64,000 bases of DNA. Source: a bacterium. GTDB lineage: Bacteria; UBP7; UBA6624. Each line of letters starts with the position of its first letter. Positions within the stretch are counted from its first letter, which is position 1. Made by a program: the position numbers and the translations under genes. Below are positions 1-64,000 of the stretch, one piece after another. Location: positions 1 through 64,000 of the forward strand of contig PBAU01000011.1 in the NCBI GenBank assembly GCA_002716355.1, written 5' to 3'. Under the pieces are notes generated by a model. That model saw nothing but the letters and a program-made list of their open reading frames with translations, was not told where the DNA came from and did not search any database.

Positions 1-1097
1 AAAGAGGTTTTACTCTTATTGAACTTTTGGTGGTTATAACAATCATCGGAATTCTTGTTGCTTTAGCACTTCCAAACTTCATCAAGGCCAAAGATAAGGC
101 TTTAGAAGCAGAAGTAAAGAGCAACTTACACAGCATACAGATCTCATTGGAGAGATATGCTACTGACAATGATGGGATGTATCCAGCATATATATTTGGA
201 GGCTCTTTGCTTTCATGGAGATGTGCATTTGGACATGGGTGTACACATAGAATGAGTCGTCAGGCCCATCATAACGCTCAACATTATTATGGTGTTCCTG
301 AGACATTAATTAATGATGGCTATTTGTCAATCTATCCTAGAAACCCTTTTATAAGATCAGGAAAATCAATCTGTGACCTGACAGGAAGTGATCCAAGGTT
401 TGGTTGTGTACCAGATGGAAATTCGGACAATCCTTTGACTACAGCTATGTCCGACAGTGGCAACGTGATGGCTAACATTTTGTCAGATCCAAATTTTAAA
501 GGACCCGGAATGCCTGAAAATTTGAATTTTGGTGGTGAGTTAGGAACATGGAGTCCCAATTGGACCGCAGGAGGATCAATGCCTTATTATTTTATAGGAG
601 ATGGCGATCCAAAAACAAAAGATTTTATCCCAGGATCTTTTATCTACAGGAGTTTAGGTTCTAGCGCAGGTGACTTGAGGCAATGGGCTGATAGAACATC
701 GAGTGGCCAATTAGTTCTTCCCAGCATGTATGAATCATATGTACTTTCTGCTTATGGTTCGGAAAGGTCTGTAGGCAAGGATTATCTTCATTGTCTCGAT
801 ATGACAATTCGCTCTGGTGGAAATGGTTTTTCTATGTATCCTGGAGAACCTGGCCAAACGTGTGTTAAGGGAAGAGGTTTTAATCCAATGGCATTGGCAA
901 ATTTTGAGCCAAACTATGGAACAGGTGATGTTGATGGTGACGGTTATCCTGATACTGTTCCCAATGTTATTTTTGCTAGGCTTGATTCTTCTTTGGTTGC
1001 GGGATCAAATTACTCACCTACGAACGCTGACGGACAGACAGACGGTTTGTTGATTTACTTCGCATCCGGTGTTGACCAATCAGTTGGCATTGATTAG
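1..1097 (+). CDS. Type IV pilin / type II secretion pseudopilin-like protein, 5' truncated
   Basis: The open frame runs in from the left edge; the first complete codon is at base 3. Its first residues are R-G-F-T-L-I-E-L-L followed by a hydrophobic helix, the class III signal cleavage site (G before F, Glu at +5) of type IV pilins and type II secretion pseudopilins. The true start lies a few codons to the left. About 360 residues are present, long for a major pilin, so a large C-terminal domain follows the helix. Near the C-terminus is D-V-D-G-D-G-Y-P-D, an EF-hand-like acidic loop; calcium binding is known in GspG-type pseudopilins and some pilins. A prepilin peptidase would cleave it and it would then assemble into a pilus or pseudopilus. 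The PilT-type ATPase just downstream favours a type IV pilus. A minor pilin or GspG-like protein are alternatives. Confidence 0.85.
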   Translation, partial: RGFTLIELLVVITIIGILVALALPNFIKAKDKALEAEVKSNLHSIQISLERYATDNDGMYPAYIFGGSLLSWRCAFGHGCTHRMSRQAHHNAQHYYGVPETLINDGYLSIYPRNPFIRSGKSICDLTGSDPRFGCVPDGNSDNPLTTAMSDSGNVMANILSDPNFKGPGMPENLNFGGELGTWSPNWTAGGSMPYYFIGDGDPKTKDFIPGSFIYRSLGSSAGDLRQWADRTSSGQLVLPSMYESYVLSAYGSERSVGKDYLHCLDMTIRSGGNGFSMYPGEPGQTCVKGRGFNPMALANFEPNYGTGDVDGDGYPDTVPNVIFARLDSSLVAGSNYSPTNADGQTDGLLIYFASGVDQSVGID

Positions 1098-1110
1098 ATT
1101 TTTACTTGTA

Positions 1111-1116
1111 TATAAT
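1111..1116 (+). promoter_or_regulatory. Candidate -10 box for pilT
   Basis: A perfect TATAAT lies between the pilin stop and pilT. A start site about 7 bases on would fall at the GGAGG ribosome site (1123-1127), giving a leader of under 20 nt. No convincing -35 box is visible, so this rests on the -10 match alone. Confidence 0.4.
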
Positions 1117-1136
1117 TGTTTTGGAGGTTTTTAATT

Positions 1137-2246
1137 ATGGTAATTTCAGCAAATGATTTATTGCAAATGACGGTTGATAGGGATGCTTCTGATTTGCATA
1201 TAGGCACAGAACGCCCTCCCTATATGAGGATTGATGGCTCTTTAAAGCCAACAGAATTGCCTATTTTGACTGAAGCAGATGTTCTCAAATTAGGCCGTGA
1301 ACTCTTAACTGCTAAAAGGGAACATGTTCTTGAAGAGCATGATGAGTATGATTTTTCCTATCAGCTGCCAAATGCTGAAGGTAGATTCCGTGTAAACTTT
1401 TTCAGACAAAAAGGAACTCCTGCTTTTGCAATTCGTTTCATTAAACCTGAAGTGCCTTCTTTTGACCAATTGAAACTTCCCCATGCAATTGCTAATTTAT
1501 GGCATCTAAAAAGAGGTATAGCGATAGTTACAGGGACTACAGGTTCAGGAAAATCAACAACCTTAGCTGCATTGTTGTCAAAAATCAATGAAGAAAGAAG
1601 TGATCACATATTAACCCTTGAGGATCCTATTGAATACAGTCTCTTCGACAGAAAGTCAATTGTTAACCAAAGGGAAATAGGTCTCGATACAGATGATTTT
1701 GGTTCTGGCTTGAAGGTTGCGATGCGTGAAGACCCTGATGTTATTCTTATTGGTGAAATGAGAGACCAGGAAACGATTTCTGCTGCACTTAAAGCCGGGA
1801 TCACAGGACACCTTGTTTTCTCCACATTGCATACATTGAATGTTGTACAAACAATTAACAGAATTATTGAGTATTTCCCTGCTGATTTCCAACAGCAAAT
1901 AAAAATCATGTTAGGAACAACTCTGCAAGCAATTATTTCGCAGAGATTGTTGCCCAGGATTGGTGGAGGTAGGGTTCCTGCATGTGAAATTTTGATTTGT
2001 AATGCAAGAGTTTCTGAGAAGATTTCAGAAGAGCCTGAATTATCAATGCTCAATACAATCATGGAAGAAGATGAGCTGGACGGAATGCAAACATTTGACC
2101 AACATCTTTTGGAGCTTTATACCAGCCAGAAGATAGAACATGACACTGCACTTGCTGCAGCAACCAGTCCACATGATTTCAAAATTCTTTTACAAAGAGC
2201 TTCTGGTGTAAGAAAGGCTAAAAATACTTATACTGGCGGCTTGTAG
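1137..2246 (+). CDS. pilT: PilT-type twitching motility / pilus retraction ATPase
   Basis: This is a secretion-superfamily hexameric ATPase that would power pilus retraction at the inner membrane. From the ATG at 1137 it has 369 residues, normal for PilT/PilU. Visible parts are the N-terminal PAS-like region (D-A-S-D-L-H-I near the start), the Walker A G-T-T-G-S-G-K-S-T near residue 132, the Walker B D-V-I-L-I-G-E-M-R-D near 201-210 and the His box T-G-H-L-V-F-S-T-L-H-T near 223-233. The start is set by GGAGG at 1123-1127, nine bases before the ATG; an in-frame TTG at 1116 lies ahead of that site and is rejected. It follows a pilin-like gene and precedes an unknown coiled-coil gene by 9 bp. 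PilU is the alternative subtype. Confidence 0.92.
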   Translation: MVISANDLLQMTVDRDASDLHIGTERPPYMRIDGSLKPTELPILTEADVLKLGRELLTAKREHVLEEHDEYDFSYQLPNAEGRFRVNFFRQKGTPAFAIRFIKPEVPSFDQLKLPHAIANLWHLKRGIAIVTGTTGSGKSTTLAALLSKINEERSDHILTLEDPIEYSLFDRKSIVNQREIGLDTDDFGSGLKVAMREDPDVILIGEMRDQETISAALKAGITGHLVFSTLHTLNVVQTINRIIEYFPADFQQQIKIMLGTTLQAIISQRLLPRIGGGRVPACEILICNARVSEKISEEPELSMLNTIMEEDELDGMQTFDQHLLELYTSQKIEHDTALAAATSPHDFKILLQRASGVRKAKNTYTGGL

Positions 2247-2255
2247 TTTGTTACA

Positions 2256-2837
2256 TTGAATGTTTTGAATAGAGATTATGAGGATCCTATAAAAAAGATC
2301 CAGGAAAAAATTGACAAAGTTCCAAGCAAATTAACAGAGTTGCAAGAAGAAGTTTTCAGGTTAACGACAGAAAACGCAAAACATAAGGAAGTTGCGAAAG
2401 CTTTTGCATTCATTAGTTTATGGACTGAAAGCCTCTTGAAGGGAGATTTAGAAAGAAAGGATACATTGTTTGAGCTAGCATCCTTTTTGAAATTAAAACA
2501 TTTGGTTTTATGGCAAGAGAAAGATGAGTTGATGCATCCTGTGTTCCAGTTCAGTTCCGCAAAAAAAATAAATTTAGAGCCTTTACGCATAGGTAAAGAG
2601 ATTGCAGGCTCGACTAACGTTATTGGCAAGATAAGGATTTTTGATTTGGAGGATTGCTCAATAGCCGTTAAAGAGAATGTTTGGACCCAAGGAAAAACTT
2701 TGATATCTATTCCAGTCAAAACCAAAACAGATTCTTATGTTTTAGAAGCATGTGATTTTTTTGATGGTATGCCTTTGAAAAAACAAACATTTGAGGTTTT
2801 AGAGATTCTTGCTCCCTGGGCAGTTTTAGGCAAGTGA
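2256..2837 (+). CDS. Hypothetical protein, N-terminal coiled coil plus GAF-like domain
   Basis: I do not recognise a named family. About 190 residues begin with a charged heptad-like segment (roughly residues 10-50, rich in K, E, L) that looks like a coiled coil. An alternating strand/helix region of 120-140 residues follows and resembles a GAF fold in pattern only. There is no upstream ATG: the start is a TTG at 2256 or 2265, neither with a good ribosome site, so translation may depend on readthrough from pilT 9 bp upstream. The stop overlaps the next gene's GTG (GTGA at 2834-2837), which suggests translational coupling. Position after pilT hints at a pilus or signalling role, which is inference only. 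Confidence 0.6.
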   Translation: MNVLNRDYEDPIKKIQEKIDKVPSKLTELQEEVFRLTTENAKHKEVAKAFAFISLWTESLLKGDLERKDTLFELASFLKLKHLVLWQEKDELMHPVFQFSSAKKINLEPLRIGKEIAGSTNVIGKIRIFDLEDCSIAVKENVWTQGKTLISIPVKTKTDSYVLEACDFFDGMPLKKQTFEVLEILAPWAVLGK

Positions 2838-3946
2838 ACTTTATTGGAATGAGCCAAGCAAGAAGGCATGACATTGACGCTCTTAGGGTCATCGCTATTG
2901 GATTGTTGATTATTTACCATATCACAATTGTTTTTCAACCCTGGGGCTCTCTTATACCTGGCTTTTTTCAAAATCAAGATTCAATAGAACTGCTTTGGAT
3001 TTTTTCTGGATTGATTAATGTCTGGAGGATTCCAATTTTGTTTGTTATTTCAGGAATGGGGGTTGCATTTTCTATACAAAAGCGTAGTTTTAAAGAATTG
3101 ATCTTAGAGAGATCTCTAAGGATATTGTTACCATTGATTTTTGGAAGCATGATAATTACATCGCTAGGTTTTGATTTTTTATTGATGAGCAAAGATCCGG
3201 ATCATGTTATTTTTTCGAGATATTTTGTAGAGCCTGGTCATTTGTGGTTTTTAGGGAATATATTTTTATACAGTATTTTAAGTGCCCCCTTTTTGTTCTA
3301 TCTTAAGAGGAATTCAGATTCATTTATTGCTAGATCAGTGAAGTTTTTAACAGGCAATATGTATGGCTTGATAGCGTTGGTGGTTTTATTTATTTTAGAA
3401 GCTGAAATATTTGTTGAATCTTGGAGGTTTGGAAATGTTCCTTTTGAGCTTTATGCAGGGTCTCTTCATGGTTTTTTGATGGGTTGGTTATGCTTTTTGA
3501 GTGGTTTTATTTTTATTTTTTCAGGCAATAATTTTTGGAATATTGTTAGATCATATAAACAAAACATGCTTGCTTGTGCTGCATTTTTATATTTGATTAG
3601 ATTTAGTAGCGTGTTGGGTGATGTTATGGTTAATCCACCTTGGTTAATGGCCGTTGAATCTTGCATGTGGATGTTTTCAATTTTTGGTTATTCTCACTCT
3701 TGCTTGAATCAAAAAAATAAGTTATTTTCCTATCTTGCTCCAGCTGCTTATCCGGTATATATTACACACATGTTATTCACGAATATTGCATGTTTCTTTG
3801 TGATACCAATGGAAATCAATGCTCTTTTCAAGTTCTTCCTGATTGTTTTATTGACTTTTTCAGGCTGTTTGCTGTCTTATGAATTTTTGATAAGTAGGTC
3901 TAAGGTATTGAGGCCTTTATTTGGTTTAAAAATGAACACAAATTAA
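2834..3946 (+). CDS. Membrane acyltransferase, acyltransferase-3 (OpgC/OafA-like) family
   Basis: A polytopic inner-membrane protein of about 370 residues. The N-terminal R-x-x-x-I-D-A-L-R-V-I-A-I-G followed by a helix with Y-H is typical of acyltransferase family 3 enzymes, which move acyl groups onto exopolysaccharide, LPS or periplasmic glucans; the H in I-I-Y-H-I is the usual catalytic position. About ten hydrophobic segments are visible. The overall look (W-R-I-P-I-L-F-V-I-S-G-M-G, later P-A-A-Y-P-V-Y-I-T-H-M) is closest to the OpgC/MdoC branch. The start GTG at 2834 overlaps the previous stop; an in-frame ATG at 2849 is an alternative. Its substrate cannot be told from sequence. The PQQ-propeller lipoprotein gene follows 31 bp later. 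Confidence 0.82.
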   Translation: MNFIGMSQARRHDIDALRVIAIGLLIIYHITIVFQPWGSLIPGFFQNQDSIELLWIFSGLINVWRIPILFVISGMGVAFSIQKRSFKELILERSLRILLPLIFGSMIITSLGFDFLLMSKDPDHVIFSRYFVEPGHLWFLGNIFLYSILSAPFLFYLKRNSDSFIARSVKFLTGNMYGLIALVVLFILEAEIFVESWRFGNVPFELYAGSLHGFLMGWLCFLSGFIFIFSGNNFWNIVRSYKQNMLACAAFLYLIRFSSVLGDVMVNPPWLMAVESCMWMFSIFGYSHSCLNQKNKLFSYLAPAAYPVYITHMLFTNIACFFVIPMEINALFKFFLIVLLTFSGCLLSYEFLISRSKVLRPLFGLKMNTN

Positions 3947-3977
3947 CATTTCCTCATATAATGGTAAGGTTTTGAAA

Positions 3978-6900
3978 ATGAAATTAATTAGATTGTTTTA
4001 CCTTGCTTGTTTAGTTTTTTGTTTTTCCAGCTGTGACGGAGGTGATTCTTCAGATCCTGTTGGAGGGGGTACTGGTGGTGGTAACACCGGTATAGGCGGC
4101 GGCGGAGGCGGCGGCGTTTCCAGTTCAGATTTGGTTGTTATATCTTCAACCGGAGACCCCAACCCAGGTGCAATAATTTTTTTGAAAGCAGTTTCAAATG
4201 CAATAGACAACATTAATTATGAGTGGACAAGCAGCTGTATTGACGTTGAGTTTTACCCTAATGATGATGGTTTGATGCTGAGTGAGGAAAATTCAACATC
4301 AAATATAGTCTGGATGAAGGTGCCAAATAGTACCAATCACAACTGTATAGTTAGAGCTGATGGAACAAGTCCATCAATGAGTTATTCTGGTTTTGGAACA
4401 ATCAACACAAGACCAAATTACACTTCTGATTGGCTATCTTATCAGGGTTCTCCTGAAAACACAGGTCGAGCTTCAAGTGGTGACCTGGGTCCACCTCCTT
4501 CAGATTTGAATCAAGTTTGGAAGCTATCTGGAGACAACCCTGGACCTGTATCTCCAGCTTTATCATCAGAAGGTGCTGGTGGTCGAGTTATTATTTCAGA
4601 AGCTGAAGGTTTAACCCGTGCTTTTGATGCGAATAGTGGAAATCAATTATGGGCTGAACAACTTTCAGAAAACATGATTGGGAATCCTGTTATAGGTGAT
4701 GGAACAATTATGGTTGCATCTCAAACAGGCACAATAAAAGCTTTAGATTTAGCTTCTGGAAGTTATTTATGGGGTACAAATATAGGTAGTTCTATATCTG
4801 GTACTCCGGCTTACTCCTATGGTATTCTTGTTGTTGGCACGCTTTCAGGAAAATTAGTTGGTTTGACATCTAATTCCTGTTTAACATGTGGAACAAATAG
4901 AATTTTATGGGAAACAGAGCTTCAGGGAAGAATCGTGGGTGGAGTTTCTATTTTTGATGGTATCGTCGGAGATAATGCTGCACTTTCTGATCTTAATGAT
5001 GCTACTGCTTTTGTTGGTACTGACGCTGGCTATCTTTATGCAGTTAGGCTTTCTGATGGTCAGGTGATGCATACATGGAATACTTCAGATGCAATCACCA
5101 CCACTCCTGCAGTTTTTCTTTTAGGTGCACAGCCAACTGTTGCAGTTGCAACTGAAGGTGGAGATGTCTGGATGTGGGATGCTGTTGACCCTTATGAAGA
5201 CTCCACGTCTTTAAATCCATTCTTTTCAACAAATTCACCTGTTGTAACTTCCCCTGTTTATTTTGAAGGAGATCTATATTTCTTCTTAAGAGACAGTAGG
5301 GTTATTGCTGTTGATCCCGGTGCTGAATCTTTGATAGAAAGTACTTTTCTTCCTAATGCAAGTCCTGATGCTCAAAATTTAACCTGTTTGAATACGCCAG
5401 CTGTTTCAGCTAGTTCAACTTCTTACCCATACCTTTACATGACATGTTTTGAGATAATTGTTGAACCTGATCCTTTTACTTTTGGCATTCCTAGAGGTTT
5501 GCTTTTGCTGCTTTCAAGGAATGATACGACTGGCGAGATAGAAGAACTTGAACGTTACCCTATTGGAACTGACCAGATGAACGCTGGTCAAAACAGTACT
5601 TCAGATCCGATAATCTCTTCTCCTTCAGTTATGGGCGGTAAAGTGTTCTTTACAGGTCAGGATGGCTCTGTGTATGCACTAGGCCAGGAACCATCTTTTG
5701 ATTTTGGTGATTCTCCACTGGTTTGGGCAAGCAAGAGAGGCAATTCTGGCTCTACTGGTTTTTATGGTGCAGGTCCTGGAATGGGTTCTGTTCAGGAGAG
5801 ATGGAATTATCGAATGCCTGCTGGCGTTTCTGCATCTCCATCCATCTCAAATGGAACTTTGTGGCTAGGTGATCTAGATGGTAATCTAGTTGGTTTGAGA
5901 GCTGCAGATGGCATGTATCGTTTTTCTTACAATATTGGTGGAAATGAAATATTAACGACTCCAATCCTTATGGATAATGGCCTTGTTTGGGCGACCAGCC
6001 TAACCGGCCTGGGATATCTTTTGAAAGAAAATGGAGATCAGTTAGAAGAAGTTGGTAGATTGAGCGTGATGCTTAAAGATAGATGGGAACAAAGATTTTC
6101 AAATGATAGTGTTAACCTTTCGAGAAAACTAAGCTCCAACTCTTCTGCTTATGATTCTGTTAATAGAGTTATCTATATCCCAATGATTAACAATTGCGAA
6201 TTTGATGGAGGGTCTTTCAGCCTATGTGACGGTGTTCACTGGAGTCAAGATTTAGAAATGGAACCTTCAGATGATTTGATGATTGGCCAGCTGATGGTTG
6301 ACGATCTCAACAACATTTCTTTAAACAAGATAGAAGTTGGTTTGAGCATTACGCAACAAGCTTTCTTCAATACCAGCTTGGGAATTCATACTCATGCAGG
6401 AAAGACTTATCTGGTTGCTGGTTACTATGCTGGCGGTGCTGGAAGGGTAACCGCTTGGGATGTTTCAGATCCGGAAAATGTTTTGCCATTATGGGGCGGT
6501 TCTGTTCTTTTAGGCAATGGTGAGTTTCCTACCGGTGTTCCAACCTTTATTGAGAACAGAGTTCTTTTTGGAACTACAAATGGATCTCTTTGGGTTTTGA
6601 ATCTTGAATCAGAAGGTGGTTTTGACAAAAGCATACAGCTTGGTTTTGGCAGTATCACTAATTCAATAAGTGTTTCCTTTAACGAGAATAACAATGAAGG
6701 TTTTATTTTTGCACCGATAGAAAATGGAAGACTTGTTGCACAACCATTTATTATGGCTAATGATATATGGGATTTCAATGGTACAAGTTTAGATGGCTGG
6801 AATAATGCTGCTAATGATTTTGTAAGATCTTCCTTAGCTTTAGATGAAGAGCATGGGGTTATTTATATTGGCGGAGATGATGGTAACTTGTTTAGATACG

Positions 6901-7031
6901 AAAAGGACAGTGGTTTCAGGCTAGCTGGAACAATACAAACTGGATCTCCGATTTTTGCTTCGCCAATTATTGTTGGGGGATATGTTTTCCTTGTTGACTC
7001 TTCTGGTCTTTTATCAGTTTATTCACCATAG
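3978..7031 (+). CDS. Large lipoprotein with PQQ-like beta-propeller repeats
   Basis: This 1017-residue exported protein begins with a lipoprotein signal peptide ending F-S-S-C, so the mature Cys should be lipidated. A flexible poly-glycine hinge of about 25 residues follows, then a PKD/Ig-like stretch. From about residue 150 to the end come repeated blades of the PQQ/WD40-like type (for example V-W-K-L-S-G, L-Y-A-V-R-L-S-D-G, V-Y-A-L-G-Q-E, L-F-R-Y-E-K-D-S-G) with D-A-N-S-G-N-Q-L-W motifs. The length allows two propellers. BamB has this fold but is about 390 residues, so this is not a simple BamB. The ATG at 3978 is preceded by TAAGG at 3965-3969; a TTG at 3972 is in frame. A TATAAT at 3957-3962 may drive it. 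A scaffold or adhesive surface protein is plausible. Confidence 0.85.
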   Translation: MKLIRLFYLACLVFCFSSCDGGDSSDPVGGGTGGGNTGIGGGGGGGVSSSDLVVISSTGDPNPGAIIFLKAVSNAIDNINYEWTSSCIDVEFYPNDDGLMLSEENSTSNIVWMKVPNSTNHNCIVRADGTSPSMSYSGFGTINTRPNYTSDWLSYQGSPENTGRASSGDLGPPPSDLNQVWKLSGDNPGPVSPALSSEGAGGRVIISEAEGLTRAFDANSGNQLWAEQLSENMIGNPVIGDGTIMVASQTGTIKALDLASGSYLWGTNIGSSISGTPAYSYGILVVGTLSGKLVGLTSNSCLTCGTNRILWETELQGRIVGGVSIFDGIVGDNAALSDLNDATAFVGTDAGYLYAVRLSDGQVMHTWNTSDAITTTPAVFLLGAQPTVAVATEGGDVWMWDAVDPYEDSTSLNPFFSTNSPVVTSPVYFEGDLYFFLRDSRVIAVDPGAESLIESTFLPNASPDAQNLTCLNTPAVSASSTSYPYLYMTCFEIIVEPDPFTFGIPRGLLLLLSRNDTTGEIEELERYPIGTDQMNAGQNSTSDPIISSPSVMGGKVFFTGQDGSVYALGQEPSFDFGDSPLVWASKRGNSGSTGFYGAGPGMGSVQERWNYRMPAGVSASPSISNGTLWLGDLDGNLVGLRAADGMYRFSYNIGGNEILTTPILMDNGLVWATSLTGLGYLLKENGDQLEEVGRLSVMLKDRWEQRFSNDSVNLSRKLSSNSSAYDSVNRVIYIPMINNCEFDGGSFSLCDGVHWSQDLEMEPSDDLMIGQLMVDDLNNISLNKIEVGLSITQQAFFNTSLGIHTHAGKTYLVAGYYAGGAGRVTAWDVSDPENVLPLWGGSVLLGNGEFPTGVPTFIENRVLFGTTNGSLWVLNLESEGGFDKSIQLGFGSITNSISVSFNENNNEGFIFAPIENGRLVAQPFIMANDIWDFNGTSLDGWNNAANDFVRSSLALDEEHGVIYIGGDDGNLFRYEKDSGFRLAGTIQTGSPIFASPIIVGGYVFLVDSSGLLSVYSP

Positions 7032-7041
7032 TTTAATATTC

Positions 7042-7113
7042 GCCAGCGTAGCTCAGTGGTAGAGCTGCGGTTTTGTAAACCGTAGGTCGGGGGTTCGAAT
7101 CCCTCCGCTGGCT
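7042..7113 (+). tRNA. tRNA-Thr (anticodon TGT)
   Basis: A complete cloverleaf of 72 bases. The acceptor arm G-C-C-A-G-C-G pairs fully with C-G-C-T-G-G-C at 7106-7112, with discriminator T at 7113. The anticodon loop is T-T-T-G-T-A-A, anticodon TGT, reading ACA. The T arm has the standard G-G-T-T-C-G-A-A-T core. The 3' CCA is not encoded. It sits 10 bp after the lipoprotein stop and 38 bp before the threonine dehydrogenase gene. Confidence 0.97.
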
Positions 7114-7137
7114 ATTCCTAAATTCGTTATTCGAAAA

Positions 7138-7143
7138 TAGAAT
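7138..7143 (+). promoter_or_regulatory. Candidate -10 box for leaderless tdh transcript
   Basis: TAGAAT lies 8 bases before the tdh ATG and 24 bases after the tRNA. At this spacing transcription would begin at or within a base or two of the start codon, and no Shine-Dalgarno sequence precedes the ATG. The -35 is weak (TTCCTA at 7115-7120 with a 17-nt spacer). Confidence 0.45.
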
Positions 7144-7151
7144 TAGAGTTA

Positions 7152-8198
7152 ATGAAAGCTTTATTAAAAACATCCAAAAGAAAAGGTTTTGAGCTTGCAG
7201 AAACAAGCTTGCCAACACCAAAACAAAATGAAGTTTTATTAAAGGTGAAGGTTTCTACTATATGTGGTTCTGACTTACATTTATGGGAGTGGAACCAGTG
7301 GGCTGACGATTTTGTACCTAGGTTGCCGTTAGGTGTTGGCCATGAAACATGTGGTGAGATTGTTGATTGTGGAAGTGATGTTGATCTCCGTAAATCAAAT
7401 CTTAGAATTGGAGATTTGGTCTCTGTGGAAACACATTTGTTTTGTGGTGATTGTCCTCCTTGTAAAAACAACAAAAAACATCTTTGCTCAAATGGTGAAA
7501 TTTTAGGTTTCCATAAGAATGGATCTTTTGCAGAGTGGCTAACTGTCCCAGTTGATAATTGCTGGAAAGCTCGTCAGGGTACAGACCCCGTAACAGTTAG
7601 TTTAAAAGAGCCTTTAGGCAATGCCGTTCAAACAGTTATGGCACAACCTATAAAAGGTAAGACGGTATTGATAACAGGAGCAGGCCCATTGGGCCTTATG
7701 ACAATTGCTGCAGCAAGAGCTTTTGGTGCAGGTCAAATTTTTGTAAGTGAACTGCAGGAAGAAAGGAGAGAAAAAGCTCTTGGCCTAGGTGCTGATCATG
7801 TTATTGACCCAAAAAATCAAGATTTACATTCTTTTATCAAAGAAGAAACAAAAGGAAAAATGTTTGACGTTCTTCTTGAAATTTCAGGATCTAACCAAGC
7901 TTTAAATGATGGATTAACATCAATTTCCAATGGTGGATCGGTTGCGTTACTGGGACTGTTTCCATCAACTGTTAATTTATCCTTAAATGAAAACGTTATA
8001 TTTAAAGGTTTGGTTATTAATGGCATAACAGGTAGATTGATATGGGATACATGGAGCCAGGTTGACAGTTTAATCTATGAGAAGGGTTTTGATCCAAAAA
8101 AATTATTAACACATAGTTTTAAAATTGAAGAATATGAAAAAGCTTTTAGCTTAATGGAAAAAGGGGTTTCTGGAAAAATTGCATTATTTCCTAGATGA
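7152..8198 (+). CDS. tdh: L-threonine 3-dehydrogenase
   Basis: A zinc, NAD-dependent medium-chain dehydrogenase that oxidises threonine to 2-amino-3-ketobutyrate in the cytoplasm. At 348 residues it has the family's usual length. Catalytic zinc ligands are visible as C38 (C-G-S-D), H64 and E65 (G-H-E). The structural zinc site has four Cys (C98, C101, C104, C112). The Rossmann motif G-A-G-P-L-G lies near residue 175. The next gene, kbl, starts within its stop codon (ATGA at 8195-8198), the classic threonine-to-glycine operon, which supports Tdh over other sorbitol-type dehydrogenases. The start is the only sensible ATG, with no ribosome site but a -10 box 8 bases upstream. Confidence 0.93.
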   Translation: MKALLKTSKRKGFELAETSLPTPKQNEVLLKVKVSTICGSDLHLWEWNQWADDFVPRLPLGVGHETCGEIVDCGSDVDLRKSNLRIGDLVSVETHLFCGDCPPCKNNKKHLCSNGEILGFHKNGSFAEWLTVPVDNCWKARQGTDPVTVSLKEPLGNAVQTVMAQPIKGKTVLITGAGPLGLMTIAAARAFGAGQIFVSELQEERREKALGLGADHVIDPKNQDLHSFIKEETKGKMFDVLLEISGSNQALNDGLTSISNGGSVALLGLFPSTVNLSLNENVIFKGLVINGITGRLIWDTWSQVDSLIYEKGFDPKKLLTHSFKIEEYEKAFSLMEKGVSGKIALFPR

Positions 8199-9421
8199 AA
8201 ATGACTAATTTTATTAAAAATATATTTCAGAATTTAGAAAAAATTAAAGAGGCTGGAACCTGGAAGGATGAAAGAGTTTTAGAGGGAAGGCAAGGGACCA
8301 CAATTACTGTTCAAGGTAAAAAAGTTTTAAATTTTTGTGCAAATAATTATTTAGGTCTTGCAAATCATCCTAAAGTTATAGATGCAGCCAAAAAAGCTAT
8401 AGATGAATGGGGTTACGGTATGTCTAGCGTGAGGTTTATTTGTGGAACACAGGATATTCATATCGAACTTGAAAAACGGATTTCGAATTTTTTAGGGATG
8501 CAAGATTCAATCCTGTATGTTGCATGTTTTGACGCAAATGGCGGAGTTTTTGAACCTTTACTGGGCAAGGATGATGCTATTGTTACAGCATCATTAAATC
8601 ATGCTTCTATTATTGATGGGATTAGATTATGCAAGGCCAAAAGATATATTTATGCTCATGATGATTTAAACAATCTTGAAGATAATTTGAAAAAAGCCCG
8701 TGTCGATGGAGCAAAAAATATTTTAGTAGCTACCGACGGGGTCTTTTCTATGGATGGTGATATTGCCAAAATTGATGAAATTTTAAATTTAACAAAATCT
8801 TATGATGGAATTTTGATGGTTGATGATAGCCATGCGACTGGTTTCGTTGGAGCCAATGGAAGAGGTACTCCTGAGTTTTGTGGTGTTCATGGGAAGGTTG
8901 ATATCATATCTTCAACATTAGGTAAAGCTTTAGGTGGAGCCAATGGCGGTTTCATTAGTGCTAAAAGAGAGGTTACTTCAATATTGAGACAAAAAAGTAG
9001 ACCATATTTATTTAGCAACACTGTTGCTCCTGTTGTTGCAGCAACATCAATTTCTGTTTTGGATATTTTAGAAAGCAAAAATTCTCCATTGGAGCAGTTA
9101 ACTAAAAATACTGAGCGCTTTCGTGCAGGCATTCAGAAAACCGGTTTGATCATCAAGGAAGGTTCTCATCCAATTGTGCCAGTTATGCTTTACAACGCAA
9201 GGTTGGCAAATGTATTTGCTGAGAGATTGTTGGATCTAGGCGTGTATGTTATTGGCTTTTCTTTTCCTGTTGTTCCTGAACATCAAGCAAGAATAAGAGT
9301 TCAAATATCAGCTGCTCATTCATCTGTCGAGATTGACAAGGCTGTTCAAAGTTTTGAAAAAGTTGCGAGTGATTTAGGAATACTTGGCAAGAGCAAGGAT
9401 TTTTTAGTAAATTGGAAGTAA
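8195..9421 (+). CDS. kbl: 2-amino-3-ketobutyrate CoA ligase (glycine C-acetyltransferase)
   Basis: A PLP enzyme of the alpha-oxoamine synthase family, 408 residues against about 400 usual. It cleaves 2-amino-3-ketobutyrate with CoA into glycine and acetyl-CoA. Visible signatures are N-F-C-A-N-N-Y-L-G-L near residue 48, the D-D-S-H-A-T-G-F motif, and the PLP lysine in S-T-L-G-K-A-L-G-G near residue 243. The start ATG overlaps the tdh stop by four bases, so the two are translationally coupled and probably made in equal amounts. The partner tdh makes Kbl far more likely than BioF or an aminolevulinate synthase. Confidence 0.94.
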   Translation: MKMTNFIKNIFQNLEKIKEAGTWKDERVLEGRQGTTITVQGKKVLNFCANNYLGLANHPKVIDAAKKAIDEWGYGMSSVRFICGTQDIHIELEKRISNFLGMQDSILYVACFDANGGVFEPLLGKDDAIVTASLNHASIIDGIRLCKAKRYIYAHDDLNNLEDNLKKARVDGAKNILVATDGVFSMDGDIAKIDEILNLTKSYDGILMVDDSHATGFVGANGRGTPEFCGVHGKVDIISSTLGKALGGANGGFISAKREVTSILRQKSRPYLFSNTVAPVVAATSISVLDILESKNSPLEQLTKNTERFRAGIQKTGLIIKEGSHPIVPVMLYNARLANVFAERLLDLGVYVIGFSFPVVPEHQARIRVQISAAHSSVEIDKAVQSFEKVASDLGILGKSKDFLVNWK

Positions 9422-9430
9422 TTTTTAAGC

Positions 9431-10300
9431 ATGAAAATTATTAATTATTTTTTATTTTTTATTTTTTGTTTCGGCTCCTGTGTTAATTCACAGGGTTTAG
9501 AAAGTAAAAAAAAGATTTTAGTTACACATGAAATGATTAAAGATTTTATTTTCTGGATTGCTGGTGACGAGTACGAGGTTATCTCTATTTATGATGAAAA
9601 CCAGGATCCTTTTCGTGATGCTCCAGTTCAAATTGAGGAAAAGGACTTCATTTCTTTTTTCACAATGTGTCAAAAATGGGAAAAGAAGGCAGTTAGGGTC
9701 GCTAGTGATAAAAGGCCAAAATCTTTTATCACAATGAAGGATCCAAGAGTTGATATAGATTGCAGTTCAGGCTCCCCATGGCTGCATGGAGCTTACTTAA
9801 CTGAATACCTTTATGAAACAGCATCATCATTAGCGCAAATCAACCCTTTTAAAACAGAAGATTATTTCAAACAAGCAGAATTCTTAAGCGAACAGCTTAA
9901 TGATTTCACGATCAATATGCGAGTTTTGAAAATGCCAGATTTGAAACTTCCAGAAGGTTTAAGGGTGGCTGTGTATTCATCTTTTGGCTATGAGTTTTTA
10001 GGGTATATGAGTACAGCTCCATATATGAAGTTTGTGACCATGCCTTCAGATCTTATGTTCCCAAGTGATTTACAAAATTTAAAAGAGGATAATTTTCCTC
10101 CAGAGTTGATTGTTTTTACAAGTTATGCTGATCAAAATGTCATCAAAATGTTTGAAGATAATGGTTTTGCTACGGTTGTTATAAACCTATTCCCTTCTGA
10201 CTTTAGGGAAGATATCACCCCTGTTCAGTTTATAGAAAAAAATTATAGAAAAGTTAGATCAGCAATGCTAGATCTTGTTGATTCTTTGCCGCCCAGCTAA
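9431..10300 (+). CDS. Divergent ZnuA/TroA-like substrate-binding lipoprotein
   Basis: A 289-residue exported protein with a lipobox F-G-S-C (Cys17). Its layout resembles cluster A-I metal-binding proteins such as ZnuA: an opening strand with V-T-H-E-M-I-K-D-F, an A-G-D-E-Y-E-V segment, a D-P-F-R-D-A-P loop where ZnuA has D-P-H, a middle W-L-H-G helix, a long linking helix around residues 140-170, then a C-terminal Rossmann-like half ending in I-E-K-N-Y-R-K-V-R. The usual metal-binding histidines appear to be lost or moved. No permease or ATPase gene is nearby. It lies 9 bp after kbl and may be cotranscribed. The family assignment rests on pattern and is moderate; its ligand is unknown. Confidence 0.6.
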   Translation: MKIINYFLFFIFCFGSCVNSQGLESKKKILVTHEMIKDFIFWIAGDEYEVISIYDENQDPFRDAPVQIEEKDFISFFTMCQKWEKKAVRVASDKRPKSFITMKDPRVDIDCSSGSPWLHGAYLTEYLYETASSLAQINPFKTEDYFKQAEFLSEQLNDFTINMRVLKMPDLKLPEGLRVAVYSSFGYEFLGYMSTAPYMKFVTMPSDLMFPSDLQNLKEDNFPPELIVFTSYADQNVIKMFEDNGFATVVINLFPSDFREDITPVQFIEKNYRKVRSAMLDLVDSLPPS

Positions 10301-10694
10301 TACAACCTTGAACAAGGGATCTAGCACTTGACTCTGAAAACAAATCAACCATATCGGCTGCAATTTTTGAACATAGTGGTGGATCCATTTTTTTTGGCCC
10401 TAAAAGCAACCAAAATCCATATCTTATAGCTGATTTTTCAGGGCTGCCTAGGTTTTTAAATTCTTTGTTTTTGGATTCAAGGCATAATGTTATGTATGTG
10501 TCAATTTGTTCAAGATTTTCTTTTATATTTTTTAATTGTTTCAATATTGTTTTTTTGTTTTTCTCCATCCCTTTTTGTTCTTCTTCCCCTGATGAAAAAA
10601 TGAGTTTTATAAAACATTCCGAGAGTTCTTGTTTTGATAAATTATGCATCATTAAAGTTTGCATGACGGATAAGTGTGTTTGATTTTTATTCAT
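10254..10694 (-). CDS. Hypothetical protein, 146 aa
   Basis: Not recognised. It is charged and largely helical, with a K/E-rich central segment (about residues 38-75) that could be a coiled coil. No signal peptide or membrane segment is seen. The ATG overlaps the preceding small gene by 8 bp, so it belongs to the ubiA-like operon. Its 3' end runs 47 bp into the convergent lipoprotein gene, a larger overlap than others here, so the two mRNAs would be complementary over their ends. Confidence 0.6.
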   Translation of the reverse strand: MNKNQTHLSVMQTLMMHNLSKQELSECFIKLIFSSGEEEQKGMEKNKKTILKQLKNIKENLEQIDTYITLCLESKNKEFKNLGSPEKSAIRYGFWLLLGPKKMDPPLCSKIAADMVDLFSESSARSLVQGCISWAAKNQQDLALLI

Positions 10695-10911
10695 CTTTCA
10701 CCTTCCCCCGTAACCATTTTTGCTTAAATGATTCAGCATCCATCATTAAAAGATCATCGAGTATGGAAATCCTTCGCTTATTTGCATGATCGTTGTTGTC
10801 AGTAATGCAAACTGGAATGATCATATTTTTTTCACGATCTCTTATGTTGACAATCCATATATTTGTGTTTTTATTTTCAATCATTACTGCAAATCGCTTA
10901 GATGCATTCAT
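10687..10911 (-). CDS. Small hypothetical protein, 74 aa
   Basis: The frame is open from 10983, but the ATG at 10911 is chosen because it overlaps the upstream gene's TGA as ATGA (10908-10911), the pattern used all over this window. The product is about 74 residues, basic, with no recognised domain and no signal peptide. It ends 8 bp inside the next gene. It may be a partner of the prenyltransferase or the 146-aa protein, but there is no motif to support a function. Confidence 0.55.
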   Translation of the reverse strand: MNASKRFAVMIENKNTNIWIVNIRDREKNMIIPVCITDNNDHANKRRISILDDLLMMDAESFKQKWLRGKVKDE

Positions 10912-11816
10912 AATAGATATACCACCATGTTCAACAATTGTAGTGATGGGTAACCTTGCATCAGCACAATAATCAATAACCATAATAGTAAGTTCGTTAT
11001 TGAGCTTTTATCACCGAGTAACATTTCTTCGGGTGTTTTAACCATATCCTCTCTTTCAAGTAACAATAGATATCTGAAGAGCCCAAAAGCAACAAATGGT
11101 AATGTAACCACCAGAAAAAATAAACCTCTTTCCGGATTGTTTAAGCTGTAGAGACAATACATTAAAAGGTTCATTAAAGCTAATGATCTCGAAATTCCAA
11201 TCAGGTATTCAAGCTTATAGCTTGAGAGCACAGGCCTGAACTGGAAATTACCTTTTGCCAGTCTGAATTCAGCACATCTTTTACCAAACGAAAGCAATAG
11301 AGCCATCATAAAGCCAGCAACTACCAGCCACTCACTGATAGATATCCCTACAGCCCATGTTCCCGCCAGTATCCTTAGAAGAAAATGCAGCGAGAGAGCG
11401 ATAATTTCAACAATCGGAATGTTTTTTAAAAATTTTGAATAACAGCATGTCATTAAAAAATAGACTGAAAGAATGAAAAGCATTTCTTTTCTTATAAATT
11501 GATTTTCTAAACCTATAAAAATTACCAAACCTAAAAGCAAGAAGAAGTATAAAGATGAAAATATGGGATATCTTTTGCTTTTATGAATTGGGTTTTTTAA
11601 ATCTCTTTCTTGGTCAAGTAGATCATTTACTGCATAACCAATGGTTGAAGTGAGACAGAATAAAAGTATTCCAAAAGCAACTTCAATCAGTATTGCAGAA
11701 TTGGAAATTACCGGTTCGCCTGTGTTGACTCCTCCAAAAATTACACCAACCAACAAAAGTGAATTTTTTATCCATGATTTGTATCTAGGACCGCGCCAAG
11801 TTATGACTTTGTTCAT
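10908..11816 (-). CDS. UbiA-family prenyltransferase, DPPR-synthase-like
   Basis: An integral membrane enzyme of 302 residues with about eight or nine hydrophobic helices. The first prenyl-diphosphate/magnesium motif is N-D-L-L-D-Q-E-R-D (residues 64-72), followed by N-P-I-H-K-S-K-R-Y-P. That second segment, and the later Y-S-K-F-L-K-N-I-P-I-V-E with L-L-R-I-L-A-G, match the branch that joins phosphoribosyl diphosphate to polyprenyl phosphate (decaprenyl-phosphate phosphoribosyltransferase-like) rather than ubiquinone or heme branches. The product might feed a polyprenyl-linked pentose donor for surface glycans. Other genes of that route are not in view, so the substrate is inference. It heads a three-gene operon and diverges from the sigma factor gene. 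Confidence 0.78.
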   Translation of the reverse strand: MNKVITWRGPRYKSWIKNSLLLVGVIFGGVNTGEPVISNSAILIEVAFGILLFCLTSTIGYAVNDLLDQERDLKNPIHKSKRYPIFSSLYFFLLLGLVIFIGLENQFIRKEMLFILSVYFLMTCCYSKFLKNIPIVEIIALSLHFLLRILAGTWAVGISISEWLVVAGFMMALLLSFGKRCAEFRLAKGNFQFRPVLSSYKLEYLIGISRSLALMNLLMYCLYSLNNPERGLFFLVVTLPFVAFGLFRYLLLLEREDMVKTPEEMLLGDKSSITNLLLWLLIIVLMQGYPSLQLLNMVVYLL

Positions 11817-11831
11817 TTTTTTATTTAGAAT

Positions 11832-11843
11832 TGAGTATACTCA
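11832..11843. promoter_or_regulatory. Palindromic bidirectional promoter core between ubiA-like and sigma factor genes
   Basis: TGAGTATACTCA is a perfect 12-bp palindrome containing TATACT on both strands (11836-11841 on plus, 11839-11834 on minus), each a 5/6 match to the -10 consensus. It lies 16-36 bp from the two divergent start codons. It could serve both genes, or be an operator. Confidence 0.5.
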
Positions 11844-11879
11844 TAAGATTAACGTTGAATATTATATTTGGAGGTAGTT

Positions 11880-13307
11880 TTGACTGATTATCCAACCGAT
11901 GGCATACATGATGAGCTGGAACGAGAGATTTCTTCGTACGGCGATGAAGCAGATGAAGAAAATCTTGAAACAGGTATAGATTTTGCTGTACATCAAGATT
12001 TAATACAGGAGGTTATTGATTTAAGTGCCTTAAAAGGTTATTTAACAACCGACGAGGTCCAACGTTTTATTGAGGAGAGAGATTTGGATCCAGAAACCAT
12101 TAATGGTTTATGGACAAAGCTTGAAGAAGATGGCGTCCAGGTTTTTACAGAAGAAGAATTAGCTAAAGGTTCAAAAAAGGTTAAAGACAGAAGAAGGAGG
12201 AGAGAGGAAGATCATTTCATCTCAGATACCGTTAAGTATTTTTTAAAAGAAATCAGTCATGATTACTTGTTGTCTAGAGATGAAGAGAGAAGCTTGGCTC
12301 AAGGTAAAGATGCGGGTGATGAAGATGCTGTTGAGACATTAGCTTCTAGCAATTTTAGACTCGTTGTTTCAATTGCTAGAAAATATTCCGGAAGAGGGCT
12401 TTCTTTTGTGGATCTTATACAGGAAGGTGTTTCAGGTTTAATGAGAGCCATTCAAAAATTTGACCATTCGAAAGGTTTTAAGTTTTCAACATATGCAACC
12501 TGGTGGATACGCCAAGCCATTACAAGAGCTCTAGCTGATCAAGGGAATATAGTTAGAAGACCTGTTCATATGGTTGAAACAATCAATAGGTATCGTAAGA
12601 TTGAAAGTCAGTTTGAGCAAGAACAAGGAAGAAAGCCAGACATGGAAGAAATGGCATATGCTTTAGGTTTAATCAGCCCAGATAAAGAAGAGCAGGTAAT
12701 GGACACCCTTGCGATATATAGAACTGCAGAGCAAGATTTTAAAAGTAAATTTAGACGCCCTCCTTCATGGAAAAAAGAAAGAGGGGATCTTTATGAAATA
12801 GCTCAACGTTGCAGCATACCTGTACCCCCTAGATCTGTTCATGGTGTTGGTTGGGCTCCAGAAAACAGAATGACCAAGGAAGACAGGATAGTATTGCGAG
12901 ATTTTAAAAAGAATTTAGATGAATGGGGAAGAGCTGTTGCCAGAATTTTAGAGATACAAAGATATGCTCAAGGGATTTTGTCATTGGAGTTACCGATCGG
13001 TGATGATGAAGATGCTTTATTGAAAGACTATATTGAAGATAAGAAGATTCCATTGCCTGATTATGAAGTCGGACAAGATTTTTTAAAGAGAGATTTGAAT
13101 CGAATATTGTCAAATCTTCTTGATGAAAGAGAGTATGAGGTTCTAGCTTTGCGGTATGGTTTAACCAATGCGACACCTTTAACACTGGAAGAGGTTGGGA
13201 AAAAGTTAAATGTAACTAGGGAAAGAGTCAGGCAGATTGAAAATCGAGCCATTAAAAAACTTAGAAATTCTCCTGATGCTGAAAAGTTGTCAGATTATAT
13301 TGATTAG
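11880..13307 (+). CDS. rpoD: RNA polymerase primary-type sigma-70 factor with insertion in region 3
   Basis: This group 1-like sigma factor (475 residues) directs RNA polymerase to promoters. It has a region 1.1-like acidic N-terminus (about residues 1-105), region 1.2 ([11 protein letters not shown]), regions 2.1-2.4 (about 150-225, with [13 protein letters not shown]), region 3, and region 4 with the helix-turn-helix [19 protein letters not shown] near 435-455. Region 3 is interrupted: about 70 extra residues separate the G-L-I-S-P-D-K helix from [12 protein letters not shown], which resumes the usual run into L-S-L-E-L-P-I-G. The start is a TTG at 11880, five bases after GGAGG (11870-11874). 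efp follows 5 bp downstream. Confidence 0.9.
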
Positions 13308-13312
13308 CTGTT

Positions 13313-13870
13313 ATGAAAATTAATGTTAATGATTTGAAGCCAGGCATGGTGATTGATTACAAAGGTCAGCATTTTAAAATCGTTTCAACGGAGCATATGA
13401 AAATGGGAAGGCAAAGTGGATTTTTGCAAGCCAAAATGAAAAATCTTAATTCTGGTTCAACTATATCTAATAGATTTAATGGTGGAGAAAAGGTTGAAAA
13501 ATGCCATTACCAAGAGTTAGAAAGTAACCTTTCCTACAAAGATGGAGAAATGTTTGTTTTTATGGATGAAGAAACATGGGAAGAGGAAAGGGTTCATTCT
13601 GATCATGCAGAACGTGTTGAATGGTTGCTAGAGGGAGAAAAGGCAGTGTTAATAAAGTTAGATGGAAAAATAATATCAATCTCTCCACCTAATCATGTTG
13701 TAAGGGAAGTTTTAGAAGCACCTCCTGCAGTAAAAGGAAATACTGCGACCGGAGCAACTAAGGAAGTTGTTCTGGAGGGTGATGTCAAAGTGCAAGCACC
13801 TTTGTTCATCAATGCTGGTGACAGAATTAAAGTTGATACTGAAAAGTACTCCTATATAGAACGTGCCTGA
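13313..13870 (+). CDS. efp: Translation elongation factor P
   Basis: EF-P rescues ribosomes stalled on polyproline. At 185 residues it has normal length and all three barrel domains, ending K-V-D-T-E-K-Y-S-Y. The tip of the domain I loop reads K-M-G-R-Q-S-G-F where E. coli has K-P-G-K-G-Q-A-F. The residue that is modified in E. coli (Lys34) is therefore Arg33 here, so EpmA/EpmB lysylation cannot apply. Arg at this site is known from rhamnosylated EF-Ps (EarP type), but no earP gene is in the window. It lies 5 bp after the sigma factor gene, and its stop overlaps the next gene's ATG by one base (TGATG). Confidence 0.95.
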   Translation: MKINVNDLKPGMVIDYKGQHFKIVSTEHMKMGRQSGFLQAKMKNLNSGSTISNRFNGGEKVEKCHYQELESNLSYKDGEMFVFMDEETWEEERVHSDHAERVEWLLEGEKAVLIKLDGKIISISPPNHVVREVLEAPPAVKGNTATGATKEVVLEGDVKVQAPLFINAGDRIKVDTEKYSYIERA

Positions 13871-14589
13871 TGTCTTGGCTTGGTTTGGATTTCGGAAGCA
13901 CGAATTTAAAAGCAGCTTTATTTAAAAATAACACACTATATAAAAAAATAGGAAAGATTGATTTTACTGAACCCTTGCCAGATGATTTAAAGGATGAGTT
14001 TGATTCGGTATTGGTCTCATCCTCTAAGTCTGAAGGAACAACTAATGCTCTTATTGGTGGATTGCAGTTAAATAAAAAAATAATCACAGTTTCAGATATT
14101 CTTACCTCAGAAGATGTATGTGTTCATGATTATGGAGAACCTGCTTTTGGAGAGGATCGAAGGTTGTATTTTTTAGCAATGAAAAATATGATTTCTGATA
14201 ATAATTTTGGAGTTATTTCATTCGGAACAGTATGTACATTATCAGTTTGGACCAAGGATACATTTTATGGCGGTAACCTTTTTCCAGGTAGAACCTCTAT
14301 ATATAAAACACTTGGCAGGGCAACAAGCCTTCCAGAAATTGAACCCAATGTAGAGATGTCTTTTGGCAGAGGATCATCATGTGTTTCGTCAGTTAGGTCA
14401 GGCATAGATATGGGCTGGATAGCGATGATTAAAGAATTAAAATCTCTTTATGATTCTGAACTGGACAACATTACGTGGTTTGTAACTGGTGGTGATTACA
14501 ACTGCGTTGCGAATCATATTAAAGATGAATGTGTGAATGAGCCAGATTTGCTATGGAAAGGAATGGAGGCTTTGATTTCCAAGATATGA
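13870..14589 (+). CDS. coaX: Type III pantothenate kinase (CoaX-like)
   Basis: An ASKHA-fold kinase catalysing the first step of coenzyme A synthesis. Its 239 residues are close to the usual 250. The opening G-L-D-F-G-S-T-N is the phosphate-binding D-x-G-N-T motif in slightly changed form. V-I-S-F-G-T-V-C-T-L matches the central V-D-x-G-T-A-T-T region, and G-G-N-L-F-P-G-R then L-P-E-I-E matches the family's G-G-x-I-x-P-G and L-P-x-V-E segments. T-G-G-D near residue 213 is the late glycine motif. It is divergent, so the substrate is not certain. It is tightly coupled to efp upstream and the next gene downstream (ATGA overlap). Confidence 0.75.
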   Translation: MSWLGLDFGSTNLKAALFKNNTLYKKIGKIDFTEPLPDDLKDEFDSVLVSSSKSEGTTNALIGGLQLNKKIITVSDILTSEDVCVHDYGEPAFGEDRRLYFLAMKNMISDNNFGVISFGTVCTLSVWTKDTFYGGNLFPGRTSIYKTLGRATSLPEIEPNVEMSFGRGSSCVSSVRSGIDMGWIAMIKELKSLYDSELDNITWFVTGGDYNCVANHIKDECVNEPDLLWKGMEALISKI

Positions 14590-15482
14590 AAAAGATTGTT
14601 TCAGTTTCATTAGGTTCATCCTCCAGAGATCATTCTGTTGTAGTTAATTTCAACAATCAAGATTGGAAAATTTCCAGGATTGGATGTGATGGTGATTTAG
14701 CTGCATGCAGGCAAAGGTATCTTGAAATGGACAATAAGGTCGATGCTTTTGGAATGGGAGGGATAGATAGATGGTTATGGATTGGCGATAGAAGGTATCA
14801 ATTTAATGATGCTGCAAAGCTTGTTGCTGGTTTGAAAACTTTTATTGCGGATGGGTCGGGATTGAAGCACTATATCGAATCTGAACTAGTCACGAATTTG
14901 CTGAATGAGAAAAAAATATTAAAAAGCACTGATAAGGTTTTAATGGTTTCAGGTTTAGACAGATGGGGGATGGCTAAAGCTTTTCATGACGGTGGGTGTG
15001 ATGTTCTTTATGGTGATTTAATTTTCGGATTAGATTTACCGATAGGTATTAATCATTTAGAAAAATTAGCAAGAGTTGGCAGGACGATTCTTCCAATAGT
15101 CACAAAATTGCCATTTAAATGGTTGTACCCAACTGGAGAAAAACAAGAAGAAAATACAGGGAAGGCTTCACGATGGTTTGAAGGAAGGGATGTTATTGCA
15201 GGTGATTTTCATTACATAAAAAGAAACATCCCAAATGACCTAACAGGAAAAACAATTGTTACAAACACAACAACAGAGGAAGATGTAAAAATGTTAAAGA
15301 GCAAAGGCTTGAAGTGGTTGGTTACAACAACACCGCGTTTAGAGGGTAGAAGCTTTGGGACTAATGTGATAGAAGCCTTTTTCTTTGGGGTTAAAGAAAG
15401 TAACAAGTTATCACAGAATGATTACAAGACTTTATCTAAAGAATTGGATTTTTCAGGAAATATTGAGAGGTTGAACAAGTGA
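14586..15482 (+). CDS. Conserved protein of the family often labelled 'quinate 5-dehydrogenase'
   Basis: About 298 residues from the ATG at 14586, which overlaps the coaX stop (ATGA). An upstream start at 14553 in coaX is rejected. The sequence carries blocks I recall from a widely conserved but uncharacterised family annotated 'quinate 5-dehydrogenase': V-S-L-G-S-S-x-R-D-H, D-A-F-G-M-G-G-I-D, V-L-M-V-S-G-L-D-R-W-G-M-A, G-D-L-I-F-G-L, W-L-Y-P-T-G-E-K-Q, A-G-D-F-H-Y-I and T-N-T-T-T-E-E-D-V. There is no obvious quinate or shikimate pathway context. Its neighbours are CoA synthesis and translation genes, so the dehydrogenase label should be treated with doubt. Confidence 0.7.
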   Translation: MKKIVSVSLGSSSRDHSVVVNFNNQDWKISRIGCDGDLAACRQRYLEMDNKVDAFGMGGIDRWLWIGDRRYQFNDAAKLVAGLKTFIADGSGLKHYIESELVTNLLNEKKILKSTDKVLMVSGLDRWGMAKAFHDGGCDVLYGDLIFGLDLPIGINHLEKLARVGRTILPIVTKLPFKWLYPTGEKQEENTGKASRWFEGRDVIAGDFHYIKRNIPNDLTGKTIVTNTTTEEDVKMLKSKGLKWLVTTTPRLEGRSFGTNVIEAFFFGVKESNKLSQNDYKTLSKELDFSGNIERLNK

Positions 15483-16930
15483 ACGAAAAAAGAGAATTTA
15501 GAGAAAAAAAATTAAAAAAATGGATTGAAAAATATGGAGATCCTTACGAGAGCTCTTTTTCAATTACAAATTCACCAGGAGAAATAAAGGATAATTTTGA
15601 ATCCCTTGAAAATCAATCAGTTAGCTCTGGAGGAAGAGTGCTTGCTTTTAGAAAGCAAGGCAAACTGGCTTTTTTGGATATTGGAGATATAACTGGAAGA
15701 ATTCAACTTTTTATGCGTAAGAATGATCTTGAAAATTTTGATGATGCTGAATTGCTAGATTTGGGAGATATCATATTTGTTCAAGGCAAGGTAATGAAGA
15801 CAAAAGTAGGTGAAGTCAGTATTTTCGTTTCTAAATTTTCACTCGTGTCAAAAGGTCGCCATGAACTTCCAGATAAAATGCATGGGATATCTGATCCAGA
15901 AACACGACAAAGGAAAAGATGGGTAGATATGGCTATTGGTGGAGATATAGCAAAAGATGTAGTTTTTATTTCTAGATTTTTTCAAAAAGCACGAGAATAT
16001 TGGCAATCTGAAGGGTTTCTTGAAGTTTTCACTCCAATGCTCCATCAGATTCCTGGTGGTGCTTATGCAAGACCTTTTGAAACACATCACAATGCATTGG
16101 ATTTATCTTTGTATTTAAGAATAGCGCCAGAGCTTTATCTTAAAAAATTATTGGTTGGTGGATGTCCTAAAGTTTTTGAAATAGGTAGAAATTTCAGAAA
16201 TGAAGGAATATCAAAAAAGCATAATCCGGAATTTTTTGGACTCGAGGCTTATGAGGCTTGGGGAAGCTTTGAGACGATGATGTCAAGATCGGAAGAATTT
16301 ATAAAATTTCTTGCAGCGGATCTTTTGAAAAATGATTCTTTTGAATGGATGGGAAAAAAGATCTCCCTGAAAGGTAAGTTTAAAAGATTAGATTTCAGGC
16401 AAGCTTTAATAGATGCAGTTGGTATTGATATTGACAGCATGTCTAAGCTTGAAGATTACAAAGATGTTTTTAAAAAACATAATTTAAATTGGGGCAATGG
16501 CATGACGGTAGGGAGAGCGCAGGATAAACTTTATGGTGAATATATCGAGTCAAAAATTGTAAATCCGACTTTTGTAACAGGTTATCCAAAAGAAATGAGC
16601 CCTTTGGCAAAGAGCATTCCAGGAAGTAAAAATTGGACACAAAGATTTGAACTTGTAATTGCTGGTTGTGAGGTGGCAAATGCATTTGGAGAGTTACATG
16701 ACCCAGATGAACAAAGTCGTAGGATGAAAAACCAACAGGATGCAAAAGATTCAGGTGACCTAGAGGCTCAACCAATTGATGATTCATATATAGAAGCTTT
16801 GGAGTTTGGCATGCCATCTGCCGGAGGCATTGGCTTTGGTGTAGAGCGTTTGTTGATGATGTTTCTGAATAAAGATTCAATCAGAGATGTTATTCTTTTC
16901 CCAATGCTAAAGCCAAAAAGGGATGAGTGA
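15479..16930 (+). CDS. lysS: Lysyl-tRNA synthetase, class II
   Basis: Charges tRNA-Lys. The 483 residues give the usual two-part layout: an N-terminal OB-fold anticodon domain (about 50-150, with G-R-V-L-A-F-R-K-Q-G-K-L-A-F), then the class II catalytic core. Motif 2 is F-E-I-G-R-N-F-R-N-E-G-I-S with H-N-P-E-F; motif 3 is G-I-G-F-G-V-E-R-L-L-M-M near the C-terminus. The full anticodon domain rules out the short EF-P modifying paralogue EpmA, consistent with the Arg at the EF-P tip. The start GTG at 15479 overlaps the previous TGA (GTGA). Confidence 0.96.
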   Translation: MNEKREFREKKLKKWIEKYGDPYESSFSITNSPGEIKDNFESLENQSVSSGGRVLAFRKQGKLAFLDIGDITGRIQLFMRKNDLENFDDAELLDLGDIIFVQGKVMKTKVGEVSIFVSKFSLVSKGRHELPDKMHGISDPETRQRKRWVDMAIGGDIAKDVVFISRFFQKAREYWQSEGFLEVFTPMLHQIPGGAYARPFETHHNALDLSLYLRIAPELYLKKLLVGGCPKVFEIGRNFRNEGISKKHNPEFFGLEAYEAWGSFETMMSRSEEFIKFLAADLLKNDSFEWMGKKISLKGKFKRLDFRQALIDAVGIDIDSMSKLEDYKDVFKKHNLNWGNGMTVGRAQDKLYGEYIESKIVNPTFVTGYPKEMSPLAKSIPGSKNWTQRFELVIAGCEVANAFGELHDPDEQSRRMKNQQDAKDSGDLEAQPIDDSYIEALEFGMPSAGGIGFGVERLLMMFLNKDSIRDVILFPMLKPKRDE

Positions 16931-17378
16931 AAAAGAGTATTTTAGATTGATTAATAAATTGATCAGAGAATCTGGTCTCAAGGTTAAAAAAAAAGAAAAA
17001 AATATTGCTAAAAAAATTATCCAAAGATGGAATAAGATTTGGCCTTTTGTTGGTAGGGATATTGAATTAAAAACAACAAAAAATGGAGTGTTTGTTTACC
17101 TGTTGGTTGATTATGAAGGCCAATTTTTTCGCGTTGCAAGTTTGGCATTTAGGACTGACCGTAAAAATTTGTTTTTCATTCAGGCTCCTGTCCCTGAAAG
17201 GTCAGCATGGACAAATCAGAAATTTGCAAGAATTTTAGACTTCTTGTTTCAGGAATGGTCAGCTCTTGAGTTTGCTACAGGCCTAGGAAGGACAAGCATC
17301 ATAATTCCCTTGAATGATTTAGACAATGATTCTGATGTAGACTTCATAATGGAAGATTTATTGGAGGTGGTTAAATGA
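16923..17378 (+). CDS. Hypothetical protein, 151 aa
   Basis: Not recognised. It begins with a lysine-rich helix (about residues 10-40); the rest looks like a mixed alpha/beta domain with L-V-D-Y-E-G-Q-F-F-R and an acidic C-terminus. There is no signal peptide or membrane helix. The ATG lies 8 bp inside lysS and the stop overlaps the next ATG by four bases, so it is cotranslated within the sigma-efp-coaX-lysS run. Confidence 0.6.
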   Translation: MSEKEYFRLINKLIRESGLKVKKKEKNIAKKIIQRWNKIWPFVGRDIELKTTKNGVFVYLLVDYEGQFFRVASLAFRTDRKNLFFIQAPVPERSAWTNQKFARILDFLFQEWSALEFATGLGRTSIIIPLNDLDNDSDVDFIMEDLLEVVK

Positions 17379-17884
17379 AAGATGATAATCAAGTAGATGA
17401 CTTGAATTTAGATGAAATGGATGAAAATGCTAACGGTGATAAGAAAGAAAGACATGGATGTGCAACTGCGTTCATCATAGTGACAGTTTTAGGTAGTCTC
17501 TACAATATTATTGCTTTTATAACCGGTAGGACTACAAAACAGCTTGAAACGGCTGCTGCTCAGTTGCGAATGGCTGAAATGTATGAAGAGGCTGAAGGGA
17601 TGGACAGGATGATTGATGCGATGCAGGCCCCGGCAATTATGCCTATGGGAGTAACAAGTGCTGTTTTGATAACAGTTGGATTGATTATGATTTGGCGCTG
17701 GAGGCAAATAGGAATACCTTTGTTTTTGGCTGGAAGTGCTTTGAGCATGGTTGCAAATTGGATGATTTATTCAAACAGTGGAGGAAATCCGTGGGACGCC
17801 TTTGTATCAACCTTGATAACAATTGGTGTTTTCTTTTGGGCGATGTCAATGGGTGATAAGAAAACAATAAATCAGCTTGATTAA
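17375..17884 (+). CDS. Hypothetical inner-membrane protein, 169 aa
   Basis: An acidic cytoplasmic N-terminus (about 28 residues) is followed by four likely membrane helices (about residues 30-50, 85-105, 110-130 and 140-160) with a methionine- and glutamate-rich linker between the first two. No family is recognised. The start is the ATGA overlap with the previous gene. Its TAA stop and that of the convergent transporter gene share the four bases TTAA (17881-17884). Confidence 0.6.
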   Translation: MKDDNQVDDLNLDEMDENANGDKKERHGCATAFIIVTVLGSLYNIIAFITGRTTKQLETAAAQLRMAEMYEEAEGMDRMIDAMQAPAIMPMGVTSAVLITVGLIMIWRWRQIGIPLFLAGSALSMVANWMIYSNSGGNPWDAFVSTLITIGVFFWAMSMGDKKTINQLD

Positions 17885-18633
17885 ATCAGTTTTGATCTTA
17901 TTTTTCCACTAATGTAATCAACCAAGGTAACAACAATAATGATGCCAATCAGTATTGTGCCGACATGGCTCCAGTTTCTTGCCATTAATGCAAAGAAGAG
18001 AGTTTTTCCTATACCTCCTGCTCCAACCATGCCAAGAACACTTGCTGCTCTTATGTTTATTTCAAGCCTGTAAAGAAGTATAGATACGAATTCCGGCATA
18101 ATTTGAGGCAAGGCAGAATATCTAAATACAGATATTTGAGATCCGCCAACAGCAAGAACAGCTTCAATTGGACCTTTATTAATTGATTCAGTAACTTCAG
18201 CTGTTAGCTTTGATAGTGTTCCTGTTGAATGAAAACCCAAAGCAAGAACTCCAGCAAATGCTCCAGGACCAACACCTACAATAAATATAATCGCTAATAA
18301 AATTTCTGGAATCGTTCTAATTGCATTTAATGTAAATTTAATAAATCCGGATATTGGCTTAGGCGAAGTATTTTCTGCAGCAAGAATACCTAACATTAAT
18401 GAAAAAAATCCAGCAAACACTGTTCCGATTAATGCAATTTGAAAACTTTCGAGAAGTCCTTTTGCTACATTTTGATAAATTGACAAATCTGGATTAAAGA
18501 GTCCATTTTCACCAGAAAGTATTTTTGTAAAAATTTCTTGGCCTTTTTTGTTTGTTTCAGGAAGGTATTCATTGGTTATTAAACCAATCAGAACAAAAAC
18601 AAACAATGAAAGGAGGATTTTTTTATTGTTCAT
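17881..18633 (-). CDS. phnE: Phosphonate/phosphite-type ABC transporter permease (second)
   Basis: An inner-membrane permease of 250 residues with six or so helices. The ABC-binding EAA loop reads E-A-V-L-A-V-G-G-S with P-Q-I-M-P-E-F downstream, as in PhnE. The I-R-A-A-S-V-L-G-M-V-G-A-G-G-I-G segment near the C-terminus is a PhnE signature. It is the last of four genes, and its ATG overlaps the first permease's stop by four bases. The two permeases probably form a heterodimer. Confidence 0.88.
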   Translation of the reverse strand: MNNKKILLSLFVFVLIGLITNEYLPETNKKGQEIFTKILSGENGLFNPDLSIYQNVAKGLLESFQIALIGTVFAGFFSLMLGILAAENTSPKPISGFIKFTLNAIRTIPEILLAIIFIVGVGPGAFAGVLALGFHSTGTLSKLTAEVTESINKGPIEAVLAVGGSQISVFRYSALPQIMPEFVSILLYRLEINIRAASVLGMVGAGGIGKTLFFALMARNWSHVGTILIGIIIVVTLVDYISGKIRSKLI

Positions 18634-19382
18634 GAACCCATCAACCTTTTTCTTATTTTTGCTGAAATGAAATCAATGATTGCAATTATTAGAAATAATG
18701 TTAATAATAACGATGATATTTTGTTGTATTGACCCAGATCAAAATTTATATTTAACCAGGTTCCAATTCCTCCAGCGCCAACCAAACCAATAATAGCTGC
18801 TGCTCTTATGTTGATTTCAAAAACATACAAACAGTAAGACAAAAATTGTGGAAGAACAGCTGGTGCAATCCCATATTTGATTCTTGATAACCAGGATCCA
18901 CCTACAGCTCTTATTGGGTCGAAAGAATTTTCATCTACTGATTCCAGGCTTTCATATAGTAGTTTGCTTATTATGCCAAAAGAAAAAAAGCTTAATGCAA
19001 CAATTCCTGCAAATGGATTTGCGCCAAAAAGGGCTACACATAAAGCCGCTAATAATAAATCAGGAATTGTTCTTACAAGATTGAGGAAGAATCTGAAAAA
19101 TACATTTAAAAATTTAGTTTTGGTTACAGTGTTTGCTGCAAATATTGCGATCGGATAAGCTAAAAAGGCTCCATAAAAAGTTGAAACAAATGCCATTTTA
19201 AGTGTTGTTATAAAATCAGGAAAAACTTTTGAAACTTCAGAAAAATCTGGAGGGAACATTTCAGAGATAAAAAAATTAATATCAGCAAAGCCGTTGATAA
19301 GTGACTTGAATGAAACTTCAGTTTCATAACAGGCCCATAAGAACAAAGCTGCAAAAAACAAAATCGTCATTTTTTTATTCAT
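18630..19382 (-). CDS. phnE: Phosphonate/phosphite-type ABC transporter permease (first)
   Basis: A 250-residue permease, a clear paralogue of its downstream neighbour: D-P-I-R-A-V-G-G-S-W (EAA loop), P-A-V-L-P-Q-F-L-S and I-N-I-R-A-A-A-I-I-G-L-V-G-A-G-G-I-G. Three-part systems of this family often carry one or two PhnE copies. The ATG overlaps the phnC-like stop by four bases, so expression is coupled. Confidence 0.88.
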   Translation of the reverse strand: MNKKMTILFFAALFLWACYETEVSFKSLINGFADINFFISEMFPPDFSEVSKVFPDFITTLKMAFVSTFYGAFLAYPIAIFAANTVTKTKFLNVFFRFFLNLVRTIPDLLLAALCVALFGANPFAGIVALSFFSFGIISKLLYESLESVDENSFDPIRAVGGSWLSRIKYGIAPAVLPQFLSYCLYVFEINIRAAAIIGLVGAGGIGTWLNINFDLGQYNKISSLLLTLFLIIAIIDFISAKIRKRLMGS

Positions 19383-20128
19383 GTTTTTTGATAAATTTGT
19401 TTAAATGATTCTTTTGTAGCTTCTGAGGATGGTGAATCCCATACCTTCTCCCCATTCCTCAAGCCAATAATTCTGTCAGAATACTTCAAAGCCATTTCTA
19501 TATCGTGCAAATTAATTACAACAGCGATTTTTCTTTTTTTACATTTGGTTTTTAAATCATCTAATATCTTTTTTGCTGTTGGAGGGTCCAAGCTTGCTAC
19601 TGGCTCATCAGCTAAGATGATTTTTGGATCTTGAATAAGAGCCCTAGCGATTGAAACTCTTTGTTTTTCTCCGCCAGAAAGTTGATCAGCTCTTTTTTGA
19701 ACATGTTGACTCAAGCCCATTTCAAACAATATTGATTTTGCTTTCTCTTTGTCCTGTTTGGACCATAATCCAAAAGTTGTCATTAGTGGATTTCTTTGCC
19801 CAAGCAAGCCAGTCAAAACATTGTCTAAAACTGAAATTCGATCTTGAAGATTGTAATTTTGAAAAATAAAACCTATGTTTGTTCTGTATTTTCTATATTC
19901 TTTTGATGACATAGATTTTGTATTTCTTTGTTTGAAGTAGATATTGCCATTTGATGCTTCTGTTAAACCATTTACACATCTTAAAAATGTTGATTTTCCA
20001 GATCCACTTTTCCCTACAATAGCAATAATCTCACTTGGGAAAATATCTAAGTCAAAATTAAACAAAGCATATTTTTTTGAATTCGGATATTTCTTTGAAA
20101 TATTTTCAATTTTTAATAATGGTTTCAT
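19379..20128 (-). CDS. phnC: Phosphonate-type ABC transporter ATP-binding protein
   Basis: A 249-residue ABC ATPase that drives import. Walker A is G-K-S-G-S-G-K-S-T (residues 39-47). The signature is L-S-G-G-E-K-Q-R-V-S-I-A-R-A, Walker B is I-I-L-A-D-E-P-V-A-S-L-D-P, and the switch His is in N-L-H-D-I-E. It is coupled by four-base overlaps to the binding protein upstream and the permease downstream, which fixes it as the PhnC component. Confidence 0.9.
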   Translation of the reverse strand: MKPLLKIENISKKYPNSKKYALFNFDLDIFPSEIIAIVGKSGSGKSTFLRCVNGLTEASNGNIYFKQRNTKSMSSKEYRKYRTNIGFIFQNYNLQDRISVLDNVLTGLLGQRNPLMTTFGLWSKQDKEKAKSILFEMGLSQHVQKRADQLSGGEKQRVSIARALIQDPKIILADEPVASLDPPTAKKILDDLKTKCKKRKIAVVINLHDIEMALKYSDRIIGLRNGEKVWDSPSSEATKESFKQIYQKT

Positions 20129-21273
20129 AATAGGCCGCTTTTTTCTGCTAGTATTTTTAGTTCCAAAAAATCTTCATGATTTGTTTTTTCAAAACCTTCA
20201 ATACTGTATATATTGTTTAATATTTCAAAAATTTTATTATTTTTTTCAGGCAGTTCAATAAAGATTTTTTCTATCTCTTTCATTAGATTTTCATCCAAGT
20301 CTCCTCTTGCTGCAACGATATCATTTGGTATTGGAGTCGTTAAGGCTAATTGAAAAATTTCACCATCCCATTTTTCTAAAATTTTAACTTCAGTCAATCC
20401 ACAAGTTGTTTTAATTGTTGTTTTGCTCTCAACCTCCATATTTTTTAAATAAGGCATTATTTCTTGTGCGATTGAATCAACAATAGGAGATTGATATCTC
20501 ATCAGTATATCCCAAAAATTTTTTTCTAAAGTATCATGTAAAAATGTATCAACACATATTTGTTTCATATCAGTAAAGGTAAGCTCAACTTTAAAACCAG
20601 GTGCTATATTTTCAAAATCATAAACAAAATTTTTTCTAGCATCTTCATAGGTTGCTCCAGCATCCCATTCACCTCTATATATCCCTTGTACGACATTGTC
20701 ATGGCTGCCCAACATTGCATAATTTTTTAAATCTGTTCGGTAGTCAATGCCTTCAGCAAGTAAGGTGATTTGAGGATAGAGAAAGCCACTTGTTGAAGCT
20801 GGGTCAGTGAATGCAAACAGTTTACCTTTAAGATCTTTTATTGACTCTATATTGCTTGACCGTGAGGCAAGAATTTGTGCCCTGTAGCTGTTTTTGCCAA
20901 ATCTTATCGTTCGCAAAAGTGGTTTTGTTGGAGTGTTTATTTTTTCAGTATCCCTGCGAGAAAGAAGATATGAAAATGGAGCCAAAAAACTAATGTCTAC
21001 TGTGCCAGCTTTCATTCCTGCGATTAAACCCATGTATTTCACAGCAACAAAGCTTTCTACTTTTAGTCCAGGATATTGCTCTTGAAGTTCTTTTTGAAGG
21101 TATTCTTCTAGCGGTTTGATGTCATCCTTGAGCGTTTGAGCTTGCTGACTCGGCACAAAGCCAATAACAAGAGTACATTGTTCAGGTTGTTTTTCAAAAT
21201 TACAGGTATTTGGTGTTGATGAACAGCTGTTTAGGCAAAGTAGAACGGTAATAAATAAGATTTTCTTATACAA
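20125..21273 (-). CDS. phnD: Phosphonate/phosphite-type substrate-binding lipoprotein
   Basis: A periplasmic binding protein of 382 residues with a lipobox L-N-S-C. The family pattern is clear: I-G-F-V-P-S-Q-Q near the N-terminus, G-L-I-A-G-M-K-A-G-T-V-D-I-S-F-L-A-P, the F-T-D-P-A-S-T-S-G-F-L-Y-P loop that contacts the phosphonate in PhnD/PtxB proteins, and D-A-G-A-T-Y-E. It leads the operon. The start is TTG at 21273, since there is no ATG in the frame and no ribosome site. A -10-like TACCAT lies 9 bases upstream. No C-P lyase or phosphite dehydrogenase is nearby, so phosphonate, phosphite and hypophosphite all remain possible ligands. Confidence 0.88.
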   Translation of the reverse strand: MYKKILFITVLLCLNSCSSTPNTCNFEKQPEQCTLVIGFVPSQQAQTLKDDIKPLEEYLQKELQEQYPGLKVESFVAVKYMGLIAGMKAGTVDISFLAPFSYLLSRRDTEKINTPTKPLLRTIRFGKNSYRAQILASRSSNIESIKDLKGKLFAFTDPASTSGFLYPQITLLAEGIDYRTDLKNYAMLGSHDNVVQGIYRGEWDAGATYEDARKNFVYDFENIAPGFKVELTFTDMKQICVDTFLHDTLEKNFWDILMRYQSPIVDSIAQEIMPYLKNMEVESKTTIKTTCGLTEVKILEKWDGEIFQLALTTPIPNDIVAARGDLDENLMKEIEKIFIELPEKNNKIFEILNNIYSIEGFEKTNHEDFLELKILAEKSGLL

Positions 21274-21281
21274 AACGTGAT

Positions 21282-21296
21282 TATGGTAATACGATA
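21282..21296. promoter_or_regulatory. Shared bidirectional promoter-like core, copy 1
   Basis: TATGGTAATACGATA is a near-palindrome (three asymmetric positions). It carries TACGAT on plus and TACCAT on minus, both TA---T -10-like hexamers. It sits between the divergent phnD and symporter genes. The first 14 bases recur exactly at 24783-24796 between another divergent pair. Confidence 0.45.
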
Positions 21297-21329
21297 AATT
21301 TGAATCTTTTATATTTTAAAGAACTTGGT

Positions 21330-22811
21330 ATGACAAATTTTGGATTATTGGACTGGATTATTGTTTTCATTTATCTTTCAGGTTCTGTTTTTATAGGTTA
21401 TCAATCTAGGAAATATGTAAAAAATATGTCTGATTTCGTAGTTGCAGGAAGGTCTCTTGGTCGTGGTTTAGGAATCGCAACAATGATTGGATCTGAACTT
21501 GGTCTAATAACAGTCATGTATGCAGCCCAAAAAGGTTTGACTGGCGGTTTTGCTTCTTTTCATATAGCCTTACTTGCAGGACTGGTTTGCCTTATTGTTG
21601 GATGGACTGGATATATTGTGGTTCCTCTGAGAAAGTTGGGAGTTATGACAATTCCTGAATTTTACGAAAAAAGGTTTTCAAGAGGTGTCCGTATCTTGGG
21701 TGGTGCAATTTTGGCCTTGTCTGGAATTTTGAACATGGGAATGTTTTTAAATGCTGGTGGAACTTTTATTGTTGGAGTTACCGGAATGGATTCAGATTTT
21801 CATTTGAAAATAGTCATGAGCATACTTTTGATCCTGGTTCTCTTTTACACAATGTTGGGTGGAATGTTTTCAATTATTGTGACTGATTTCATTCAGTTTG
21901 TTGTTCTTTCTATTGGTTTATTGATTGCCACATTTATTTCAATTAAAACACTAGGATGGGAACATATATTACAAACTGCTGAAAACCATTATGGGGCTGC
22001 AGGTTTTAATCCACTTCATGCTGATGGTTTTGGGATTGATTATGTGGTATGGATGGCTTTTATGGGTTTGATATCTTGCGCTGTTTGGCAAACTGCTGTT
22101 ATGAGAGCTTGCGCTGCAAAGGATACAGATACTGTTAAGAGAATTTACAAATGGTCTTCCATCGGTTTTTTAGCAAGATTTTTAATCCCTAATTTTTTGG
22201 GCATATGTGCAGTTGTTTATTTTGCAGACAATTTACTTCCCATGCCTGAAAATACACTGCAAGCATTCCCACAGTTTTTAGGTGCAATTTTACCAACTGG
22301 AATTTTAGGTTTAGTAGTTGCTGGTATGCTGGCGGCTTTTATGTCAACACATGATAGTTATTTGCTATGTTGGAGTTCAGTGTTGACTGAAGATGTTATT
22401 AATCCTTTTTATGACTGTAAGTTAAAAGACGCGTTAAGGTTGAAGATCACAAGGATTATTATTTTTTTAATAGGTATATTTTTGTTAATTTGGAGCTTAT
22501 GGTATCCATTAGGGCAAGATCTTTGGGACTATATGGCCATTTCGGGAGCGATATATTTTACAGGCGCTTTTGCGCTCCTTGGAGTCGGCTTATATTGGAA
22601 AAAAGCAAGTACAACTGGAGCATACTTAGCAATTTTAGGTGGTTTATCAGCAATGTCTGGTTTAGGTCCAATTAAAGAGAGGTTAGGACCGTCAATTAAT
22701 TCATTGAGCTCAGCAGAATTAGGCCTTTTTACAATTGCGCTTTCTGTTATATTGTTGGTTTTAGGTTCACTTCTTTTCCCAGATAAAAAAAAGAATATCA
22801 AAGGAGCTTAA
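21330..22811 (+). CDS. Sodium:solute symporter (SSS family)
   Basis: A polytopic transporter of about 493 residues with some 12-13 hydrophobic helices. The early L-G-R-G-L-G-I-A-T-M-I-G-S-E-L segment and the G-G-M-F-S-I-I-V-T-D-F-I-Q-F motif are characteristic of the sodium:solute symporter family. Substrates in the family range from sugars and sialic acid to proline and pantothenate. The convergent amino-sugar kinase and nucleotidyltransferase genes make an (amino)sugar plausible, but this is inference. ATG 21330 is preferred; a TTG at 21300 in the same frame would add 10 residues. Its stop overlaps the ATG of a tiny membrane protein gene. Confidence 0.87.
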   Translation: MTNFGLLDWIIVFIYLSGSVFIGYQSRKYVKNMSDFVVAGRSLGRGLGIATMIGSELGLITVMYAAQKGLTGGFASFHIALLAGLVCLIVGWTGYIVVPLRKLGVMTIPEFYEKRFSRGVRILGGAILALSGILNMGMFLNAGGTFIVGVTGMDSDFHLKIVMSILLILVLFYTMLGGMFSIIVTDFIQFVVLSIGLLIATFISIKTLGWEHILQTAENHYGAAGFNPLHADGFGIDYVVWMAFMGLISCAVWQTAVMRACAAKDTDTVKRIYKWSSIGFLARFLIPNFLGICAVVYFADNLLPMPENTLQAFPQFLGAILPTGILGLVVAGMLAAFMSTHDSYLLCWSSVLTEDVINPFYDCKLKDALRLKITRIIIFLIGIFLLIWSLWYPLGQDLWDYMAISGAIYFTGAFALLGVGLYWKKASTTGAYLAILGGLSAMSGLGPIKERLGPSINSLSSAELGLFTIALSVILLVLGSLLFPDKKKNIKGA

Positions 22812-22939
22812 TGATGGATTGGAAACTTTTTTGGACGTATTTTTTATTTATAGGTTTGTCAATTTTTCTGTTTGTCTCTTTAAAAACAGCACAAAGCGGT
22901 TTTAGAGAGTTGAAGGATTTTTTTAGCAGAAAAGATTAA
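22811..22939 (+). CDS. Small one-helix accessory protein of the symporter, 42 aa
   Basis: An ORF of 42 codons starts at the ATG overlapping the symporter's TAA at 22811; a second ATG follows at 22814. A good ribosome site, GGAG (22803-22806), precedes it. The product has one membrane helix (about residues 8-24, F-W-T-Y-F-L-F-I-G-L) and a short amphipathic tail, F-R-E-L-K-D-F-F. Small single-helix companions encoded next to SSS symporters are known in other bacteria. Its TAA shares TTAA (22936-22939) with the convergent kinase stop. Confidence 0.7.
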   Translation: MMDWKLFWTYFLFIGLSIFLFVSLKTAQSGFRELKDFFSRKD

Positions 22940-23940
22940 ATTGAAAATATTATTTTTTGGTATTTTTGAAAATTATTTTTAAGATCTTCATAGAGTTTAT
23001 ATTGTGTTTTAAACCTTTGAAGATTTTGATTTTTTCTTGAGGTTTTGAAATATACATCTCCATTTATGTGATCTGTTAAAAAACGTATTGAATTTTCAAA
23101 AATTATATATATTGAACCTTGAAGGAGGTTTGATTTTTCAATTGGGGTTATCCAATCACCAACTGCTGAAAGGTAACCTTCTGTAATCGCTTCAAATAAG
23201 TTCTTGTTGATTTTGACTTGATTTGTTGCCATCTCATCCTCCTTGTTTTTTGATGACATTGATCTAATCATGTCACCATAATCAAAAAATATAAAACCTG
23301 GCATTGTGGTGTCAAGGTCAATTATTGCTTTTGTATTATTATTTTTATCAAACAGAATATTGCTTATTTTTGTGTCATAATGGACTATTCTTTTTGGACA
23401 ATTGAACATTTGTTGAGAAAGTGTTCTCCAAAAAGTTTTACTCTTGGAAATTTCATTTATTTTTTCTTGAATTTTTGGTGTTAGTCTTGATTTAGTATTT
23501 AATTTTGCTGCATTTTCAAGTTGGGATATCCTTGAATCAACATTGTGGAAGTTTGGTATTGTTTCCTTTATTGCATTAAGCGGGAGATCCAGAAGGGCTT
23601 CTTGAAACTTCCCAAAGGAAAAAGCTGTTTTAAAGGCCATGTTATTGTTTTCTGGCCTCAGAAATGTTTTGCTTGAGATGTATTCAAGTCTTCTCCATGC
23701 ACCATCATTCTCAATTAATTTTGGAATCCTGATATTGCTATTTTTTTTTAAATGATTTTCTATTTCGTAATAGTTTTTATGGATAGCTTCCGTATCCTGG
23801 AAAACATCTTGATTGATTTTTTGTATAACAAAATCTCGGTATATCCATGTGTTGTTGATCAAGCCTTTGGTTATCTCTACAGGAGAAGGGCAACCTGTAT
23901 CCGTAGATTTTTTTTCCTGCTTGAAAACGTTATCAAACAT
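22936..23940 (-). CDS. Sugar 1-kinase of the aminoglycoside-phosphotransferase fold (NahK/AmgK-like)
   Basis: A 334-residue cytoplasmic kinase. The catalytic loop is H-Y-D-T-K-I-S-N (H187, D189, N194) and the metal-binding I-D-L-D-T lies at 207-211, the pattern of NahK, AmgK and related anomeric kinases. Residues 23-31 (I-T-K-G-L-I-N-N-T-W) form the nucleotide loop opening. The nucleotidyltransferase gene immediately upstream (8-bp gap) makes a sugar-1-phosphate product likely, which that partner would turn into an NDP-sugar. N-acetylhexosamine or N-acetylmuramate are the likeliest substrates by family. Choline or homoserine kinases share the fold and remain possible. Confidence 0.75.
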   Translation of the reverse strand: MFDNVFKQEKKSTDTGCPSPVEITKGLINNTWIYRDFVIQKINQDVFQDTEAIHKNYYEIENHLKKNSNIRIPKLIENDGAWRRLEYISSKTFLRPENNNMAFKTAFSFGKFQEALLDLPLNAIKETIPNFHNVDSRISQLENAAKLNTKSRLTPKIQEKINEISKSKTFWRTLSQQMFNCPKRIVHYDTKISNILFDKNNNTKAIIDLDTTMPGFIFFDYGDMIRSMSSKNKEDEMATNQVKINKNLFEAITEGYLSAVGDWITPIEKSNLLQGSIYIIFENSIRFLTDHINGDVYFKTSRKNQNLQRFKTQYKLYEDLKNNFQKYQKIIFSI

Positions 23941-23948
23941 TTATGCCT

Positions 23949-24773
23949 CTAAAAATCAGTAGGGTAGATTCCTTTTTGGAATTTTTTTAAAATTTCACCT
24001 TTCGTATATTCAAAATCTTCTTTATATGTCACTCCGCACCATTTCTCATGAGAGTAAAGAGCTTTTACTTGAATTTTTTTTTGATTTATCTCTTCTTGAA
24101 CGAATCCAGGTAATAAAAATTCAGAATCATTATCTTTGATTTCATCAATGAATTTCTTATAGCTTTTTTTTAAGCTTCCGAATATGCTGGGTTGAAAGCC
24201 CCAGAGGTTCATTGAAACAGGTGGATCACCTTCTGTGAATTCATTTAAATCATGTGTTTCTTTTATTTCAGTTAGGTTATTGTTTTTATCTATTTTGCAT
24301 ACACCTCTCGAGACTCCTCCATGGATAGACAATGTTTGCCTTAACGGGAAGGTCATTATTGCAGACCTTTGGTCAGATTGTAGAAATCGAATAAGCATTT
24401 TTATGGATTGTGATCCATAATAATCATCTGCATTTGCCACAATGAAGGGTTCATTGATATGGTTTTCTGCGCATAAAACAGCATGTCCCGTCCCTAATGG
24501 TTTGACCCGGTTTCTTATTGGGTTTTTCTGTAATACAAATTTTGTTTTTATTTTTTTAGAAATTTTTGAGAATTTTTCTTTTATTTGCTCTTGAGCATCT
24601 TCTCTTGTTATGAGGATGATTTTTGTGCACCCATGCTTCCATGCATCATATGCAGTTAACTCTGCTAAAGATTCACCATTTGGCCCAATTTTTTCAATTT
24701 GTTTTAGGCCCCCGTACCTAGAACCCATGCCAGCTGCAAGTATCAATAGCGATATTTGGTTATTGTGTTTCAA
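23949..24773 (-). CDS. Sugar-1-phosphate nucleotidyltransferase
   Basis: A 274-residue NTP transferase opening L-L-I-L-A-A-G-M-G-S-R-Y-G-G-L-K-Q, the G-x-G-x-R signature loop with its catalytic lysine. A-N-A-D-D-Y-Y near residue 115 is the metal-binding D-D site. This subtype (R-Y-G-G-L-K-Q followed by G-P-N-G-E) is commonly found beside NahK-like kinases, as here. Together they would activate a salvaged amino sugar to a UDP-sugar, bypassing the GlmS/GlmM route. The start is TTG at 24773, with no ATG in frame and no ribosome site. The shared 14-bp promoter-like core is 9 bases upstream. Confidence 0.82.
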   Translation of the reverse strand: MKHNNQISLLILAAGMGSRYGGLKQIEKIGPNGESLAELTAYDAWKHGCTKIILITREDAQEQIKEKFSKISKKIKTKFVLQKNPIRNRVKPLGTGHAVLCAENHINEPFIVANADDYYGSQSIKMLIRFLQSDQRSAIMTFPLRQTLSIHGGVSRGVCKIDKNNNLTEIKETHDLNEFTEGDPPVSMNLWGFQPSIFGSLKKSYKKFIDEIKDNDSEFLLPGFVQEEINQKKIQVKALYSHEKWCGVTYKEDFEYTKGEILKKFQKGIYPTDF

Positions 24774-24782
24774 ATTAATGGA

Positions 24783-24796
24783 TATGGTAATACGAT
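24783..24796. promoter_or_regulatory. Shared bidirectional promoter-like core, copy 2
   Basis: TATGGTAATACGAT is identical to 21282-21295. On plus, TACGAT (24791-24796) is 8 bases before the purL ATG. On minus, TACCAT (24789-24784) is 10 bases before the nucleotidyltransferase TTG. Both spacings predict leaderless or nearly leaderless mRNAs. Confidence 0.5.
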
Positions 24797-24804
24797 TTAC
24801 CTAT

Positions 24805-26952
24805 ATGGAACTCCAAGAAAAGCTCAAAAGCGTTGGATTAAAGCTTGAAGAATATGAAAATGCTAAAAAAATTGTAGGAAGAGATTTAAATAATATAGAA
24901 ATCGGTATATTGAGTACTGTTTGGAGTGAGCATTGTTCATACAAATCTTCAAAAATACATCTCAAGAGGCTGCCGGTCAAAGGAAGTCAGGTTGCCCAAG
25001 GACCTGGGGAGAATGCTGGCGCTGTTAGGCTGGGCGAAGGTTGGGTTGCTGTTTTTAAGATGGAAAGTCACAATCATCCATCAGCAATTGCTCCAAAACA
25101 GGGCTCAGCAACTGGTGTTGGTGGGATAATTCGAGACGTGCTTTCCATTGGGGCTCCAGCTTCAGCAGTATTAGACATTTTAATGTTCCCACAAGAGGAC
25201 TTTTCAAAAACGCCCTGGTATCTTAATGGTGTTGTTGATGGTGTTGGAAGTTATGGTAATTGTGTAGGTGTTCCTAATCTTGGAGGACAGACTAGTTTTT
25301 ATCCTGGTTATGAAGGGAACCCTCTTGTTAATGCGATGTGTGTTGGTTTGTGCAAGGAAGAGGATATGAAAAAAGCTGTAGCAAGCGGTATTGGCAACAG
25401 CCTTATACTTATTGGAGCGCCCACTGGGAGAGATGGGATTCACGGAGCCACTTTTGCCTCTATGGATTTAGATGAAGACTCAGGTGACGACCTTCCTGCT
25501 GTCCAGGTGGGAGATCCCTTTAGAGAAAAACTTTTAATTGAGGCAACTTCTGAAATCTTAGAACAATGTGAAGTTGTTGGTTTACAGGATTTGGGTGCAG
25601 GTGGCATCACGGGATCATCAGCAGAGATGGCTGGTGCAGCTGGTTTAGGTGTGATTGTGCATTTGGACAAAGTGCCTCAACGAGAAAAAGACATGCGTGA
25701 TTACGATGTTGCATTATCAGAAAGCCAAGAGAGAGCTTTGATATGTGCAACTCCAGAAAATGTAGAAAAAATCATTAGTATTGCAGAAAAATGGGATTTA
25801 AGAGCAGCGGAAGTGGGAGTAGTAACAGAGACAGGAAAATTACAAATGATGTGGAATGAAGAGATTGTATGTGATTTGCCAATAAGTCTTATTGATATGG
25901 ATCTTGAGTATGATAGACCGCAAAAAAAACCTGATTTAAAAAAAGCAGATTTTCAAACTTCATCCAATAACTTAGACGATATTGAAAATGTTCTATTAAA
26001 AATGTCTTCAAATCCAAATATAGCTAGTAAAAAGTGGGTTTGGAGACAGTATGACAGTCAGGTTCAAGCTTCAACAATTTTTAAACAAGGTAATGATTCA
26101 GGTGTAATCAAGGTTCCCAACTCTAATTTAGCAGTTGGGATGACTGCTGATGCAAAACCAATGTGGTGTTCTATTGATTCATACTGGGGTGCGGCTCATA
26201 CTGTTGTTGAAGCAGTGTGCAATCTTGCATCAAAAGGAATCAAGGCTTTAGGTACTACTAATTGTTTAAATTTTGGCAATCCAGAAAACCCTACTGTGAT
26301 GTATTCTTTCTCACAGGCAGTTGATGGCATAACAAAAGCATGCCTCGAGATGAATACTCCAATTACAGGTGGTAATGTTTCTTTCTATAATGAAAGTCCT
26401 GATGGTGCTATTCCTCCAACTCCTAGTATAGGAATGGTTGGAGTGGCAGAAGATGTTTCTGCGATCCTCGGGTCACAGATACATCCAGGTGATAAGGTTT
26501 ATGTTTTTGGAAATAAGCATTGGGACTTGGAGGGTTCTGAATTTTTAAGATATGTAATGGGATCCAAACAATCAATGCTTCCAGAACTAAATTTCCAAGA
26601 TGCAAGATCAAGCATAAATCAAGCAATCAAAATAAGAAAAGAAGCTAAGTGGATGGCTGATGTTTCCGAAGGTGGTATTTTTGATTGTGTTTTGAGAATG
26701 GTGCCTGAAGGTAATGGCATTAATCTTTTCTGTCCTGAGGGGATACATTGGACAAGTTTTTTGTTTTCTGAAGAGCCACATAGGTTTATTGTTTGTTGTG
26801 ATAAAGATATTAATGCAGATGACGCGATGTTGATAGGTGAAATTTCTAGAGAGGAAATTTTTTCAATTAAGAAAAAGGATGTTTTTTCTACTGATTTGAG
26901 AATTTTAAAAAATTCTTTTGAAAGCACAATTCAAAATATAGCTGATTTTTAA
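24805..26952 (+). CDS. purL: Phosphoribosylformylglycinamidine synthase, large subunit
   Basis: Fourth step of purine synthesis (FGAR to FGAM). From ATG 24805 it has 715 residues, the size of the small-type PurL that works with separate PurQ and PurS. Visible motifs are S-E-H-C-S-Y-K-S-S near residue 35, the ATP site region K-M-E-S-H-N-H-P-S-A-I, Q-D-L-G-A-G-G-I-T-G-S-S-A-E-M, and in the second half N-C-L-N-F-G-N-P. The frame is open back to 24610, but that part is antisense to the neighbouring gene and is rejected. An in-frame ATG at 24784 is also unlikely since it lies in the promoter-like core. purQ and purS are not in the window. Confidence 0.95.
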   Translation: MELQEKLKSVGLKLEEYENAKKIVGRDLNNIEIGILSTVWSEHCSYKSSKIHLKRLPVKGSQVAQGPGENAGAVRLGEGWVAVFKMESHNHPSAIAPKQGSATGVGGIIRDVLSIGAPASAVLDILMFPQEDFSKTPWYLNGVVDGVGSYGNCVGVPNLGGQTSFYPGYEGNPLVNAMCVGLCKEEDMKKAVASGIGNSLILIGAPTGRDGIHGATFASMDLDEDSGDDLPAVQVGDPFREKLLIEATSEILEQCEVVGLQDLGAGGITGSSAEMAGAAGLGVIVHLDKVPQREKDMRDYDVALSESQERALICATPENVEKIISIAEKWDLRAAEVGVVTETGKLQMMWNEEIVCDLPISLIDMDLEYDRPQKKPDLKKADFQTSSNNLDDIENVLLKMSSNPNIASKKWVWRQYDSQVQASTIFKQGNDSGVIKVPNSNLAVGMTADAKPMWCSIDSYWGAAHTVVEAVCNLASKGIKALGTTNCLNFGNPENPTVMYSFSQAVDGITKACLEMNTPITGGNVSFYNESPDGAIPPTPSIGMVGVAEDVSAILGSQIHPGDKVYVFGNKHWDLEGSEFLRYVMGSKQSMLPELNFQDARSSINQAIKIRKEAKWMADVSEGGIFDCVLRMVPEGNGINLFCPEGIHWTSFLFSEEPHRFIVCCDKDINADDAMLIGEISREEIFSIKKKDVFSTDLRILKNSFESTIQNIADF

Positions 26953-27881
26953 TAAACTTTTAAAGGGATAAGCCAGTCGGATTTTTCACATGAGGCAAGT
27001 GTCCATAAATATCCAGAAAAAGAAAAATCGATAAATTTGCCATTTTCACAATCTATATTGAATCTTTCCTCAACATCTTCTATTGTTAGTTTTTCTGGAG
27101 TGGTATCAAATCCAGTCCATCCGCTCCACAGCTCTGTTCCTTCTTCTGAGATTGCCCAATATTTACCATTTTCAAATTGTTTATATTTTTTCACGCTATC
27201 AGGCATTTGTTTTTGAGATTTTTCAACATATTCATTATTTTCAAATCTATAAGAAAATACGACGTCAAAAAAACATAAGTTAGCCCATCCGTATTCGTAC
27301 ACATTTACACAACTGAACCCCTTTTCACCATGTATTTTATAAAGCTGAACCCCCTTAACCTCAGTACCGTTATCAGGTCGGTTATTGATTTTAATAACAC
27401 TTTCATCCTCTGCAATAAAATCATTCATGTTTAACTCTATGTAATGTGGTGATGGCACACTGTTTGAATCACCATATCGTGCTAAACCAACAAATTTATC
27501 AGGTGATTCCCAGTAGCCTGAGATAATAGGCATAAATCTAAAAATACTTGAACTGCCCGGTATTTTTTTTTGTATTTTTTTATTTTTTATATCGATTTTA
27601 TAAAAACCTTGTGGCCATGAAGATGTCCATAAATTATTCTGATAAACCTCTATGTCTAAGGCTCTAATCACGGTACCTTTTGGCCTGAATGAGAAAATAG
27701 ATTTATTTGTTTTTTGGTTAAATACTTTGATAAGCGATTTATTATCTTTTTCAGTATAGTAGATGGCATACTGTTGGTTCATCTGATCAACAGAAATTAG
27801 CTCCGGTTTACTGTTGTCTTTCTCTTTTTTTAGTTCTATTGGCTGTATGCCAATTTGTAGTAAAAACAAAATAACAAACAT
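26949..27881 (-). CDS. Hypothetical secreted protein, beta-rich
   Basis: Not recognised. Of 310 residues, the first 15 or so are hydrophobic (F-V-I-L-F-L-L-Q-I-G-I), consistent with a short signal peptide. The rest is rich in aromatic residues and alternating strands (W-T-S-S-W-P-Q-G-F-Y-K-I, I-S-G-Y-W-E-S) with paired cysteines late on, which suggests a periplasmic beta-propeller or similar fold. It starts directly after the lnt stop, so it is the last gene of the lptC/A-secA-lnt operon. It shares TTAA with the convergent purL stop. Confidence 0.65.
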   Translation of the reverse strand: MFVILFLLQIGIQPIELKKEKDNSKPELISVDQMNQQYAIYYTEKDNKSLIKVFNQKTNKSIFSFRPKGTVIRALDIEVYQNNLWTSSWPQGFYKIDIKNKKIQKKIPGSSSIFRFMPIISGYWESPDKFVGLARYGDSNSVPSPHYIELNMNDFIAEDESVIKINNRPDNGTEVKGVQLYKIHGEKGFSCVNVYEYGWANLCFFDVVFSYRFENNEYVEKSQKQMPDSVKKYKQFENGKYWAISEEGTELWSGWTGFDTTPEKLTIEDVEERFNIDCENGKFIDFSFSGYLWTLASCEKSDWLIPLKVY

Positions 27882-29309
27882 TTATTTTCTTCTTGTATTT
27901 ATTAAACAGAGGATAAATGATGGAATCAATAGTAAAAAATCACCAAATTGATTAAACATAGTAGTCTTTTTTTGTATTTTTATCTTTTGATTTCGGAACA
28001 AATCTTCACCTAAAGGGCTTTCAAATAAAACTTCACCATTTATATTCACAACAGATGAACCTCCACCTGTGATCACAGAAATCATGTTTCTTCCTGATTC
28101 AATTGCTCTCATTTTGATTAATCGACTAAATTGCTGTGTAGCATTTTGAGAAAACCAAGAAGTATTGGATGCAACTACTAAAAAATCTGTATTTTTTGAT
28201 ACTTGAGTTCTTGTTGCTTCAGGAAATAATGCTTCCCAGCAAAGCAAAGGTCCAATATTGAGATTGTTTACAATAATGTCACCACCACCATCACCTGGAG
28301 AAACATCCCTAACAGGCCACCCATAATCTGGCATGATTTCGGTAACTAGTTTTCTAAAGATTACAAATTCACCCATTGGAACTAAAAATCTTTTTTCATA
28401 AGGTTTTTCAAGATATTTGTTGTCTGGATACGAAACCCCATATACATTATGAAAATTTTCAGAATCATTAATAAATGCTCCGTAAAGTATGGGTACATCA
28501 GATTTTTTTGATATGCTTGCTACAACATCGCTAGGGTATTCTGAAACTATAGCTGATTCAGGCCATAATATCACTTGGGGTTTATTTTCGAAACTAGAAC
28601 TTCCTTTTAAATAAAATTGTTTGATTTCTTCAAGCACATTTGCATCCCATCTTTGAATCGCAGCCTTGCCATTTGACACCATTCTGACTGTTGTTTCAGC
28701 TTCAAAATCCTCAATATTATTCTTAAGTGGAAAACCGTAAATAAAACAAAGAGAACATAAGCATATTGCTTTGGCTAGATTATCTTTTTTTGTAAGTGAT
28801 GAATAAAGAGATACTGCAAAAAGCATCAATATGAAAGACAGTCCATTTAATCCAACTATCGATGCAAAAGCCATATTTTCTGGGTTCCACGTTAGCCAAT
28901 TTCCCAAATTAGTCCATGACCATTTAAACATCCCAAGACCTCTTGAGTATTCAAATAAATACCAAGCAAAGGGTATAAGCCATAAAATGTTATTTTTATT
29001 CTTTACCTTCTGTCTCAAACATGTAAAAAGGTAACAAAAAAATGCAAATTCTGATGCAAGAATTAATGCAACAAGAACCCATGCAACAGGTGAAAGAGCT
29101 TTCATCCAATAAACAGCAATAATATTTTGGACAAAAATAATTAATGATCCATATTTGATCAAATCTATGGATTTGTATTCACATAAAGCATAAACCATAA
29201 AGACCAAAGAAAGAACAGCAATAGGCCATGCATTTTCAAAAAGAAAAGGTGCGCTCCATAATGCACCAATTATTATTGATATAAATATTTTATTTTTAAA
29301 AATATTCAT
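27882..29309 (-). CDS. lnt: Apolipoprotein N-acyltransferase
   Basis: Adds the third acyl chain to lipoproteins in the inner membrane, needed for Lol sorting to the outer membrane. The 475 residues contain about seven N-terminal helices and a C-terminal nitrilase domain. The catalytic triad is in place: E251 (W-P-E-S-A), K306 (K-R-F-L-V-P-M-G-E) and C357 (C-W-E). Several lipoproteins in this window (PQQ, ZnuA-like, PhnD-like, ankyrin) are its likely substrates. The ATG overlaps the secA stop (ATGA). Confidence 0.93.
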   Translation of the reverse strand: MNIFKNKIFISIIIGALWSAPFLFENAWPIAVLSLVFMVYALCEYKSIDLIKYGSLIIFVQNIIAVYWMKALSPVAWVLVALILASEFAFFCYLFTCLRQKVKNKNNILWLIPFAWYLFEYSRGLGMFKWSWTNLGNWLTWNPENMAFASIVGLNGLSFILMLFAVSLYSSLTKKDNLAKAICLCSLCFIYGFPLKNNIEDFEAETTVRMVSNGKAAIQRWDANVLEEIKQFYLKGSSSFENKPQVILWPESAIVSEYPSDVVASISKKSDVPILYGAFINDSENFHNVYGVSYPDNKYLEKPYEKRFLVPMGEFVIFRKLVTEIMPDYGWPVRDVSPGDGGGDIIVNNLNIGPLLCWEALFPEATRTQVSKNTDFLVVASNTSWFSQNATQQFSRLIKMRAIESGRNMISVITGGGSSVVNINGEVLFESPLGEDLFRNQKIKIQKKTTMFNQFGDFLLLIPSFILCLINTRRK

Positions 29310-31945
29310 TTGTTTGTGCAGTTAGGCCAACATTTTTTATATTTTTTACCGCTGCCACAGGGACAAGGATCATTTCTTCCAACCTTTTTTAAATCATCTT
29401 TTTTACCAAGAAAGGCATTCATTTTTGTTTTAGTTTCTTTGTTTTCATTGTTTTGAATCGGCATTGGTTTTTCTTTTTGTTTGACTTTTGCCATAAACAC
29501 CGCCTGAATCACATCTCTTTGGATATTTTGGATAAGTATATTGAATAAATCAAAAGCTTCTTTTGCATAAACGGTCAGAGGGTCAACTCTTCCATATCCG
29601 CGCATCGACACGCCATCTCTTAAATTTGACATATCAGTTAGATGATTCATCCACCTTTTGTCAACTGCTCTTAATGCTGCCCATTTTGATAGCTGTTCCA
29701 TGATTGATTCACCCAGTTCCTCAACCCTTTTCCTCAAAGCATTTTTTGCAGATTCTTCTAATGTTTTTTCTATTTCAGAAGATTTTATATTTTCTTCTTT
29801 AAGCTTTTCTATTGCAGAGTCAGATAAAGGCATGACCACTGATAAATCTTGTTTTAACCCATCAATATTCCATTCCGATCTTTTCAATGATGTGGATGCA
29901 TGAGTTTCTATTGAGTTTTTTATTACGTCTGATATGAAGCCATCAATTTGTTTTAGGAAGTTGTTTATATTTAAAACATTTTCTCTTTCTTCATATATGA
30001 CCTTTCTTTGTTCATTTAGAACATCATCGTATTTCAGTAATGATTTTCTAACTTCGTAATGATGCCCCTCAATTCTTTTTTGGACATTTTCAATCATTCG
30101 ATCTAAAAGTGGATGGAATAATGCTTCATTTTCCGGCCATTGAAAACGACTCATCATTTCTTCAACCCTGTCAACAGCAAACCTACGCATGATGTCATCT
30201 TCTAAACTAAGTAGAAATTCACTAGACCCAGGATCACCTTGCCTGCCAGAACGTCCAATTAGTTGATTGTCAATCCTTCTCGCTTCATGTCGTTCTGTAC
30301 CTAAAACCTTAAGTCCTCCTAATTGGATAACCTTAGATGCTTCTTCTGCACATATCTGTTTTGCTTTTTTTGCATTTCTGTCTTTTATTTCCTTGCTTAA
30401 ATTTTCATCATCAGCTTTATGCCCTTCAGCTTCGATGAAATCTTTGGCTAAGAACTCAGGGTTACCGCCTAAAAGTATATCCGTTCCTCTTCCTGCCATG
30501 TTTGTAGCTATCGTCACGGCTCCATACCTTCCTGCCTGTGCAATTATGTTTGCTTCTTTTTCATGATGTTTAGCGTTAAGAACATTATGTAGTATTTTTT
30601 CTTTTTTTAGCATTTTTGATAATTTTTCACTATTTTCAATTGAAACGGTTCCAACCAGCACAGGTTGGCCCAAAGTGTTAGATTCTTTTATTTTTTTGAT
30701 AGCAGCTTGGTATTTCTCATGTTGTGATTTGTAAACTTCATCTCTGAATTTTTTTCTTTGCAGGTTTTGATTTGTTGGAACTGACATAACATCCATGTTA
30801 TAGATATCTATAAATTCCCTTTCTTCTGTTTTGGCGGTTCCAGTCATTCCTGAAAGTTTTTCATAGAGTCTGAAATAATTTTGAATTGTTATTGTTGCTA
30901 CAGTCAGTGTTTCAGCACGTATCGGAACCCTCTCTTTTGCCTCGATTGCTTGATGGAGGCCATCGCCATATCTCCTACCAAACATTAACCTACCTGTAAA
31001 TTCATCAACAATAATAATTTGCCCTTCTTTAACAATGTAGTCTCTTTCTTTCTGATAGAGAAATTTTGCCTTCAATGCTTGAGAGACTTTTTGATTGATT
31101 TGTGCATTTTCAAAATCAAATAAATTCTTTACATTTAGAGTATTTTGAATTTTGTCTACCCCTTGTTCATTTAAAACTACAGAATGTGATTTTTCTTCAA
31201 TTTCAACATCGTTTTGATTTATTTTCACAACTGCACGGTAAACAGATTCATACTCCCCAGTTGTTCCACTTGGTGGTCCTGATATTATCAAAGGAGTTCT
31301 TGCTTCATCAATCAATATGCTATCAACCTCATCCACAATTGCGAAAGAGTGACCCCTTTGTACTTTGTCATTATTGTTGTAAACCATATTGTCTTTCAGG
31401 TAATCGAAACCAAATGCAGAATTTGTTCCATAGGTTATGTCATTTTGGTATATTTGTTTTCTTTCTGCATTTGGTTTATCTTGCTGAAGTGATCCATAGT
31501 TCAAACCCATAAAACTGTAAAGAGGCCCCATCCATTCAGCATCTCTTTTAGCTAAATAATCATTAACTGTTACAACATGTACACCTTTTCCTGATAATGC
31601 ATTTAGGTAAACTGGCAGTGTTGCTGAAAGTGTTTTTCCTTCCCCCGTTACCATTTCAGCAATTCTTCCTTGATGCAACGCCGTTCCACCTAGAATTTGA
31701 ACATCATAATGTCTCATGCCAAGCGTTCTAACTGAGGCTTCTCTGACCGCAGCATATGCCTCAGGGAGTATTGAGTCAAGCTTTTCACCATTGCTGATTC
31801 TTGATTTAAATTCAGGGGTTAATCTTTGGATATCTCCATCAGAAAGTTTTTTCATTTTTTCTTCAAGAGAAGAAACCTTATTTAAGATTGGTTGAAGCTT
31901 CCTTACCTCAATTTTATTTTTGCTAAAATACTCTAAAAAGTTCAT
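29306..31945 (-). CDS. secA: Preprotein translocase ATPase SecA
   Basis: The motor of Sec export. It has 879 residues, normal length. The DEAD-type motor is seen in M-V-T-G-E-G-K-T-L (Walker A), V-D-E-V-D-S-I-L-I-D-E-A-R-T-P-L-I-I-S-G (Walker B region), M-A-G-R-G-T-D-I-L-L-G-G and R-Q-G-D-P-G-S-S. The C-terminus ends in a zinc-binding SEC-C motif (C-P-C-G-S-G-K-K-Y-K-K-C with a final Cys four residues on). It overlaps the upstream lptC/A-like stop by one base (TAATG) and lnt downstream by four. Confidence 0.97.
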   Translation of the reverse strand: MNFLEYFSKNKIEVRKLQPILNKVSSLEEKMKKLSDGDIQRLTPEFKSRISNGEKLDSILPEAYAAVREASVRTLGMRHYDVQILGGTALHQGRIAEMVTGEGKTLSATLPVYLNALSGKGVHVVTVNDYLAKRDAEWMGPLYSFMGLNYGSLQQDKPNAERKQIYQNDITYGTNSAFGFDYLKDNMVYNNNDKVQRGHSFAIVDEVDSILIDEARTPLIISGPPSGTTGEYESVYRAVVKINQNDVEIEEKSHSVVLNEQGVDKIQNTLNVKNLFDFENAQINQKVSQALKAKFLYQKERDYIVKEGQIIIVDEFTGRLMFGRRYGDGLHQAIEAKERVPIRAETLTVATITIQNYFRLYEKLSGMTGTAKTEEREFIDIYNMDVMSVPTNQNLQRKKFRDEVYKSQHEKYQAAIKKIKESNTLGQPVLVGTVSIENSEKLSKMLKKEKILHNVLNAKHHEKEANIIAQAGRYGAVTIATNMAGRGTDILLGGNPEFLAKDFIEAEGHKADDENLSKEIKDRNAKKAKQICAEEASKVIQLGGLKVLGTERHEARRIDNQLIGRSGRQGDPGSSEFLLSLEDDIMRRFAVDRVEEMMSRFQWPENEALFHPLLDRMIENVQKRIEGHHYEVRKSLLKYDDVLNEQRKVIYEERENVLNINNFLKQIDGFISDVIKNSIETHASTSLKRSEWNIDGLKQDLSVVMPLSDSAIEKLKEENIKSSEIEKTLEESAKNALRKRVEELGESIMEQLSKWAALRAVDKRWMNHLTDMSNLRDGVSMRGYGRVDPLTVYAKEAFDLFNILIQNIQRDVIQAVFMAKVKQKEKPMPIQNNENKETKTKMNAFLGKKDDLKKVGRNDPCPCGSGKKYKKCWPNCTNK

Positions 31946-34281
31946 TAATCAATTGATATGCTGCCTTGAGCTTTTTCTATAGTTCCTTTTTCTACAATTA
32001 AATCCCATACAAACCTATCACCTTTCAAGATGTTGCCGTCTTTGTATTGGACTATGACATCATCATAAAAAATTATATTTTCTGCATTTGTTCTTACCTT
32101 TGCGTAGTTAGCATTAACATTAACATCCTGGTGTTTCATTGTTACATTGCCTTCAAACTTGTAACCACCATCTTCTTCTAAGGCTGAATCAGATGATATT
32201 TTTGTTTTAGTGTTTTTGTACTCCCAAGAAATTGGGCCTAAGGCTTCCCAAAAATCATTTATTTTAATTAGCTTGTTTGCGAATAGTTGATCTTTTTCAC
32301 CTTCGATTCTTGGGTACCCTTCCAATGTTGATACATCTTCATCTTTTGACCATTGCCATTTTTCACCATAAGCTTTTCTTTTTTCCGCTTCATTTTCTAT
32401 CAAAACATTACCAACTATGGACATTTGACTGCTGTCTTCTTTCATACTTCCTAATTCACCTTTTATTGTCCATTCTGGATGTTTGATTTTTGGTTTGTTC
32501 ATTTCCCAAAAATGATCATCCGAAAAGACTTTATCGGTAGTGATGATTATATTTTCCAGAACACCAAGCCATCCTTTTTTACTCGTCATTTGCAATCCGT
32601 CTATTGAATATTCATTATCAGCATTAATTGTGATTTTTTGCATTTCTCCAATCCAGGTTGTGTTTTCAATCGTGCATGATTCAGAACAGTGTAGGCTAAC
32701 GGGACCCCATTGAAAATTTATTTTATCTCCATTTAATTCAAGATCTTTAACAAGAACTTTTGTGCTTAATGGTGAAAGACCTGTTTTTTCATCTGTGTCT
32801 AATTGAAGTGTTTTTGATTCGAGATGTAAATTTTTATTTAGTGATATTCGAGCTTCGGTAAGATCGAATATATTTTTATCAGTTTGTGTTGAAAGACTTA
32901 AAGCAATGATTTCATTCTCGTCAATACTTCCTTTTAATGGTCCTGACCTAATTAATTTTAATTCTTTTTGATAGTTGAGATTTTGAACTTCTCCTTCAAA
33001 TATTTCTTTGTAACTTAATTGACTATTGCCTAGAAATTTTACTAATTCTGAATTTATTCTTGCAGCTTGTGAAAAAGTTTTAAAATCATTATTTTTGTAC
33101 TCTGCAGAACCATTTATTTTTAATTGTTCTAAATTTGGATCCCACTCTCCATTTTCTCCACCTATAAAAACAGTTCCTTCAGACCATGAAAACCCACCTT
33201 GTAGTAAATATTTTTTAGGATCTTGAGTCACTTCCAGCAAGCCACTGATGTTTAAAAATGGTAGCCCGCCAGTATCAAAAAAATTTTTCTGCATTTGCAT
33301 TGATGCTGGCCCGTTCAGCTTTAAGTATTCATTATTTTTGTTGAAAAAACCAGAATCAGCTTTGAGAATTTTGTCATCCTCTTCAAAGGTAATGTTTTTT
33401 TCGAAATTAAAATAACCTGGATTCCAGTAATACTCAACATTATCTGCCGTTATCTTTCTTGGATTTTTTGATGACTTCTCCTCTATTTTTACATTTTCTG
33501 AAAGATACGCTACGTAATCTTTGCTTTTTGCTTGCAAGATTTCAGCACTGATATCCCAATTTTTTATTTTTAATGTTGGTTTTCCAGGAGGTGAAAGTTG
33601 AGGTATTCCCAATGATTTGAAAACCGGCTCTCTGTTTGCTGTTATTAACGCTTGAGGCCTTTTGTCTTCATCCCAATTTTTAGATTGAGCTGTAATTATT
33701 CCATTTTGAGTGTTGTAAACAGCAAGCCCTCCTTCCACATGTGGATCCTCAGGACTTTTCAATAGTTTAGCGTGCCATCGCCCTATAAGGAGAACATTGT
33801 CTTCGTTTGTCTCAAATAGTACATCTTCACCAGTGATGTCAATATCTAAATTTTTCAAGCTTACAGAGTCTGGAAAAAATAAAAGTTGGGATTTTTTCGT
33901 CCATAAAGCTTTCATTGTTCTTGCAACAATACCATCATTTGTTTTTGCTGAAAAAGGTCCTTGGAATTCAAGTGTTTCCATAAGGTCGTTGTATTTTGCA
34001 GATTCTGAATTAACCTCCACATAAGGTTCGTAATTTCTATAAAAAATTGCTTCAGTTATATCTTTTATCAACCATAAATTTTCTTTTGTTTCCTCAAGGT
34101 TGTTTGTGATTATTTTTGCTATTTGCCTTTCTTGATCCCAGATTGTTATTTTAGACTCGTATATTCTTCTAGGCTCACCTTTTATAGCAAACAATAGTTG
34201 AGTTTCTTTTTGACCTATTTTGTTGATCCAGATTGTTATAAAAAATAAAAAAATAATGACAAATATATATTTTTTATGCAT
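31945..34281 (-). CDS. Long LptC/LptA-like (OstA-domain) LPS export protein
   Basis: 778 residues with a single N-terminal membrane anchor (about residues 5-22) and no lipobox, followed by a region that reads like LptC (K-I-T-I-W-D, then a strand-rich segment to about 150). The rest is strand-rich, with repeated patterns of OstA/LptA type (G-D-K-I-N-F, Y-K-F-E-G-N-V-T-M-K, N-A-E-N-I-I-F-Y-D-D-V-I-V-Q-Y, L-K-G-D-R-F-V-W-D). LptC is normally about 190 and LptA about 180 residues, so this looks like an anchored LptC with several OstA-type modules in one chain, perhaps forming the periplasmic bridge alone. It heads an operon with secA and lnt. Confidence 0.7.
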   Translation of the reverse strand: MHKKYIFVIIFLFFITIWINKIGQKETQLLFAIKGEPRRIYESKITIWDQERQIAKIITNNLEETKENLWLIKDITEAIFYRNYEPYVEVNSESAKYNDLMETLEFQGPFSAKTNDGIVARTMKALWTKKSQLLFFPDSVSLKNLDIDITGEDVLFETNEDNVLLIGRWHAKLLKSPEDPHVEGGLAVYNTQNGIITAQSKNWDEDKRPQALITANREPVFKSLGIPQLSPPGKPTLKIKNWDISAEILQAKSKDYVAYLSENVKIEEKSSKNPRKITADNVEYYWNPGYFNFEKNITFEEDDKILKADSGFFNKNNEYLKLNGPASMQMQKNFFDTGGLPFLNISGLLEVTQDPKKYLLQGGFSWSEGTVFIGGENGEWDPNLEQLKINGSAEYKNNDFKTFSQAARINSELVKFLGNSQLSYKEIFEGEVQNLNYQKELKLIRSGPLKGSIDENEIIALSLSTQTDKNIFDLTEARISLNKNLHLESKTLQLDTDEKTGLSPLSTKVLVKDLELNGDKINFQWGPVSLHCSESCTIENTTWIGEMQKITINADNEYSIDGLQMTSKKGWLGVLENIIITTDKVFSDDHFWEMNKPKIKHPEWTIKGELGSMKEDSSQMSIVGNVLIENEAEKRKAYGEKWQWSKDEDVSTLEGYPRIEGEKDQLFANKLIKINDFWEALGPISWEYKNTKTKISSDSALEEDGGYKFEGNVTMKHQDVNVNANYAKVRTNAENIIFYDDVIVQYKDGNILKGDRFVWDLIVEKGTIEKAQGSISID

Positions 34282-34287
34282 AAAACA

Positions 34288-34293
34288 ATTCTA
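34288..34293 (-). promoter_or_regulatory. Candidate -10 box for leaderless lptC/A-secA-lnt transcript
   Basis: TAGAAT on the minus strand lies 6 bases before the ATG at 34281, too close for a leader. There is no Shine-Dalgarno sequence. No -35 box is apparent. Confidence 0.45.
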
Positions 34294-34317
34294 GAGTTAG
34301 TTTGCTTTTTGCGCTAT

Positions 34318-34323
34318 TAGAAT
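34318..34323 (+). promoter_or_regulatory. Candidate -10 box for the KpsC/KpsS-like gene
   Basis: TATTAGAATA followed by a T-rich run lies 13 bases before the ATG at 34337. Nearly the same string (ATATTAGAATATTTTTTGTT) occurs at 35388-35407 before trxA, which supports it as a promoter element. Confidence 0.35.
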
Positions 34324-34336
34324 AATTTTTTGTTTA

Positions 34337-35362
34337 ATGTTTTTAAAATCTTTAATTCGTAAAAAAGAAAAAGATCACAAGTTTATCACCCATTTATCCA
34401 GTAATCCATTTATTTATGGTTTGAAATCGGTTGTTGATTTGCAAATTTCACATAACTTAGATTTCATAAAAAAATCAAATAAACCTTATATAGCATGGCA
34501 TCCTACTAAAAAAAGTTTTAGCAATGCAATTTGGGAACATTGCATCAAGGTAGGCCGTCCAGCATATTTTGCCGAAAGAGGGGCACTGCCTAACACAGTT
34601 GTTATTGACCCTGGGGGTTTTTTAAGCGATTCTCCTTCTTATTTTGAGCATAATTGGAATAATCCACTTTCCGATAGTCAGAAAAATATTATTGATGAAT
34701 ATGTGGATACGCTTAAGGGTAAAGATGAATCTTTGGAATTTCAAGAAAGCAATCGCATGGGTTCAGACTCCTTTTCTGAAAAACTTGCTTTAAATGGTAA
34801 GCATGTTGTTTTTGTCCCGCTTCAGCTTGCTAACGACACAGTGATTCAGCGTTGGTGTGACTGGGTTAAGGATTTGAAATCTTTTCAGGATATAGTCGAA
34901 CAAGTTGCTGTCTATTGTCCGGATGTTGTTTTTTTGGTTAAAAATCATCCAATTGCTAGAAATCCAAAATCATCAACGCCCTTAATGAGTGCCAATAGGA
35001 ATATTTTTGTTGTTGATGAATTTCATTACAAAGATTGCCTTGATGTTGCAGATAAGGTTTTAACTATCAATTCTGGAGTCGGGCTGCAAGCGATGGCGTG
35101 GAGCGTTCCAACAATAGTAACCGGGCGAGCTTTTTATAATTTTGAAAAAATAAACCAAAGAGCAACCAGCATTGATGATATTGTCGGCATGATAAAGGAT
35201 GATTTTGCTGTAAGTCATGAAAGATCAAGAAGGTTTTTGTATTTTTTAAAATTTAAAATGTATAGTGATTGCATTCAATATAAGTCAAAAAAAAATCGTT
35301 ATAGAAACGCAACCACAAGGTGTAAATATTTGAATATAAGAATTCCTGAATGTAATAAATAG
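34337..35362 (+). CDS. Capsule-synthesis-type glycosyltransferase (KpsC/KpsS-like, retaining beta-Kdo transferase family)
   Basis: 341 residues. A-Y-F-A-E-R-G-A-L-P-N-T-V-V-I-D-P-G-G and the later L-T-I-N-S-G-V-G-L-Q-A-M-A-W-S-V-P-T with G-R-A-F-Y are hallmarks of the Capsule_synth family, which includes the KpsC/KpsS beta-Kdo transferases that build the capsule linker. A CMP-Kdo synthetase gene (54203-54952) occurs in the same window, so the donor could be available. No other capsule genes are near, so it may act on LPS or another glycan. About 1.0 kb fits a single-domain KpsS-like form. Confidence 0.75.
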   Translation: MFLKSLIRKKEKDHKFITHLSSNPFIYGLKSVVDLQISHNLDFIKKSNKPYIAWHPTKKSFSNAIWEHCIKVGRPAYFAERGALPNTVVIDPGGFLSDSPSYFEHNWNNPLSDSQKNIIDEYVDTLKGKDESLEFQESNRMGSDSFSEKLALNGKHVVFVPLQLANDTVIQRWCDWVKDLKSFQDIVEQVAVYCPDVVFLVKNHPIARNPKSSTPLMSANRNIFVVDEFHYKDCLDVADKVLTINSGVGLQAMAWSVPTIVTGRAFYNFEKINQRATSIDDIVGMIKDDFAVSHERSRRFLYFLKFKMYSDCIQYKSKKNRYRNATTRCKYLNIRIPECNK

Positions 35363-35391
35363 ATTTTTCAACGTTTTTACATTGTCAATAT

Positions 35392-35397
35392 TAGAAT
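35392..35397 (+). promoter_or_regulatory. Candidate -10 box for trxA
   Basis: TAGAAT within ATATTAGAATATTTTTT, 30 bases before the trxA ATG. This leader is long enough to hold the strong AAGGAGG ribosome site (35416-35422), unlike the short-leader genes in this window. Confidence 0.4.
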
Positions 35398-35427
35398 ATT
35401 TTTTGTTATTGATACAAGGAGGTACAA

Positions 35428-35748
35428 ATGACAATCGAACTTAATGAGGATAATTTTTCAGATACTATAAACACAGGTATAACCTTAGTTGATTTTTGGG
35501 CGGAATGGTGTGGCCCATGCAAAGCAGCTGCCCCATATGTTGATAAACTTGCCGATCAGGTTGGCGATAACGCCAAGGTTGTGAAGGTTAATGTTGACGA
35601 AAGCCCTTCTATTGCTTCTCAGTTTGGGGTTATGAGTATTCCGACTTTCATTCTGTTTAAGGATGGAGAGGTTATCGAGAGAACTTCTGGCTTCACGCCA
35701 AATTTTATTGCTGAATGGACTGAAAAGATAGATTCAGCTCTTCTTTAA
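35428..35748 (+). CDS. trxA: Thioredoxin
   Basis: A 106-residue cytoplasmic disulfide reductant with the active site W-C-G-P-C-K (residues 27-32) and the cis-proline loop M-S-I-P-T-F. There is no signal peptide. The start follows AAGGAGG by five bases, one of the best ribosome sites in the window. mnmA starts 2 bp after the stop; MnmA chemistry uses persulfide and thiol exchange, so joint expression is sensible. Confidence 0.95.
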   Translation: MTIELNEDNFSDTINTGITLVDFWAEWCGPCKAAAPYVDKLADQVGDNAKVVKVNVDESPSIASQFGVMSIPTFILFKDGEVIERTSGFTPNFIAEWTEKIDSALL

Positions 35749-35750
35749 TT

Positions 35751-36764
35751 TTGAAAATTGTAGCTGCATTGTCTGGTGGTGTTGACAGCAGCGTAGCTGC
35801 ACAACGTTTAATTCGCCAAGGTCATGATGTTATAGGTCTCTTCATGAGACTTACAGAGGGAGAAGGTTCTGCTTGTTGTAATATCCGAACTGGACAGACT
35901 GCAAGACGTGTTGCTGACAAGTTGAAAATTCCCTTTATGGCAGTTGATTATTCAGAATCTTTTAGAAAAAATGTTATCGATCATGCTCTTAATAATTTAG
36001 ATAATGGATTAACTCCAAATCCATGCGTTGAATGCAACAGGAAAGTTAAATTCGAGGAGCTTTTAGGCCAGGCGAAGCGCATGGGTGCTGACGCTTTGGC
36101 AACTGGACATTATGGAAAAATCTTTAAAAAAAATAATGAGTATGAAATGCATGAAGCAAAATCTCAAAAAAAAGATCAAAGTTATTTTCTTTGGCCAACT
36201 TCAAAAAATTCCCTGAGTGAGATAATTTTTCCACTAGGTGATGTTGAAGACAAAAGCATTATTAGAAAAGAGGCTGCTGAAGGTGGTTTACCAACTGCCA
36301 AAGCCCCTGAAAGCCAAGATTTATGCTTTGCTCCTGAAGGTTTGGTTAAGTTTATCGGTAAGGAAGAGCCTGGAGAAATTTTAGACATTAAGGGTAATGT
36401 TATAGGTGAGCACAAAGGTCATTTCACTGTAACACTTGGTCAAAGAAGAGGGTTAGGTGGCGTTGCTTTGGGTAAACCAGCTTATGTAGTTCAAAAAGAT
36501 CATAAAAAAAATACGGTTACTTTAGGTGATAGGGATCATTTTGCAAGGCAAAAAATAAACCTCACAAGAGTGAATTGGCTAGCGGATTTAAACACTCTGA
36601 GTGGAGGTCTTTCGGCAAGGATTCGTTATAGGGGTTCAAAAAGATCAATTGAGCAAATCAAGAAGCATCAAATTGTTTTTCAAGACCCTGTAACGGTTGC
36701 TTCAGGCCAAAGTATTGTTGTTTACCTGGGAACAAGGGTGATTGGTGGAGGTGTTGCACAATAG
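35751..36764 (+). CDS. mnmA: tRNA 2-thiouridylase
   Basis: Thiolates U34 of tRNAs for Lys, Glu and Gln. It has 337 residues. The PP-loop S-G-G-V-D-S-S is at residues 8-14. The nucleophilic Cys is C95 in P-C-V-E-C-N, and the persulfide Cys is in S-Q-D-L-C-F-A near residue 185. The C-terminal barrel is present (L-S-A-R-I-R-Y-R-G). The start is TTG at 35751, two bases after the trxA stop. The stop TAG overlaps the apparent ATA start of the next gene. Confidence 0.94.
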   Translation: MKIVAALSGGVDSSVAAQRLIRQGHDVIGLFMRLTEGEGSACCNIRTGQTARRVADKLKIPFMAVDYSESFRKNVIDHALNNLDNGLTPNPCVECNRKVKFEELLGQAKRMGADALATGHYGKIFKKNNEYEMHEAKSQKKDQSYFLWPTSKNSLSEIIFPLGDVEDKSIIRKEAAEGGLPTAKAPESQDLCFAPEGLVKFIGKEEPGEILDIKGNVIGEHKGHFTVTLGQRRGLGGVALGKPAYVVQKDHKKNTVTLGDRDHFARQKINLTRVNWLADLNTLSGGLSARIRYRGSKRSIEQIKKHQIVFQDPVTVASGQSIVVYLGTRVIGGGVAQ

Positions 36765-38482
36765 TTAAAACGATTATTTTTGGCCTGGATGGAGCTACTT
36801 GGGATTTAGCTAAAAATTGGATAGAAGAAGGGCATTTGCCAAATTTGAAAAAAATAATGGATGGCTCTAGTGGTATCCTGAAAAGCACTCTTGAACCAAT
36901 TACACCATGTGCATGGGCATCTATGGTCACAGGTCAAAATCCAGGAAAAACTGGAGTTTTTGATTTTGCTCAAATTGTAAGAGGGTCTTATGATCTGCGT
37001 TTTCCCAACAGAACTCATGTTTCTGGATCTTCTATATGGAATCAAGCAGATAAACATGGTATCAAATGCGGGATCGTGAATGTTCCTATGGGTTATCCTG
37101 CTGATAGATTAGAACAAGGCGTTTACATTGCTGGAATGGGTTCTCCAAGCCCAGATGATAAAAATGTTTTTTGGCCTCAAGATTTAAGACATGAAGTTGA
37201 ATCTTTTTTTGAAAAGCCATACGACATGATGGAATTTTCCAAAGGTAGAAAATCAAAAGATGGTTATGGTGTTTTACGTGATAATTTAATTTCTTATACC
37301 GATTTTCAAAAAAAACTAAGTATGTACTTGTTGGAGAAAAAAGATTTAGATTTATTTTTTATTGTTTTTCCCGCAACAGATCAGGTTGGACATTACTTTT
37401 GGAAGCATTGGGATCACAAGCACCCTCTTTATTCAGATGAATTAAATAAAAAATATGGAAATGTTCTTTTAGAGGTTTATAAAAGTGTAGATGATGCCAT
37501 GGGTGAAATTATGAATTCATTTTGCAGCAAGGAGACTCAAGTGTGGGCTTTAAGTGATCATGGAATGGGCCCATTTTATCGAGCTCCTGATTTTGTAAGT
37601 TTTCTAGAGTCTGAAGGTTATTTAAAACTTAAGGTTCCTGTTGAAAATGCTGAAAAAATGATTGCGGTAGTTCCTTTTTTAGCTAAACTGTCTGAATTAA
37701 AGTTTAAATTTTTTGATTTTTTGAAAAGGTGTATGCCTTTGTCTTTGAAGAATTTTTTAAACAATGTGTTTAAAAATCAAAAAGAAGCATATGTAGAAGG
37801 GATGAGCATGTTGTCTATATATGACTGGAAAAAAACTCAGGTTTTTGTAACCGATCCAAAGAATATGGGTGAAATTCATATCAATTTAAAAGGAAGAGAG
37901 CCAAAAGGGATTGTTTTAAAAAATGATTATGAAAAATTAAGAGAAGAGCTTATTGATCTTTTTGAATCAATTGCTTTGAAAGATGGAACTAGATTAGTTA
38001 CGAAAGCTCATAAAAAAGAAGACATTTACAAAGGTAAATATCTGCATGATGCTCCTGATATAGTTATTGAGTGGAATCTAAAAGAAACAGGTTGCTTGGA
38101 TCCAAAAGATCAAGATGTTCCAAAAAGATATAAAAGTTTGTTTAGAAGGTTTGATCTCACACCTTCTTGGACTGATGTCGTCTTGCCCTACAATGGATTT
38201 CATCGTATGGAGGGGATATGGGCTGTTAATGGACCTGGCATTAAGCATGGTTCAGGAATTAATGCAGATATATGGGATCCATATATAGAAATATTATCCT
38301 CTATAGGTGTGCCAATTCCTAATGATATTGATAGCAAGAAGATGGATATTTGGGAAACTAAAAGTAGGCCTAAGGTAAAAGAGGATAAAGATAAATCAGG
38401 GGAAGGCTCTTCTAAAGATTATTCACAGAAGGATGAGGAGGCTTTAAAAAAGAGATTGAAAGAGATGGGTTATCTTGGTTAG
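36761..38482 (+). CDS. Alkaline-phosphatase-superfamily phosphodiesterase, apparent ATA start
   Basis: About 573 residues of the type I phosphodiesterase/nucleotide pyrophosphatase group. The conserved opening I-I-F-G-L-D-G-A-T-W-D, with the metal-binding Asp, is encoded at 36773-36805, ahead of the first ATG, GTG or TTG in frame (36836). The nucleophile region is P-I-T-P-C-A-W-A-S-M with T-G-Q-N-P-G-K-T-G. Further metal ligands lie in A-T-D-Q-V-G-H-Y, L-S-D-H-G-M-G and G-F-H-R-M-E-G. A GGAGG at 36747-36751 lies nine bases before ATA 36761, which overlaps the mnmA TAG. I therefore place the start at ATA. The C-terminus ends in a charged tail, K-V-K-E-D-K-D-K-S-G. The substrate is unknown. Confidence 0.82.
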   Translation: MVKTIIFGLDGATWDLAKNWIEEGHLPNLKKIMDGSSGILKSTLEPITPCAWASMVTGQNPGKTGVFDFAQIVRGSYDLRFPNRTHVSGSSIWNQADKHGIKCGIVNVPMGYPADRLEQGVYIAGMGSPSPDDKNVFWPQDLRHEVESFFEKPYDMMEFSKGRKSKDGYGVLRDNLISYTDFQKKLSMYLLEKKDLDLFFIVFPATDQVGHYFWKHWDHKHPLYSDELNKKYGNVLLEVYKSVDDAMGEIMNSFCSKETQVWALSDHGMGPFYRAPDFVSFLESEGYLKLKVPVENAEKMIAVVPFLAKLSELKFKFFDFLKRCMPLSLKNFLNNVFKNQKEAYVEGMSMLSIYDWKKTQVFVTDPKNMGEIHINLKGREPKGIVLKNDYEKLREELIDLFESIALKDGTRLVTKAHKKEDIYKGKYLHDAPDIVIEWNLKETGCLDPKDQDVPKRYKSLFRRFDLTPSWTDVVLPYNGFHRMEGIWAVNGPGIKHGSGINADIWDPYIEILSSIGVPIPNDIDSKKMDIWETKSRPKVKEDKDKSGEGSSKDYSQKDEEALKKRLKEMGYLG

Positions 38483-38483
38483 T

Positions 38484-38960
38484 TTATTCAGCACCTTTTT
38501 CCTCTAGGTATTCCCATATCTTTTCTTTGGTGTCATCATCACAGATAGCAAGTCTAGCTGTTGTCAGTATATTGATACCATTTGCATCCACTGCGTTAAG
38601 GTCAGCACCATTATCAACTAGCCATTCAATGCCTGCCCAGGTGCAAAAGAATATTGCCCAACCCAATGGGCTCGATTTGTCTTTATTTGCAGCTTTTTTA
38701 TTTATGTCTGCTCCGCTCTCTAAGAACAAGCTCATCATTTTTATGTCACCTTTTATTGCAGCATGATGCATTGGGCACATGCCACCCCAGTCAATACCTT
38801 CAGGAATGCATATTTTGTCATCGTTTAAATCTAAACCACGAGAAACTATTAGCTCTTTTGCTTGTTTATGATCTCCTTTTTCAATTGCATCATGTATGTC
38901 AAAATCACTACCACTACAAGCGGCCATTGACAAAAGGATAAAAAATATTATTTTTTTCAA
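38484..38960 (-). CDS. Ankyrin-repeat lipoprotein
   Basis: 158 residues with a lipoprotein signal peptide ending M-A-A-C. Three or so ankyrin repeats follow: D-I-H-D-A-I-E-K-G-D-H-K-Q-A-K-E-L, M-H-H-A-A-I-K-G-D-I-K-M-M-S-L-F-L-E-S-G-A-D, and W-L-V-D-N-G-A-D-L-N-A-V-D-A-N-G. Periplasmic ankyrin proteins are known next to catalases and peroxidases in some bacteria; a peroxiredoxin lies three genes upstream. The start is TTG at 38960, overlapping the DUF465 stop. It ends one base from the convergent phosphodiesterase stop. Confidence 0.85.
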   Translation of the reverse strand: MKKIIFFILLSMAACSGSDFDIHDAIEKGDHKQAKELIVSRGLDLNDDKICIPEGIDWGGMCPMHHAAIKGDIKMMSLFLESGADINKKAANKDKSSPLGWAIFFCTWAGIEWLVDNGADLNAVDANGINILTTARLAICDDDTKEKIWEYLEEKGAE

Positions 38961-39124
38961 TCTTGATTTTCCATCCTGAGAATTTGGTTTCTCAATAGAA
39001 GTTTTTGATTTTTCATTTTCTTTATCAGGTCTTCATTGTATGGTTCAGACTCAATAAGCTCTTGAATTTCTGAATCAAGTTTGCGATGTTCTTTTTTGAG
39101 CTGTTCTAGGTTTGCTTCTGCCAC
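38957..39124 (-). CDS. Small DUF465 (YdcH-like) protein, 55 aa
   Basis: A short gene read from the minus strand. GTG at 39124 opens 55 codons ending at TGA (38959-38957). The product is a single charged helix hairpin with L-K-K-E-H-R-K-L-D-S-E-I and later L-I-K-K-M-K-N-Q-K-L-L-L-R-N-Q-I, the pattern of the DUF465/YdcH family, whose function is unknown. GTG is the first possible start after an in-frame stop. It is 5 bp after the upstream gene and overlaps the ankyrin gene start by four bases. Confidence 0.72.
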   Translation of the reverse strand: MAEANLEQLKKEHRKLDSEIQELIESEPYNEDLIKKMKNQKLLLRNQILRMENQD

Positions 39125-39129
39125 TTCTC

Positions 39130-39759
39130 TTATTTTAAGTCACTAAGTCTTAATAGTGTTTTTTTGTCCCATGTATTATCAAGCTTAAATATTGCTTCTG
39201 TTATCTTCCTTGCTTTTGGCCTCAAGTGGTTACCTGAGTTTCCAGATTTCCAAAGAGCTCTTAGTGAGAATAGTTTAAGCCATAGTGAAACCTGTTTGAG
39301 CTTCGGATCATTTTTGTCTTCATTTAAGGATCTTTCAGCAAGATTCAAACCTTCTCCTAAAGCATATATTGCACCATCTGTATCTTTAGCAGCCAGCCTA
39401 GCACATCCAAGATCCCACCAGGCCCAACATAAACCAAAAGGTTCATTCAAAATGCTCCTTAGGGGGATTGCTTTTTCAGCTGCTCTTTCTGCTTCGAGTG
39501 CATCTTCCCTTTTTGCTTCAATATCAAAATTTGGCAATAAAAAAGAAACAATATTATGTAGAAGAACAGCTTCTTCTTTAATTGCTCCTTGGTCGTTTGC
39601 TCTTACAGCACCATGCCAACCAACCCATCTGCTTTCCTTTTTATAGCCTTCTTTATTTAAAGCAATTTGAAGATTGATTGTTTCAGCATGAGTTTCAGGT
39701 AATTCATGCTTATCTTGCTTGTAGCAGTTTATAAATTCTTGTATTGAATCTTCTAGCAA
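39130..39759 (-). CDS. Hypothetical helical-repeat protein, 209 aa
   Basis: Not assigned to a named family. The second half resembles TPR-type helical pairs (W-W-D-L-G-C-A-R-L-A-A-K-D-T-D-G-A-I-Y-A-L-G-E-G then a second amphipathic helix). The first half is rich in E, A and H. There is no signal peptide. The start is TTG at 39759, one base after the peroxiredoxin stop, with no ribosome site, so it probably depends on coupling. Confidence 0.6.
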   Translation of the reverse strand: MLEDSIQEFINCYKQDKHELPETHAETINLQIALNKEGYKKESRWVGWHGAVRANDQGAIKEEAVLLHNIVSFLLPNFDIEAKREDALEAERAAEKAIPLRSILNEPFGLCWAWWDLGCARLAAKDTDGAIYALGEGLNLAERSLNEDKNDPKLKQVSLWLKLFSLRALWKSGNSGNHLRPKARKITEAIFKLDNTWDKKTLLRLSDLK

Positions 39760-39760
39760 T

Positions 39761-40237
39761 TTAAATTGAATCTATAACTTCTTTATAGTTTGGTACTATT
39801 GCTGGATTTTCAGTAACCCATTTATAGGTAATTTCACCGTTTTTGTTAATGATGAATACAGATCTTTTAGAAACCCCTGACAAACCTATGAAATCATCAT
39901 AATAAACACCATATTTTTGTGATACCTTACCACCTAAATCAGAAAGGAGAGGAAATGATATATTGTTTATTTCTGCAAATTTCTTTTGGGCAAAAGGCAT
40001 ATCAACTGATATTCCAACAACATTACAGTTTGCCTCTTCAAAAGCCTTCAGGTTATCTCTGAAAGAACACATTTCCTGTTCACATATGCCAGTAAAAGAT
40101 GCTGGGAAAAAAGCAATAATCAAACTTCCTTCTCCCAATGCTTTTGAAAGCTCAAATTCTCTTAAAGGTTTTCCTTCTTCAGGATTGTTTGCCGTCATTA
40201 ATTTAAATTCAGGTGCTTTGTCTCCAATATTTAACAT
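39761..40237 (-). CDS. Peroxiredoxin (AhpC/TSA or AhpE-type)
   Basis: A 158-residue thiol peroxidase. The peroxidatic Cys is in F-P-A-S-F-T-G-I-C-E-Q-E-M-C-S-F; a second Cys sits four residues later, as in several AhpE-like and archaeal enzymes. L-S-D-L-G-G-K-V-S-Q-K-Y-G-V and R-S-V-F-I-I-N-K-N-G are standard family blocks. AGGAG precedes the ATG by seven bases. It may protect the radical B12 enzymes encoded upstream, but that link is inference from position. Confidence 0.88.
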   Translation of the reverse strand: MLNIGDKAPEFKLMTANNPEEGKPLREFELSKALGEGSLIIAFFPASFTGICEQEMCSFRDNLKAFEEANCNVVGISVDMPFAQKKFAEINNISFPLLSDLGGKVSQKYGVYYDDFIGLSGVSKRSVFIINKNGEITYKWVTENPAIVPNYKEVIDSI

Positions 40238-40246
40238 TTTTTTCTC

Positions 40247-41266
40247 CTATATTTGTATTCCTTGTTTTTCAAGGTTTTTGATTATTAGAATTCTAATAAT
40301 TTTTTTCACTATATTTAATGAGCTCATGCTTTTTAAAATTTTTGGAATTTTTTTGTTTAGCTCTCCTTCCACAAAAGTATGACTTTCCTTAACGATATCG
40401 TTTACTGTTTTTTTTGGTTTGTATGATAGCTTTTTCCATGTTTCTCCTGGATCCATGGCATGTATCATTGGGTCGGTAGGATGGCTAAAAGTATCTTCTA
40501 CATATGCAAATTGGCCATTTTTATTTTTTATTTTTATTACTTTTTTGGCTAATTCCGATAATCTTATGGGTGCTAATGTTAGATTGTAAATATCGAAATT
40601 AGGTTTTAGGTTGAGTGCTTTTAAATTAGCTTCAACACAGTCGTCAATATGAATCATGCATCCAGATCTTTCTCCATCACCGAATATTTTTAAAGGTATA
40701 TTTAATTGATTTTGTATACACCATAATGACAATAATCTTAAATTTCCATTTGAGGCAACACGTGTGTAACGGAATATCTGAACAGATCTGTCCTTATCTT
40801 CATGAGCCCATTTTTTTATTGCCTGCTCAGCTTTTGATTTTGATTTTCCGTAATAATCTTTTGGAGAATGTTTACTAAAAGGGAGATGTTTATTTTTTTT
40901 CCAATTATCTAAAAATATCGCATCAGAAGAATCGAAGAAAATTTTTTTTATGTTTAATTCTTTGCATTGTTTTAGTATTTTTTTTGGTAATTCCGTGTTT
41001 ATTTTTATATATTCATCTTTAGCTGAATCAAGATGTCTTTCATTTGCAAGTTTTGCTGCCTTAATCCACACTACATCAGCATTCATTAATGCTTTTCTAA
41101 GTATTTTTTCGTCACTTGCATCACCCAGTATCTCTTGGTAATTTTCATTTTGGTAACTTTTTTTTAGTGGTTTTTTATCAAGATTGGTCACATTCCATTC
41201 ATGAAGATTTTTAATAAGGTTTCTTCCAAGTAGACCAGACCCGCCAATTATTGTTATATTTTGCAA
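40247..41266 (-). CDS. NAD-dependent epimerase/dehydratase-like (extended SDR) protein
   Basis: 339 residues with a Rossmann opening I-G-G-S-G-L-L-G-R-N-L and the catalytic Y-Y-G-K-S-K (Y-x-x-x-K). D-A-S-D-E-K-I-L-R near residue 50 and I-H-I-D-D-C-V-E-A near 205 match extended short-chain dehydrogenases acting on NDP-sugars. The lysine- and isoleucine-rich C-terminal tail is unusual. The start is TTG at 41266, two bases after the icmF stop. Sugar substrate not predictable. Confidence 0.8.
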   Translation of the reverse strand: MQNITIIGGSGLLGRNLIKNLHEWNVTNLDKKPLKKSYQNENYQEILGDASDEKILRKALMNADVVWIKAAKLANERHLDSAKDEYIKINTELPKKILKQCKELNIKKIFFDSSDAIFLDNWKKNKHLPFSKHSPKDYYGKSKSKAEQAIKKWAHEDKDRSVQIFRYTRVASNGNLRLLSLWCIQNQLNIPLKIFGDGERSGCMIHIDDCVEANLKALNLKPNFDIYNLTLAPIRLSELAKKVIKIKNKNGQFAYVEDTFSHPTDPMIHAMDPGETWKKLSYKPKKTVNDIVKESHTFVEGELNKKIPKILKSMSSLNIVKKIIRILIIKNLEKQGIQI

Positions 41267-41268
41267 AG

Positions 41269-44200
41269 CTATAAGTTTCTTCTGTATTTGCCGCCTACCT
41301 TGAATAGTGCATCAGTTATTTGACCAAGGCTAGCGTAATTTGATGTTTCCATAAGTTGTTCAAATATATTGCCACCATCTAAGGCAACTTTTTGTAATTT
41401 TTTAAGCATTTCAGAACTTTTTTTCATATTTTTATTTTCAAACTCTTGAACTCTTTTTACACAATTGTCTCTATCCTTATTGCTAGATCTAGTTATTTCT
41501 TGGGGTATTATCGGGTCTGTATTTTCACCAAGGAAGGTATTTACCCCAACAACAGGCAACTCACCAGAGTGTTTTAAATGCTCATAATGCAAGCTTTCTT
41601 CTTGTATTTTGCTTCTTTGGTAACCTAACTCCATGGCACCCAGCACACCACCTCTTCTATTTATAGATTCAAATTCTTTCAAAACAGCATTTTCAACAAG
41701 TTCAGTCAATTCTTCAATGAAAAAGCTGCCCTGCAGCATGTTTTCACATTTGGCTGTTCCAAGTTCCTTGGTAATGATTTGCTGTATGGCTAAAGCTCTT
41801 CTTACAGATTCTTCTGTTGGTGTGCATATTGCCTCATCATAAGCATTTGTATGTAAGCTATCGCATCTATCATAATAAGCCATTAGGGCCTGTAATGTAG
41901 TTCTTATGTCATTGAATTGAATTTCTTGAGCATGTAAGCTTCTGCCTGATGTTTGAATGTGGTATTTAAGTTTTTGCGATCTTATGTTAGAGCCGTATTT
42001 TTCCTTTAGTGCAATTGCCCAAATTCTTCTGGCAACTCTTCCTAATACTTGATACTCAGGATCCAAGCCACAAGAGAAGAAAAAGGATAAATTTTTTGCA
42101 AAATCATCTATAGACATTCCTCTAGAAAGGTAATATTCGATATATGTAAAACCATTTGAAAGTGTAAGTGCAAGTTGGGTGATTGGGTTTGCTCCAGCTT
42201 CTGCTATGTGATACCCAGATATTGAAACAGAATAGAAGTTTTTAACATTGTTATTTACAAACCACTCTTGTATGTCCCCCATAAGTTTTAATGAGAATTC
42301 AGTCGAAAATATGCATGTATTTTGAGCCTGATCTTCTTTCAGGATATCAGCTTGTACAGTACCCCTGACACTTGAAAATGTCATTTTTTTAATCTCTCTC
42401 AATTCTTCTTCATTAGGCTTGCTAGAGTTTTCTTTTTTGAATTTTTTAATTTGTTGATTTAATGCTGTGTTTAAAAAGAATGCCAATATTGTTGGTGCTG
42501 GTCCATTTATAGTCATTGAAACGCTTGTTGCAGGGTCACAAAGGTCAAAACCCTTGTAAAGTCGCCCCATATCTTCAACCGTTGCAATAGAGACACCGCT
42601 TTCTCCAACTTTCCCATATATGTCAGGCCTACCTTCAGGACTTCTGCCATAAAGTGTGACAGAGTCAAAAGCTGTTGATAGACGGTTGTATGGCTCACTC
42701 TCTGCCAACAAGTGAAATCTTTTGTTTGTTTGTTCCGGAGGACCCTCTCCAGCAAACATTCTTGTTGGATCTTCTCCACTTCTTCTAAACTCAAAAACCC
42801 CTTGTGTAAAAGGAAATTTACCGGGTGTGTTTTCAAGAAGAATCCATTTAATCCTATCTGCCCATGATCTGTATTTCGGAATTGATATTTTAGAAATTTT
42901 TGTTCCTGAAAGAGATTCAGAATGAGTTGTTACATTTATCTCTCTCCCTCTTATAGAGTATGTCATTTTGGATTGATTGTATTTTTGTAAATCATCATAC
43001 ATTCTTAGAGCATTTAATCCAATATCACCTAATTTTTCTAAGGTTCTGTTGTAATCCCATTCCAAGGTTCCATTTTTGGCATTTGGGAATTGGCTATAGT
43101 TTTTAGGCACATCGTTATTTTGCATTATCGATAATGCTTGAAGCTTTTCTGCATGAGTTTCTAATTCAATGACATTTTTTTTATAACTGTGAACAGTTTC
43201 AGATATTTCGGCTAAGTAGCGTTCTCTGTTGCCGGGAATTAAAACATGTTTTTTAGGCTTGATCGTTTTGTTTTTTCGGCTTTCTTTTTCTGGATTCAAG
43301 CCAATTAGAATTTTTATTTTTTCATAAAGTTCATTTACGCCTGGATCAGCAAATTGGCTAGCGATTGTGGCAAATACTGGTTGCTCATCTAGGTCTCCAT
43401 GACCTTGATTCTTTAACCTTCTAACTTGTTTTTGTACATCTCTTAATGCATCTTCTCCAGCTCTATGGTCATATTTATTTAAAACAACTAGATCAGCAGT
43501 ATCAAGCATTTCTATCTTTTCGAGCTGGCTTGGAGCACCATACTCCGAAGTCATGACATATATGGAAATATCAACTATACCCTCAAGAGGATTATCTGCC
43601 TGTCCTATCCCGGCAGTTTCAACAAAAATTAAATCAAAATCTTCACTTCTGACAGCATCTATTGCTTTTTCGATTATTGATGAAAGTGCCATTCTGCTTC
43701 TTGTTGCAAGAGATCTAAAGAAAACATTTCCTCCATAGATTGCATTCATTCTTATCCTGTCTCCCAACAGTGCTCCGCCAGTTCTTGCTCTTGTTGGATC
43801 AGCAGCCAATATGGCAATTTTTTGATTTGGATTATCTCTTGAGAAGCGCAAGATTAATTCATCTATTAATGATGATTTTCCAGATCCACCCGTACCAGTT
43901 ATTCCTATGATTTTTGGATTTTTTTTAGATTCTTTAAAGTTAATTTTTTTATTGTTTTCAACATATGTTAGTTTTCTAGAAAGTGATAAATGGTTATTTG
44001 TTTTTGGTACTGTTAAGTCTTCAGGGTTGATATTGCATAAATCTATAACTTCCTGAATCATTCCAATAAGCCCTTTTGAGGCTCCGTCTTCTGGTCTGAA
44101 GATTTTCGTGATGCCATTTTTCTCTAATTCATTTGCCTCTTCTGGCAATATAACACCACCACCACCACCAAAAATCTTCACATGTTCCAGGTTTTCTTCC

Positions 44201-44451
44201 TTCAGTCTCTTAGATAGGTATTGGAAATATTCCATATGGCCACCTTGGTAAGAGGATATTGCAACTGCATGAGGGTCCTCCTGAATGGCTGACATAACAA
44301 CCTCTTCAACAGATCTGTCATGTCCTAGATGTATAACTTCACATCCAAGCTCTTGCAAAAGTCTTCTAACCATATTAATTGCTGCATCATGTCCATCGAA
44401 CAGGCTTGCCGCAGTGATGATCCTTTTTGGCTTGTTGTTGTTTTTCATCAT
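41269..44451 (-). CDS. icmF: Fused isobutyryl-CoA mutase (B12 domain + G-protein chaperone + mutase)
   Basis: A 1060-residue single-chain enzyme. The order is an N-terminal B12-binding domain (S-L-F-D-G-H-D-A-A-I-N, residues 17-27), a MeaI-type GTPase (Walker A G-T-G-G-S-G-K-S-S near residue 190; N-K-Y-D for guanine), then the mutase barrel. This order is specific to IcmF. In the mutase domain the substrate loop reads T-Q-G-V-F-E-F-R-R, with Phe where methylmalonyl-CoA mutase has Tyr, supporting isobutyryl-/n-butyryl-CoA interconversion. It is fully intact. The same operon also carries meaB and a free B12 subunit, which belong to a different mutase. Confidence 0.93.
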   Translation of the reverse strand: MMKNNNKPKRIITAASLFDGHDAAINMVRRLLQELGCEVIHLGHDRSVEEVVMSAIQEDPHAVAISSYQGGHMEYFQYLSKRLKEENLEHVKIFGGGGGVILPEEANELEKNGITKIFRPEDGASKGLIGMIQEVIDLCNINPEDLTVPKTNNHLSLSRKLTYVENNKKINFKESKKNPKIIGITGTGGSGKSSLIDELILRFSRDNPNQKIAILAADPTRARTGGALLGDRIRMNAIYGGNVFFRSLATRSRMALSSIIEKAIDAVRSEDFDLIFVETAGIGQADNPLEGIVDISIYVMTSEYGAPSQLEKIEMLDTADLVVLNKYDHRAGEDALRDVQKQVRRLKNQGHGDLDEQPVFATIASQFADPGVNELYEKIKILIGLNPEKESRKNKTIKPKKHVLIPGNRERYLAEISETVHSYKKNVIELETHAEKLQALSIMQNNDVPKNYSQFPNAKNGTLEWDYNRTLEKLGDIGLNALRMYDDLQKYNQSKMTYSIRGREINVTTHSESLSGTKISKISIPKYRSWADRIKWILLENTPGKFPFTQGVFEFRRSGEDPTRMFAGEGPPEQTNKRFHLLAESEPYNRLSTAFDSVTLYGRSPEGRPDIYGKVGESGVSIATVEDMGRLYKGFDLCDPATSVSMTINGPAPTILAFFLNTALNQQIKKFKKENSSKPNEEELREIKKMTFSSVRGTVQADILKEDQAQNTCIFSTEFSLKLMGDIQEWFVNNNVKNFYSVSISGYHIAEAGANPITQLALTLSNGFTYIEYYLSRGMSIDDFAKNLSFFFSCGLDPEYQVLGRVARRIWAIALKEKYGSNIRSQKLKYHIQTSGRSLHAQEIQFNDIRTTLQALMAYYDRCDSLHTNAYDEAICTPTEESVRRALAIQQIITKELGTAKCENMLQGSFFIEELTELVENAVLKEFESINRRGGVLGAMELGYQRSKIQEESLHYEHLKHSGELPVVGVNTFLGENTDPIIPQEITRSSNKDRDNCVKRVQEFENKNMKKSSEMLKKLQKVALDGGNIFEQLMETSNYASLGQITDALFKVGGKYRRNL

Positions 44452-44470
44452 CTTGAATTATATTTCTTTG

Positions 44471-45391
44471 TCATTGGTAAATTTTCACCATGAGCCCCGG
44501 CATGTCTATTGGAGCCCATTCATCAGAAAGAATTGGTGTTTTTTCTGATATTTCAACTTCTTTGAGTAAGTAAGATAATTTTAAAAGGTTTGGGTATTTT
44601 TGCTTTTCTTGATTTCGAAAATTTTCTATTCGTGTCGTGTAATCATTTAAATTTCCATTAAAACCAAATAGCACAACATTAAACGTGTCAGCAATCGGAA
44701 TAGCAAAAACATAATCAAAATGTTCAAGAATGGTTTTTGTTATCATTTGAACATTTAAAGAAGATTTTCCATCTATCGTTCCTATAACGTTATAAGCAAT
44801 CACCCCATCTTTTGGCATTGTCTTTTTCACTTCATGAAAAAATTCTTTTGTGGCAAGGTGCCATGGTATATAAGCTCCATAACGACTTGTGCTATAGCCA
44901 TCAATTAAAGCTGTATCACAGCTTGGTGCACCCTTTCTTTTAAACATTTGCCTACCATCTATGATGTTAATTTCCAGGTTTGTAATTTTTGGGAGGCCAA
45001 AATATTCACTTGCTACCATTTCAACTACAGGGTCAATTTCAGCAACGACAATCTTTCCTTCTTTGTATCTGTCAGCAAAAGTTCTAATAGCAGATCCTCC
45101 ACCAAGACCAACCATACATGAAGTACCCTCTCTTCCCTGAAGCACATTAACAAGATGAAAAGCTTCAATATAGTCAAAATGCCCTTCTAAAGGTCTGCTT
45201 TTTCTCATCATCGTCTGGATATAGTCGTCAAAAAGAAGGTATCTATGATCACCTTCATCTATAACTGTTATTTGATGCAAAAGTGAGTTGGCTTGATATT
45301 TTGTAATTTGATAATTTCCAGTGTTTGGGTAGCTGAAAGAAAGAGTTAAGCAGCAAATAAAAATATTAATTTTTGAAATTGATTTATTCAT
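44471..45391 (-). CDS. Spermidine-synthase-like methyltransferase-fold protein (soluble half)
   Basis: About 306 residues from ATG 45391, which overlaps the upstream stop (ATGA); an open frame back to 45580 lies within that upstream gene and is rejected. An N-terminal hydrophobic stretch (I-N-I-F-I-C-C-L-T-L-S-F) suggests export or a membrane anchor. The core has M-V-G-L-G-G-G-S-A-I-R-T-F and V-V-A-E-I-D-P-V-V, the nucleotide-binding glycine loop and acidic residue of spermidine synthases, and I-I-D-G-R-Q. In many bacteria this domain is fused to a membrane half; here the membrane half is the separate upstream gene. Polyamine synthesis is not proven. Confidence 0.75.
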   Translation of the reverse strand: MNKSISKINIFICCLTLSFSYPNTGNYQITKYQANSLLHQITVIDEGDHRYLLFDDYIQTMMRKSRPLEGHFDYIEAFHLVNVLQGREGTSCMVGLGGGSAIRTFADRYKEGKIVVAEIDPVVEMVASEYFGLPKITNLEINIIDGRQMFKRKGAPSCDTALIDGYSTSRYGAYIPWHLATKEFFHEVKKTMPKDGVIAYNVIGTIDGKSSLNVQMITKTILEHFDYVFAIPIADTFNVVLFGFNGNLNDYTTRIENFRNQEKQKYPNLLKLSYLLKEVEISEKTPILSDEWAPIDMPGLMVKIYQ

Positions 45392-45972
45392 TTTTTGATT
45401 GTTTTTAAAATTACTATTGATATTAGCCATGGGATAGAAAGAAATATAGCAATTTGACTTGTGTTGAAGGTTGTTATAAGCCAAAAATAAAGACTTAAAA
45501 CCCCTAGAATGCTTCCAAGAGTCGAAATTGCTAAAAGGATACCGGCATGCTCGCCTTTTTTTGCTTGTGCAGAAGGGCATAGTTCAACCATTGTTGGAAA
45601 AGCCGTACCCATTAATATTGCAGGAATGAAGAAGTTTAAAAAACTAATTAATAATGGTTCCCATTGTGTCGGGTCTTTTTCTAAAAATATGGAAGCGATA
45701 AAATTGCTAATTTCCGGAGAGAATATTACCAATATTGATATTGAAAGCCATATTAAAGAAGTAATTTTTTTTATGTTTTTTGTTGTATTTTTTGATGATA
45801 TTTTTCCACCGAAAAAATAACCACATGTCATCCCGCCCAGGAATACTGAAATAGTTGATGCCCACAGTATGGGAGATTGTCCAAAATGTGGTTGCATCAA
45901 TCTTGGTCCAAACACTTCAAATGCCAGTAAACCAAATCCAGTAAGAAATGTTAGGCAGTAATACTTATTCAT
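45388..45972 (-). CDS. Membrane half of a split spermidine-synthase-like protein
   Basis: 194 residues with five or six hydrophobic helices. The opening F-L-T-G-F-G-L-L-A-F-E-V-F-G-P-R-L and later G-T-A-F-P-T-M-V-E-L and A-I-S-T-L-G-S-I-L-G-V are the marks of the N-terminal membrane module usually fused to spermidine-synthase-like domains. The chain stops just where the soluble domain would begin, and the next gene supplies that domain with a four-base overlap. The two products probably assemble together. Confidence 0.75.
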   Translation of the reverse strand: MNKYYCLTFLTGFGLLAFEVFGPRLMQPHFGQSPILWASTISVFLGGMTCGYFFGGKISSKNTTKNIKKITSLIWLSISILVIFSPEISNFIASIFLEKDPTQWEPLLISFLNFFIPAILMGTAFPTMVELCPSAQAKKGEHAGILLAISTLGSILGVLSLYFWLITTFNTSQIAIFLSIPWLISIVILKTIKK

Positions 45973-46348
45973 TTATTATTTCTTCAATTTTTTTTACTAT
46001 ATCTTTCAAGGGGGTTCCTGGGTTGAAAACAGCTTTAATACCCATATTTTTAAGTGATTCAGATTCTTTTTTTGTAATAATTCCACCAAATGTTATAGGT
46101 TTGTTAACTTGCCTTTGTTTAAGTTCTTCTATAAGTATTGGTATCAATGCCATATGTGCACCAGAAAGTATTCCAACAGCTATGAGATCAACATCCTCTT
46201 CAGCAGACATGATAGCAATTTCTTCTGGTGTTCTGTGGAGTCCACTGTAAATTGCCTCATGCCCAGCTTCTTTCAGCTCTCTTGCAACAAGAAGTGCACC
46301 TCTGTCATGTCCGTCAAGGCCAATTTTTGCAATTAGTATTTTAGCCAT
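45965..46348 (-). CDS. Stand-alone B12-binding subunit of a methylmalonyl-CoA-mutase-type enzyme
   Basis: 127 residues, a complete cobalamin-binding Rossmann domain. The D-x-H-x-x-G motif is in G-L-D-G-H-D-R-G (residues 11-18), followed by S-G-A-H-M and F-G-G-I-I, the usual S-x-L and G-G partners. This is the C-terminal module of methylmalonyl-CoA mutase made as a separate subunit, as in several archaea and bacteria. The catalytic large subunit is not in the window. meaB lies 9 bp upstream. Confidence 0.9.
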   Translation of the reverse strand: MAKILIAKIGLDGHDRGALLVARELKEAGHEAIYSGLHRTPEEIAIMSAEEDVDLIAVGILSGAHMALIPILIEELKQRQVNKPITFGGIITKKESESLKNMGIKAVFNPGTPLKDIVKKIEEIINE

Positions 46349-46357
46349 TTTTAAATT

Positions 46358-47155
46358 CTAAATATCTATCTTGAAATCCAATGGATTTAGCCTCTTTTCT
46401 TTTTTTATTTTCTTTTCCAATTTTTCAAGGAATATAGAGGTGGCAAAATCTTTTGTTTCAGCGATATTTTTGTCCCGGTTGTTTTTTGTTTGAGATTTTT
46501 TTATTTTCTTTTCCAGTTTTTCAATATTTTTATTTGTTTTGGCCGATATCGCTAATACCTCTTTTTTTGTTATCGCTTCCATGATTGATTTTAGCCTTTC
46601 AGCACCCTCTCTATCAGATTTGTTGATTACTATAAGGTCCGCCTCTTCAAGCAAGCCAGCTTTAACTGCCTGGTAAGAATCACCGCTTTCTGGGGACAAA
46701 ACAACGATTAAAAAATCAGCTATACCCCTTAATTCTTGTGATGTTTGCCCAACTCCAACCGACTCAACAAAAGCTTCCTGAAAGTTTTCAGAATTGAAGA
46801 GGCGCAAAAAAGGCCAAATTGAAAATGATGTACCTCCATGGTGACCTCTAGAGGCGATAGATCTTACAAATGGTTTCTTGTTGTTATTTTTTGTTTTGAA
46901 TCTAGCCCTGTCTGCAAGAACAGCACCTCCCGAAATTGAGCTAGAAGGGTCGATTAGAAGAAATGCTGTTTCTTTATTGCATTTTTCAACAAAGTAGTTC
47001 AGTATTGAGGATTTTCCAACACCAGGAGGGCCTGCAACAACAATTGTTTTTAAGCTCCAGTCAAATTTTAATAATTTTGCATAGAGCTCTTTCCACCCTT
47101 CTTTTTTATTTTCAAGAAGTGTTAAATTTCTTGCTATGTTCAATCTTTTTTCCAT
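46358..47155 (-). CDS. meaB: MeaB/ArgK-type GTPase chaperone of B12 mutase
   Basis: 265 residues. Walker A is G-P-P-G-V-G-K-S-S, switch region D-P-S-S-S-I-S-G-G-A-V-L-A-D-R-A-R-F, then E-S-V-G-V-G-Q-T (the E-x-V-G-x-G-Q signature of MeaB) and N-K-S-D for guanine. It is shorter than the usual 320 or so residues because the C-terminal dimerisation arm is reduced and lysine-rich. It gates cobalamin loading and protects the mutase. Because icmF has its own G domain, this copy most likely serves the enzyme that uses the B12 subunit next to it. Confidence 0.9.
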   Translation of the reverse strand: MEKRLNIARNLTLLENKKEGWKELYAKLLKFDWSLKTIVVAGPPGVGKSSILNYFVEKCNKETAFLLIDPSSSISGGAVLADRARFKTKNNNKKPFVRSIASRGHHGGTSFSIWPFLRLFNSENFQEAFVESVGVGQTSQELRGIADFLIVVLSPESGDSYQAVKAGLLEEADLIVINKSDREGAERLKSIMEAITKKEVLAISAKTNKNIEKLEKKIKKSQTKNNRDKNIAETKDFATSIFLEKLEKKIKKEKRLNPLDFKIDI

Positions 47156-47157
47156 AA

Positions 47158-48165
47158 TCAGTAGTTATCAAAAAATACTATCGAAATTCGTTCCTCTTTT
47201 TCATTACTTGTTATATTTTTTGAGACATCCCAATTGATTTCCCAATTTGAATTTAATCTGACTGAGTAACGAATTATTTCCCCTTTTGAAAAAGGGTTAT
47301 TTGCACCAGAGCTGTTTATCGAACCATCTGAGAAAATAAAAGTTCCTTTGCCCATGCTTCCCCAATTTGGCAAAAGTGCCCCAGGTTCCCAAGCCCCATA
47401 ATTAAAACCCATGGAAAAATTTTCTTTAATCGGTAGGTTTAATTGAAGAAGGTAAGCATTGTCTCTTTTCTTTGCTAATGGATTGTTTGCACCAAGCCCA
47501 TTGTTACCATCTGATTGAAGATATTCGATCTTTAAACTGGTTTTGCCAAGCTGATGGCTTGTTGACATAAACACTGCGGACCAGTCTTCATTTGTGCCCA
47601 ATGCATTATTCGTGTCATTGTTTGAGGCGGAAGTTATGCCGAAATTCAAATCAGATGAACTGTAAGCAAGATTCACCCTAGTAGAAAATACATTGATGCC
47701 TTTGTCTGTTTGGTCATTGTTCTGTTTTGCCCATATGAAATCCAGATGTCCCGTTTCAGAGAATAAAGATTCACCCTTTATGTAAATGCCGTCAAAGGAA
47801 GAATTATCACCATTATTTTCACCTGAATCAAATAGAAGGTTATTGCCAAAGAAACCACCTGGCATCCTTCCTGTGTAAACAAAACCCCAATCTTGTTTCC
47901 AGTAAACATTCCCCCTTTCCAATGCAGCATCTTCATTATTGAGGCTTCCGAATTCATCATCCTGAAAAGTTCCTAGTATGTTTATTATTGAATTATCCTT
48001 TTCCAGTGATGTGCCTATCCGTGTCCTCCAAAGAAAACTCTCATTGTTGCTAGTGTTGTTTGATGATATCTTGACCCCTTCTAGCCTGATATCACCGAAA
48101 TATTCATTTGCATTCAGTTGAAGTGAAAGCAAAGGGATTAAAAAAAGTAAAAGTATTTTTTTCAT
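47158..48165 (-). CDS. Outer-membrane beta-barrel (porin-like), paralogue of the next gene upstream
   Basis: 335 residues with a signal peptide (L-L-L-F-L-I-P-L-L-S-L-Q-L-N-A-N). The mature part is strand-rich with alternating aromatic residues and ends F-F-D-N-Y, an aromatic C-terminus typical of outer-membrane barrels. The segment T-G-R-M-P-G-G-F-F-G-N-N and later S-L-K-I-E-Y-L-Q-S-D-G align with the 48247-49053 gene, so the two are diverged tandem paralogues. It begins the long operon that carries meaB and icmF, so it could take up a substrate of those enzymes, but that is inference. The -10 box is only 6 bases from the ATG. Confidence 0.75.
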   Translation of the reverse strand: MKKILLLFLIPLLSLQLNANEYFGDIRLEGVKISSNNTSNNESFLWRTRIGTSLEKDNSIINILGTFQDDEFGSLNNEDAALERGNVYWKQDWGFVYTGRMPGGFFGNNLLFDSGENNGDNSSFDGIYIKGESLFSETGHLDFIWAKQNNDQTDKGINVFSTRVNLAYSSSDLNFGITSASNNDTNNALGTNEDWSAVFMSTSHQLGKTSLKIEYLQSDGNNGLGANNPLAKKRDNAYLLQLNLPIKENFSMGFNYGAWEPGALLPNWGSMGKGTFIFSDGSINSSGANNPFSKGEIIRYSVRLNSNWEINWDVSKNITSNEKEERISIVFFDNY

Positions 48166-48171
48166 GATTAG

Positions 48172-48177
48172 ATTATA
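48172..48177 (-). promoter_or_regulatory. Consensus -10 box, leaderless start, overlapping a terminator
   Basis: A perfect TATAAT (minus strand) is 6 bases before the ATG at 48165. A matching -35, TTGGCC (48199-48194), with a 16-nt spacer lies in the loop and 3' arm of the upstream terminator. Transcription would start at or next to the ATG. Confidence 0.6.
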
Positions 48178-48180
48178 GGC

Positions 48181-48211
48181 AAAAAAAAAGGGGGGCCAAT
48201 TAAGGCCCCCC
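48181..48211 (-). terminator. Rho-independent terminator of the upstream barrel gene
   Basis: A perfect 8-bp GC stem (GGGGGGCC with GGCCCCCC) and a 6-nt loop, followed on the minus strand by nine T. It ends transcription of the 48247-49053 gene, 35 bp after its stop. It is the only strong intrinsic terminator I could see in the window. Confidence 0.93.
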
Positions 48212-48246
48212 AGTCGTATTCGTTGTATTAATTACTAACTACTAAC

Positions 48247-49053
48247 TTAGAAAGAAGCAGAGTAATCTACTGACATCCATTCAGCACCGTCGTGGTCTAC
48301 GTTTGAGAAACTCCAGTTTCCACCCCAAGAAAGAGTGAATCTAGTGATCTCATTAGCAGTTCCACCACCGAAACCGCCACCCCATGTGTGAGCATTAGTA
48401 GCGTCACCCATTTGGATGCTAAGACCTAGGTCATCATTGATTCCATAACCCAAAGTCATGTTTGTGCCGTCAAGACCGTTGTCGTCCATCCATTCGATGT
48501 CCAAACTTGCTGCGCCACCAAGATCCATGGAAGCAGAAATCCACATTGAGTCGCCGCCACCGTTATCAACGGTACCGAGAGTCATGCCCCAACCGACCAT
48601 GTCGCTTAGGTCTGTAGACATACCAGTACTACCAGCTCTGTCATCCCAGATGTTTAGTGCCCAACCGCCTACGTTACCAAGGGAGATGTGGTGACCGTTG
48701 AAAGTACCACCCATACCCATGTTGTAAGCCATGTCGTCACATGCCATACTGTTTCCTATCATGCCACAAGGCATAATACCTGTGTGCCAAGTACCCCAAG
48801 AATTGTTCCAACCAGTGTAAGCGTGGTTCAAAGCTGCGCTTGTTCCCGCACCTGCTCCTTGGTCGTCCCAACCCAAATTCCAACCCCAAGCTGCGCTGAA
48901 GTTGTCTGAGATGTCTGCACCGTCAGACCAGGTCATGTCAGTGCTAATACCATCATTATTACCGTCATCCCAGTGTCTAACTCTAATGTCGCCCGCGTTT
49001 AGCGCGCTAGTTGCTACAAAAAGAATTGCAGCAAAAATTGCCAATTTTTTCAT
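48247..49053 (-). CDS. Abundant-type outer-membrane beta-barrel protein rich in Trp, Gly and Asp
   Basis: 268 residues with a clear signal peptide (F-A-A-I-L-F-V-A-T-S-A-L-N-A). The mature protein is unusually rich in W, G, D and N (for example A-W-G-W-N-L-G-W-D-D) and ends in S-V-D-Y-S-A-S-F, an aromatic C-terminus as in barrels. Two cysteines (M-P-C-G and M-A-C-D-D) may form a disulfide. Codons look different from neighbours, with many C-ending codons, as expected for a highly expressed gene. It has a strong GGAGG site, a long leader and its own terminator, also consistent with high output. Likely a major small porin. Confidence 0.75.
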   Translation of the reverse strand: MKKLAIFAAILFVATSALNAGDIRVRHWDDGNNDGISTDMTWSDGADISDNFSAAWGWNLGWDDQGAGAGTSAALNHAYTGWNNSWGTWHTGIMPCGMIGNSMACDDMAYNMGMGGTFNGHHISLGNVGGWALNIWDDRAGSTGMSTDLSDMVGWGMTLGTVDNGGGDSMWISASMDLGGAASLDIEWMDDNGLDGTNMTLGYGINDDLGLSIQMGDATNAHTWGGGFGGGTANEITRFTLSWGGNWSFSNVDHDGAEWMSVDYSASF

Positions 49054-49263
49054 TACGTTTAACCTCCGTAATCATAAATTTGTAGTGAGAGTTACCTATG
49101 TTTCCTCTACACCACATTAAGCTAATTCTACTACAAATCAGATAAAAGTAAAAAAAACGCCAAAAAACCAAGTCTTTTATTTTTTATATAAAAATAAAGA
49201 ATATGTAAAAATATACCTTTTTAGTTGCTTTTTAGTGTTTTTAATAAAGGAATAAATGGTTTT
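49054..49263 (-). promoter_or_regulatory. Promoter region of the abundant barrel gene with a 9-bp inverted repeat
   Basis: This 210-bp stretch holds no gene. On the minus strand a TAGAAT (49130-49125) lies 71 bases before the ATG; AT-rich DNA further up could act as an UP element. An exact 9-bp inverted repeat (ATTTGTAGT at 49078-49086 and ACTACAAAT at 49130-49138, 43 bases apart) brackets the likely start site. GGAGG is at about 49061-49065. Confidence 0.45.
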
Positions 49264-50556
49264 TTACTCATGCCTCAAAGCATCAACTGGAGGCATTTCT
49301 GATGCTCTTTTAGCAGGCCACCATCCAAAGATTACACCAACGGTTGCAGCAACAGAGAATGCAACAATGACACCAACACCAGATATGGCGGTTGACCATC
49401 CTGCATAAGATGAAACAGCTTTGGATAACGCGTAGCCAAGAAAGATTCCCGCTGCTCCTCCTAAAACTGATATCAAGAAACTTTCGGAGAGGAATTGAAC
49501 CTGAATGTCTTTTTTTCTAGCACCCAAGGCACGCCTTATACCTATTTCTCTTGTTCTTTGTATCACTGTTGCAAGTGATATATTCATTATCCCTATACCA
49601 CCAACAATAAGGCTTATGCCTGCAATCAAACCCATCACAACAGAAAATATTTTTTGAAGCTGTTGTTGTTGGGCAAGCAATTCCTCAGGAACGATTACTT
49701 CAAATGCCCCAGCTGGATGAGCAATCGATACAATTTTCTCAACTATCGCACCCCATTGGACAGGGTTCTCACCACTTTTCAGTCTTAAAATTATTTCATT
49801 TAACCCAACAGGATATTCTGATGTTCCAATTGCCATTGTTGTAACAGGTATGTATACATCTTTGCCGGTATCTCTGATCTGAACAAGCGTTACTCCAGAC
49901 CAGTCTTTAGGAGAGACAACCCCAATGATGGTGTAAGGAACATTATCTATTCTTACTATATTACCTATAGCGTCCCCTGTGCCAAAAACCAAACCTCTTG
50001 TCTTTGGGCCTATAACAGCAACTTTATTTCTTGATTCAAGATCTAGAGAATCAAAAAATCTTCCTTCTTGAAGTTTTAATCCTTGAATTTTTAAATAATC
50101 TGGGGTGGTACCAACAACAGTTACAGAAATGTCACCAAAACTTCCTGGTAATGATACCTCTTTTGTTCTTTCACTTGCAGCTGCATCTATTCCTTGAAGA
50201 TCTTTTACTGCCTCAAGATCTTTCATGTCTAATGGTCTTGCGGGGCCACCACTTCCCATTGATCCTGAAAGGCCTGAAAAGCCCCACCACCCTCTGCTTT
50301 GTTGAACATAAATGCCTGATGTCCCTATGCCATTACTTGTTGAATTTGATTGAGCTTCAGATTCTCTGACTCTTATTGTTCCTGCTCCCAATACTTCCAA
50401 TTGTGAAACAGCTTCTCTTTTTGCACCCTCTGAAATTGCTAATATGGCTATAACTGCTCCAACACCAAAAACGATACCAAGCGCTGTTAAAAAAGATCTG
50501 AATGGCTGCAGTGTGATTTCAGCCCATGCTTCACGTAATAGGTTTAATGCTTTCAT
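49264..50556 (-). CDS. macB: MacB-type ABC transporter permease
   Basis: 430 residues with four membrane helices: one N-terminal (about 20-40) and three after about residue 300. Between them lies a large periplasmic domain, the MacB/FtsX layout. V-I-Q-R-T-R-E-I-G-I-R-R-A-L-G-A is the conserved FtsX-family segment. The periplasmic part holds a low-complexity insert of serine, glycine and tryptophan (about residues 67-100). It works with the ATPase upstream and the adaptor and TolC-like proteins of the same operon to push a substrate (macrolide, peptide, lipid or glycolipid) out of the cell. Confidence 0.88.
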   Translation of the reverse strand: MKALNLLREAWAEITLQPFRSFLTALGIVFGVGAVIAILAISEGAKREAVSQLEVLGAGTIRVRESEAQSNSTSNGIGTSGIYVQQSRGWWGFSGLSGSMGSGGPARPLDMKDLEAVKDLQGIDAAASERTKEVSLPGSFGDISVTVVGTTPDYLKIQGLKLQEGRFFDSLDLESRNKVAVIGPKTRGLVFGTGDAIGNIVRIDNVPYTIIGVVSPKDWSGVTLVQIRDTGKDVYIPVTTMAIGTSEYPVGLNEIILRLKSGENPVQWGAIVEKIVSIAHPAGAFEVIVPEELLAQQQQLQKIFSVVMGLIAGISLIVGGIGIMNISLATVIQRTREIGIRRALGARKKDIQVQFLSESFLISVLGGAAGIFLGYALSKAVSSYAGWSTAISGVGVIVAFSVAATVGVIFGWWPAKRASEMPPVDALRHE

Positions 50557-51218
50557 GCTATTTTTCCATCAAGAATATTGATTGTTCTTTGAGATCTTTT
50601 TGCCACTTGTGTATCATGTGTAACCATAAGAATCGTTATCCCTTCTGAATGCAATTGCTTAAATAGTTCTAATACATCCTTGCCTGTTTTGCTGTCAAGG
50701 TTACCTGTTGGCTCATCTGCAAGAATCAAAGAAGGGCTGTTGGATAAAGCTCTTGCTACAGCAACCCTCTGTCTTTCTCCACCACTTAATTCATTTGGCT
50801 TATGTGTCGCTCTTTCTTTAAGTCCAACTTTATCAAGAAGCTCCATTGCAATTTTTTTAGGTTTTTGGTTTCGCACTGAGTAATTTAAAGGTAATGCTAC
50901 ATTTTGCCAAGCGTTTAATTGAGGCAATATGTTGAATGTTTGAAAAACAAAACCTATGTGATTGTTTCTAAGATTTGACAAATCATCATCATTTTTTGCT
51001 GAAACCATTTCTTCATTGAGCAGATAGTTTCCATCTGTAGGAGTGTCAAGTAAGCCAACTATATTCATCAATGTTGTTTTTCCTGATCCAGAAGGTCCCA
51101 TCAAAGAGACCCATTCTCCTTTTTTGATTTTAAGATCCACTCCTTTTAATACAGGAACTTTGATTTCACCAAGGTCGTAAGTCTTATAAACTTGGTCTAA
51201 TGTTACGACATTTGTCAC
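50553..51218 (-). CDS. MacB/LolD-type ABC transporter ATPase
   Basis: 221 residues. Walker A is G-P-S-G-S-G-K-T-T, the signature L-S-G-G-E-R-Q-R-V-A-V-A-R-A, and Walker B L-I-L-A-D-E-P-T-G-N-L-D. This short form pairs with separate permeases, as in split MacB and LolD systems. The four-base overlaps with the adaptor (upstream) and permease (downstream) fix its partners. Confidence 0.92.
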   Translation of the reverse strand: MTNVVTLDQVYKTYDLGEIKVPVLKGVDLKIKKGEWVSLMGPSGSGKTTLMNIVGLLDTPTDGNYLLNEEMVSAKNDDDLSNLRNNHIGFVFQTFNILPQLNAWQNVALPLNYSVRNQKPKKIAMELLDKVGLKERATHKPNELSGGERQRVAVARALSNSPSLILADEPTGNLDSKTGKDVLELFKQLHSEGITILMVTHDTQVAKRSQRTINILDGKIA

Positions 51219-52798
51219 TTGCCGCCTCTCGAGCCACCCTTTGAACCACCACCCCAGCCACCAAAGGAAGGTTTACCATTGGAAGAACTGTTGGCTTTTT
51301 CTTCTTTGTTGCTTTCAATAGATGTGCTTATTGCACTTTCTTCCGGGGCAACTATTAGAAAAGTTTCTCCAGGTTTAATTCCGGATTTAACTTCTGCTTC
51401 TTGAGGTGTTACAGCACCAAGTTGCACTGTTATTTTTTCCCATGATTGATCATTGTTAACTCTGTAAACCACAGTTTTGCCACTGTCGATGAATATTGCT
51501 GATCTAGGAAGTATGACAGCGTTTTCAATTACGTTTAGTATTATCCTTGTTAAAGATGTCATCCCAGGTCTAAGGTTTGAGAAGTCATCCTGTTCTTTCT
51601 GCTTTGATTCCTGATCTCCCCATTGAGACATTTTTTCTGTAAACACTTGCTGGCTTCCACCACCTTGCTCCATTTTCTCTTTTATTGAATCAGGCATTCC
51701 AGAATTTGATTTTCTTGCCTCTCTTATTTTCATATCCTTATTTGTAAATTGTTGTTCTAATGCAGGAGGTTCTTGTTCTTTGTCACTACGTGAAAGAAGT
51801 ATTTCAGCCGCAAAGCCTTTCGAGTCTCCTTGTGCAGAGAATGTAACAGAACTTGTCCCCATGTCACTTGAGGCTATATCAGCAATTTTATTGACTGTGC
51901 CTTCAAAGATTTTTCCAGGTACAGCATCAATTGTAATTAGAGCATCTTGTCCTATTTTTACTTTGTATAGATCTCTTTCGTTTATTTTGACCCTAACAAT
52001 GAAAGAGGTTATCTCAGGAAAATCTAATATTGGACGATCTTTTCTTGTTTCATCGCCTTCTTGGTATTTTCTTACCTGCCCAAACCATCCTTCATTATGA
52101 ATCATCAATCCATCTTTATGTGCATATATTGTTCCATTTGCTAAATCTTCAGTTTTTTCTTCAACTTTTTCTCTTCTGTAATCTATTGTTTTTTGCCTAT
52201 CTAGCAAATCAAGCTCCCATTGGTTTTCTCTAGTTTTTAAACTGAGTTCAGATTCTTCAAGTGATTGTTGAGCTTGCAGAAGGCTTATCTCAGATTGAGC
52301 TAAATCAATTGGAGGCCTGATCCCTTCTTCTATTTCTGTTTTTCTTCTTTGGTAGTTTGTTTGTGCATTTTCAAGATTCTTTTTTGCCATTTCCAAACCA
52401 TTGTCCGCTTGCACCTTTTGCAACTCTATGGATTCTTTAAGGTTTTCAAGAGCATAAATTGCACTTTCGAGTTGTTCTTGGCTTTGTTTAAGGTCATCTT
52501 CAATACCTTTTGTTTCGAAACTTACAACAATCTCTCCCTCTTTCACAAAACCTTCAGGTCTTAAATAGGATATCCTGCCATTCCATATTTTAGGGTAAAC
52601 ATAATCATGATTTAAGCTTTGTAGTTCACCAATTAAATCTAGTGATATTTCCATTTTTTCTTGTCTTGATTGCACGGAAGGTAAAGAATCTTTCATGCTT
52701 GATTGAGAGTTGTTGGATTGTGATACCAGCACAAAAATCCCTAAAGCTAATATTACAAAATGTAACATTTTGAATTTCTTAAATATATTCATTATCAT
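51215..52798 (-). CDS. MacA/HlyD-type periplasmic adaptor with unusual inserts
   Basis: 527 residues, longer than the usual 370-400 of MacA. An N-terminal anchor is followed by a long coiled-coil hairpin (about residues 110-220). The lipoyl and barrel domains follow, with V-R-V-K-I-N-E-R-D-L-Y-K-V and G-Q-D-A-L-I-T-I-D-A-V-P-G-K as usual blocks. An extra stretch of about 75 residues rich in Q, E, K and S interrupts the barrel (about 320-395), and the C-terminus is a glycine/serine-rich tail. It would link the inner-membrane ABC pump to the TolC-like channel encoded next to it. Confidence 0.85.
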   Translation of the reverse strand: MIMNIFKKFKMLHFVILALGIFVLVSQSNNSQSSMKDSLPSVQSRQEKMEISLDLIGELQSLNHDYVYPKIWNGRISYLRPEGFVKEGEIVVSFETKGIEDDLKQSQEQLESAIYALENLKESIELQKVQADNGLEMAKKNLENAQTNYQRRKTEIEEGIRPPIDLAQSEISLLQAQQSLEESELSLKTRENQWELDLLDRQKTIDYRREKVEEKTEDLANGTIYAHKDGLMIHNEGWFGQVRKYQEGDETRKDRPILDFPEITSFIVRVKINERDLYKVKIGQDALITIDAVPGKIFEGTVNKIADIASSDMGTSSVTFSAQGDSKGFAAEILLSRSDKEQEPPALEQQFTNKDMKIREARKSNSGMPDSIKEKMEQGGGSQQVFTEKMSQWGDQESKQKEQDDFSNLRPGMTSLTRIILNVIENAVILPRSAIFIDSGKTVVYRVNNDQSWEKITVQLGAVTPQEAEVKSGIKPGETFLIVAPEESAISTSIESNKEEKANSSSNGKPSFGGWGGGSKGGSRGGK

Positions 52799-52801
52799 TT
52801 T

Positions 52802-54190
52802 TTATCCCTCCAGGAATATTTTTTCCAAATCTTCATCTGTTAATTTCCACCATTGTATCCATGCATTTCTTAAAGATTCCTCAGCATTGGTTACGCCCAA
52901 TTGCGCATTTACATAAGATGATTCTGCAGTCAGGTAGTCTTGCAAGGAGTTAAGGCCTCCCTGATAGCCTCTCAATGTTGTGTTGTATGTTTCTGTAGCA
53001 AGTCGGAATGCTGATTCTTGCAATTCCAACTCCCTCACTCTTTTTTCGATCAATCTATGGTTTGAGGTTAAGTCAAGCTTGAATTGTTTAACACTTTCAG
53101 AATATGCAATTTTTGCAGATGCATAATTGTTTTTTGCATTTTCATATGAGTTTCGTTCGTTTCTTCTGTCTAGAGGTATATCAATTGCAATTGTTGATGT
53201 ATGTGTGTTTCCCTGATCCGATATGTTTCCGAATGACGAACCCTCTCCGTTACCAAAAGCTCTATTTATTAAAGAAATGCTCCATTTCATTGCGTCTTCA
53301 GCTTCTTCAAGGTTCAATTGACTTCTCTCTAGGTTTATTTTTGCAATTTTTATTGCTGAATATTCCGCGTATTTTTCCAGAGTTTTTTTTAAATCGGGAA
53401 CCTCTCTTGGAGCAATTGGTAAATTTGTGTCCAAGGTTCCTCTCAAATTAGCTTCATGGCCCAAGTATGTGTTTAAATCTTCCCAAGAGGATTCAACGCT
53501 TTCTTGAGCATTTAAAAGTGATAATTTTGACTGATCTCTTTGGTATGCTGATTGAGTTAAGGCTGATTTTGCAATCAATTCTAGATTGAATTTAACATTT
53601 TGTTGTCTGAGAAACTCCTCACTATTTTCGAGATTTTGCTGCCTTATTTCAAGTTGTTTGAGAGAGTTTCTTAAACCTAGCCATAACTGGACTGAAGATG
53701 ATATTGTGTTTTGTTTGTTTTTGAAAAGATTAATTTGTGCTTCCTCTAAGCTCCAATCACTTCTTAAGATCGATTTTTTTTTCATCAGTATGCTCGAACC
53801 TTTACCCAGAGGTATTGTCCATGTAAGATTGCTGGACTCCTGATGGGAATCCAAACATGCTCCAATACCGACTTGATTCCATGCATTACAGTGATTAAGG
53901 TTGTATGAAATTGAAAAATCGCCTAAATAAACAGTTTCTAGGTTGAACGATGTGTTTAATGATTCGTTTCTGTCTGGCCCTTCTAAGTCATTGAGTGAAA
54001 ATGACATGTCGGGCTTGATTGAAAATTCTGTTCTTGATATCTTCCAATTGTTTAAACTGTTTTCATAATTAAGCAAGTTCTGAAGGTAGTTCGGACTTTT
54101 TTCAAGTGAGGTTCTTATGGCATCTTGATAGCTTAGTTCATCATGTTCTTCTGCTGAGAAGAAAAGGGCAATGAGTAGAACGGTAATCAC
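52802..54190 (-). CDS. TolC-family outer-membrane efflux protein
   Basis: 462 residues with a signal peptide (V-L-L-I-A-L-F-F-S-A). The two-fold repeat of long amphipathic helices and short strands is typical of TolC channels (for example A-I-R-T-S-L-E-K-S-P near the N-terminus; T-T-L-R-G-Y-Q-G-G-L-N-S-L-Q-D-Y late). That late segment matches the conserved R-Y-x-x-G-x-x-x-x-x-D block. The start is GTG at 54190, with no clear ribosome site. It follows kdsB by 12 bp and precedes the adaptor by 3 bp. Confidence 0.86.
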   Translation of the reverse strand: MITVLLIALFFSAEEHDELSYQDAIRTSLEKSPNYLQNLLNYENSLNNWKISRTEFSIKPDMSFSLNDLEGPDRNESLNTSFNLETVYLGDFSISYNLNHCNAWNQVGIGACLDSHQESSNLTWTIPLGKGSSILMKKKSILRSDWSLEEAQINLFKNKQNTISSSVQLWLGLRNSLKQLEIRQQNLENSEEFLRQQNVKFNLELIAKSALTQSAYQRDQSKLSLLNAQESVESSWEDLNTYLGHEANLRGTLDTNLPIAPREVPDLKKTLEKYAEYSAIKIAKINLERSQLNLEEAEDAMKWSISLINRAFGNGEGSSFGNISDQGNTHTSTIAIDIPLDRRNERNSYENAKNNYASAKIAYSESVKQFKLDLTSNHRLIEKRVRELELQESAFRLATETYNTTLRGYQGGLNSLQDYLTAESSYVNAQLGVTNAEESLRNAWIQWWKLTDEDLEKIFLEG

Positions 54191-54202
54191 TAGGTGATTA
54201 TT

Positions 54203-54952
54203 TTAATCCAGCAATGTTAAATCATCTATTTTTTTTACATCTTCAATTGTATTGATGCCAATTGGTGCGTTGTCAATTATGTGAACTCCTATTTTTAAAC
54301 CTATCTCTAAAGCCGTTAGCTGTTCAAGTTTTTCTTTTTTTTCCCTGCGGGATATTTTTGAGGATGTCCATTTCTTTAACGCTGGTGATTTGTAGCCGTA
54401 AATTCCAACATGCTCCCAGCACGTGTCCCAATTTTCCTTTCTTTTAAATGTTTTTCCTGAAGGTGATTTTCCAGGTGAGCTTACAAAGAAATCATTTCTG
54501 GAAAAATCAATTGCTTGCATTTTTGAATTGATGTTTGCTTTGACTCTGTTTGTATTTTTTAGATCACCTTTGTAAAGTGTCGCAAGGGTGACAATATCGT
54601 GAGAGTCAAGCAATGTAAATAGCTTGTTGATATGGTTAGCTTTGACAAGCGGCTCATCACCTTGCCAATTGATGATTTTTCCCTTGAAGTCAATCTTGTC
54701 AACAAGATAAGAGACTCTTTCTGTTCCAGATTTAATGTTTTTTGGGGTCATTATGCATTTGACATTTGTTTCTTTAACCCTTTTTGCAATTTCATCATCA
54801 TCAGTTGCAACATATATTTTTGTTTCTTTAACCCTTTTTGCAGCCTCTACAGTCCATTCAATAAGTGTTTTTCCCTGTATATCAAAAAGCATTTTTTTTG
54901 GAAATCTCTTACTTCCAATTCTTGCTGGGATGACGATAATTTTTTCTGACAT
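54203..54952 (-). CDS. kdsB: CMP-Kdo synthetase
   Basis: 249 residues, normal length. It activates Kdo for the LPS inner core. P-A-R-I-G-S-K-R-F-P-K-K near the N-terminus is the CTP loop; V-A-T-D-D-D-E-I-A and N-W-Q-G-D-E-P are family hallmarks, the latter carrying the metal-binding Asp. H-V-G-I-Y-G-Y completes the site. A 24-bp sequence occurs twice within the gene. It is coupled to the msbA-like gene upstream (stop and start adjacent), placing Kdo activation beside lipid A transport. Confidence 0.93.
   Translation of the reverse strand: MSEKIIVIPARIGSKRFPKKMLFDIQGKTLIEWTVEAAKRVKETKIYVATDDDEIAKRVKETNVKCIMTPKNIKSGTERVSYLVDKIDFKGKIINWQGDEPLVKANHINKLFTLLDSHDIVTLATLYKGDLKNTNRVKANINSKMQAIDFSRNDFFVSSPGKSPSGKTFKRKENWDTCWEHVGIYGYKSPALKKWTSSKISRREKKEKLEQLTALEIGLKIGVHIIDNAPIGINTIEDVKKIDDLTLLD
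54765..54842 (-). repeat. Internal exact 24-bp direct repeat in kdsB
   Basis: The same 24 bases occur at 54765-54788 and 54819-54842, offset by 54 bases (18 codons, in frame). Both copies encode A-K-R-V-K-E-T. The two positions are normal parts of the KdsB fold, so this is not a simple insertion. Confidence 0.85.
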
Positions 54953-56746
54953 TTATTTATTGATCATTTTGGAAAAAGTAGTATTTTTTTTAAGCAAATC
55001 TTTAGGTTTCCCAGAGTCAACAACCTCACCATCTTTCATGAGTATGACGTAATCTGAATGCATAATTTTCTTTGTGTTATGAGTGATCTCAATAACAGTT
55101 TTATTCTCACTGAGTTTCTTTATCACCTTTTCAATCCTTTCTATATTTTCTACATCGAGATGCGAGGAAGGTTCATCTAAAAGAAGGATGGGCGTGTTTA
55201 GGAGATAGGCTCTAGCAAGTGCAATGCGTTGTCTTTGGCCACCGCTCAATGTAGACCCAGCTGTTCCAACTATGGTTTCGTATCCTTTTTCACACTCCAT
55301 AATGAATTCATGAGCGTTTGCATTCTTGCTTGCAATAATAATTTCATCTTCTGAGAATTTTTCTGATCCAATTGAAATGTTTTCTTTAATAGTTGTTGAG
55401 AAAAGGTATGGTTCCTGCGGAACATAGCCTATTATGCTCCTTAGGGAATCAATTTTTATATCTTGTATATTTTGTCCATCGATTTTAATTTCACCTTGAT
55501 CAGATTCCCTTAACCTCATAAGCAATGAAAATAAAGTAGATTTTCCAGAGCCTGAAGGACCCGTTATGCAGACTTTTTGACGAGGTGATATTGATAAATT
55601 GATATCTTTTACCCCTTTCTCGCTTTGGTCATATCTGAAATTTAATGATTTTATGGATATTTCACCGGAACAAGTTTCTTTTTTGATTTCTGTAGTGCCT
55701 TCGTCTTTTACCTCTTCTAGGTTTTCTATATCCATCAATCTTCCTGCTGATATCTGGGCTTCTGCAAGTCTAGCCAATAACGGCCCAAGGATTTTTGATG
55801 GACCCAAAACACCTGAAACTAAAATTGAAAAATAAACTGTGATACCACCTATTGAAGCAACGTCAAACATTGAATATTTAGGATCGATATTGATGTTTAA
55901 AAATTGTGAATTTCCATTTTTCATTTCCCATGCTGCAAGCCATAAAATTGTCCCAAAAATAATACCATTTGCAAGATGCATTGTTGGAACAAGCCAGATT
56001 CTTGAGGCAAAATTTTTCAAATGAACCTTGAACAACTCATTTGCTTTTGTTGAGAATTTGTTTTTTAAATCTTCCTGAATGCGGAATAAGTGCACTAACT
56101 TTATACCCTCTATAGTTTCCCTTGTTATTTCTGTTAATTGACTTAACTTAAATTGAGTTTCTTGTGTGTAGTGTTGTATTTTCGATATACCAATTTTGAA
56201 AATTTTTGCCAATATTGGAACTGTGACAAGAAGTGTGATTGTTAGTCTTGGAGCAACTATAAATAGCACAATTGAGGAAAGCATTATTTTCATAGGAACA
56301 ATTAACAATTCAGAAATTGTGTATGTGAAAAAATCTGAAATTTTGTTAATATCTGCTGACATTCTTGTCAGCATATCACCATGGCGACCCTTTTTTTGAA
56401 ACCAGTAATCTGGTATTTTTAGTAGTTTTTCAAAAATAACTATTCTTAACTTTTTTGAAATACTACCGCCAAACCAGGCAGCCATATATTTTGCAAAATA
56501 AGTGACGAACCCTTGAATAATCCATAATTTGACAATGACCGGTATTAATTCTTCTATTTTTTCTGGATTGGCCTGACCCAAGCCTTCATCTAGGAGTTCT
56601 TGAAGGAAGGTTAAGGCATATATGTTTAAGCCTGTTCCAATTTGAGCAACGATAAATACCATTGCAAAACCTAATGAGAAAGCTTTTAAATTCTTAAATA
56701 AATATTCATTTATTTTTTTCAGTTTTAGGTTTTTATCGTTTTTCAT
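54953..56746 (-). CDS. msbA: MsbA-type lipid A / lipid flippase ABC exporter
   Basis: 597 residues: a six-helix ABC exporter domain (about 1-330) fused to a nucleotide-binding domain. Walker A is G-P-S-G-S-G-K-S-T, the signature L-S-G-G-Q-R-Q-R-I-A-L-A-R-A, Walker B I-L-L-L-D-E-P-S-S-H-L-D, and H-loop I-T-H-N-T. The length and its place with kdsB and lpxB favour MsbA, moving lipid A-core across the inner membrane. A drug or peptide exporter of the same fold cannot be excluded from sequence alone. Confidence 0.85.
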   Translation of the reverse strand: MKNDKNLKLKKINEYLFKNLKAFSLGFAMVFIVAQIGTGLNIYALTFLQELLDEGLGQANPEKIEELIPVIVKLWIIQGFVTYFAKYMAAWFGGSISKKLRIVIFEKLLKIPDYWFQKKGRHGDMLTRMSADINKISDFFTYTISELLIVPMKIMLSSIVLFIVAPRLTITLLVTVPILAKIFKIGISKIQHYTQETQFKLSQLTEITRETIEGIKLVHLFRIQEDLKNKFSTKANELFKVHLKNFASRIWLVPTMHLANGIIFGTILWLAAWEMKNGNSQFLNINIDPKYSMFDVASIGGITVYFSILVSGVLGPSKILGPLLARLAEAQISAGRLMDIENLEEVKDEGTTEIKKETCSGEISIKSLNFRYDQSEKGVKDINLSISPRQKVCITGPSGSGKSTLFSLLMRLRESDQGEIKIDGQNIQDIKIDSLRSIIGYVPQEPYLFSTTIKENISIGSEKFSEDEIIIASKNANAHEFIMECEKGYETIVGTAGSTLSGGQRQRIALARAYLLNTPILLLDEPSSHLDVENIERIEKVIKKLSENKTVIEITHNTKKIMHSDYVILMKDGEVVDSGKPKDLLKKNTTFSKMINK

Positions 56747-56783
56747 TTACTTGTTTTTTTTAGAAATCAGGATATTATTACTA

Positions 56784-56789
56784 AATAAT
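56784..56789 (+). promoter_or_regulatory. Candidate -10 box for leaderless lpxB
   Basis: AATAAT (5/6) ends 7 bases before the GTG at 56797, in the 50-bp gap between divergent msbA and lpxB. No ribosome site precedes the GTG. A competing choice in the same gap is TATTAC. Confidence 0.35.
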
Positions 56790-56796
56790 TTTACTT

Positions 56797-57861
56797 GTGA
56801 AAAAGCATATGTTAATACTTGCACCTGATCCTTCAGGTGATTTTATAGCTTCAAGGATAGCGGAAGCATGGATTAGAGCCGGTCAAGGTTCGGTTAAGGC
56901 TTTAGGCGGATCTTTTTTGAAATCTGCAGGTGCTGATGTTTTTGTTTCTCAAGATCCTTTTTCAACAATTGGTTTTGTTGATGCTGTTTTGAATCTGCCA
57001 AAAACATTCAAAGAAGGCAAAAGAATCAAAAAGGAGTTGATTAATTCGTCTGTTTTAGTTATTGTGGACGGCAGATATTTGCTTGAAAGATTTTCCCCTA
57101 TTGCAAAAAAAATGTCAATCCCTGTTGTTTGGGTTGCACCTAGTCCTGACTGGAAAAAAAAGGGGGAAACCTTAAGAACAAAAAAACTAGAGGTTTTGGC
57201 AGATCTTTTGTTGGTTACTGACGAAATGTCTTGGATGGCTTATTCAAATAGCAGGAAAGCTATAAGGGTTAAAAATCCTCATTTTAATATTTCTGAAAAT
57301 AAAGATGAAGGCTTGTTGGGGTTTTTTTTGGGCAGTAGAAAAAAAGAAGTGGAAAGGTTGATGCCAGTTTTTTTGAAACTAGCTGAGCGTTTTAAAACAA
57401 AAAAAATTATTGTCTCTGATGCTTTTGGGTATATTGGGGATAAGTTTAATCAGTTTTCAAATGTTGAGATTAGCAAAGAGGATGCAAAGAAGATAATTCC
57501 TTCATGCAGGGTTGCTGTTGCCTGTAATGGAACCCTTGTCCAGCAATGTGTAGTTTCTAAAACACCTGTTGTTGCGGTGTATAAAACAAGTAATTTGTTG
57601 TGGAATGTTTTAAGTGTTTCTAAACTTTTTGGAAAGACTCCAAAATTTTGGACCCATCCAAATATTTTTGCTGAAAAAGAAATTATTCCAGAAAGAATAC
57701 AGAATCTTTGCAATCCCGACATGCTTGAAAAAGATATTAATGATATGTGGATAAATAAATCTAGATATGTGAATCGGTTTTTGAAAATAACAAATAAATA
57801 TAATTCAGGCTCCACTCTTGCCGAATCTGTTGAAAGTATAAAGACGCTTGCAAATGAATAA
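56797..57861 (+). CDS. lpxB: Lipid-A-disaccharide synthase
   Basis: 354 residues, a little short of the usual 380. It joins UDP-diacylglucosamine and lipid X. The N-terminus shows S-G-D-F-I-A-S-R and A-L-G-G-S-F-L-K-S-A-G, then S-T-I-G-F-V-D-A-V-L-N-L-P, which match the LpxB pattern (S-G-D, G-G-P-x-M, M-G-F-x-E). The C-terminal half has the C-N-G-T-L segment used for donor binding. It is more divergent than typical, so activity is likely but not certain. GTG 56797 is the start. It overlaps the downstream gene by 8 bp. Confidence 0.8.
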   Translation: MKKHMLILAPDPSGDFIASRIAEAWIRAGQGSVKALGGSFLKSAGADVFVSQDPFSTIGFVDAVLNLPKTFKEGKRIKKELINSSVLVIVDGRYLLERFSPIAKKMSIPVVWVAPSPDWKKKGETLRTKKLEVLADLLLVTDEMSWMAYSNSRKAIRVKNPHFNISENKDEGLLGFFLGSRKKEVERLMPVFLKLAERFKTKKIIVSDAFGYIGDKFNQFSNVEISKEDAKKIIPSCRVAVACNGTLVQQCVVSKTPVVAVYKTSNLLWNVLSVSKLFGKTPKFWTHPNIFAEKEIIPERIQNLCNPDMLEKDINDMWINKSRYVNRFLKITNKYNSGSTLAESVESIKTLANE

Positions 57862-58420
57862 TCAGGAAAAACTTAAAGTTTTTACTGATCTTTTAAGGGG
57901 CGCTTCGTGGCGCGCTGTTGGCTGGAGAGATGTTGATCAGATATTAGAGTTAGGGGTTCTCGATTCGCATTATGCTTTTAAGAATTTAGATTTATTTGAA
58001 AAAAAAGAATTTAAATTATGGTTGGATGTTGGTTCAGGTAATGGTTTAAACGCTATTCCGTTGGCTTTGATGTTTCCGGATTGGAAAGGTGTTTTTGTAG
58101 AGAAAAATTTTAAAAAAGCAGATTGGCTGAAGGAAACATTGAATTTTTTAGATATGCATTATGAGGTATTAAATTTTGATGTTCGTAAAATGGTCGAAAA
58201 GCCTGATCGTTATGACGTTATAACTGCAAGAGCTTTATTTCCTCCAAATATTGCATTCAAAACACTTAGTCCATTGTTAAATAAAAATGGTTTTTTAATT
58301 CTTTTTTGCGGAAAAGATGCTAGCGTTGCTTCAAATAAAAAATTTAAAATCATGACACATGACTATGAAATCGATGCTTTTGGAGAGAATAGAAAGCTTA
58401 TTATTGCTATTAAGCTCTAA
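57854..58420 (+). CDS. RsmG-like 16S rRNA methyltransferase
   Basis: About 188 residues. The SAM motif I is L-D-V-G-S-G-N-G-L-N-A-I-P; V-I-T-A-R-A-L-F-P-P-N matches the T-A/S-R-A block of RsmG (GidB), and F-L-I-L-F-C-G-K its later strand. RsmG methylates G527 of 16S rRNA. The sequence is more divergent than typical, with changed residues after motif I. ATG 57854 is chosen over a TTG at 57848; it lies 8 bp inside lpxB. Confidence 0.75.
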   Translation: MNNQEKLKVFTDLLRGASWRAVGWRDVDQILELGVLDSHYAFKNLDLFEKKEFKLWLDVGSGNGLNAIPLALMFPDWKGVFVEKNFKKADWLKETLNFLDMHYEVLNFDVRKMVEKPDRYDVITARALFPPNIAFKTLSPLLNKNGFLILFCGKDASVASNKKFKIMTHDYEIDAFGENRKLIIAIKL

Positions 58421-58427
58421 TAAAAAA

Positions 58428-58433
58428 TAGAAT
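58428..58433 (+). promoter_or_regulatory. Candidate -10 box for leaderless transcript of the J-like repeat protein
   Basis: TAGAAT ends 7 bases before the ATG at 58441. TTGCTA at 58404-58409 could be the -35 with an 18-nt spacer. No ribosome site precedes the ATG. Confidence 0.45.
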
Positions 58434-58440
58434 TTTAACA

Positions 58441-61400
58441 ATGATTTTTGGCTTTAAACAAAATCCTAAAAAAAAGATATTAGCTTTTTTTAAAAAAGGT
58501 AAAAGCGATAGCGCTATAGAGCACCTCGAAAAATCCTGGAGTGAGATAGGCGTTCAAGATCGAGTAGAGATATTAGATTCATGGACTTTAAAGAAATCAG
58601 ATAATGAGATGCAGCAAAAATGGTTATCTTTTGTTGAGAAGCATGCTTCGGACCAAGGCCCTTTGGATGATCTGGAAAGTAAAATCCGCAAAAATGCTGA
58701 TAATGATTATGTTTTTGATTATGAGTTATGGGTTAATTTAGCCAACCAGCATAAAAATGATTTTTTCTTGGTGCTTGCTACTGGAAATGAAATTTTTCCA
58801 TATGGTGATTATTCTTCTTTTTTAAAAAATAAAATCGATCCATTATTTATTTTTTTTATGAGGAGAAGATTAGCTTCTGAGTTAAAAATTTGCAAAGAAT
58901 TATTACCCTTTTTGAAACACCTTGTGAAAGGTGATAAAGATGATATGGTGAAAAATTTATATGTTGAATATTTATTCAAACATAAGATATGGGAACAAAA
59001 AAATATTTCACTTGTGCAAAATTATTTAGTTAAAAATTTTAAGAATACAGATATTTCAGACTGGGCATTCCAGAATCTAAAAGCCCCTCTTTCGGATAAG
59101 TGGTTCGATTTGTTGAAGCGGTCTTTCAAGAGTAAACCTACGTCTTCTAATAAAAAATTACTTGCATGGTGTTGTTTTGAAAAAGGTATATATTTTGAGC
59201 CTTTGGAGGAAGAGATTGCTAACATAGGTATGCAAAATAAAAATACTAGATTGAAAGCAGTTGACATATTGTTGAGGTCAAAAAAACCAACCCCTCAAAC
59301 GGTTAAGCTTTTCTGCCTGTCTTCTTCTGAGTGTCCTTCAAATGAGTTAATTTTGATTTTTTTAATTCAGCATCTTGAAGATGAGAAGTTGTTACACACA
59401 CTTGTTTCTGCAAGAAATATTAATGAGAATTTAATTTCAGAATTTTTTTCAAGATGGAAAAAATCAACTCCAAGTGATTTAAATCTTGTTGTTAGGGTTC
59501 TTCAGCAATCATTATCGTTGGGTTTGAGCTTATCAAAAAATGAATTAAAAATATTCTCTTCTTTAAGAGATCAAAAGGTTCTTTTTTGGCTTGCATCACT
59601 TGGGTTTGTTTCTGAAAATTTTGAATTAGTACAGGATTTAATTGGACGTATGGATAAAAAAATAAAATCTTATTTTGAATACAAGATGAATCTTCATTTT
59701 TCAAACAAGAAATACGATTTCTTGAAAAATCATTTTGATTTCCCTTGGAGCCTTATGGACAAGGCTCAATATCTTGAAAGCATTTCAGAATTCACAAAAG
59801 CAAATGAGATATACAAGGAGGCTTGCGGAACCAAACATTATTCAGGTATATTCGCGAAATTAAAAATGGTAGCTAATGGTGTTGAGGTTTTGACTGATTC
59901 TGATTTCAAAAAAATGAAAAATATTTCAAGTTCAGACTTAGCTGAACTGTTTTTCTTGAATGGTTTGTTTTACGTGGACAAAGGTAACTGGCTGCAATGT
60001 GAAAACTTCTTCAAGAAAGCTTATGAGCAAAAAGAAGATAAACGTTATATAAGTTCTTTAATTGAAATTTATTACAGATGGTCATCGGAATTGATATTGG
60101 AAAAAAAATTATCCAAAGCACAAGCTATTATTGAAAAAGGCCTGTCTATCGGTGATGATCCAAGATTAGTGAAGAATTTGATTTTGACAAATCCTAAAGT
60201 CACATCATGGAATCAAATAAAAAAAATAAAATTAAAAAATATTGAAGACGAATTGTTATCAGATTATTTCTGGATTGCCTGGCGTTCTGGAGATTATAAA
60301 AATGCTGATGCTGCCTTAAAGAGATGCATACCTTTAAGCAAATCTGAGACATTTATTAAAAGAATCGCTCGGTATTATTTAGAAATGCCAATTCCAAAAG
60401 ATGACAGTTTGAAAGGTAAAATTTGGGAAAAATTACATGTTTTGAATCGTCCATGGCTTACTGCTGCTATAGCTGTATCTCAAGATGAAAAACCACCTTT
60501 TCCAAAAGAGGTACCGTCTGGAATTGAAAAATTATTAACAGGTTGGAGTTTAATGCAGATTGGCCAATTAGAAAATGCACAATTTCATTTTTCTAAACTT
60601 TTAAATGGACCTATAAAAAATCTTGGAACTGGCATTAAAAGAGCAAGGTCACATATTGTTTTAGGTTATTGCCTTTTGGCCTGTAGGGATCTTGAATCTG
60701 CGGAAGAGGCGTGGAGCCGAAGTGCTCATTTCGGTATTAGCAATTCCCTTGTTAGCACTTTAAAATTTGTGATTGAACTAGAAAAAGGGGTTAAGAAAGC
60801 TTTGGCTGGAAGAAACCCATTGAAAAATTATGTGAAAGCTTTAAATCATCCAATTACAAAAGATGCTGCCGAAAAAAATTTAGCCATTCATTTTACTTTT
60901 TCAGGAGATTTTTTAAATGCTGGTAAGTATTGGGACAGTCTTGTTGAGAACTTTTCTGAAAAAAAATCCCCAGAAGAAGAGGTTTGGCTTGATATAAGTA
61001 TCCAGATGGCAAGCTATTGTCACAAAATTAAGGATGGGAAAGATATTAATTTGATAGAGATGGCAGCTTTGGAGGATGAGGTTGAAAACATAAAGAAACA
61101 ACTTAAGAGTTATAGAGATTTAGGAGTTGATCCAGGTGTTTCTGAAGATGACTTGGAAAGAGCTTATTTCCAGCGTATCAAAAATTTCACACCTGAAAAA
61201 AATCCAGAAGAATTTCGAAGAATAGAAGAAGCAAGGCAGTTTATTGCAGATCCAGACTTGAGATTAAGGACTGAATTGTTCACTCAGTCTGGCGTAAAAA
61301 AGAATAAACTGCTTCAGTTTTTGTCTTTTTATGAATGTGATCCATTAGATTTTTTTGTTGATCTGGTTGAAAAACCTGATTTTCTTCCTGAATTAACCTT

Positions 61401-61512
61401 TTTCAAAAATTATGATCTTGAACTGCCAGAAAGTAATGAAGCGATCATTAGAAATTCTTTTGCAGAATGCAGGAGAAATGAACCTTTTGAATCGGAGTCT
61501 AATTTCTTTTAA
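58441..61512 (+). CDS. Large helical-repeat (TPR-like) protein with degenerate C-terminal J-like domain
   Basis: 1023 residues, no signal peptide and no membrane segment. Most of it is helical pairs of TPR or similar type (for example A-L-L-A-C-R-D-L-E-S-A-E-E-A-W near residue 745 and L-A-I-H-F-T-F-S-G-D-F-L-N-A-G-K-Y near 815). Near 890-945 comes Y-R-D-L-G-V-D-P-G-V-S-E-D-D-L-E-R-A-Y followed by T-P-E-K-N-P-E-E-F-R-R-I-E-E-A and R-L-R, which follows the J-domain consensus. The catalytic H-P-D loop reads T-P-E instead, so it probably cannot stimulate Hsp70 normally. I know no named family with this layout. It follows rsmG-like and precedes two small unknown genes. Confidence 0.75.
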   Translation: MIFGFKQNPKKKILAFFKKGKSDSAIEHLEKSWSEIGVQDRVEILDSWTLKKSDNEMQQKWLSFVEKHASDQGPLDDLESKIRKNADNDYVFDYELWVNLANQHKNDFFLVLATGNEIFPYGDYSSFLKNKIDPLFIFFMRRRLASELKICKELLPFLKHLVKGDKDDMVKNLYVEYLFKHKIWEQKNISLVQNYLVKNFKNTDISDWAFQNLKAPLSDKWFDLLKRSFKSKPTSSNKKLLAWCCFEKGIYFEPLEEEIANIGMQNKNTRLKAVDILLRSKKPTPQTVKLFCLSSSECPSNELILIFLIQHLEDEKLLHTLVSARNINENLISEFFSRWKKSTPSDLNLVVRVLQQSLSLGLSLSKNELKIFSSLRDQKVLFWLASLGFVSENFELVQDLIGRMDKKIKSYFEYKMNLHFSNKKYDFLKNHFDFPWSLMDKAQYLESISEFTKANEIYKEACGTKHYSGIFAKLKMVANGVEVLTDSDFKKMKNISSSDLAELFFLNGLFYVDKGNWLQCENFFKKAYEQKEDKRYISSLIEIYYRWSSELILEKKLSKAQAIIEKGLSIGDDPRLVKNLILTNPKVTSWNQIKKIKLKNIEDELLSDYFWIAWRSGDYKNADAALKRCIPLSKSETFIKRIARYYLEMPIPKDDSLKGKIWEKLHVLNRPWLTAAIAVSQDEKPPFPKEVPSGIEKLLTGWSLMQIGQLENAQFHFSKLLNGPIKNLGTGIKRARSHIVLGYCLLACRDLESAEEAWSRSAHFGISNSLVSTLKFVIELEKGVKKALAGRNPLKNYVKALNHPITKDAAEKNLAIHFTFSGDFLNAGKYWDSLVENFSEKKSPEEEVWLDISIQMASYCHKIKDGKDINLIEMAALEDEVENIKKQLKSYRDLGVDPGVSEDDLERAYFQRIKNFTPEKNPEEFRRIEEARQFIADPDLRLRTELFTQSGVKKNKLLQFLSFYECDPLDFFVDLVEKPDFLPELTFFKNYDLELPESNEAIIRNSFAECRRNEPFESESNFF

Positions 61513-61519
61513 TTGATTT

Positions 61520-61960
61520 ATGTCTGATGATTCTTTTTCTTGGAGTTGTTGTGGTTTTAAAGACGATTACCCTAAATCACTTTTCCCTATAGTTTTATCT
61601 TTTGGTATAGCATTTTTTGTAACTTCAGTATATTTTAGTTTTTACGAGGCTTTTTTTTGGGGTTTTATAATGATTTTTTCTTGGATTAATTATTTTATTA
61701 AATTTGATTATCAGATCAACAAGAAGCATGTCAGAATAAATTTTTTCAACAATTCGGTAAAGAAAAATTTGAATAAATTTAAATCAGCACATTTTCATTT
61801 GAAAGGTGTTTATTTATCCCCAACAGCAAAAAAAAGCTTCTATGGCGGCTTAAAGGGTTCATGGATATATTTACCTTCTGATGTTGAGAAAAGGAAAAAG
61901 ATAATCGATATCGTTTCAAAAAAAATCCAAATAGTTAAAAGTCACGATCATATAAATTAG
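61520..61960 (+). CDS. Hypothetical membrane protein, 146 aa
   Basis: Not recognised. A short N-terminus with paired cysteines (S-C-C-G-F) is followed by two membrane helices (about 22-45 and 45-60) and a basic soluble domain of strands (H-V-R-I-N-F-F-N-N-S, G-S-W-I-Y-L-P), a pattern resembling small bacterial PH-like membrane proteins. It begins 7 bp after the J-like gene, so cotranscription is likely. Confidence 0.55.
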   Translation: MSDDSFSWSCCGFKDDYPKSLFPIVLSFGIAFFVTSVYFSFYEAFFWGFIMIFSWINYFIKFDYQINKKHVRINFFNNSVKKNLNKFKSAHFHLKGVYLSPTAKKSFYGGLKGSWIYLPSDVEKRKKIIDIVSKKIQIVKSHDHIN

Positions 61961-61978
61961 GATTCCATATTAGGTATT

Positions 61979-62266
61979 ATGTTTAGAAAGATTTTTTCTG
62001 GTGAAAGTTGGAAAGCTGAGAGTGATGAAGATTTTGCTTCAAACCTTGTAGATAACGGCCTAGGGGTTCCTTCAGTGTTTTTATTAGAGTTAGCAAAACC
62101 TTTGAACGTTTTGGCATCTTCGGCATTTACGGTTCTTTCACCAGTCGGACACTTGTTTTTCGATAGGGAAAAATGGGATGTTGTGCCGGATTTTTTTTCA
62201 GACAGGAAAAGAATCGAAGATATGATAAATTCAATAGAAAAGGAATTAGCTGCTCATGAATCATAA
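61979..62266 (+). CDS. Hypothetical small protein beside mutL, 95 aa
   Basis: Not firmly assigned. It has a charged start, a hydrophobic middle (V-F-L-L-E-L-A-K-P-L-N-V-L-A-S-S) and a helical acidic C-terminus (I-E-D-M-I-N-S-I-E-K-E-L). The next gene's ATG lies inside its last codons (62256-62258), so it is translationally coupled to the MutL-type protein and may function with it. No catalytic motif is seen. Confidence 0.6.
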   Translation: MFRKIFSGESWKAESDEDFASNLVDNGLGVPSVFLLELAKPLNVLASSAFTVLSPVGHLFFDREKWDVVPDFFSDRKRIEDMINSIEKELAAHES

Positions 62267-64000
62267 AAATTTTATCGCTACTGATTGTGGCTCAACTACT
62301 ACAAAGGCAATTTACATCGAGAAAAAAAAGGATGGCTACAGGTTGGAAAAAAGAGGAGAGGCTCCTACCACCGTCGAAGCCCCTTTTGAGGATGTTACAG
62401 CAGGAGTGGTTAATTCTGTAGAAGAGTTAGAGGAACTGTCAAAGAAAGCATTTTTATTGAAGGATGGCAAAGGCGTTATTAGGCCTAATGACGGAAAGAA
62501 AGGTGTCGATGCTTATGTTTCAACGTCATCTGCTGGTGGTGGCTTGCAGATGTTGGTAGCTGGAGTTGTGAAAGAAATGACTGCAGAGAGTGCGAATAGA
62601 GCTGCTTTGGGTGCTGGATCAATTGTGATGGATGCTCTTGCAATTAATGATGGTAGAAAAACATGGGAAAGAATTGAGCTAATTAGAAACTTAAGGCCAG
62701 ACATGATTCTTCTTTCTGGAGGTACTGATGGTGGTGATGTTAATCATGTTGTTGAAATGGCAGAAGTGATTAAGGAAGCAAAACCAACATCAAGATTGGG
62801 TTCGGCTAAATTGCCAGTGATTTATGCTGGAAACATTGATGCAAGAAATACTGTTCAAGAAATATTAGGTGAAGTTTGTGATTTGTTTATCGTAGATAAT
62901 CTTAGGCCAACTCTTGAATCTGAAAATCTTGGACCAGCAAGAGAGAAAATTCATGAGTTGTTTATGGAGCATGTCATGCAACAGGCTCCCGGATATCCAA
63001 AATTGATATCCTGGACTGACGCTCCAATTATGCCTACTCCAGGCGCAGTAGGTTCTTTAATAGAGCGAATTGCTGAAAAAGAAAAAATCCAGGTTGTAGG
63101 TGTTGATATAGGTGGTGCTACCACAGACATTTTCAGTGTTTTTTCTGACAAATTCAATCGAACTGTATCTGCCAATTTAGGTATGTCTTATTCCATTTCT
63201 CAAGTTATGGCTGAAGCTGGTTGGAAAAACGTTATGCGTTGGGTCCCTTTTGAAATGGATGAACAAGATTTGCGAAACAGAATTAAGAACAAAATGATAA
63301 GACCAACTACCATCCCTCAAACGTTAGAGGAGTTGATTATTGAACAAGCATTAGCAAGAGAGGCTCTTTCTCTTTCTTTTGAACACCATAAATCTTTAGC
63401 TGTTGGTCTTAAAGGTGTTCAGCAACAGAGAACAATAGCAGATGCCTTTTCACAAAAATCAGGAGGAGAATCATTGATTAAAATGTCAGATCTTGATTTG
63501 CTTATAGGTTCAGGAGGTGTTTTGTCGCACGCTCCTAGAAGAGTTCAGTCAATGTCTATGCTGATCGATGCTTTTCAACCTGAGGGAATTACTGAACTGG
63601 CGGTAGATAGTATTTTTATGATGCCTCATTTAGGAGTTCTTTCAACCATAAATGCTGATGCTGCTGTTGAGGTATTTGATAAGGATTGCTTAGTGAGGTT
63701 AGGCACATGTGTTGCTCCAAAAGGAGAAGCAAGAAAAGGGGAATCCATTTTAAAGGTTGAACTTGCTGATGGTAACTCTTTTGAGATGGGTTTTGGAGAG
63801 ATAAAACTTATCGATCTTGGGGTTGGTGAAAAATTAGAAGCAAAATTGTCTCCTGCAAAAAAGGTTGATTTAGGAGATGGCCCTGGTAAGGAAATGTCCG
63901 TCAGCTTAACCGGTGGGCAAGTCGGTGTTATTTTTGATACTAGAGGTAGACCTTTAACAATATCTACAAATGAGGAGGAAAGGATAAGAAGTTTGAAAAC
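62256..64000 (+). CDS. MutL/GlmL-family ASKHA ATPase (amino-acid mutase accessory protein), 3' truncated
   Basis: The frame is open to the right edge (581 codons seen). It starts at the ATG overlapping the previous gene by 11 bp. The N-terminus has F-I-A-T-D-C-G-S-T-T-T-K-A, the phosphate-1 motif of the actin/hexokinase fold; G-V-D-I-G-G-A-T-T-D-I-F-S is phosphate-2 and L-I-G-S-G-G-V-L-S-H-A-P is the adenosine-side glycine motif. These are the marks of MutL/GlmL, found with B12-dependent glutamate, ornithine and related mutases. Its mutase genes are not in view and may lie to the right. It is unrelated to the DNA mismatch repair MutL. Confidence 0.9.
   Translation, partial: MNHKNFIATDCGSTTTKAIYIEKKKDGYRLEKRGEAPTTVEAPFEDVTAGVVNSVEELEELSKKAFLLKDGKGVIRPNDGKKGVDAYVSTSSAGGGLQMLVAGVVKEMTAESANRAALGAGSIVMDALAINDGRKTWERIELIRNLRPDMILLSGGTDGGDVNHVVEMAEVIKEAKPTSRLGSAKLPVIYAGNIDARNTVQEILGEVCDLFIVDNLRPTLESENLGPAREKIHELFMEHVMQQAPGYPKLISWTDAPIMPTPGAVGSLIERIAEKEKIQVVGVDIGGATTDIFSVFSDKFNRTVSANLGMSYSISQVMAEAGWKNVMRWVPFEMDEQDLRNRIKNKMIRPTTIPQTLEELIIEQALAREALSLSFEHHKSLAVGLKGVQQQRTIADAFSQKSGGESLIKMSDLDLLIGSGGVLSHAPRRVQSMSMLIDAFQPEGITELAVDSIFMMPHLGVLSTINADAAVEVFDKDCLVRLGTCVAPKGEARKGESILKVELADGNSFEMGFGEIKLIDLGVGEKLEAKLSPAKKVDLGDGPGKEMSVSLTGGQVGVIFDTRGRPLTISTNEEERIRSLK

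Follow-up and report, generated by a model that had tools for sequence, protein, structure and literature searches.

The prediction of leaderless genes from a TA-type signal lying close to the start codon is well established, and genes led by such a signal have been described, in Actinobacteria and Deinococcus-Thermus in particular (Zheng et al. 2011, PMC3160421). In Deinococcus-Thermus, a TANNNT motif is found 6–7 bp before about one third of ORFs, and it has been demonstrated by reporters and transcriptomes that this -10 motif acts as a promoter without a -35 element and gives rise to leaderless mRNA (Zhong et al. 2025, PMC12340547). The domain-wide survey included in the latter work was based on completely sequenced genomes, with species without clear classification omitted. 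Another relevant arrangement is represented by the bidirectional promoters of E. coli, where divergent transcription uses a shared symmetric -10 element and the transcription start sites lie 18 bp apart, distances of 10 and 23 bp being also common (PMC12825309, its ref. 16).

Here, hexamers of the same type are described in front of operon-leading genes in a different bacterial lineage. We consider it probable (about 0.86), judging from sequence, that the boxes are sigma-70-type -10 elements giving leaderless mRNAs at about 40% of operon-leading genes. RNA polymerase would recognise TANAAT/TAGRAT and initiate 6–9 nt downstream, and the 5′ end of the RNA is expected to coincide with the start codon or to lie 1–2 nt away from it. 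The leaderless mRNA would then be translated without any Shine-Dalgarno (SD) contact, the ribosomes presumably engaging the 5′-terminal AUG, while internal genes and a minority of leading genes would rely on ordinary SD-led initiation.

Genomes and Gene Calling

The window is the whole stretch of 64,000 nucleotides under analysis (positions 1–64000 of contig C11) and belongs to G000, a draft genome of 1.26 Mb in 16 contigs. Searches at the phylum and order levels returned three genomes only, namely G000, G001 from the same genus, and G002 from the same family. The stretches analysed comprise 604 kb of G000 (about half of the genome), 429 kb of G001, and 274 kb of G002, with GC contents of approximately 36–37% (about 36% in the window), 35.6%, and 52.6%, respectively. 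G000 and G001 are not independent samples, as they have common orthologues, while G002, with orthologues sharing on average 49% amino-acid identity with those of G000, is nearly so.

Start codons were picked by a home-made script using coding potential only, so that upstream signals were unable to bias the choice. A gene was regarded as operon-leading if its upstream neighbour was divergent or separated by more than 20 nt, and as internal if the same-strand gap was 20 nt or less. No match to 16S rRNA was obtained at the family's threshold in the whole genomes of G000, G001, and G002, which probably reflects binning loss in draft genomes; the anti-SD tail is unreadable for this reason.

Start Regions in the Window

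The first-pass annotation had listed five gene starts in the window with a -10-like hexamer 6–8 nt upstream and without an SD sequence. All five hexamers were recovered with the same positions and spacings, and a GGAG, GAGG, or AGGA core is present at 0/5 of these starts. The features are as follows:

7138..7143, plus strand: TAGAAT, putative -10 box of tdh, 8 nt before the ATG at 7152
7152..8198, plus strand: tdh-like zinc alcohol/threonine dehydrogenase gene (Pfam ADH_zinc_N, ADH_N), predicted leaderless
24791..24796, plus strand: TACGAT, putative -10 box of purL, 8 nt before the ATG at 24805
24805..26952, plus strand: purL, 715 aa (Pfam AIRS, AIRS_C, FGAR-AT linker), predicted leaderless
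34288..34293, minus strand: TAGAAT, putative -10 box of the lptC/A-like gene, 6 nt before the ATG at 34281
31945..34281, minus strand: LptC/LptA-like gene (Pfam LptC, LptD_N), predicted leaderless
48172..48177, minus strand: TATAAT, putative -10 box of the gene at 48165, 6 nt before the ATG at 48165
58428..58433, plus strand: TAGAAT, putative -10 box of the J-like gene, 7 nt before the ATG at 58441

Three boxes, those of tdh, purL, and the lptC/A-like gene, are retained in G002 at 5–7 nt despite its 53% GC. For tdh, the hexamer and spacing are the same in G001, and in G002 5 nt separate TAGAAT from the aligned TTG start. The purL box forms the 3′ part of a conserved 14-bp element (see below); it keeps the 8-nt spacing in G001, and in G002 the distance from TACGAT to an in-frame ATG is 7 nt. 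The start of purL should be placed at 24805 and not at 24610 because homologues match the shorter protein from its first residue. The extended reading frame beginning at 24610 is a caller error and overlaps the divergent nucleotidyltransferase gene, whose start is separated from that of purL by a gap of 31 bp. At the lptC/A-like gene, the block CTAGAATTGTTTTATG is conserved in G001 with the flanking sequence diverged, and in G002 TAAAAT is found 6 nt before an in-frame GTG.

The two other boxes are confirmed by no relative. The box of the gene at 48165 lies directly behind a terminator-like hairpin; the homologue in G001 is a copy without a start (the match begins at residue 32), and G002 has none with a start. 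The box of the J-like gene is situated just past the stop codon of the preceding gene; the J-like gene has no homologue in G001 and only 25% identity in G002. Single boxes, notably these two, could individually be chance hits.

Genome-Wide Enrichment and Spacing

A shuffle-controlled count of hexamer-to-start distances, proposed by the first-pass annotation as a check, was run on the 604 kb of G000 and gave a strong and position-specific enrichment. TANRAT was scored 5–9 nt upstream of operon-leading starts, with 300 dinucleotide shuffles as the null. It is present in 47/209 leading genes of G000 (shuffles 8.1 ± 2.8, maximum 15), in 22/131 of G001 (5.0 ± 2.2, maximum 12), and in 23/100 of G002 (1.2 ± 1.1, maximum 6). 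The favoured hexamers are TAGAAT and TAGGAT, with G preferred at position 3 (TAGRAT), and in G000 the remaining key positions are nearly invariant (T1 0.93, A2 0.95, T6 0.94).

Five control bacteria, E. coli among them, show no such peak or only a marginal one. At 6–9 nt, TANRAT was found in 3/102 leading genes of G012 (35.5% GC), 0/127 of G004, 0/121 of G014, and 3/77 of G009 (37% GC), and at 5–9 nt in 2/114 leading genes of E. coli. A count of TAGRAT-N6,7-ATG against the reversed pattern, performed on whole genomes without gene calls, gave 49/22 in G000, 34/12 in G001, and 113/13 in G002. Among 57 other bacteria, most ratios are near 1:1 and a few are high (for example, G021 59:3, G018 42:8, and G006 44:9), as expected since this start mode is known elsewhere.

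It might be argued that AT-rich intergenic DNA is simply rich in TANAAT-like hexamers, from which those near starts have been selected; indeed, the window has only about 36% GC, and TANNNT is common upstream of all genes. However, shuffling leaves 8, 5, and 1 genes where 47, 22, and 23 are observed, the peak is sharpest in G002 with 53% GC, and the GC-matched controls G012 and G009 yield three genes each at 6–9 nt. A chance origin of the signal genome-wide was rejected on the shuffle counts, and we regard it as exceedingly improbable.

Where an operon-leading gene has a box in G000 and the same start in G001, the box is kept with identical spacing (15/15); columns -14 to -9 are identical in these genes (identity 1.00), and in leading genes without a box the same columns show an identity of about 0.78–0.87. 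Between G000 and G002, 4/5 same-start box genes keep the box, tdh among them. As two family members 17 GC points apart retain the boxes, composition bias should hardly affect a -10 consensus derived from them.

The mode of the spacing is 6 nt in G002, the sharpest case, where 15/23 box genes have exactly this distance, and 7–8 nt in the AT-rich G000 and G001, where it spreads over 6–9 nt; leaders of 1–3 nt could thus be present on some RNAs of the latter. This spread is one reason to consider that the boxes are real -10 elements serving leaders of 1–5 nt, or that translation really begins at a downstream codon with an SD of its own. Another is that some starts are uncertain, as the mis-extended purL illustrates. 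A downstream start would not produce the phasing between box and start codon that the G002 spacing indicates, and the N-termini of relatives align from residue 1; a leader of 1–3 nt would be functionally leaderless anyway. This alternative is in our opinion unlikely.

A secondary TANRAT peak was noticed 13 nt from the start in 7 leading genes of G000 and 6 of G001, for example, at the gene at 34337. The mRNAs of such genes may begin with a short leader, about 6 nt long.

Two Predicted Modes of Initiation

The first-pass annotation had set the box genes against three genes of the window with GGAGG, and the motif is indeed present at all three (the gene at 1137 being its pilT):

1123..1127, plus strand: GGAGG, SD of the gene at 1137
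35417..35422, plus strand: AGGAGG, SD of the 106-aa trxA-like gene at 35428
49063..49067, minus strand: GGAGG, SD of the barrel gene at 49053

The division into two modes suggested on this basis extends to the genomes analysed: box genes never carry GGAG/GAGG, and operon-internal genes are SD-led. GGAG or GAGG was found in 0/92 box genes (0/47 in G000, 0/22 in G001, and 0/23 in G002, some orthologues being counted twice) versus 26–39% of internal genes, with per-genome p values of 3e-6 to 0.003. A motif model seeded with TANAAT stays TA-type at the leading genes of G000, G001, and G002, and turns into AAGGAG at internal genes and at the leading genes of four control bacteria.

With a two-motif model, the TA-type share of leading genes was estimated as 0.37, 0.39, and 0.42 (bootstrap 0.37–0.55), so that about 40% of operon-leading genes appear to be TA-type and are predicted to be leaderless. 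A one-motif model had put the leaderless share at 44–56%, a figure dropped in favour of the two-motif one, as some SD sites were mixed in. The box is also found at some internal genes (17/315). Start-codon usage did not tell box genes from SD genes (ATG in 51/59 versus 31/35 in G000), with a gene caller that itself favours ATG.

Compact Divergent Pairs and a 14-bp Element

Divergent genes in this family are closely packed. The median start-to-start gap is 51 bp in G000 and G001 and 73 bp in G002. The four controls have medians of 85–238 bp (Mann-Whitney p = 6e-12), and the value for E. coli is 196 bp. The usual distance between divergent start codons is 25–60 bp, often with back-to-back boxes, and gaps of this size leave little room for a promoter plus a leader on each side. 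Among the G000 pairs with such a gap (n = 24), a near-start box is present on at least one side in 18 and on both sides in 7. The leading element from an unbiased search upstream of boxes is a reversed box 15–17 nt away, and the ratio of back-to-back to convergent boxes in G002 is 10:1.

At C66:9617-9626 of G002, the palindrome ATTCTAGAAT represents an overlapping -10 pair, with the divergent start codons 26 bp apart.

The conserved element at purL occurs twice in the window:

24783..24796, plus strand: 14-mer TATGGTAATACGAT, exact match before purL
21282..21295, plus strand: 14-mer TATGGTAATACGAT, exact match between divergent genes

The second copy is located in the 26-bp region between the genes starting at 21273 (minus strand) and 21300 (plus strand), the latter encoding an SSF-type sodium:solute symporter. 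Both places are also occupied in G001, and the one before purL in G002; no other copy with up to one mismatch was found in G000, G001, or G002. Since the 14-mer contains the putative -10 of purL, it is a candidate operator, and it may serve a small regulon.

Promoter Nature of the Box

The hexamer also fronts tRNA genes, which undergo no translation, and it is for this reason that we regard it as a transcription element. TANRAT was found 5–20 nt upstream of 18/25 starts of tRNA genes or tRNA arrays in G000 and G001, and at none of these 25 starts between -60 and -21. In G002, it precedes 0/4 testable tRNAs, a small sample.

These data bear on the possibility that the hexamer is a translational signal, such as an AU-rich enhancer or an aberrant SD, within leadered mRNAs. 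Its distance from the start is SD-like, AGGA is contained in TAGGAT, and a -35 element is not visible. Nevertheless, besides the untranslated tRNA genes with the same hexamer upstream, the box is concentrated at operon-leading genes, internal genes having AAGGAG; TAGAAT and TAAAAT contain no SD core; the conserved T1, A2, and T6 are the positions of a -10 element; and divergent starts 25–60 bp apart offer scant space for two promoters and two leaders. We find a translational role very unlikely. The narrower idea of the box as an SD variant, suggested by TAGGAT, was rejected on the tRNA evidence.

Upstream of the boxes, TTGACA matches at spacers of 16–18 were no better than at other offsets, and an unbiased k-mer search there revealed no clear motif except reversed boxes. 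If the boxes are -10 elements, their presumed reader is encoded in the window:

11868..13307, plus strand: primary sigma factor RpoD (Pfam regions 1.1, 1.2, 2, 3, and 4)

Region 2.4, which reads the -10 element (WWIRQAIT), and the -35-reading helix (TRERVRQIE) are conserved in RpoD. At the same time, alignment with the best-matching PDB sigma shows that region 3 holds an insert of about 87 residues, which separates helix 3.1 from the sigma finger, and that RRPVHM stands where E. coli has RIPVHM; both the insert and RRPVHM are common to G000, G001, and G002. A broader, speculative, and rather doubtful scenario is that the phylum has shifted largely to -10-only promoters with the modified RpoD as their reader and leaderless mRNA as the default for leading genes. 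If true, the change in RpoD would let RNA polymerase dispense with the -35 element and would pack divergent starts into about 35 bp. With the boxes and the insert-bearing primary sigma factor considered together, -35-independent promoter recognition becomes directly testable.

Comparison with Known Systems

Reading the boxes as -10 elements of leaderless mRNAs places a Gram-negative, poorly sampled lineage among those in which leaderless initiation seems to be a principal mode. This reading also has a practical side, as SD-based tools will misannotate start codons in such genomes. No report of a leaderless start mode in this lineage was found in the literature searched.

With the TA-led genes (PMC3160421), the genes described here share a TA-like -10 signal about 10 bp upstream, the absence of an SD, and the coexistence with SD-led genes in the same genome; likewise, the signal is TAtAAT-like in low-GC genomes and TAnnnT in high-GC ones. 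Unlike in them, the box shows a preference for G at position 3 (TAGRAT), the signal is linked to operon-leading genes and compact divergent pairs, and the lineage is a different one, with three species for the phylum. As in the Deinococcus-Thermus motif (PMC12340547), T1, A2, and T6 are nearly invariant and the distance to the ORF is short; sites of regulators such as DdrO overlap the Deinococcus motif, and the 14-bp element of purL overlaps the box here. In contrast to that system, the evidence here comes from sequence, and TAGAAT/TAGGAT are favoured and not TACACT.

Both here and at the bidirectional promoters of E. coli (PMC12825309), transcription runs back to back out of a very short intergenic region. 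Most pairs here differ from the latter, whose geometry is tighter, in having two separate boxes with start codons 25–60 bp apart, and the palindromic site of G002 is a possible exception resembling a shared symmetric -10. Leaderless initiation itself is known; the lineage is new for it, and the unusually compact divergent promoters are a local feature.
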